A DNA stretch of 24,317 nt, taken from Phyllobacteriaceae bacterium UBA1940. GTDB taxonomy: Bacteria; Pseudomonadota; Alphaproteobacteria; Rhizobiales; Rhizobiaceae. The translations under genes and the position numbers were made by a program. Every line of letters begins with the position of its first letter. Position 1 is the stretch's first letter. Below, in pieces: positions 1 through 24,317 of the stretch. The notes beneath the pieces are model-generated. The model did not search any database, was not told the origin of the DNA, and saw nothing but the letters and a program-made list of their open reading frames with translations. Where the stretch lies: positions 1 through 24,317 of the forward strand of contig DDFA01000109.1 in NCBI GenBank assembly GCA_002336975.1, given 5' to 3'.

Positions 1-800
1 AGGCGCGCGACTTCTGCCCGGGCCTGAACATCTCCAAGAACATCCGCTATCCGGTGGTCGGCGCCACGCTGCAGCGTCGTGCCGGCGTCGCCCGTCACGA
101 CGCGGTCGCCTGGGGCTATGCGCGCGCGGCCTCGGCGCGCGGTGTCCACATCATCCAGAACTGCGAGGTCACCGGCATCCGCCGCGCCCCGACGGGCGAG
201 GTGACCGGCGTCGAGACGTCGCGCGGCTTCATCGGCGCCAAGAAGGTCGGCGTCGTGGCGGCGGGCCATTCCTCGGTGCTGATGCAGATGGCGGATGTGC
301 GCATGCCGCTCGAATCCTACCCGCTGCAGGCGCTGGTGTCGGAGCCGGTCAAGCCGATCTTCCCGTGCGTGGTGATGTCCAATACGGTGCACGCCTACAT
401 TTCCCAGTCCGACAAGGGCGAACTGGTGATCGGCGCCGGCACCGACCAGTACACCTCCTATTCGCAGACCGGCGGCCTGCATATCCTGACCCACACGCTC
501 GACGCGATCTGCGAAATGTTCCCGATCTTCACCCGGATGAAGATGCTGCGCTCGTGGGGCGGCATCGTCGACGTGACGCCGGACCGCTCGCCGATCCTCG
601 CCAGGACGCCGGTGAAGGGCCTTTACGTCAATTGCGGCTGGGGCACCGGCGGCTTCAAGGCGACGCCGGGGTCCGGCCACGTCTTCGCCCACACGATCGC
701 CCGCGACGAGCCGCATCCGATCAACGCCGGTTTCACGCTGGAGCGGTTCAGGACCGGGCGGCTGATCGACGAGGCGGCCGCCGCCGCCGTGGCGCACTGA
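1..800 (+). CDS. soxB: Sarcosine oxidase beta subunit, 5'-truncated by window edge
   Basis: This is the C-terminal part of the beta subunit of heterotetrameric sarcosine oxidase, which oxidatively demethylates sarcosine to glycine. The frame is open from base 3 without a start, so the N-terminal Rossmann part with the FAD-binding motif lies outside the window. About 265 residues are visible and the family is about 400 to 420 long. The segment [14 protein letters not shown] (His codon at 96-98) matches the conserved beta-subunit region, and I believe this histidine is the one that carries covalent FMN in the family, but I could not align it. The C-terminal DAO-type end is intact, with [13 protein letters not shown] and [16 protein letters not shown]. 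The stop TGA is at 798-800 and soxD follows after 10 bases. The neighbouring D, A and G subunits in the standard order make the assignment firm. Confidence 0.95.
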
Positions 801-810
801 GGGAAACGAC

Positions 811-1110
811 ATGCTTCTGATCCGCTGCCCCTATTGCGAGGAAGAACGGCCGGAACTGGAATTCCGCCACGCCGGCGAAGCGCATGTCGCGCGGCCGACG
901 GACATCGCGTCGCTGTCCGACGACGATTTCGAAAAGTTCTTCTTCATCCGCGACAACCGGAAGGGCGTCGTCTTCGAACGCTGGCGTCATATCCACGGCT
1001 GCGGCCGCTTCTTCAACGCCGCGCGCGACAGCGTCTCCGACAAGTTTTTCACCACCTACAAGGCCGGCGAAAAGAAGCCGTCGATCAAGGCCGGAGGCAA
1101 GGCGAAGTGA
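811..1110 (+). CDS. soxD: Sarcosine oxidase delta subunit
   Basis: The small delta subunit (99 aa) of heterotetrameric sarcosine oxidase binds one structural zinc. The usual ligands are two N-terminal cysteines and a later His/Cys pair. Here they appear as C6-P-Y-C9 and H60 (or H62) with C64, so the site looks complete. The stretch FFFIRDNRKGVVFERWRH is typical of the family, and the length is normal (90 to 110 aa). The start ATG at 811 is preceded by GAGGGAAA. The stop TGA (1108-1110) shares bases with the GTG start of soxA, a 4-base overlap that implies translational coupling. The lysine-rich C-terminus is ordinary for this subunit. Confidence 0.95.
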   Translation: MLLIRCPYCEEERPELEFRHAGEAHVARPTDIASLSDDDFEKFFFIRDNRKGVVFERWRHIHGCGRFFNAARDSVSDKFFTTYKAGEKKPSIKAGGKAK

Positions 1111-4094
1111 CCACGTTCCGCATCCCGTCCGCCGGCCGTCTCGACGCTGGCAAGACCATCTCGTTTTCCTTCGACGGCAAGACCTATTCCGGGCTTGAGG
1201 GCGATACGCTGGCCTCGGCGCTGATCGCAAACGGCGTCCATCTGATGGGCCGTTCGTTCAAATATCACCGGCCGCGCGGCGCGCTGTCGGCGGGCGCGGA
1301 AGAGCCGAACGCGCTGGTCGGCGTGCACCGCGACGCGGCGCGCAAGACGCCGAACGTACGCGCCACGGTGCAGGAAGCCTATGACGGGCTGACCGCGGTT
1401 TCGCAGAACCGCTGGCCCTCGCTCGAATTCGACATCGGCGCGGTCAACAACGCCATGTCGCCGTTCTTCGCCGCCGGCTTCTACTACAAGACCTTCATGT
1501 GGCCGAAAACGGCGTGGAAAAACCTCTACGAGCCGTTCATCCGCGACGCGGCCGGCCTCGGCGTGTCGCCCGACAAGCCCGATCCCGACCATTATGGGGG
1601 CCAGTTCGTCTACTGCGACGTGCTGGTGCTGGGCGGCGGACCGGCCGGCCTGGCCGCCGCGCTTGCCGCGGCCCAGTCTGGCGCGTCGGTCATCCTCGCA
1701 GACGAAAATCCCGAATTCGGCGGCGCGCTGCGCTTCGAGACCGGGGCCGTCATCGACGGCCAGCCCGGCTGGAAATGGGCGCAGGCGACCGCCGCGAAGC
1801 TCGCGGCGATGGCGAATGTGCGTCTTTTGACCCGCACCACCGCGTTCGGCTATTACGCGCAGAATTTCGTCGGCCTGGCCGAGCGCGTCTCCGATCACAT
1901 GGCAATTCCCGGCGATGCGCCGCGCGAGCGGCTGTGGCAGGTGCGCGCCAGACGCGTCGTCATTGCCAATGGCGCGATCGAGCGGCACATGGTGTTCGAC
2001 GGCAACGACCGGCCGGGCGTCATGCTGGCCTCGGCGGCGCGCACCTACCTCAACCACTACGGCGTCGCTGTCGGCCGCGAGGTCGGCGTCTTCACCGCCA
2101 ATGATTCCGGCTATGCGGCGGCGATCGACCTGCACAAGGCCGGCGTCAGGATCGCGGCGATCGTCGACGCGCGCGACCTGCCGCGCGGCGTGCTGGCCGA
2201 AGAGGCGAGGGCGCTCGGCATCGAGATCCTGCCCGGCCGAACGGTGATGCGCACCGACGGGCGGCTGCGTGTGTCGTCGATGACGGTGCGCGCCAAATCC
2301 GGCGGGCCGGAACGCAAGATCCCCATCGACGCGCTGCTGATGTCGTCGGGCTGGACGCCGTCGCTGCACCTGTTCTCGCAGTCGCGCGGCAAGGTGGCGT
2401 TCGACAGCGCGACGCGACGTTTCCTGCCGGGCGAATATGCGCAGGACTGCGTCTGCGTCGGCGCCTGCAATGGCGCGGAGACGCTGGCCGACGCTCTGAA
2501 ACAAGGCCATGCGGCGGGCGAGAATGCGGCGAAGGCGGCAGGCGCGGCAAAGTCCGCCGCCGCCGCGCCGAAAGCCGACGCAAGCGAGACCTGGGATGGC
2601 GGCATGGTCGGCGCGGCGCCGGGCGCGGGGCCTGAATCCACGGGCAAGGCGTTCGTCGATTTCCAGAACGACGTCACCGCCAAGGACATCCGGCTCGCGG
2701 TCAAGCAGGGCATGCGCTCGATCGAGCACGTCAAGCGCTTCACCACCAACGGCATGGCGACCGATCAGGGCAAGACCTCCAACGTCCACGGTCTGGCGAT
2801 CGCCGCCGAAGTGCTGGGCAAGGAAATGCCGGAGGTCGGCCTCACCACCTTTCGCGCGCCCTATACGCCGGTCACCTTCGGCGCGCTGATCGGCCACGCG
2901 CGCGGCAGCCTGTTCGACCCGACCCGGCGCACGCCGTTCCATGCGCAGGAAGAGCGGCTGGGCGCAGTGTTCGAGGATGTCGGCCAGTGGAAGCGCGCCT
3001 GGTACTATCCGCGCGCCGGCGAGGACATGCACGCCGCCGTCAACCGCGAATGCGCCACCGTGCGCAAGGCGGCTGGCGTCTTCGACGCCTCGACGCTCGG
3101 CAAGATCGAGGTCGTGGGGCCCGACGCCGCGAAGTTCATGGAACTGCTCTACACAAATCCGTGGGAAAAGCTGGAGGTCGGTCGCTGCCGCTATGGCGTG
3201 ATGCTGCGCGAGGACGGCTTCATCTATGACGACGGCGTCGTCGGCCGTCTGGCGTCCGACCGGTTCCACGTCACCACCACCACCGGCGGCGCTGCGCGGG
3301 TGATGAACCATATGGAAGACTATCTCCAGACCGAGTTCCCCGAGCTGAATGTCTGGCTGACCTCGATTTCCGAACAATGGGCGGTGATCGCGGTGCAGGG
3401 CCCCAACAGCCGCGACATCATCGCGCCGCTGGTCGAGGGCATCGACCTGTCGGACGAGGCGATGCCGCATATGTCGGTGCGCGAGGGCAAGATCGGCGGC
3501 GTTCCGACGCGGCTGTTCCGCATGTCGTTCACCGGCGAGCGCGGTTTTGAAATCAACGTGCCGTCGGACTACGGCCCGGCGATCTGGGATGCGGTCTGGG
3601 AAGAGGCGCAGAAATTCGGCGCCTGCGCCTACGGCACCGAGACCATGCACGTGCTGCGCGCCGAAAAGGGCTACATCATCGTCGGCCAGGACACCGACGG
3701 CACGGTGACGCCGTCGGACGCCGGCCTCGACTGGGCCGTCGGCAAGAAGAAGACCGACTTTGTCGGCATCCGTGGCCTCAAGCGCCCCGACCTTGTCGCC
3801 AAGGGCCGCAAGCAACTGATCGGCCTCAAGACGAAAGACCCGAAAGTGGTGCTCGAAGAGGGCGCGCAGATCGTCGAGGACCCGGCGCAGCCGGTTCCGA
3901 TGAAGATGATCGGGCACGTCACGTCGAGCTACTGGTCGGAAAATTGCGGCCGCTCGATCGCGCTGGCGCTGGTCGCCGGCGGCTTCGACCGCGTCGGCCA
4001 GACGCTCTATGCGCCGATGCCCGGCGGAGCGATAGCGGTCGAGGTGGTGGCGCCGATGTTTGTCGACGAAAAGGGAGGACGCCTGCATGGCTAA
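1107..4094 (+). CDS. soxA: Sarcosine oxidase alpha subunit
   Basis: The alpha subunit (995 aa) carries the NAD+ site and the tetrahydrofolate-binding half of the complex. The complex converts sarcosine, THF and O2 to glycine, 5,10-methylene-THF and H2O2 in the cytoplasm. Visible parts, in order: an N-terminal Fer2_4-like fold (about 10-90) with no cysteines, so no iron-sulfur cluster; a dinucleotide motif GGGPAG at 176-181; the segment VANGAIERHMVF and a second nucleotide site near FTANDSGYAAAID; and a GcvT-like aminomethyltransferase region from about residue 608 to the C-terminus. I chose the GTG at 1107 because GGAGG lies at 1093-1097, the N-terminus then matches the family, and the start overlaps soxD by 4 bases. 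An in-frame open stretch reaches back to 834 but overlaps soxD. The stop TAA is at 4092-4094. Confidence 0.96.
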   Translation: MTTFRIPSAGRLDAGKTISFSFDGKTYSGLEGDTLASALIANGVHLMGRSFKYHRPRGALSAGAEEPNALVGVHRDAARKTPNVRATVQEAYDGLTAVSQNRWPSLEFDIGAVNNAMSPFFAAGFYYKTFMWPKTAWKNLYEPFIRDAAGLGVSPDKPDPDHYGGQFVYCDVLVLGGGPAGLAAALAAAQSGASVILADENPEFGGALRFETGAVIDGQPGWKWAQATAAKLAAMANVRLLTRTTAFGYYAQNFVGLAERVSDHMAIPGDAPRERLWQVRARRVVIANGAIERHMVFDGNDRPGVMLASAARTYLNHYGVAVGREVGVFTANDSGYAAAIDLHKAGVRIAAIVDARDLPRGVLAEEARALGIEILPGRTVMRTDGRLRVSSMTVRAKSGGPERKIPIDALLMSSGWTPSLHLFSQSRGKVAFDSATRRFLPGEYAQDCVCVGACNGAETLADALKQGHAAGENAAKAAGAAKSAAAAPKADASETWDGGMVGAAPGAGPESTGKAFVDFQNDVTAKDIRLAVKQGMRSIEHVKRFTTNGMATDQGKTSNVHGLAIAAEVLGKEMPEVGLTTFRAPYTPVTFGALIGHARGSLFDPTRRTPFHAQEERLGAVFEDVGQWKRAWYYPRAGEDMHAAVNRECATVRKAAGVFDASTLGKIEVVGPDAAKFMELLYTNPWEKLEVGRCRYGVMLREDGFIYDDGVVGRLASDRFHVTTTTGGAARVMNHMEDYLQTEFPELNVWLTSISEQWAVIAVQGPNSRDIIAPLVEGIDLSDEAMPHMSVREGKIGGVPTRLFRMSFTGERGFEINVPSDYGPAIWDAVWEEAQKFGACAYGTETMHVLRAEKGYIIVGQDTDGTVTPSDAGLDWAVGKKKTDFVGIRGLKRPDLVAKGRKQLIGLKTKDPKVVLEEGAQIVEDPAQPVPMKMIGHVTSSYWSENCGRSIALALVAGGFDRVGQTLYAPMPGGAIAVEVVAPMFVDEKGGRLHG

Positions 4095-4674
4095 GTCGCC
4101 AGCTTCCAGCCGGCCGGCGGCGCTGCCGGTGCGCGCTTTTGCCCTGTCCGGCCGCTCGGTCCAGAACCAGGCCGTTTCGCTGACCCCTGCCGACCCGGCG
4201 TCGCGCATGTCGCTGCGCGCCCGGCCCGAGGCGATCGAACCCTTGTCCAAGGCGCTCGGCGTCAAGCTGCCCGAAAGCCCGAAATCGTCGGCGATGAACC
4301 GGGCCAAGTCGCGTGTGGCGCTGTGGCTGGGACCGGACGAATGGCTGGTGATCGACTTTTCAGGTGGCGACCTGATCGGCGCATGCGCCGGGGTCAAGCA
4401 GCTTCACTCGGCCGTCGACATCTCGCACCGCAATGTCGCGATTCTGGTCGAAGGCGAAGGCGCGCGGGCGACGCTGGCCGCCGGCTGCCCGCAGGACCTG
4501 TCGAATGAGGCGTTCCCGGTCAACGCCTGCTCGCGCACCATTCTCGGCAAGATCGAAGTGGTGATCTGGCGCACCGGCGAAAAAGCCTTCCGGGTCGAAT
4601 GCTGGCGCTCGTTCTCGACCTACGCCTTCGATTTCCTCGAAGACGCGGCAAGAGATGCCGAACTGACAGCTTAA
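4087..4674 (+). CDS. soxG: Sarcosine oxidase gamma subunit
   Basis: The gamma subunit (195 aa) is the fourth part of the heterotetramer and resembles the GcvT/YgfZ folate-binding fold. Recognisable pieces are RVALWLGPDEWLVID (about 76-90), AVDISHRN and the C-terminal VIWRTGEKAFRVECWRSF. The length is normal for the family. The ATG at 4087 is chosen because GGGAGG sits at 4073-4078, eight bases upstream. It overlaps the end of soxA by 8 bases, which suggests coupled translation. The reading frame also stays open back to 4060, but that would add residues without a ribosome binding site. The stop TAA lies in the loop of a perfect hairpin (4662-4683). Confidence 0.93.
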   Translation: MAKSPASSRPAALPVRAFALSGRSVQNQAVSLTPADPASRMSLRARPEAIEPLSKALGVKLPESPKSSAMNRAKSRVALWLGPDEWLVIDFSGGDLIGACAGVKQLHSAVDISHRNVAILVEGEGARATLAAGCPQDLSNEAFPVNACSRTILGKIEVVIWRTGEKAFRVECWRSFSTYAFDFLEDAARDAELTA

Positions 4675-4683
4675 CCTGTCAGT
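4662..4683. terminator. Hairpin across the convergent soxG/GGDEF stop codons
   Basis: A perfect inverted repeat has arms ACTGACAG (4662-4669) and CTGTCAGT (4676-4683) with a 6-base loop. The TAA of soxG (4672-4674) is in the loop and the TGA of the minus-strand GGDEF gene (4679-4681) is in the right arm. Neither strand has a T-run after the stem, so it is not a textbook intrinsic terminator. Its position between convergent genes suggests a two-way transcript end or 3'-end stabiliser. Confidence 0.5.
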
Positions 4684-5461
4684 GCACGACGCCGGCGACC
4701 TGAACCGGTTCGCCGGTGGCGGGCACGTAGATCATTTCGACCCTGTCGCCGCCGCCCATGCGCGCGAATTCAAGGCCGCGGCTGGCGAAGCGCAGGCCGT
4801 CGTCGGCGTCAACCGACCTTGACGCGAGGATCGCGCCTCCGACGCTCACCGACAGGCCGAACTCGTCGCTGACCCGCAGATGCGCGATGTTGCGGCGGAT
4901 GCGGTCCGACACCATGATCGCGTCCTTGATCGCCGCGCCCCACAGGAAGACGCCGAACTCGTCGCCGTCGAGACGGCCGACAAAATCGGTCTTCCTGACT
5001 GATGCGAGGATGGTCGAGGCGAGCGCGGTCACCACGTCGTCGCCGGCGTCATAGCCAAAACCTTCATTGATGGCGCGCAACTGGTCGGCCTTGACCACCA
5101 GCAGCGTGCCGGTCGCCTTGCCATCGCCCTTGGGGCTGGTCAGCGCATCGTCGAACCGGCGCATGAACGCGGTGCGCGGCAGGCAGTTGGCCAGCGGATC
5201 GGCGGCCTTGAGGCTGAGGTCGCGCTCCTCCTCATTGCGCTTGGAGCGGGTGAGGGTTCTGAGCAAAGGGACGACCGCGCAGGCGCCGCCAAGCGCCGCG
5301 GCCAGCGCCACCGGCGCCGCCGCGGCAGGCGCCAGCGTAAGCGTCAGCAGACCGGTCACCGCCACGCCGGCCGCCAGGCCGACCGCGGTTTGCCGCGTGA
5401 AGCCGCTGTTGCCGGCGGCGGTGATCAGGCCCGAAGCCCGTGCGATGAGAGAGTGTGCCAT
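4679..5461 (-). CDS. Membrane-anchored GGDEF protein, probably degenerate
   Basis: The protein (260 aa) has two likely hydrophobic helices near 26-45 and 47-68, then a single GGDEF domain (about 85-250). Active GGDEF domains make cyclic di-GMP from two GTP. Aligned by eye to PleD, the guanine-contacting N132 and D138 are kept, as is the inhibitory I-site R-K-T-D (156-159). The first metal-binding Asp is Lys (K124), the signature reads DGDEF (165-169), and the usual DPLTGLPNR is altered to DPLANCLPRTAF. I therefore infer a weak or inactive cyclase that may still bind c-di-GMP. The gene is convergent with soxG, with 4 bases between stops. The start is ATG, with no clear ribosome binding site upstream. 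Nothing in the sequence links it to sarcosine metabolism. Confidence 0.85.
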   Translation of the reverse strand: MAHSLIARASGLITAAGNSGFTRQTAVGLAAGVAVTGLLTLTLAPAAAAPVALAAALGGACAVVPLLRTLTRSKRNEEERDLSLKAADPLANCLPRTAFMRRFDDALTSPKGDGKATGTLLVVKADQLRAINEGFGYDAGDDVVTALASTILASVRKTDFVGRLDGDEFGVFLWGAAIKDAIMVSDRIRRNIAHLRVSDEFGLSVSVGGAILASRSVDADDGLRFASRGLEFARMGGGDRVEMIYVPATGEPVQVAGVVH

Positions 5462-5536
5462 GGCGGCATCAATAGACCCGCCGCGTTAAGGGCGCGTCGA
5501 AACGGCCGCCCAAATTTTTGGCAAGATTTCAGAAAA

Positions 5537-5555
5537 CTGGACCGTTTCCGTCCAG
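5537..5555 (-). terminator. Possible intrinsic terminator of the minus-strand operon
   Basis: Read on the minus strand, CTGGAC, a 7-base loop and GTCCAG form a 6-bp stem, followed directly by TTTTCTG. It lies 22 bases past the stop of the last SDR gene. The rest of the gap (5462-5577) before the GGDEF gene shows no other strong element. The short stem and four-T run make this moderate evidence. Confidence 0.45.
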
Positions 5556-5577
5556 CCGTGAAGCGGTCGAGCCGGAA

Positions 5578-6354
5578 TCAGAGCGCGGTGATGCCGCCGT
5601 CGACGCCCAGTTCCTGGCCGGTCATGAAACTGTTGGCCGGGTCGGCGGCGAACAGGATCACCTCGACCACCTCGTCGACCTCGGCGAGGCGCTTCATCGG
5701 CACGCCGCGCGTCAGATCGTTGGTCGCCGCCTCGACGCCCTCGGGCGCGCGGCTGAGGAATGCCAGCGCCATCGCGGTGCGGGCAAACGACGGACACACC
5801 GCGTTCACTCGGATGCCCTTGGTGGCGTATTCGGCGGCGGCCGACTTGGTCAGGCCGATGACGCCGTGCTTGGCGGCGGAATAGACCGACAGTTTCGGCG
5901 CGCCGGCGCGGCCGGCGACGGAGGCGATGTTGACGATGGCGCCCGGCCGCCTGTCGTCGCGGAACTGCCGCTCCATCAGCGGTATCTGATATTTCATCGC
6001 AAAGAAGACGCCGAGCAGGTCGATCTCGAAAATCCGCCGCGCTTCGGCCGAGGGCACCTGCGGCAGTTTCACGAAAGTCTGGGCGACGCCGGCATTGTTG
6101 ATGGCGATGTCGAGACCGCCGAACGACTTTTTCGCCAGCGCGACCAGGTCCTTCGACAGCCGCTCGTCGGAAATGTCGCCGGCAAGCGTCGCGGTCTTGC
6201 CCGGCAGGCTTTGCGCGAGCTCCTTCAGCGGCCCGTCCTTGACGTCCGACAGCACCAGGTTGGCGCCGGCCTGTGACAGGCGCTCGCAAAGCCTGCGCCC
6301 AAATCCGCCGGTAGCCCCAGTCACCAGCGCCGTCATTCCCTCAAAACGGCTCAC
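5578..6354 (-). CDS. SDR-family oxidoreductase (NAD-type)
   Basis: This is a classical short-chain dehydrogenase/reductase of 258 aa, probably acting on a hydroxyacyl- or ketoacyl-CoA intermediate given its neighbours. The glycine motif TGATGGFG is at 12-19 and NNAG at 86-89. The catalytic Ser is S145 (VNIAS) and Y158-x3-K162 is intact. D37 at the end of the second strand favours NAD(H) over NADP(H). The start is GTG at 6354, with AGAGGG about 9 bases upstream. It is the last gene of a four-gene minus-strand operon, starting 5 bases after the phosphotransferase stop. It could serve as a 3-hydroxyacyl-CoA dehydrogenase; the substrate cannot be told from sequence. Confidence 0.9.
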   Translation of the reverse strand: MSRFEGMTALVTGATGGFGRRLCERLSQAGANLVLSDVKDGPLKELAQSLPGKTATLAGDISDERLSKDLVALAKKSFGGLDIAINNAGVAQTFVKLPQVPSAEARRIFEIDLLGVFFAMKYQIPLMERQFRDDRRPGAIVNIASVAGRAGAPKLSVYSAAKHGVIGLTKSAAAEYATKGIRVNAVCPSFARTAMALAFLSRAPEGVEAATNDLTRGVPMKRLAEVDEVVEVILFAADPANSFMTGQELGVDGGITAL

Positions 6355-6359
6355 GTCGA

Positions 6360-7391
6360 TTACCCTCTTTCAATCAATGCGACTGCTTCGGCGGCGATCA
6401 GTTTCACTGCCGCGCCAAATGTCTGCCCCCGCTCCGGGTTCGAGGCGTTTCCATCCAGCGAGCGCTTGTAGACGCCCTGCAGGATAGCCGCCAGCCGGAA
6501 GAAGGAGAAGGCAAGGTAGAATACCCAGTTGTCGATCGGCCCGATGCCCCGTCGGCGACAATATGCGTCCACATAATCACGTTCGGATGGCAATCCGATC
6601 GCCTGCCGGTCGATGCCGCCAAGCCCGCGAAAACCCGAATCGTGCGGCAGCCGCCATTGCATGCACTGATAGGCGAGATCGGCGAAGGGGTGGCCGAGCG
6701 TCGACAGTTCCCAGTCGAGCACGGCGATCAGCTTTTCGCTGTCCCTGGCGATCATCACATTGTCGAGCCGGTAGTCGCCATGCACCAGCGACACCATGCC
6801 GTCATCGGCCGGAAGGTTCTGCTCCAGCCACGCCATCAGCCGGTCCATCGCCTCGATCGCGCCGGTTTCCGACGCCTTGTACTGGCTCGACCAGCGCGCC
6901 AGCTGGCGCTCGAAATAATTGCCCGGCCGGCCATAGTCGGCCAGTCCGACCGCGTCGATGTCGACGTTGTGCAGGTCGGCCAGCGTGCGGTTCATCGCGT
7001 CGTAGATCGCGGCGCGTTCGCCATTGGTCGCCAGTTCGGCCAGCGCCGGATCCCAGAAAATCCGCCCGTCGAGAAACTCCATCACCAGGAACTGCCGCCC
7101 GATCGGCGAATCCTCGCCCGACAGATGCAGCATCCTGGGCGCCGGCACCGGGGTCTGCTCCAGCGCCTTCATCACCCGGTATTCGCGGTCGACGGCGTGC
7201 GCGCTCTTGAGCAATTCGCCCGGCGGCTTGGCGCGCAGCACGAATTTGCCGCCCGTCGCCTCGATCAGATAGGTCGGGTTGGACTGGCCGGTCTTGAATT
7301 TGACGATCCCGGTCAGGCTGCCAAAACCGGGGACATGCCGGGCGAGGTAGGGGCCAAGCGCGGCGGCGTCGAGCGTATTGGCGTCGCTCAC
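6360..7391 (-). CDS. APH-family phosphotransferase, ACAD10/11 kinase-domain type
   Basis: The protein (343 aa) belongs to the aminoglycoside/choline kinase-like (APH) fold, in the subgroup found beside acyl-CoA dehydrogenases and fused to them in animal ACAD10/ACAD11. Visible motifs: GQSNPTY (35-41) and VLRAKP around R53/K55 of the N lobe, the catalytic loop HGDYRLDN (204-211, D206 as base), and the metal-binding D226 in DWELS. The kinase core therefore looks complete. In the ACAD10/11 and LvaA systems the kinase phosphorylates the 4-hydroxyl of a 4-hydroxyacyl-CoA, and that role is inferred here. It is unlikely to be an antibiotic-resistance enzyme, because the context is acyl-CoA metabolism. 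The GTG start overlaps the maoC-like stop by 4 bases. The frame is intact and nothing suggests transfer. Confidence 0.9.
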   Translation of the reverse strand: MSDANTLDAAALGPYLARHVPGFGSLTGIVKFKTGQSNPTYLIEATGGKFVLRAKPPGELLKSAHAVDREYRVMKALEQTPVPAPRMLHLSGEDSPIGRQFLVMEFLDGRIFWDPALAELATNGERAAIYDAMNRTLADLHNVDIDAVGLADYGRPGNYFERQLARWSSQYKASETGAIEAMDRLMAWLEQNLPADDGMVSLVHGDYRLDNVMIARDSEKLIAVLDWELSTLGHPFADLAYQCMQWRLPHDSGFRGLGGIDRQAIGLPSERDYVDAYCRRRGIGPIDNWVFYLAFSFFRLAAILQGVYKRSLDGNASNPERGQTFGAAVKLIAAEAVALIERG

Positions 7392-7876
7392 GGCGCAAGA
7401 TCCTCCGGATCGAGCACGGAGATCGTCAGCCAGTGGGCGGTCAGCGCCGGCTTGGCCGATCCTTCGATCTCGATCGTCACGTCATAGGCCAGCTGCACCA
7501 TGCCCGACGGGCGCGCGTTGACGCTGGCGAGGACGAAGCGGGTGCGGATGCGCGCGCCGGATTTCACCGGCGCCTGGAAACGCAGTTTGTCAAAGCCCTG
7601 ATTGATCGCCATTTTCGACTTTTCGATCGACGGCAGCGTTTCGTAGGTCATCGCCGACAGCAGCGACAGCACCAGGAACCCGTGCGCGATGGTGCCGCCA
7701 AACGGCGTTTCGGCGGCCCGCGCCGGGTCGGTATGGATGAACTGGTCGTCGTCGGTCGCCACCGCAAACTTGTCGATGATGTCCTGGGTTACGGTGCGCC
7801 ACGGCGACAGGCCGATCTCCTGGCCGACATGGGCGGCGAGGTCTGAAGCCTTGATCGATCTCGGCTGTGTTGACAT
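7388..7876 (-). CDS. MaoC-like (R)-hydratase / NodN-type hot-dog protein
   Basis: A 162-aa single hot-dog domain protein of the MaoC dehydratase family, whose members add water to or remove it from enoyl-CoA esters. The active-site helix reads TDDDQFIH, with D43 and H48 in the catalytic spacing, followed by ARAAETPFGGTIAHGF. This is the variant with Q-F in place of the N-P seen in PhaJ-type hydratases, as in NodN-like proteins. I start it at the ATG at 7876, because AAGGA lies just upstream and the N-terminus then fits the family. The frame stays open to 7972, but that extension lies inside the preceding SDR gene. It begins 2 bases after the SDR stop and overlaps the kinase gene by 4. It probably hydrates the enoyl-CoA made by the pathway. 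Confidence 0.88.
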   Translation of the reverse strand: MSTQPRSIKASDLAAHVGQEIGLSPWRTVTQDIIDKFAVATDDDQFIHTDPARAAETPFGGTIAHGFLVLSLLSAMTYETLPSIEKSKMAINQGFDKLRFQAPVKSGARIRTRFVLASVNARPSGMVQLAYDVTIEIEGSAKPALTAHWLTISVLDPEDLAP

Positions 7877-7878
7877 TG

Positions 7879-8694
7879 CTAGTCCTTGAACAGGGTCATG
7901 CCGTGCTGCACCGATTGTCCGCCATCGAGCGGCAGTATCGCGCCAGTAACATAGCTTCCCCCTCTGCCGCAAAGGAACAACGTCGCCGCGGCGATATCGC
8001 TCGGTGCGCCGATACGGCCGAGCGGCACCCGCTTGCCGACCTTGTCGGCGCCTTCCTGCGATGCGGTGGCGAATGCGGTCATGCGGCTCTGGAAGGGCCC
8101 CGGCGCAAAGGCGTTGACGGTGATCCGGCGCTTTGCGAATTCGCTCGCCAGGGTGCGGGTCAAATGGTGCACGGCGGCCTTCGAGGCGGTGTAGGAATAG
8201 GCGTCGTCTGCCAGCGGCTGGGTGCCCATCACCGAACCGAGATTGATGACGCGCGCCGGATCGTCATCGGTTGCGGCGGCGTCGAGCAGCGGCAGCAATT
8301 GCCGCGTCAGGTGAAACAGGCCGGTGACGTTGACATTCATGACCTTGGCCCAGGCGGCGTAGGGGAAGGTTTCGAGCGGCTCGCCCCAGGACACGCCGGC
8401 ATTGTTGATCAGGATGTCGAGCGTCTTGGTGCGCGCCGCCACTTCGGCGGCCAGCGCGTCGACGCCGGCCTCGCTCGACACGTCGCCGCCAAATCCCTCG
8501 GCGTCGCCCGGTCCGCCCAGCTTGTTGATCTCGGCGGCGACGCGTTCGCAGTCGGCAGCCTTGCGCGAGGCGATGAAGACGCGCGCGCCGGCCATCGCCA
8601 GCGCGGTGGCGGCCATCCGGCCGATGCCGGTGGCGGCGCCGGTGACCAGCGCGGTCTTGCCCCGAACCGAAAACAGATCCTCATAGATCGACAC
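7879..8694 (-). CDS. SDR-family oxidoreductase (NADP-type), first gene of minus operon
   Basis: A classical SDR of 271 aa. The glycine motif TGAATGIG is at 18-25 and NNAG at 97-100. Catalytic residues are S154 (NLGS) and Y168-x3-K172. S43-R44 after the second strand suggests NADP(H), unlike the SDR at the end of the same operon. The GTG start at 8694 follows GGAGGG at a spacing of 8 bases, which makes it secure. It is divergent from the tetR gene and faces a palindrome-rich control region. By context it may be a keto-group reductase or a hydroxyacyl dehydrogenase. In the lva pathway an oxidoreductase reduces the 4-oxo group before phosphorylation, and this gene is a candidate for that step. 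Confidence 0.9.
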   Translation of the reverse strand: MSIYEDLFSVRGKTALVTGAATGIGRMAATALAMAGARVFIASRKAADCERVAAEINKLGGPGDAEGFGGDVSSEAGVDALAAEVAARTKTLDILINNAGVSWGEPLETFPYAAWAKVMNVNVTGLFHLTRQLLPLLDAAATDDDPARVINLGSVMGTQPLADDAYSYTASKAAVHHLTRTLASEFAKRRITVNAFAPGPFQSRMTAFATASQEGADKVGKRVPLGRIGAPSDIAAATLFLCGRGGSYVTGAILPLDGGQSVQHGMTLFKD

Positions 8695-8714
8695 GTTCCA
8701 AACCCTCCGGTCGC

Positions 8715-8731
8715 CGCCATCGGCGATGGCG
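8715..8731. repeat. 7-bp inverted repeat in the divergent promoter region
   Basis: Arms CGCCATC (8715-8721) and GATGGCG (8725-8731) are separated by 3 bases. The repeat ends 3 bases before the TTGACA box. It may be a second protein-binding site, or a hairpin in the leader of the minus-strand transcript, which would run through it. Short GC-rich repeats arise easily by chance in this genome. Confidence 0.35.
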
Positions 8732-8733
8732 CG

Positions 8734-8762
8734 TTGACAACATACCCGGTAGTATGTTCATC
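8734..8762 (+). promoter_or_regulatory. Candidate tetR promoter with embedded operator
   Basis: A consensus -35 box TTGACA is at 8734-8739. A perfect palindrome, AACATAC (8739-8745) - 6 bases - GTATGTT (8752-8758), occupies the spacer up to the expected -10 position. The best -10 candidates (TTCATC at 8757, or CATCAT at 8759 with a long spacer) are weak. A dyad of this size between -35 and -10, beside a tetR gene, is the usual arrangement of an autoregulated TetR-family operator. It could repress both divergent operons. The promoter assignment is inferred; the repeat is directly visible. Confidence 0.6.
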
Positions 8763-8781
8763 ATTTGCATGTCCGTAAAGC

Positions 8782-8806
8782 CCCGCCGGCGACAAGAACC
8801 GGCGGG
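8782..8806 (+). repeat. Leader hairpin just upstream of the tetR ribosome binding site
   Basis: Arms CCCGCCGG (8782-8789) and CCGGCGGG (8799-8806) are perfect complements around a 9-base loop. The stem ends 4 bases before the GGAGGA box at 8811-8816. It would lie in the 5' leader of the tetR transcript and could affect ribosome access. Confidence 0.5.
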
Positions 8807-8810
8807 CGAA

Positions 8811-8816
8811 GGAGGA
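8811..8816 (+). promoter_or_regulatory. Strong ribosome binding site without a standard start codon nearby
   Basis: GGAGGA here is as good as any ribosome binding site in the window. No ATG, GTG or TTG lies at a suitable distance in any frame. CTG at 8821 is 4 bases downstream and in frame with the TetR gene. The first standard start, GTG 8851, is 34 bases away. Confidence 0.5.
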
Positions 8817-8850
8817 ACCACTGTCGCAGACCGGCGCAAGCGAACTGGTT

Positions 8851-9459
8851 GTGGATGGGTCGCGAGCCGACATCCTCAGCGCGGCCGCGCACTGCTTTTC
8901 GGAGCGCGGCTACGCAGCGTCGTCGATCGACGACGTGGCGCGCAGGCTGGGCGCGACGAAGGGCCGGGTCTACCATCATTTCTCGTCGAAGGGCGATCTG
9001 TTCGCGCAGGTGTTCCGGACCGGCATGGACATGAATTTCGAGGCGATCCGCCCCTTTGCGAACAAGCCGGGCCGGGCGATCGACGTGTGGCGCGCCATGG
9101 CCGAGGTGCATGTGCGCCAGATGGTGACGACGCGGCATTTCCAGCGGGTGGTGTGGGAAGGCGTCGAGATGCATCTGCGCGGCTCGACGACGCCGGAACA
9201 GCGCAGCGTCTACAATGAGCTGGTCGAATACCGCACCGCCTACAGCAAGATGTTCCGCACCGTCATCGAACGCGCCCGCCGCGAAGGCGACATGCTTTTC
9301 GACAATGCCAGCATTGCCACGCAGGTGATGTTCATCGCGATGAACTCGCCGATTTTCTGGTACTCGCCGCGTTCGGGCGAGACCGCTGACGATATTGAAC
9401 GGATAGTCCGCCAGGTGGTCGATTTCGCCCAGGGCGGTCTTGGAAGCAGGACTGGATAG
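8851..9459 (+). CDS. TetR/AcrR-family transcriptional regulator
   Basis: A DNA-binding repressor of 202 aa from GTG 8851. The N-terminal TetR helix-turn-helix is clear: ILSAAAHCFSERGY, then SIDDVARRLGATKGRVYHHFSSKGDLF (about 8-51). The C-terminal ligand domain is divergent, as is normal for the family. The ligand is probably a CoA ester or free acid of the pathway, by context. It is divergent from the minus operon and 3 bases upstream of the acyl-CoA dehydrogenase gene, so it likely controls both. The start is uncertain. A strong GGAGGA at 8811-8816 precedes an in-frame CTG at 8821, which would add 10 residues, whereas GTG 8851 has only a poor site. The frame has no other ATG, GTG or TTG back to the stop at 8776. 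Confidence 0.9.
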   Translation: MDGSRADILSAAAHCFSERGYAASSIDDVARRLGATKGRVYHHFSSKGDLFAQVFRTGMDMNFEAIRPFANKPGRAIDVWRAMAEVHVRQMVTTRHFQRVVWEGVEMHLRGSTTPEQRSVYNELVEYRTAYSKMFRTVIERARREGDMLFDNASIATQVMFIAMNSPIFWYSPRSGETADDIERIVRQVVDFAQGGLGSRTG

Positions 9460-9462
9460 AAG

Positions 9463-10701
9463 ATGACCGAGATGAATCTGGGGATGACCGAACGGCTGAA
9501 GCCGATCCACGCTCAGGTGGCGCGGATGGTGCGCGACGAGATCATTCCGCTCGACGAGGAATTTCTGGCCGAGGTCGGCAAGGCCGGCGACCGTTTTGCC
9601 TACACCAGGCGCCAGACCGAGATTCTGGAAGGGCTGAAGGCGAAGGCAAAAGAACGCGGCCTGTGGAATTTCTGGCTCACCGATTCGGACCGCGGCTACG
9701 GCCTGACCACCGTCGAATACGCCTATCTGGCCGAGGAAATGGGCAAGGCGCATCTCGGCGCCGAAACTTTTAACTGCTCGGCCCCTGACACCGGCAATAT
9801 GGAAGTGCTCGAACGCTACGGTACGCGGGCGCACAAGGACAGATGGCTCAAGCCGCTGCTCGACGGCGAGATCCGCTCCGCCTTCCTGATGACCGAGCCG
9901 GACGTGGCGTCATCTGACGCCACAAATATTGCGATGCGCTGCGAGCGCGACGGCGACGACTATGTGCTCAACGGCGAAAAATGGTGGTCGTCGGGGGCAG
10001 GCGATCCGCGCTGCAAGATCTACATCACCATGGTCAAGACCTCCGATACCGCGCCGAGGCACCAGCGGCATTCGATGATCCTGGTGCCGTCCGACGCCAA
10101 GGGCGTGGAGAAGGTGCGCGCCATGCAGGTCTATGGCGAGGACGACGCGCCGCACGGTCATCTGCACATGCGCTTCACCGACGTCAGGGTTCCCGCCTCC
10201 AACCTGCTGCTCGGCGAGGGCAGGGGGTTCGAGATATCGCAGGGGCGGCTCGGTCCCGGCCGCATCCATCACTGCATGCGCGCCATCGGCCAGGCCGAGC
10301 GGGCGCTTGAGCTGATGTGCAAGCGGTCGCTGCGCCGCGAGGCGTTCGGCCAGCCGCTGGCCAAGCTCGGCGGCAATTACGACATCATCGCCGACGCCCG
10401 CATGGACATCGAGATGGCGCGGCTGCTCTGCCTCAAGGCGGCGTGGATGATGGACCAGGGCGACCCCGTGGCCGCCGCCCCGTGGATCAGCCAGATCAAG
10501 GTCGCCGCGCCGAAGATCGCGTTGCGCATCGCCGACGAGGCCGTGCAGATGCACGGCGCCGCCGGCATCAGCCAGGATACGCCGCTCGCGCGTTCGTGGA
10601 CGCATCTGCGCACCCTGCGGCTGGCCGACGGACCCGACGCGGTGCACCGCCGCCAGATCGCCCGCACCGAACTGCGCAAGCACACGCAGGAGAAGGTGTG
10701 A
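9463..10701 (+). CDS. Acyl-CoA dehydrogenase, ACAD10/11 type
   Basis: An FAD-dependent acyl-CoA dehydrogenase of 412 aa in the ACAD10/ACAD11/LvaC subgroup. The family motif AFLMTEPDVASSDATN is at 140-155, GPGRIHHCMRAIGQAE follows GRL at 261-263, and the MHGAAGISQDTPLAR region precedes the active-site loop. At the place where most family members have the catalytic Glu, the loop reads LRLADGPDAVH, giving D389. I recall ADGPD as the subgroup norm, so it is not a lesion. In ACAD11 and LvaC the partner kinase phosphorylates a 4-hydroxyacyl-CoA and the dehydrogenase removes phosphate, and that is the inferred role here with the divergent APH gene. It begins 3 bases after tetR; the nearby ATGs at 9472 and 9484 are alternative starts. 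The stop overlaps the next start by 1 base. Confidence 0.93.
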   Translation: MTEMNLGMTERLKPIHAQVARMVRDEIIPLDEEFLAEVGKAGDRFAYTRRQTEILEGLKAKAKERGLWNFWLTDSDRGYGLTTVEYAYLAEEMGKAHLGAETFNCSAPDTGNMEVLERYGTRAHKDRWLKPLLDGEIRSAFLMTEPDVASSDATNIAMRCERDGDDYVLNGEKWWSSGAGDPRCKIYITMVKTSDTAPRHQRHSMILVPSDAKGVEKVRAMQVYGEDDAPHGHLHMRFTDVRVPASNLLLGEGRGFEISQGRLGPGRIHHCMRAIGQAERALELMCKRSLRREAFGQPLAKLGGNYDIIADARMDIEMARLLCLKAAWMMDQGDPVAAAPWISQIKVAAPKIALRIADEAVQMHGAAGISQDTPLARSWTHLRTLRLADGPDAVHRRQIARTELRKHTQEKV

Positions 10702-11672
10702 TGAAGGCCGTCATCGTCCGCGACTACGGTCCGGTCGACGCGCTCGACTACGCCGACTGGCCCGAACCCGTCGCCAGGGGACGCCAGCTCGTCATCCGGT
10801 CCGAGGCCATCGGCGTCAATTTTCCCGACGGCCTGCTGGTGCAGGGGCTCTACCAGATGAAGCCGCCGACGCCGTTCGTGCCGGGCATGGAGGTGGCCGG
10901 CCGGGTGCTGTCGGTCGGCGACAAGGTGTCGGGTTTTGCGCCCGGCGACCGCGTCGTGGCGCTCACCACCATCGGCGGTTACGCCGAACAGGTGGCGACC
11001 GACGCGGCGACGGCGATGAAACTGCCGGACGGCATTTCCAACGAAGACGCCTGCGCGCTGATCTGCGGCTATTCGACCTCGCACTATGCGCTGAAGCAGC
11101 GCGGCCAGCTGAAAGCCGGCGAGACGCTGTGCGTGCTCGGCGCCGCCGGCCTGACCGGGTTGGCCGCGGTGCAGATCGGCAAGGCGATGGGCGCGCGCGT
11201 CATCTCGGTGGCCTCGACGCCGCAAAAGCGCCAGATCGCGCAGGACAACGGCGCCGATATCGTCATCGGCTACGACAATCTCAAGGACCGTCTCAAGGAA
11301 CTCACCGACGGCAGGGGCGTCGATGTCGCCTACGACCCGGTCGGCGGCGAGGCGTTCGACGCGCTGTCGCGGTCGATGGCGTGGAACGGCCGCCTGCTGG
11401 TGATCGGCTTCGCGTCGGGAACCATTCCCAAGCTTCCGGTCAACCTGGCCCTGGTCAAGGGCTACAGCGTCGTCGGCGTGTTCTGGGGCGCATTCACCCA
11501 GAGGGAGCCGGAGGCCTATGCCGACAATATGCGCGAACTGATCGGCTGGCACGTCGCCGGCAAGGTCAAGCCGCTGATCGAGGGCGTCTATCCGCTGTCC
11601 GACGCCGCCAGCGTGCTGAGCCGGGTGATCGGCCGCGGCGCGACCGGAAAACTCATTCTCAAACCGGAGTAG
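10701..11672 (+). CDS. Zinc-less medium-chain NADPH:quinone reductase-like protein
   Basis: A 323-aa medium-chain reductase of the quinone oxidoreductase branch. It has an N-terminal GroES-like domain (PFVPGMEVAG at 58-67) and a Rossmann domain with the nucleotide loop GAAGLTGLA at 147-155. The cysteine ligands of zinc-containing alcohol dehydrogenases are absent. Members reduce enones, quinones or enoyl-CoA double bonds with NADPH. Here it may reduce an unsaturated intermediate of the acyl-CoA pathway, but its substrate is unknown. The ATG at 10701 overlaps the previous TGA by one base, with AGGAGA just upstream, so the start is well supported even though the frame is open back to 10317. The length is normal. 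Confidence 0.88.
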   Translation: MKAVIVRDYGPVDALDYADWPEPVARGRQLVIRSEAIGVNFPDGLLVQGLYQMKPPTPFVPGMEVAGRVLSVGDKVSGFAPGDRVVALTTIGGYAEQVATDAATAMKLPDGISNEDACALICGYSTSHYALKQRGQLKAGETLCVLGAAGLTGLAAVQIGKAMGARVISVASTPQKRQIAQDNGADIVIGYDNLKDRLKELTDGRGVDVAYDPVGGEAFDALSRSMAWNGRLLVIGFASGTIPKLPVNLALVKGYSVVGVFWGAFTQREPEAYADNMRELIGWHVAGKVKPLIEGVYPLSDAASVLSRVIGRGATGKLILKPE

Positions 11673-11677
11673 GCACG

Positions 11678-12721
11678 ATGTCAGTCCCGCACGACATGCA
11701 GGCGCTTCTTCTCAACGATGACGGCTATACGACGAAGCCTTCGGGTTCGGTGCTCGAGGCGATGGAGCCCTATGTGTCGCCGGGGCGCATCGAGGTGCCG
11801 CAGCCGACCGGGTCCCAGGTGCTGATCAAGGTGTCGCTGGCCTCGATCAATCCGTCCGACGTGATGTTCGTCAAGGGCATGTACGGCCAGCCGCGCAAGC
11901 AGGGCCGCCCCGCCGGCTTCGAGGGCGTCGGCGTGGTCGCGGCGGCGGGCGACGACCGGGTGGCGAAGGGGCTGATCGGCCAGCGCGTCGCCTTCGCTAC
12001 CGGCACGTCGAACTGGGGGTCGTGGGCGCAATACTGCATCGCCGACGCCTCGGTGTGCATTCCGCTGATGGACGGCGTCAAGGATGTCGATGCGGCGGCG
12101 ATGATCGTCAATCCGCTCACCGCGCTCGCCATGTTCGACATCGTCAAGGCCGAGGGCGAAAAAGCCTTCATCATGACCGCCGCGGCCAGCCAGCTGTGCA
12201 AGCTGATCATGAACGTGGCGCGCGACGAGGGTTTTCGTCCGATCGCCGTGGTGCGTCGCGACGACCAGATCCCGATCCTCGAAAAGGCCGGCGCGGCGGT
12301 CGTGGTCAATGCCGCGAAGGAGAGTTTCGCCCGCGACATCGCCGAAGTCTGCAAGGCCGAAAAGCCGCGTATCCTGCTCGACGCCGTCACCGGGCCGCAG
12401 GCGTCGACCATCTTCAACGCCATGCCGCGCCGCGCCCGCTGGATCGTCTACGGTCGGCTCGACCAGTCGCCGACCGTCATCCCCGAGCCGGGGCAACTGA
12501 TCTTCATGCACAAGACGATCGAGGGGTTCTGGCTGTCGGAATGGATGCGCTCGGCGGATGCGAGCAAAAAACTCGGCGCGATCGTCGAGGCGCAGAAACG
12601 TTTCGTCGACGGCCGCTGGTCGACCGACGTCACCGCGATCGTGCCGCTGGCCGAGGCGATGAGCAGCGTTCCGCGGGAACTTTCCAGGCCCAATGGAAAG
12701 GTCTTCATCGCACCGCAATAA
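11678..12721 (+). CDS. Second medium-chain reductase, zinc-less, with unusual nucleotide loop
   Basis: A 347-aa MDR-superfamily protein. The GroES-like half contains QVLIKVSLASINPSDV and GFEGVGVV (about 47-86), and the Rossmann half has the loop TAAASQLC (167-174) instead of a glycine-rich GxGxxG. This alanine-rich loop is seen in some crotonyl-CoA or enoyl reductase-like MDRs, so it may still bind NADPH. It begins 5 bases after the preceding reductase but is clearly different from it in sequence, so this is not a recent tandem duplication. The start ATG 11678 lacks a strong ribosome binding site and may be coupled to the upstream stop. The frame remains open further upstream (to 11129), but that lies within the previous gene. 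The function is unassigned. Confidence 0.85.
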   Translation: MSVPHDMQALLLNDDGYTTKPSGSVLEAMEPYVSPGRIEVPQPTGSQVLIKVSLASINPSDVMFVKGMYGQPRKQGRPAGFEGVGVVAAAGDDRVAKGLIGQRVAFATGTSNWGSWAQYCIADASVCIPLMDGVKDVDAAAMIVNPLTALAMFDIVKAEGEKAFIMTAAASQLCKLIMNVARDEGFRPIAVVRRDDQIPILEKAGAAVVVNAAKESFARDIAEVCKAEKPRILLDAVTGPQASTIFNAMPRRARWIVYGRLDQSPTVIPEPGQLIFMHKTIEGFWLSEWMRSADASKKLGAIVEAQKRFVDGRWSTDVTAIVPLAEAMSSVPRELSRPNGKVFIAPQ

Positions 12722-12830
12722 CAACAATTCGTGGCGCTTGCCCTTCGGCACGGGCCGCCTGTAATGTTAGAAGAATGTCGGGACAATATGACAAAGATCA
12801 TACCCGGCGGAAAATGGGAGGAAGGCGTCG
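12722..12830 (+). promoter_or_regulatory. 109-base gap before the liv genes, possible internal promoter
   Basis: This is the only sizeable gap inside the plus-strand gene run. TTGCCC at 12738-12743 and TAATGT at 12762-12767 form a weak -35/-10 pair. A small inverted repeat, TATGA (12787-12791) and TCATA (12798-12802), is followed by CATACCCGG (12799-12807), which matches the left half of the tetR-side palindrome for 9 bases. A long purine tract GGGAGGAAGG (12816-12825) serves as ribosome binding site for the TTG start at 12831. Separate control of the importer genes is plausible, not shown. Confidence 0.35.
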
Positions 12831-13706
12831 TTGGACGTATTGCAGCTCTTTGTGAGCGGCCTGGCGAATGGCTGCGTGTATGGTCTGATCGCGCTCGGCT
12901 TCGTGCTCATCTACAAGGCGACCGAACAGGTCAATTTCGCCCAGGGCGACATGATGATGCTCGGCGCATACATCACCGTCGGCCTGACCAACGCCCAGTT
13001 CATGGGCTGGCCGTTCTGGATCGCCGCGCCGGTGGCCATCTTCCTCATGGGCGTGTTCGGCTACCTGCTCGACATGCTGGTGCTGCGGCGCATGTTCGGA
13101 CAATCGCAGATCGCCGTCGTGATCCTGACCATCGCGCTCGGTTTCGTGCTGCGCTTCCTTGCCGGCCTGATCTGGGGCCATGAACCGGTGTCGCTGGAAT
13201 CGCCGATCGTCGGCAAGGACGTGCGCTTCGGCGGCCTGGTGCTGGGGCTCGACGAACTGGTCATCATCCTGGTGACGCTGCTGCTGACGGTGCTGCTCTA
13301 TTTCTACTTCAACCGCACCCGGCTCGGCGTCGCCATGCAGGCCTCGTCGCAAAACCAGCTCGCCGCCTACTATATGGGCATCCCGGTCAAGCGGGTGAAC
13401 TCGCTGATCTGGGCGCTGGCGGGGGCGGTCGCGGCGATCGCCGGCATCCTGTTCGCCTCCAAGGGGTCGATCGATCCGTCGACCGGTCTGCTCGGCATCA
13501 AGGCGTTCGCCGCATCGGTCATCGGCGGCTTCGGCTCGCTGCCCGGCGCGCTGCTTGGCGGCCTCATCATCGGCCTGATCGAGCCGTTCGCGTCACGCTA
13601 CATCACGCCCGAATACGCGCGGGTGCTGCCCTACCTGCTGCTGTTCCTGATCCTCATCTTCCGTCCGCACGGCATTCTTGCCCAAGTGCACAGCAAGAAG
13701 GTCTGA
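12831..13706 (+). CDS. livH: Branched-chain-type ABC importer, inner-membrane permease LivH
   Basis: A 291-aa polytopic permease of the LivH family (hydrophobic/branched-chain amino acid transporter type), half of the membrane channel with LivM. Typical segments are NGCVYGLIALGFVLIYKATEQVNFAQGD near the N-terminus and the cytoplasmic loop GVAMQASSQNQLAAYYMGI that contacts the ATPases. FAASVIGGFGSLPGALLGG and the C-terminal IFRPHGIL end are also present. About eight hydrophobic helices can be seen. The start is TTG at 12831, supported by GGGAGGAAGG at 12816-12825; no ATG or GTG fits. livM follows after 6 bases. The context with acyl-CoA enzymes suggests that the cargo is an organic acid and not leucine. 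Confidence 0.93.
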   Translation: MDVLQLFVSGLANGCVYGLIALGFVLIYKATEQVNFAQGDMMMLGAYITVGLTNAQFMGWPFWIAAPVAIFLMGVFGYLLDMLVLRRMFGQSQIAVVILTIALGFVLRFLAGLIWGHEPVSLESPIVGKDVRFGGLVLGLDELVIILVTLLLTVLLYFYFNRTRLGVAMQASSQNQLAAYYMGIPVKRVNSLIWALAGAVAAIAGILFASKGSIDPSTGLLGIKAFAASVIGGFGSLPGALLGGLIIGLIEPFASRYITPEYARVLPYLLLFLILIFRPHGILAQVHSKKV

Positions 13707-13712
13707 CGCCAG

Positions 13713-14810
13713 ATGAGGACATTGTTCAAGACCAGCTACGACACCGACATCAACCTGTTCGAGGACGGCCGCCAGGCGTTCTGGTACCTGTCGCTGCTGG
13801 CGCTGGCGGTGGCGCTGCCGCTTCTGATCGACGACTTTGCGCTGGGCGAGATGACCAGCCTGCTGATCTGGGCGATCGCCGGCATGGGACTGATGATCCT
13901 GGTCGGGCAGACCGGGCAGGCGAGCCTCGGCCACGCCGCTTTCATGGCTGTCGGCTGCTACGCCAATGTTCTCTTGCAGCAGCAGGGCCTGCCGTTTCTC
14001 GCCGCCTTCGCGCTGGCGGGGCTGATCTCGGGCGTCGCCGGCTTCCTGCTGGCGCTGCCGATGACCAAGCTGCACGGCATCTATCTCGGCATCGCGACGC
14101 TGGCGATCTCGATCCTGGCCGACGACCTGATCGTCATCCTCGACCCGCTGACCCAGGGCGTGCGCGGGCTCGAGGCGCCGACGATCAACATTTTCGGCCT
14201 GGAAGTCGACCGCTACGGCAATCCCGACCGGTTCTATTTTCTGGTGCTGGCGGTGGCGCTGCTGGTCATCGTCGCCTACCGAAACCTGCTGCGCTCGCCG
14301 CTCGGGCGGTCGTTTGCGGCGGTGCGCGATTCGGAAGTGTCGGCGCGCGCCATGGGCGTCAACGTCGCCCGCGCCAAGGCGGTGTCGTTCGGCATCTCCA
14401 CCGCGATCGTCGGGCTGGCAGGCGCGCTGATCGGCCACAATGCCGGCATCTTCAACAATGAGACGTTCAACCTGATCCTGTCGATCCAGCTGCTGCTGAT
14501 GATCGTCATCGGCGGCCTCGGTTCGATCCACGGCGCGTTCCTGGGCGCCGCCGTCATCACTTTCCTGCCGCAGTTCATCAGCCATGTCCGCGACTGGATC
14601 GGCGGCTATTTCGGCGCCACCTCGGCGACCTTGCCGGGCGTCGAGACCGCGGTGTTCGCCGCCATCCTGATCGGCTTCATTCTGTTCGAGCCGCGCGGCA
14701 TCTACGGCCGCTGGCTCAAGATCAGGACCTATTTCCAGCTGTTCCCGTTCTATCGCCGCGACATGTTCAGACGGCAGAAGAGCTACCTCAAGACGGAGCG
14801 GATGCGATGA
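13713..14810 (+). CDS. livM: Branched-chain-type ABC importer, inner-membrane permease LivM
   Basis: A 365-aa permease of the LivM family. GMGLMILVGQTGQASLGHAAF and KLHGIYLGIATLAIS are family signatures. The EAA-like loop is GRSFAAVRDSEVSARAMGVN, and IGGLGSIHGAFLGAA with a C-terminal FEPRGIYGRW end the core. Unlike short LivM proteins it has an N-terminal tail of about 25 residues before the first helix and a basic C-terminal tail (YRRDMFRRQKSYLKTERMR), probably cytoplasmic. It follows livH by 6 bases and overlaps livG by 4 (ATGA), so the two are coupled. The start ATG at 13713 has no strong ribosome binding site but follows the livH stop closely. Confidence 0.93.
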   Translation: MRTLFKTSYDTDINLFEDGRQAFWYLSLLALAVALPLLIDDFALGEMTSLLIWAIAGMGLMILVGQTGQASLGHAAFMAVGCYANVLLQQQGLPFLAAFALAGLISGVAGFLLALPMTKLHGIYLGIATLAISILADDLIVILDPLTQGVRGLEAPTINIFGLEVDRYGNPDRFYFLVLAVALLVIVAYRNLLRSPLGRSFAAVRDSEVSARAMGVNVARAKAVSFGISTAIVGLAGALIGHNAGIFNNETFNLILSIQLLLMIVIGGLGSIHGAFLGAAVITFLPQFISHVRDWIGGYFGATSATLPGVETAVFAAILIGFILFEPRGIYGRWLKIRTYFQLFPFYRRDMFRRQKSYLKTERMR

Positions 14811-15595
14811 GCGCGCTCTTGGAAGTGCGCAATGTGACGCTGAGGTTCGGCGGCGTCACCGCTGTCGACGACGTCTCCTTCGACGTCGAGGAAGGCGAGG
14901 TGTTCGCGCTGGTCGGCCCCAACGGGGCGGGCAAGTCGACGCTGTTCAACCTGATCTCGCGGTTCTACGATCCGGTCGCCGGCGACATCCGCTTCGCCGG
15001 CGAGAGCATCCTGAAGAAACAGGCGCACGAGATCCCCGGGCTCGGCATCGCCCGCACCTTCCAGAACATCGAACTGTTCGACCAGGCGACGGTGCTGCAG
15101 AACCTGCTGGTGGGCCGCCACCGCCACCGCAGGAGCCATATGTGGAACGAACTCCTGTTTACCCCCTTCGTGCGGCGCGAGGAGCGCCGCCACCGCGAGG
15201 CGGTCGAGAAGGTGATCGATTTCCTCGACCTGCAGGCCTACCGCGAAAAATACATCGCCGGGCTGCCCTACGGCGTGCGCAAGGTGGTCGAAATGGGCCG
15301 CGCGCTGGCGATCGAGCCGCGGCTGCTGCTGCTCGACGAGCCGGCGTCCGGCCTGTCGGTGGAGGAAACCCAGGACGTCGCCTTCTGGGTCGAGGACATC
15401 AAGACGCAGATGGGCGTCACCGTCATCATGGTCGAGCACGACATGCATCTCGTCTCCGCCGTCTCCGACCGCGTCATGGCGCTGGCCGACGGCAAGACGC
15501 TGGCCATCGGCTCGGCGTTCGAGGTGCAGAACAATCCCAGGGTCATCGAGGCCTATATCGGCGTTTCCAACGACGCCCGGCAGGTGGTCGCGTGA
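14807..15595 (+). CDS. livG: ABC importer ATPase LivG
   Basis: A 262-aa ATP-binding subunit of the LivG family. Walker A is GPNGAGKST (37-45), the Q-loop region reads ARTFQNIELF, Walker B is LLLLDEP (173-179) and the switch histidine is H211. The ABC signature is the non-consensus LPYGVRKVVE (153-162) in place of LSGGQ. Departures such as LAYGQQ are usual in LivG, so activity is still likely. The start overlaps the livM stop by 4 bases and the stop overlaps livF by 1. It should pair with LivF to drive import through LivH/LivM at the inner membrane. Confidence 0.94.
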   Translation: MSALLEVRNVTLRFGGVTAVDDVSFDVEEGEVFALVGPNGAGKSTLFNLISRFYDPVAGDIRFAGESILKKQAHEIPGLGIARTFQNIELFDQATVLQNLLVGRHRHRRSHMWNELLFTPFVRREERRHREAVEKVIDFLDLQAYREKYIAGLPYGVRKVVEMGRALAIEPRLLLLDEPASGLSVEETQDVAFWVEDIKTQMGVTVIMVEHDMHLVSAVSDRVMALADGKTLAIGSAFEVQNNPRVIEAYIGVSNDARQVVA

Positions 15596-16401
15596 TGCTG
15601 AAACAGGAGATCAAACTGTCGTCCAGCGCCGCCGACGTGGTGCTCTCGGTCAAGAACCTCGAAAGCTTCTACGGCCCGATCATGGCGATCCGCGGCGTGT
15701 CGCTGGAGGTGCGGCAGGGACAGATCGTCACCGTGCTGGGCGCCAACGGCGCCGGCAAGACGACGCTGCTCAAGACCATTTCCGGGGTGATGAACCCCGA
15801 AAAGGGCGAGATCTGGTACGGCGGCCGCAACATCGCCGGCGCGGAGCCGGACGTGGTAGTGCGGGCCGGCATCAGCCATGTGCCCGAGGGGCGCGAGGTG
15901 TTTCCGCTGCTGACCGTCGAGGACAATCTCAGGATGGGTTCCTTCGTGCGCCGCGACACGGCCGGCATCAGGGCGGACGAGGAGATGGTCTACGGCTATT
16001 TCCCGATCCTGGCCGAGCGCCGCCGCCAGGCCGCCGGCACGCTGTCGGGCGGCCAGCAGCAGATGCTGGCGATCGGGCGGGGACTGATGGCGCGGCCGAA
16101 GCTGATGCTGCTCGACGAGCCGTCGCTGGGGCTGTCGCCGTTGCTGGTGAAGGAGATCTTCACCATCGTGCGCCGCCTCAACAAGGAGCAGGGCGTCACC
16201 ATGATGCTGGTCGAGCAGAACGCCAAGGTGGCGCTCGAAGTCTCCGATTTCGGCTACGTCATGGAATTGGGGCGGATCGTGATGGCCGACAGGTCGAAGG
16301 CGCTGCTGCAGTCGAAGGACGTGCAGGAGTTCTATCTCGGCGTCCAGGGCGAGACACAGCGCGGCCAGAAGCGGTGGAAACAGAAGAAGACATGGCGTTG
16401 A
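15595..16401 (+). CDS. livF: ABC importer ATPase LivF
   Basis: A 268-aa ATP-binding subunit of the LivF family. Walker A is GANGAGKTT (49-57), SHVPEGREVFPLLTVEDNL is the characteristic LivF segment, the signature is LSGGQ (150-154) and Walker B is LMLLDEP (170-176), with VEQNA in the switch region. The protein is longer than typical LivF (about 235 aa), with a short N-terminal extension (MLKQEIKLSSSAADV) and a basic tail (RGQKRWKQKKTWR). The ATG at 15595 overlaps the livG stop by one base, so the start is likely right. An acyl-CoA synthetase gene follows after 19 bases. Confidence 0.94.
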   Translation: MLKQEIKLSSSAADVVLSVKNLESFYGPIMAIRGVSLEVRQGQIVTVLGANGAGKTTLLKTISGVMNPEKGEIWYGGRNIAGAEPDVVVRAGISHVPEGREVFPLLTVEDNLRMGSFVRRDTAGIRADEEMVYGYFPILAERRRQAAGTLSGGQQQMLAIGRGLMARPKLMLLDEPSLGLSPLLVKEIFTIVRRLNKEQGVTMMLVEQNAKVALEVSDFGYVMELGRIVMADRSKALLQSKDVQEFYLGVQGETQRGQKRWKQKKTWR

Positions 16402-16420
16402 GCGCAGCAGGGAGGCCAGC

Positions 16421-18310
16421 ATGACCGTCGTGGAAAAATTGCCGCCGCAGCGCAGCCTGGGCGGCCACACCTTCAACGAGGACCTGTCCAGGGGGCCGTT
16501 CTATTTCGACGGCTGCGACACGCTGCCGAAACTGTTCCGGCAAAACTGCGAAAAATACGGCCAGCGCATCGCGCATCGCGAAAAGGACTACGGCATCTGG
16601 CTGTCGTTCTCCTGGTCGGAGTTCTACGACAGCGCCCGCCTGATCGGCCTCGGCCTGGTGGCGCTCGGCCTCAAGCGCGGCGAAGTCGTGTCGATCCTGT
16701 CGGAAGACAACAAGGAATGGCTCTATACCGATCTCGGCGTCCAGTCGGTCGGCGGCATCGCGTCCGGCGTCTACACAACCGATTCCGCCTCGCAGCTCAA
16801 ATATCTGGTCAATGACAGCGACAGCCGCTTCCTGTTCGTCGAGAATGACGAGCAGCTCGACAAGTTCCTGTCGGTGCGCGACGACATGCCGGGCCTGTCC
16901 TACGTCATCGTCTTCGACCGCGAGGGACTGCACGGGTTCGCCGACGACCGGGTGATCTTCCTCGACGACCTCTACCGGCTGGGCCGGGATTTCCTCAAGC
17001 AGCATCCTGGCCGCTTCGAGGAGGAAATCGCCCGCTCGACGCCGAAGGAGACCGCCATCCTGGTCTACACGTCGGGCACCACCGGCCCGCCCAAGGGGGC
17101 GATGATCAGCCATGAGAACATCATCGTCTCGATCAGCGGCGCGGCGGTCAGCCTGCCGGTGACGGAGGCCGACGAACAGGTCTGCTTCCTGCCGCTGTGC
17201 CACATCCTCGAACGCCTGATCACGGTGTTCATCCCGGTCGGCTACGGCTCGACCGTCAATTTCGCAGAAAGTCCCGAAACCGTGTTCGACAATGTGCGCG
17301 AAGTGTCGCCGCACATCTTCACCGCCGTGCCGCGGGTGTGGGAGAAGATCTATTCGCGCATCACGCTGATGTCGGCGGAATCGACCTGGTTCGGCAAATG
17401 GGCCTATCGCCAGGCGGTCGCCGCCGGCATGAAGCGTATGGGCTATCTGGAGGAGGGCAAACCGGTGCCGGCCGGCGCGGCGCTGGTCTACCGGTTCTGG
17501 GACATTGTCGTGCTCGCCAATCTGCGCCGGATGATCGGCGTCGACCGGCTGCGGCGCGGCACCACCGGCGCGGCGCCGATCTCGCCCGACCTGCTGCGCT
17601 GGTTCGGGGCCATCGGCGTGACGCTGCTCGAGGGTTACGGCATGACCGAAAGCTCCGGCGTCATCTCGGTCAACACGATGGGCGACAACAGAATCGGCTC
17701 GATCGGCAAGGTGATCGAGGGCGGAACGGTGAAGATCGCGCCGGACGGGGAAATCCTCTATCGCGGCGCCAACGTCTTCAAGGGCTACTGGAACAAGCCG
17801 GACAAGACCGCAGAGACGATTTCGCCCGACGGCTGGCTGCACACCGGCGACATCGGCCGCATCGACAATGAGGGCTACCTCACCATCACCGGCCGCGCCA
17901 AGGACATCATCATCACCGCCGGCGGCAAGAATATCACGCCCGCCGAGATCGAGAACCGGCTGAAATTCTCGCCCTACATCTCCGATGCCGTCATCATCGG
18001 CGACAAGCGCAAATTCCTCTCGGCGCTGGTGATGATCGACCAGGAGAATGTCGAGAAATTCGCGCAGGACCGCCGCGTTCCGTTCTCGGACTTCCGCTCG
18101 CTGTGCGCGGCGCCGGAGGTCAGGCAGCTGATCGCGGGAATTGTGGAGGACACGAACCGGGAATTCGCACGGGTGGAACAGATCAAGGATTTTCGCCTGA
18201 TCGACGTGCTGCTGACCGCCGAAGACGACGAACTGACGGCGACGATGAAACTCAAACGCAGCTTCGTGGAGACCAAACACAAGAAGCTGATCGACGAAAT
18301 GTACGGCTGA
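16421..18310 (+). CDS. AMP-forming long-chain-type acyl-CoA synthetase
   Basis: A 629-aa member of the ANL superfamily, close to long-chain fatty acyl-CoA synthetases, which activate a carboxylic acid to acyl-AMP and then acyl-CoA. The P-loop YTSGTTGPPKG is at 216-226, the A5 motif EGYGMTE at 404-410 and WLHTGD ends at 477. The A8 hinge region is GRAKDIIITAGGKNITPAEIE, and the C-terminal catalytic lysine is in ATMKLKR (K610 or K612). All key residues look intact. GGAGG at 16411-16415 supports the ATG. It sits between the ABC ATPase gene livF and the binding protein gene. This suggests that the imported compound is an acid that is trapped as a CoA ester once inside. The exact chain or ring type cannot be predicted. 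Confidence 0.92.
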   Translation: MTVVEKLPPQRSLGGHTFNEDLSRGPFYFDGCDTLPKLFRQNCEKYGQRIAHREKDYGIWLSFSWSEFYDSARLIGLGLVALGLKRGEVVSILSEDNKEWLYTDLGVQSVGGIASGVYTTDSASQLKYLVNDSDSRFLFVENDEQLDKFLSVRDDMPGLSYVIVFDREGLHGFADDRVIFLDDLYRLGRDFLKQHPGRFEEEIARSTPKETAILVYTSGTTGPPKGAMISHENIIVSISGAAVSLPVTEADEQVCFLPLCHILERLITVFIPVGYGSTVNFAESPETVFDNVREVSPHIFTAVPRVWEKIYSRITLMSAESTWFGKWAYRQAVAAGMKRMGYLEEGKPVPAGAALVYRFWDIVVLANLRRMIGVDRLRRGTTGAAPISPDLLRWFGAIGVTLLEGYGMTESSGVISVNTMGDNRIGSIGKVIEGGTVKIAPDGEILYRGANVFKGYWNKPDKTAETISPDGWLHTGDIGRIDNEGYLTITGRAKDIIITAGGKNITPAEIENRLKFSPYISDAVIIGDKRKFLSALVMIDQENVEKFAQDRRVPFSDFRSLCAAPEVRQLIAGIVEDTNREFARVEQIKDFRLIDVLLTAEDDELTATMKLKRSFVETKHKKLIDEMYG

Positions 18311-18358
18311 GTTCCAGCCGCACTGGCCGAACCAATCAACGCAATGTGGAGGACTGAC

Positions 18359-19543
18359 ATGAAAAAACTACTCGCAAGCGCCATCCTCGGCGCCGGCCTG
18401 ACCGCCGGCCTTTCTGGAACCGCCCTGTCGCAGACCCAGGGCGTCTCCGACGCCGAAATCGTCATCGGGTCAAACGGCGACATGTCGGGCGTGTTCGCAT
18501 CGTTCAATGTGCAGGCGATCGAAGCCGCGCAGATGATGTTCGACGAGGTTAACGCCGCCGGCGGCATTCACGGCCGCAAGATCAGGTTCGTGGTCGAGGA
18601 TCACGGCTACCAGATGCCCAAGGCGCAGCAGAACTTCAACAAGCTGGTGAACTCCGACAAGGTGTTCGCGATGATCCTCAATCTCGGCACGCCGATGAAC
18701 ATCGCCGGCTTCAAGCTGATGGAACCGAAGAAGATCGCCAATGTGTCGCCGCTCACCGCCGCGCGCCAGATGATCGAGGGCGACATCACCTACAAATACA
18801 CCGGCACGTCGTCCTACTACGACCAGCTCAGGTCGGGCGTCGAATATCTCGCCAAGGAAAAGGGCGCCAAGGAGGTCTGCGCGATGTATTTCCCGACCGA
18901 TTTCGGCCTGGAAGTATACGAGGGCGCCAAGGAAAAGGCTGCTGAACTGGGCCTGACCTTCGCCGCCGAGACGCAGCACAAGCCCGACGAGCAGGACTTT
19001 GTCGGCTCGGTGACCAAGCTCAAGGACGCCGGCTGCGACATCGTCGCCACGGCTGTCGGCATCCGCCAGACGATCACCATCCTCGGCACCGCCAAGAAGC
19101 TCGGCTGGACCGACGTCTCGTTCATCGGCGGATCGGCCGGCTTCAACACCGCCGTCGCCAAGGTGCCGGAAGGCATCACCGAGGGCTATTACGCCGCCGC
19201 CGGCTGGGCCGACCTTGAGGACAATATCGCCAAGGTGCCGGAACTGAAGACCTGGGCCGAAGCCTTCCAGGCAAAATATGGCAAGCCCGCCGGCACCGCC
19301 GCGCAGCTTGGCTACGGTGCGGCCAACACGCTGGTCAAGGCGCTGGAGGCGGCCGGCAAGGATCTGACGCCGGAGAGCTTCCAGAAGGGCATGGAGTCGC
19401 TCGAATTCGACGACAAGATCAACAGCGCCCACATCAAATACGGCCCTGGCGACCATCAGGGCGCGGACGTGATCGTGATTTCGCAGATCAAGGGCGGCAA
19501 GTGGGTCGAAGTCGGCCGCATGGACCAGGCGCCGGCGAAGTAG
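18359..19543 (+). CDS. Periplasmic substrate-binding protein of the Liv-type ABC importer
   Basis: A 394-aa binding protein of the Peripla_BP_6 (LivK-like) class, the periplasmic receptor for the importer encoded upstream. The signal peptide is MKKLLASAILGAGLTAGLSG plus TALS, with likely cleavage after S24 (A-L-S before QTQ). The mature start SDAEIVIGSNGDMSGVFASF is typical, as are VRFVVEDHGYQ-like strands and the C-terminal QIKGGKWVEVGRM. The ATG at 18359 is chosen because GGAGGA lies at 18348-18353 and the signal peptide then begins with MKK; five extra upstream residues are in frame but spoil it. It follows the synthetase gene by 48 bases and is closed by a terminator. Homologues of this class bind amino acids, aromatic acids or fatty acids, so the ligand is open. 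Confidence 0.93.
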   Translation: MKKLLASAILGAGLTAGLSGTALSQTQGVSDAEIVIGSNGDMSGVFASFNVQAIEAAQMMFDEVNAAGGIHGRKIRFVVEDHGYQMPKAQQNFNKLVNSDKVFAMILNLGTPMNIAGFKLMEPKKIANVSPLTAARQMIEGDITYKYTGTSSYYDQLRSGVEYLAKEKGAKEVCAMYFPTDFGLEVYEGAKEKAAELGLTFAAETQHKPDEQDFVGSVTKLKDAGCDIVATAVGIRQTITILGTAKKLGWTDVSFIGGSAGFNTAVAKVPEGITEGYYAAAGWADLEDNIAKVPELKTWAEAFQAKYGKPAGTAAQLGYGAANTLVKALEAAGKDLTPESFQKGMESLEFDDKINSAHIKYGPGDHQGADVIVISQIKGGKWVEVGRMDQAPAK

Positions 19544-19564
19544 GCTCTTCGCATCCCGACAATC

Positions 19565-19594
19565 AGCCGCGCGGGCGACCGCGCGGCTTTTTTT
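19565..19594 (+). terminator. Intrinsic terminator after the ABC/acyl-CoA operon
   Basis: A perfect 9-bp stem AGCCGCGCG / CGCGCGGCT (19565-19573 and 19580-19588) with a 6-base loop runs into seven consecutive Ts (19588-19594). It lies 21 bases past the stop of the binding-protein gene. It is a textbook Rho-independent terminator and marks the 3' end of the plus-strand gene run. Confidence 0.9.
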
Positions 19595-19608
19595 GAGGCC
19601 CGCCGCCG

Positions 19609-19678
19609 CCCGTTCCTTTCTGCACCGACCCCCCTCTGGCCGGCAGGCCAGAGGGGGGTCGGTGCAGAAAGGAACGGG
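19609..19678. repeat. Perfect 33-bp-arm palindrome
   Basis: Arms 19609-19641 and 19646-19678 are exact reverse complements around the 4-base loop GGCA. Each arm includes a run of six C or G (19629-19634 and 19653-19658). It starts 14 bases after the T-run of the terminator and lies in noncoding DNA. I recall related CCCCCCTCTG-G/T-CC palindromes scattered through Mesorhizobium genomes, so a dispersed REP- or RIME-like unit is likely, but this was not searched. It lacks a T-run and has no coding capacity of its own. Confidence 0.85.
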
Positions 19679-19783
19679 ACGTCTCAAGCCGCCTCTCTTC
19701 CCCCGAAGGACGCGCAAAAAGAAATCTATCCTCCACCCTAAAACGCCAATCCATAATCGGCTCGCGTTGAATGCGAGGGCCAG
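19679..19783 (+). promoter_or_regulatory. Relatively AT-richer leader with a possible -10 box
   Basis: Between the palindrome and the next gene, CATAAT at 19752-19757 resembles a -10 element, 26 bases before the ATG. No good -35 is found 16 to 18 bases upstream. GAGGG at 19775-19779 is the ribosome binding site. The promoter call is tentative. Confidence 0.25.
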
Positions 19784-20269
19784 ATGGACTGGGACGAGGC
19801 GATGCAGCGGGAGATGGACGAGGAAAGGCGGATGCTGTTGCGCTCCGTCGCCATCCTGTTTTCGCTCGCCTCGATTGCCTGGGGCCTGCAATATCTGCCG
19901 CATCCGCTGCGCGTCGTGGTGCTGCCGATCCTGCTTCGGGCTGAAACCGTCGCCGCCAGGATCGTCAATGATCTCTCCGAAGATTTTGGCTGGACGCTGG
20001 TCCTGCCCGCCCGGCAATTGCCGGGATTGGGCGAAAGCGCCGCGGACGCCGCCGGGCTTGCCCGCAATTTCCGCCTGCTGGGCCGGGCGCTGCGGGACCT
20101 GGCGCACTCCATCGACCAATGGACGACTGGGCCCGACGCCGAGGCCTGCGATCCGGCGGATTTTTTTGCGCCGGTGCGACTGCTCATGCTGCTGTGCTGC
20201 TGCGTCGGCGCATTGCTGCTCGCAATCCGTCCGTCGTCGCCCGCGATCCCGGCCCTCGACACGTCATAG
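19784..20269 (+). CDS. Unrecognised protein with two predicted membrane segments
   Basis: I do not recognise this 161-aa protein. It begins with an acidic, charged stretch (MDWDEAMQREMDEERR), followed by a hydrophobic helix at about 19-37 and a second hydrophobic patch at 41-51. A soluble, helix-prone middle follows (about 53-125), then a strong C-terminal membrane helix at about 131-148 with three adjacent cysteines (138-140). That suggests an inner-membrane protein with a loop between two anchors. The ATG at 19784 has GAGGG 4 bases upstream. Codon use, with G/C at third positions, looks like that of neighbouring genes, which supports real coding. It stands alone between the operon terminator and the convergent RND gene. 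No function is proposed. Confidence 0.7.
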   Translation: MDWDEAMQREMDEERRMLLRSVAILFSLASIAWGLQYLPHPLRVVVLPILLRAETVAARIVNDLSEDFGWTLVLPARQLPGLGESAADAAGLARNFRLLGRALRDLAHSIDQWTTGPDAEACDPADFFAPVRLLMLLCCCVGALLLAIRPSSPAIPALDTS

Positions 20270-20307
20270 CCGGACCCGCCGCGCCGCCCGCCCGCCGCGC
20301 CGACATT

Positions 20308-20330
20308 CCCACTCCTGAAAACGGAGAGGG
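20308..20330. terminator. Weak imperfect hairpin between convergent genes
   Basis: CCC-A-CTCC (20308-20315) can pair with GGAG-A-GGG (20323-20330), with one A-A mismatch and a 7-base loop. It lies in the 81-base gap between the two convergent genes. Neither strand has a T-run, so it is a weak candidate for a two-way terminator. Confidence 0.25.
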
Positions 20331-20350
20331 GATGCGCGCGGCCGTACGCG

Positions 20351-23300
20351 CTATTCCGCCGGCGTCAGCTTTGCTTCCAGTTCCTCGGCGGCTTCCAGCT
20401 CGCGGTGCAGGCGCGCGGCTTCCTCCACCTTCGGCGTAATGAAGCGGCCGAGCAGCAGATAGGCGACCGGGGTGAGGAACAGCGTCGAGGCGGTCGCCAG
20501 TCCGAGGCCGCCGACGATCACCCAGCCGAGCGCAATGCGGGCTTCCGCGCCGGCGCCCGACGCCAGGATCAGCGGCAACCCGCCCAGGATGGTGCAGATC
20601 ATCGTCATCGTCACCGGCCGCAGCCGCACATTGGCGGCGTTCTCGATCGCTTCGCGAACACCCAGGCCGCGGTCGCGCAACTGGTTGGCGAACTCGACGA
20701 TCAGAATTCCGTTCTTCGCCATGATGCCGACCAGCAGCACCAGCCCGATCTGGCTGTAGACGTTGAGGCTGGTGCCGGTCAAAAGCATGGCGAAGATGGC
20801 GCAGGCCAGTCCCAGCGGCACCGTCGCCATGATGATGATGGCGGAGACAAAGCTCTCGAACTGCGCCGCCAGCACCAGCAGGATGATGACGATGGCGAAA
20901 CCGAAGGTGACGAACATCGAGCCGGTGGTCTCGCCCAGCGTCGCGGTCTCGGCCAGCGGAATGATGCGTGCGCCTTCGGGGATGATCGGCGCGGCGATCG
21001 CCTGCGCTGCCGCATAGGCGTCGCCGAGCGCGAAATCGGGCTTGAGCCCGGCGGTGATGGCGACCGAGCGCATCTGCTGCTCGCGCGCCAGCGACGGCGC
21101 CACCGCACGCTCGGTCAGGGTCGCGATGGTCGACATCGGCACGAAGCGGCCGTCGCGGGTTCTCAGATAGATGTTCTCCAGATCGGTCGGGTCGTTGATC
21201 GGATTGGTGGTCGACACCAGCTTGACGTCGTAGCTGCGGTCCTCGATGAACACCGAGCCGACCTTGCGCCCGTCGAGCATCGCCTGCATCGCTTCGGCCA
21301 GGCCGGATATGTCGATGCCGAGATCCGAGGCGCGTTCGCGGTCGATCTCGACCGACAGCTGCGGCTGCGTCGTGTCGGTCGACAGCCGCGGCTGGATGAA
21401 GCGGTCGTCCTTTTCCAGTTCGTCCACGATCCTGACCGCGGCGTCGCCGAGCCGGGCGTAGGAATTGCCGGCGATGGCGAATTGCAGGCCGCTGCCGGCG
21501 CCGCGAATGCCGAGACTGTTGGGCTGGCCGGTGAAGACGCGCACGCCCGGCACCTCGCGCATCGACTGCTCGACCTGCGCGACGATCTGCTGCTGACTGC
21601 GCTGGCGCTCGTCCCACGGCGCCAGCGTCAGCACCAGGAAGCCGGAGTTGGACGAGCCCTGCGAGCCGGCGATGCCGAACGAATTGGTGATTTCGCCGCT
21701 GTCGCGCAACGGCTGCAGCAGCCGCTCGATGTCGCCGATGCGCTGCGACAGGTAGTCGATCGAGACGCCCTGCGGCGCGTTGATGCGCAGGAACATCATC
21801 GACCTGTCCTCGGGCGGCGTCAGCTCCGACTTGATTGCGCCCGAGACGCCCCAGGCGGCCGCGCCGAACAGGACCGAGACGAGCACCACGACCAGTGGCG
21901 CGTTGAGACATGCGCCGAGCACCCGCCGGTAGGCGGCGGCGAGCGCGCCGCCGATCCGGCCCAGAACGCCCTTGTCCTCTTCCTCGGTGTGCGGCCTCAA
22001 CATGCGCGAGGCAAGCATCGGGCACAGCGACAGCGCCACTACCGCCGACAGGATGACCGACATCGCCAGCACGAAACCGAACTCGCGGAACAGGCCGCCT
22101 GTCTGGCCGGGCAGGAAGGAGAGCGGCACGAAGACGGCGACCAGCGTTGCCGTGGTGGCGATCACGGCGAAGAACACTTCCTCGGCGCCGAGCACGGCGG
22201 CGGCGCGCGGACCCATGCCCTCGTTGCGGCGGCGCACGATGTTTTCGAGCACGACGATGGCGTCGTCGACCACCAGTCCGGTCGCCAGAACCAGCGCCAG
22301 CAAAGTGAGAATGTTGAGCGAGAAGCCAGCGAGGTAGATCGCCGCCACGGTCCCGACCAGCGCCACCGGCAGGCTCATGCCGGGGATCAGCGTCGCGCGC
22401 CAGTCGCGCAGGAACATGTAGATCACCAGCAGCACCAGCGACGCCGAGATGGCGAGCGCGATCTCGACCTCGTGGATCGCGCCGTCGACGAATGTCGCGT
22501 CGTCGCTGGTGATGCGGATCTCGACGCCGTCGGGCAGCGACTGGTTCAGCGCAGCGATCGAGGCGCGCACGCCCTGCGAGATTTGCAGCGTGTTGGACTG
22601 CGCCTGACGGATGACGCCCAGACCGACGCCGGTCTTGCCGTTGGCGCGCAGCGTCGACTGGCCGATGTCGGCGCCCAGCGTCACGGTGGCGACGTCGCGC
22701 AGCCGGGTCATGCCGCCATTGGGGCCGATCGCCAGGTTTTCAAACTGCTCCGGCGTCGTCACCGCGGCGGTGGCGCGCACCACCAGGTCCTGGGTGTTGG
22801 AGGTCAGCGAGCCGGCCGGCGCGTCGAAGGAGATGGAGGCGAGCGCGGCGCGCACGTCCGCGACGGTCAGGCCGAGCGCCGACAGGCGCGCCTGGTTGAT
22901 GTCGATGCGGAAGATTTTTGCCCGGTCGCCGAAAATCTGGATGTCGGCGACGCCTGGTACCGACGACAAGGAATCGACGATCCGGTCCTCGACCAGCAGC
23001 GTCAGGTCCTGGATCGACATCGTGTCGGAGGTGACGGCCAGCCGCATCACCGCGTCGGCATTGGCGTCGGCCTTGACGATGCGCGGCACGTCGGCGTCGT
23101 CGGGCAGGTCGTTCTGCACCCGGCTGATGGCGTCGCGCATGTCGGAGGCGGCGACGTCGAGGTCGACGCCGTCGGTGAACTCGACGGTGACGCGACTGCG
23201 GCCGAACGACGAGGACGACGAAATCGCCTTGACGCCGGAGACGCGCGACACCGCGCCTTCGAGCATCGATGTCAGCTCGCGGTCGATGGTTTCGGCCGCC

Positions 23301-23491
23301 GCGCCGTTGAAGTCGGCGCTGATGGTCACGACCGGCCGGTCGACGTCAGGCAGTTCGCGGATCTCGACGGCCAGAAACGCCGCCAGGCCGGCGACGATGA
23401 TCAGCACGTTGAGCACGAAGGCGAGCACCGGGCGGCGGATGAACAGGGCGGTGACGCCGGCCTCGGGGCTGTGCTGCGGGGCGGGGATCAA
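20351..23491 (-). CDS. RND-family efflux permease (HAE-1 / AcrB-like)
   Basis: A 1046-aa inner-membrane proton-driven efflux pump of the AcrB/MexB type, length as expected. The first helix follows LFIRRPVLAFVLNVLII (16-32). The proton-relay aspartates in TM4 are D409-D410 (GLVVDDAIVVLEN), and the TM10 lysine is about K926 (GIMAKNGILIVEF), so the pump looks functional. Two large periplasmic loops follow TM1 and TM7 as usual. The start is TTG at 23491, with GGGAGG 7 bases upstream and 3 bases after the stop of the fusion-protein gene. No ATG or GTG precedes the first helix at a suitable place. No outer-membrane factor gene lies in the window. The substrate cannot be predicted; multidrug export is typical. 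It is convergent with the hypothetical gene. Confidence 0.95.
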   Translation of the reverse strand: MIPAPQHSPEAGVTALFIRRPVLAFVLNVLIIVAGLAAFLAVEIRELPDVDRPVVTISADFNGAAAETIDRELTSMLEGAVSRVSGVKAISSSSSFGRSRVTVEFTDGVDLDVAASDMRDAISRVQNDLPDDADVPRIVKADANADAVMRLAVTSDTMSIQDLTLLVEDRIVDSLSSVPGVADIQIFGDRAKIFRIDINQARLSALGLTVADVRAALASISFDAPAGSLTSNTQDLVVRATAAVTTPEQFENLAIGPNGGMTRLRDVATVTLGADIGQSTLRANGKTGVGLGVIRQAQSNTLQISQGVRASIAALNQSLPDGVEIRITSDDATFVDGAIHEVEIALAISASLVLLVIYMFLRDWRATLIPGMSLPVALVGTVAAIYLAGFSLNILTLLALVLATGLVVDDAIVVLENIVRRRNEGMGPRAAAVLGAEEVFFAVIATTATLVAVFVPLSFLPGQTGGLFREFGFVLAMSVILSAVVALSLCPMLASRMLRPHTEEEDKGVLGRIGGALAAAYRRVLGACLNAPLVVVLVSVLFGAAAWGVSGAIKSELTPPEDRSMMFLRINAPQGVSIDYLSQRIGDIERLLQPLRDSGEITNSFGIAGSQGSSNSGFLVLTLAPWDERQRSQQQIVAQVEQSMREVPGVRVFTGQPNSLGIRGAGSGLQFAIAGNSYARLGDAAVRIVDELEKDDRFIQPRLSTDTTQPQLSVEIDRERASDLGIDISGLAEAMQAMLDGRKVGSVFIEDRSYDVKLVSTTNPINDPTDLENIYLRTRDGRFVPMSTIATLTERAVAPSLAREQQMRSVAITAGLKPDFALGDAYAAAQAIAAPIIPEGARIIPLAETATLGETTGSMFVTFGFAIVIILLVLAAQFESFVSAIIIMATVPLGLACAIFAMLLTGTSLNVYSQIGLVLLVGIMAKNGILIVEFANQLRDRGLGVREAIENAANVRLRPVTMTMICTILGGLPLILASGAGAEARIALGWVIVGGLGLATASTLFLTPVAYLLLGRFITPKVEEAARLHRELEAAEELEAKLTPAE

Positions 23492-23494
23492 CCG

Positions 23495-24317
23495 TCAACC
23501 TCCCGTCGAACTGACACTGGTCGACGCCGGCGGCGCGGGGGCGGCCGCGCCGTTGACGCGGGCGACGGCCACGGGCGCGCCGTCGCGCACCGCGTGGACC
23601 CCCTCGGTGACGACGATCTCGCCGGGCTTCAGCGGCGCCTCGACCAGCACGGTGTCGGTGTTGCGCTGGATGATGCGCACGTCGGTGCGCTCAGCGATCC
23701 CGTCGCGCACCAGCCAGACGAACGCGCCGCCCGATCCCCACTGGATCGCCAGCGGGTCGACGGCCGGATAGCTGTCGCCGGGAAACGTCATTGTCACCTG
23801 GAACGACATGCCGGCGCGCAGCGTGTCGTTGGCATTCTTGATGCGGGCCTGCACCTGCAACGTCCGGCTGGCGGCGTCGATGCGGTTGTCGAGCGCGCTG
23901 ACTTCGCCGTCGTAGACTTCTGCGGGGCGGGCAATGGAGGAGGCCTTGAGCAGATCGCCGACATCGATCAGGGCGGCGTAACGCTCCGGCGCCCAGAAAT
24001 CGATCAGGATTTCCGACCGGTCGTCGATGCGCGCGATCTCGGTTGTCGACGACACATGATTGCCGGCGGCCACCGGCAGGATGCCGACCACGCCGGAGAT
24101 CGGCGCGGTGACGGTGCGGCGGTCGAGCGCCAGTTCGGCGTCGCGCAACGCCAGGCGGGCATTGTCGACGGCCAGCGCCGCCTCGGTCACCTGGACGTTG
24201 GTCGCGGTGTTGGAGGCGCGCAGCGTGCGGATGCGTTCCTGCTTGGCGATCGCGTCGTCGAGCGCGAATTTCGCCCGGTCGACGGCGATCGCTTCGCCCT
24301 CGGCGTCAAGCCGCGCG
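23495..24317 (-). CDS. RND membrane fusion (periplasmic adaptor) protein, 5'-truncated by window edge
   Basis: This is the C-terminal 273 or so residues of an AcrA/HlyD-type adaptor. The frame is open to the right edge, so its start and signal sequence are outside. Visible parts, in order, are the second half of the alpha-helical hairpin (ARLDAEGEAIAVDRAKF onward) and the lipoyl half-motif LDRRTVTAPISGVVGILPV. The beta-barrel domain contains LRAGMSFQVTMTF, and the membrane-proximal end contains VTEGVHAVRDGAPV. A Ala/Pro/Ser-rich tail ends the protein. A GTG at 24190 can begin an open frame but lies inside the hairpin, so it is not the real start. The gene ends 3 bases before the permease start, so the two form an operon and should assemble into one efflux complex. 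Confidence 0.92.
   Translation of the reverse strand, partial: ARLDAEGEAIAVDRAKFALDDAIAKQERIRTLRASNTATNVQVTEAALAVDNARLALRDAELALDRRTVTAPISGVVGILPVAAGNHVSSTTEIARIDDRSEILIDFWAPERYAALIDVGDLLKASSIARPAEVYDGEVSALDNRIDAASRTLQVQARIKNANDTLRAGMSFQVTMTFPGDSYPAVDPLAIQWGSGGAFVWLVRDGIAERTDVRIIQRNTDTVLVEAPLKPGEIVVTEGVHAVRDGAPVAVARVNGAAAPAPPASTSVSSTGG

Follow-up and report, generated by a model that had tools for sequence, protein, structure and literature searches.

A predicted TetR-controlled cluster joining an ACAD10/11-type kinase and dehydrogenase to a Liv-type ABC importer in Rhizobiaceae and related families

Sequence comparison was used to characterize a gene cluster in a contig of 24,317 nucleotides (the window) from Phyllobacteriaceae bacterium UBA1940. 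The cluster consists of two operons that diverge from a common promoter region (Table 1). Every gene named in the initial annotation is present and intact where it had been placed, while two MDR genes in the interval between the dehydrogenase and the importer, and a second operon with a shared operator, had been omitted. The reading frame of the MaoC-type hydratase begins at the ATG at position 7876, and the open reading frame listed for it has an upstream start. By the usual cofactor motif rule, SDR1 is presumably an NAD-type enzyme (Asp in LSDV) and SDR2 an NADPH-type enzyme (SRK).

Table 1. Genes and sequence features of the cluster, in window coordinates.
Feature	Position	Strand	Basis or remark
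SDR1, NAD-type motif	5578..6354	-	End gene of leftward operon; Pfam adh_short_C2; adjoins kinase in relatives
APH-fold kinase, predicted 4-hydroxyacyl-CoA kinase	6360..7391	-	PF01636, 177 bits
MaoC-type enoyl-CoA hydratase	7388..7876	-	PF01575; closest solved relative Rv0130 (2c2i), 127 bits
SDR2, RhlG-like, NADPH-type motif	7879..8694	-	2b4q (RhlG), 229 bits
TTGACA, -35-like	8734..8739	+	Immediately 5' of and overlapping the operator; direct sequence reading
Predicted TetR operator, CAACATAC-CCGGTA-GTATGTTC	8738..8759		Divergent promoter
TetR-family regulator	8851..9459	+	PF00440 and TetR_C_24
ACAD10/11-type dehydrogenase, predicted 4-phosphoacyl-CoA phosphate elimination	9463..10701	+	
MDR1, PIG3/quinone-oxidoreductase-like	10701..11672	+	TIGR02824, 211 bits (cut-off 296.8)
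MDR2	11678..12721	+	Close relative of 3pi7 (533 bits), distantly MECR-like (1zsy, 80 bits)
LivH-type permease	12831..13706	+	Order conserved in relatives
LivM-type permease	13713..14810	+	Order conserved in relatives
LivG-type ATPase	14807..15595	+	Order conserved in relatives
LivF-type ATPase	15595..16401	+	Order conserved in relatives
Acyl-CoA synthetase, long-chain type	16421..18310	+	AMP-binding_C_3 (Pfam)
Importer substrate-binding protein	18344..19543	+	
Probable intrinsic terminator, GCCGCGCGG-GCGA-CCGCGCGGC-T7	19566..19594	+	Direct sequence reading

The kinase contains the motifs HGDYRLDN (residues 204-211) and DWE (residues 226-228) and is 43% identical to the kinase domain of ACAD11 and 50% identical to 3dxp. 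A study of ACAD11 names D220 and N225 as catalytic residues of the kinase and R86 and R176 as CoA contacts (PMC12440821). D220 and N225 (HGDxxLDN) as well as the DWE motif align in the window kinase, and the catalytic residues are invariant among its distinct homologs of at least 55% identity (105/105). In the kinase tree, a branch with support of 100 places the window protein and the ACAD11 kinase domain on one side, the APH kinases on the other side being ten DUF6285-linked kinases and no others. Assignment to the ACAD10/11 type, with a predicted function as 4-hydroxyacyl-CoA kinase, is supported by these data. Activity has been published for stand-alone bacterial homologs (PMC11342911). A role in aminoglycoside resistance was rejected, as the APH(3') profile scores only 48 bits (cut-off 205). 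The second-best APH protein of the genome (C93, locus L073) has no cluster gene on its own 18.6-kb contig.

The dehydrogenase is 52% identical to the corresponding domain of ACAD11, for which the same study lists R626, R631, H634 and R637 together with the catalytic D753 (PMC12440821). These positions align with R262, R267, H270, R273 and D389 of the window protein, and all 120 distinct homologs compared share the catalytic and phosphate-binding residues. The five-residue RRHRD signature was found in all 39 rows of the ACAD11 clade and in one 36%-identical row adjoining it, and in none of six Pim-type or DUF6285-linked dehydrogenases. A quick tree, with long branches flagged, recovered this 39-row clade including ACAD11 with support of 96 and left the Pim-type and DUF6285-linked enzymes outside. 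An ACAD10/11-type enzyme that is predicted to eliminate phosphate is thereby supported. For the ACAD10/11 part of the phylogeny that the initial annotation had suggested, both proteins of the pair are placed in the ACAD11 clade. Animal ACAD10 and ACAD11 are bifunctional, combining a 4-hydroxyacyl-CoA kinase with a phosphate-eliminating ACAD; both residue sets and the clade membership recur here, but in two separate proteins of divergent operons that are linked to an importer, a synthetase, MDRs, a MaoC protein and a TetR regulator.

The arrangement of the cluster lies far beyond chance, its order being kept in other genera. A search for the same gene set, likewise suggested earlier, recovered the complete 14-gene order in 14 of 29 importer-bearing relatives. 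Across 101 family genomes, counted without regard to ancestry, a kinase ortholog occurs in 43 of the 44 genomes with a dehydrogenase ortholog and the importer in 30 of the 44, while neither occurs in the 57 genomes without one. Synteny and co-occurrence agree with the proposal that the pair forms one system with an importer, a synthetase and a TetR regulator of its own, and they rule out the importer as a chance neighbor. In favor of joint control, the kinase operon has the same operator in two genomes in which it is separate from the importer (G281, G217; L218, L219). Counting against the proposed regulon, one genome has the importer and no dehydrogenase ortholog (G047), and only the kinase half is kept in 48 of 80 named loci, mainly from Mesorhizobium, with importer and TetR gene absent. 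Open reading frame calls were antisense in some GC-rich loci (e.g. L108, L213, L222, L247, L254), for which tblastn was used.

The divergent promoter contains the palindrome CAACATAC-N6-GTATGTTC, which was detected, allowing at most one mismatch, in all 32 named loci with a tetR gene and in none of the 48 without. It occurs once in the window and, as an exact match, twice in the genome. A further 22 exact sites were detected across 20 cluster genomes, and 17 of them, including the one in the window's genome, directly precede an operon encoding a PcaD-like lactonase followed by PimF-, PimA-, thiolase-, PimC- and PimD-like proteins. This tracking of the TetR gene by the palindrome and its recurrence before the second operon are new here; a title and abstract search, with most subscription journals outside its range, returned no description of this cluster or operator. 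The shared predicted control site appears to tie the cluster to a second operon that would complete the breakdown. Profile scores at L257 exceed the cut-offs for PimC (690 bits, cut-off 624) and the PcaD-type lactonase (338 bits, cut-off 256) and fall slightly below for the PimA-like protein (683 bits, cut-off 706); the PimC- and PimD-like paralogs at L206 score below theirs. In the window's genome, a 4.8-kb contig holds the known portion of this operon, namely the lactonase and the beginning of pimF. As points against the proposed regulon, G286 and G237, which lack the cluster, also encode PcaD-like lactonases of up to 73% identity. Three of the 22 sites head no Pim-type operon, two in G212 (L252, L253) and one in G219 (L267); by reading, those in G212 precede a 745-residue putative molybdopterin oxidoreductase and a 600-residue ACAD-like protein. 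Three of 28 operator-bearing genomes lack the cluster (G242, G251, G276), and inspection of the G251 site (L262) gave nothing decisive. The predicted TetR control over several beta-oxidation operons would resemble the FadP regulons of Burkholderiales; FadP is reported as a TetR regulator of fatty acid degradation in Ralstonia, Burkholderia and Comamonadaceae (PMC5343134).

The importer is complete, with a binding protein, two permeases and two ATPases encoded in a single operon; LivHMGF were assigned by sequence and by matches to other Liv genes, and the binding protein by Pfam. Among solved structures, the binding protein is closest in both sequence and fold to 4n03, whose title describes it as the binding protein of a fatty acid ABC transporter, ahead of binders of amino acids and aromatic acids. 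Because of this relationship, 4-hydroxy fatty acids or gamma-lactones are favored over levulinate as the predicted substrate. The best NCBIfam match of the synthetase is FadD11 (397 bits, under the cut-off of 950). Against the main reading, the same cassette of liv, synthetase and binding protein genes (binding protein 32-36% identical) is also present at L118-L125, in genomes that have no such kinase close by. The importer may accordingly bind fatty acids at large.

Every catalytic step, the substrate, the repression and the inducer in the following scheme are inferred from what the sequences show, namely which genes are present, their active-site residues and clade, their synteny and co-occurrence, the operator and the second operon. 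The locus is probably part of a TetR-controlled regulon for the uptake and oxidation of a fatty-acid-like acid with a 4-hydroxyl, either its own or acquired, maybe supplied as gamma-lactone. After uptake through LivHMGF with the aid of the binding protein, the synthetase would activate the compound to the acyl-CoA, preceded, in the case of a lactone, by ring opening through the PcaD-like hydrolase that the second operon encodes. Where a 4-oxo group exists, an SDR would reduce it. The kinase would convert the 4-hydroxyl to 4-phosphoacyl-CoA, from which the ACAD11-type flavoprotein would eliminate phosphate to yield a 2-enoyl-CoA. Hydration by MaoC or PimF, oxidation by an SDR or PimF and thiolase cleavage would follow, with continuation by the PimC/PimD-type dehydrogenases. 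MDR1 and MDR2 probably reduce C=C bonds in unsaturated substrates. TetR is predicted to repress both operons through the one palindrome until relieved by a pathway intermediate, probably an acyl-CoA.

An unlikely but still credible alternative is a pathway for dicarboxylates or alicyclic acids. It would import a hydroxylated dicarboxylic acid or a ring-cleavage lactone, and the kinase and ACAD would clear a 4-hydroxyl formed in the course of Pim-type beta-oxidation. It draws on the Pim-like co-regulated operon, in which PimC and the PcaD-type lactonase exceed their cut-offs and PimA comes near at L257, and on pimFABCDE of Rhodopseudomonas palustris, an operon credited with dicarboxylic acid degradation in the title of a work cited by PMC12543098. 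The second operon shares PimF-, PimA-, thiolase-, PimC- and PimD-like genes with it, but differs in having a PcaD-like lactonase at its head and in its operator link to the kinase/ACAD11/importer cluster. The fatty-acid type of the binding protein and the long-chain type of the synthetase argue against this alternative. So does the divergence of the Pim-like genes in the Hoeflea-like clusters and in those of G212 and G122, where they are paralogs of 30-64% identity.

A version of the levulinate (4-oxopentanoate) pathway equipped with an ABC importer, as the initial annotation had proposed, is improbable. The kinase, LvaC-like ACAD, SDRs and synthetase required are all in the cluster, and this enzymatic logic is common to the lva operon of Pseudomonas putida (LvaRABCDEFG); the clade of the kinase and ACAD was determined relative to ACAD11. 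However, lva has a sigma-54 regulator (LvaR) and a symporter (LvaF/LvaG) where the cluster has TetR and an ABC importer, and neither an ActP-type symporter nor an LvaR-type regulator was found in the cluster. No gene resembling that of LvaB, the small partner of LvaA, was recognized in the conserved order. DUF6285, presumed to correspond to LvaB, was detected in 18 of 249 phylum genomes and had no match in the window's genome (81% complete). An APH-like kinase adjoins or is fused to it in 16 of the 18 by open reading frame calls. Their identity to the window kinase is about 25-30%, with 40% for L243 across a short segment. The ten kinases included in the tree group by themselves, and the ACADs seen beside DUF6285 are of another type (27-40%); DUF6285 was therefore dropped as an LvaB marker. 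LvaA is reported to be just 29% identical to ACAD10/11 kinases (PMC11342911). A report on P. citronellolis LA18T describes an lva-like cluster with LvaA and LvaC homologs, no lvaB found and a histidine-phosphatase-family gene beside the kinase (PMC6692424). The lack of lvaB there is in line with the levulinate proposal, and a kinase-adjacent phosphatase is apparently also encoded in two relatives of the window (L043, L046; RHG motif by reading). That cluster has an ActP symporter and an LvaR-type regulator, whereas the window cluster has neither of these and no phosphatase. The long-chain-type synthetase and fatty-acid-type binding protein also disfavor levulinate, and a full co-regulated beta-oxidation operon plus lactonase exceeds the requirement of a C5 acid. 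Thus, the proposed 4-hydroxy/4-oxo acid system is supported in its ACAD10/11-type kinase-dehydrogenase pair, by residues, trees, synteny and co-occurrence, and in its organization distinct from lva, while a tie to levulinate or 4-oxo acids in particular is not supported.

That the cluster serves the general oxidation of fatty acids or isoprenoids, its kinase and ACAD having drifted to another function, is very improbable given the conserved phosphate-binding and catalytic residues and the 43/44 co-occurrence, even though the importer/synthetase cassette exists without the kinase elsewhere and the MDRs and extra ACADs are unaccounted for by a 4-hydroxy step.

Returning to the oxidation of a 4-hydroxylated, fatty-acid-like substrate, a more tentative proposal is that Rhizobiaceae and related families possess a regulon dedicated to taking up and breaking down 4-hydroxy fatty acids, gamma-lactones or lipid-peroxidation products of the 4-hydroxy-2-alkenoic kind. 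One TetR palindrome would govern its fatty-acid-type ABC importer, ACAD11-type kinase/elimination chemistry, C=C reductases, lactonase and Pim-type beta-oxidation. Publications from 2024-2025 describe the ACAD10/11 chemistry, whose known bacterial user is levulinate breakdown in Pseudomonas. The enzymes of the cluster may serve in the upgrading of lactones and hydroxy acids. Found across genera, the cluster would offer a bacterial system, separable by genetics, for addressing how 4-hydroxy acids are transported and broken down, from which natural substrate and under what regulation. If the proposal is true, the dedicated regulon would be the equivalent, in free-living organisms, of the ACAD10/11 pathway of animals.

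Two divergent operons (table below) are flanked in the window by a sarcosine oxidase operon on one side and an RND efflux operon on the other. The gene set seen in the initial annotation was confirmed there: all genes that it had named are present, and the two MDR genes that it had omitted have been added. Sox genes were seen on the same side of the cluster in many named relatives, and the GGDEF-like protein was matched beside it in a few (loci L126, L127, L130 and L179; 31-35% identity). A 27-nt piece of the arm of the inverted repeat was matched with 3 mismatches at two other places in the genome (contigs C128 and C135), which suggests that this repeat belongs to a small repeat family.

Features of the window around the divergent operons
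Feature	Coordinates	Strand	Remark
Sarcosine oxidase operon: soxB end, soxD, soxA, soxG	3-4674		named from sequence; flanks cluster
GGDEF-like protein	4679-5461		GDEF motif read by eye
Leftward operon: SDR2, MaoC, kinase, SDR1	8694 down to 5578	-
Candidate operator CAACATAC-CCGGTA-GTATGTTC	8738-8759		divergent promoter
Rightward operon: TetR, ACAD, MDR1, MDR2, LivH, LivM, LivG, LivF, acyl-CoA synthetase, binding protein	8851-19543	+
Likely intrinsic terminator	19566-19594		end of rightward operon
Perfect 33-bp inverted repeat, 4-nt loop	19609-19678		directly past the cluster's terminator
161-aa ORF	19784-20269		between cluster and RND operon
RND efflux operon	20351-24316		named from sequence

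Among solved structures, the predicted kinase was closest to 3dxp (355 bits), then to the ACAD11 kinase domain (266 bits). For the predicted dehydrogenase (ACAD) the top matches were 4hr3 (427 bits) and three chains of ACAD11 (401-415 bits); the ACAD that ranked next scored 152 bits. According to two papers (PMC12440821, PMC11342911), ACAD10/11 phosphorylate a 4-hydroxyacyl-CoA and then eliminate the phosphate; PMC12440821 names kinase residues D220 and N225, as well as R86 and R176, and ACAD-domain residues R626, R631, H634, R637 and D753. D220 and N225 align with D206 and N211 of the window kinase, and the five ACAD-domain residues with R262, R267, H270, R273 and D389 of the window ACAD, the aligned chain positions being one below the numbers of PMC12440821 by a presumed offset. 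Among the loci fetched, the kinase pair was invariant in 105 of 105 distinct full-length kinases (at least 55% identity) and the five ACAD residues in 120 of 120 distinct full-length ACADs (at least 65% identity). The RRHRD signature was carried by all 39 ACAD11-clade rows, by a single row of 36% identity next to the clade, and by none of the six Pim-type or DUF6285-linked ACADs used as a control. Quick trees, run against ACAD11, bore out the ACAD11 part of the initially proposed LvaA/LvaC/ACAD11 grouping: kinase and ACAD both fell in the ACAD11 clade, apart from Pim-type and DUF6285-linked outgroups. The sequence tests run for both enzymes agree with membership in the ACAD10/11-type kinase and dehydrogenase families. 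A different kinase system was observed in loci L226-L245, where an APH-like kinase of about 25-30% identity adjoins a DUF6285 protein, seemingly fused to the kinase in L242-L245; several of these loci have another ACAD alongside, and FRQSE replaces RRHRD in the two rows tested.

Co-occurrence was analyzed in 101 genomes of the family, each from a different genus apart from G227, which is of the same genus as the window's genome. An ACAD ortholog (at least 71% identity; next match 62%) was detected in 44 of them, and all kinase orthologs (43 genomes; at least 61%, next full-length match 53%) and all binding-protein orthologs (30 genomes; at least 55%, next 37%) fell within these 44. In G199, the one ACAD-bearing genome that does not have a complete kinase, fragments of it match at 56% and 45%. 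Fisher tests gave nominal p-values of 7e-28 for kinase with ACAD and 3e-15 for binding protein with ACAD, which are too small because the genomes share ancestry. The importer accompanied ACAD even on a separate contig (G202, G212, G236, G250); a counter-example is G047, a genome not of this family, in which the importer and synthetase (67%) occur without an ACAD ortholog. All 29 family relatives with a binding-protein ortholog were fetched around that gene: 14 carry the full set of 14 genes in unchanged order and orientation, three are without one gene, and in none of the 29 is the order broken among the genes present (L106, L112 and L114 are truncated, either by a contig end or by the limit of the fetched stretch). 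Named loci with ACAD, the best 80 of 589 confirmed, come from Mesorhizobium, Aquamicrobium, Aliihoeflea, Chelativorans, Hoeflea, Aquibium and MAGs. Of these best 80, 18 are complete for the 14 genes, the importer is present in 23 and absent within the fetched stretch in 57 (mostly titled Mesorhizobium), and 48 have a kinase without TetR or importer. Reduced loci typically keep aph-maoC-sdr2/acad-mdr2, and many share the window's flanks, with sox genes to the left and an RND gene to the right.

Judged by sequence, the initial annotation was right about the kinase/dehydrogenase chemistry and about the importer as part of the system; its link to levulinate is unsupported. The system would probably work like the ACAD10/11 and lva pathways, and the cluster departs from the lva operon in a defining feature (LvaF/LvaG ActP-type symporter, sigma-54 LvaR). 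A histidine-phosphatase gene is reported beside the kinase in the lva-like cluster of P. citronellolis; similarly, a histidine-phosphatase-like gene (RHG motif, read by eye) was seen beside the kinase at L043:14568-15227, a copy with no NCBIfam match at E 1e-15, and at L046:8256-8924.

The candidate operator (up to one mismatch, within 1.4 kb upstream of ACAD) was found in 32/32 named loci with tetR and in 0/48 without it, again among the best 80 of 589. Genome-wide, the exact operator occurred in 28/101 family genomes and the reversed pattern in 3/101. ACAD is present in 25 of those 28 operator-bearing genomes, and 19 of the 44 ACAD-bearing genomes are without an exact site. By coordinates, 26 of the 48 exact sites in those 25 genomes lie at kinase/ACAD/importer loci and 22 elsewhere. 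In G281 and G217, arranged as in Hoeflea poritis (L202), the kinase has an sdr2-aph-sdr1 operon of its own, which also carries the operator; the importer operon is followed by pimF-, pimC- and pimD-like genes and, in G281, also by a thiolase gene. G122, G151 and G051 each have three operators (two exact, one mismatched) around ACAD and importer genes; the annotated G122 region also contains FadB-like, thiolase, phosphatase-like and four further ACAD genes.

The 22 extra sites, in 20 genomes, were all fetched, and 17 lie 19-25 nt upstream of a PcaD-like hydrolase gene that is followed in every case by a pimF-like gene. Of these 17 loci, 16 have a thiolase gene, 14 a pimA-like synthetase and 15 pimC- and pimD-like genes, the other two (L246, L250) being cut by contig ends. 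In L257, PcaD (338; NCBIfam cut-off 256), PimC (690; 624) and thiolase NF005494 (636; 615) scored over cut-off and PimA (683; 706) under it. In the window's own genome such a second site (C89:1656-1673) lies 21 nt from where the hydrolase gene starts, on a contig that ends inside pimF. One extra site precedes pimF itself (L263), another a thiolase-pimF operon (L265), and three of the 22 are unexplained. A 600-aa ACAD-like protein with the operator about 20 nt upstream (L253:8083-9885, G212) is possibly a further regulon member. The operator and the second operon, headed by the PcaD-like hydrolase gene, are the main addition to the initial finding. G065, from another family, has exact operators at two loci, one with a 57%-identical ACAD (L058); at the other (L270) the operator lies amid tetR-, PimC/PimD-, sdr2- (67%), maoC- and thiolase-like genes, which suggests that the regulon extends beyond the family.
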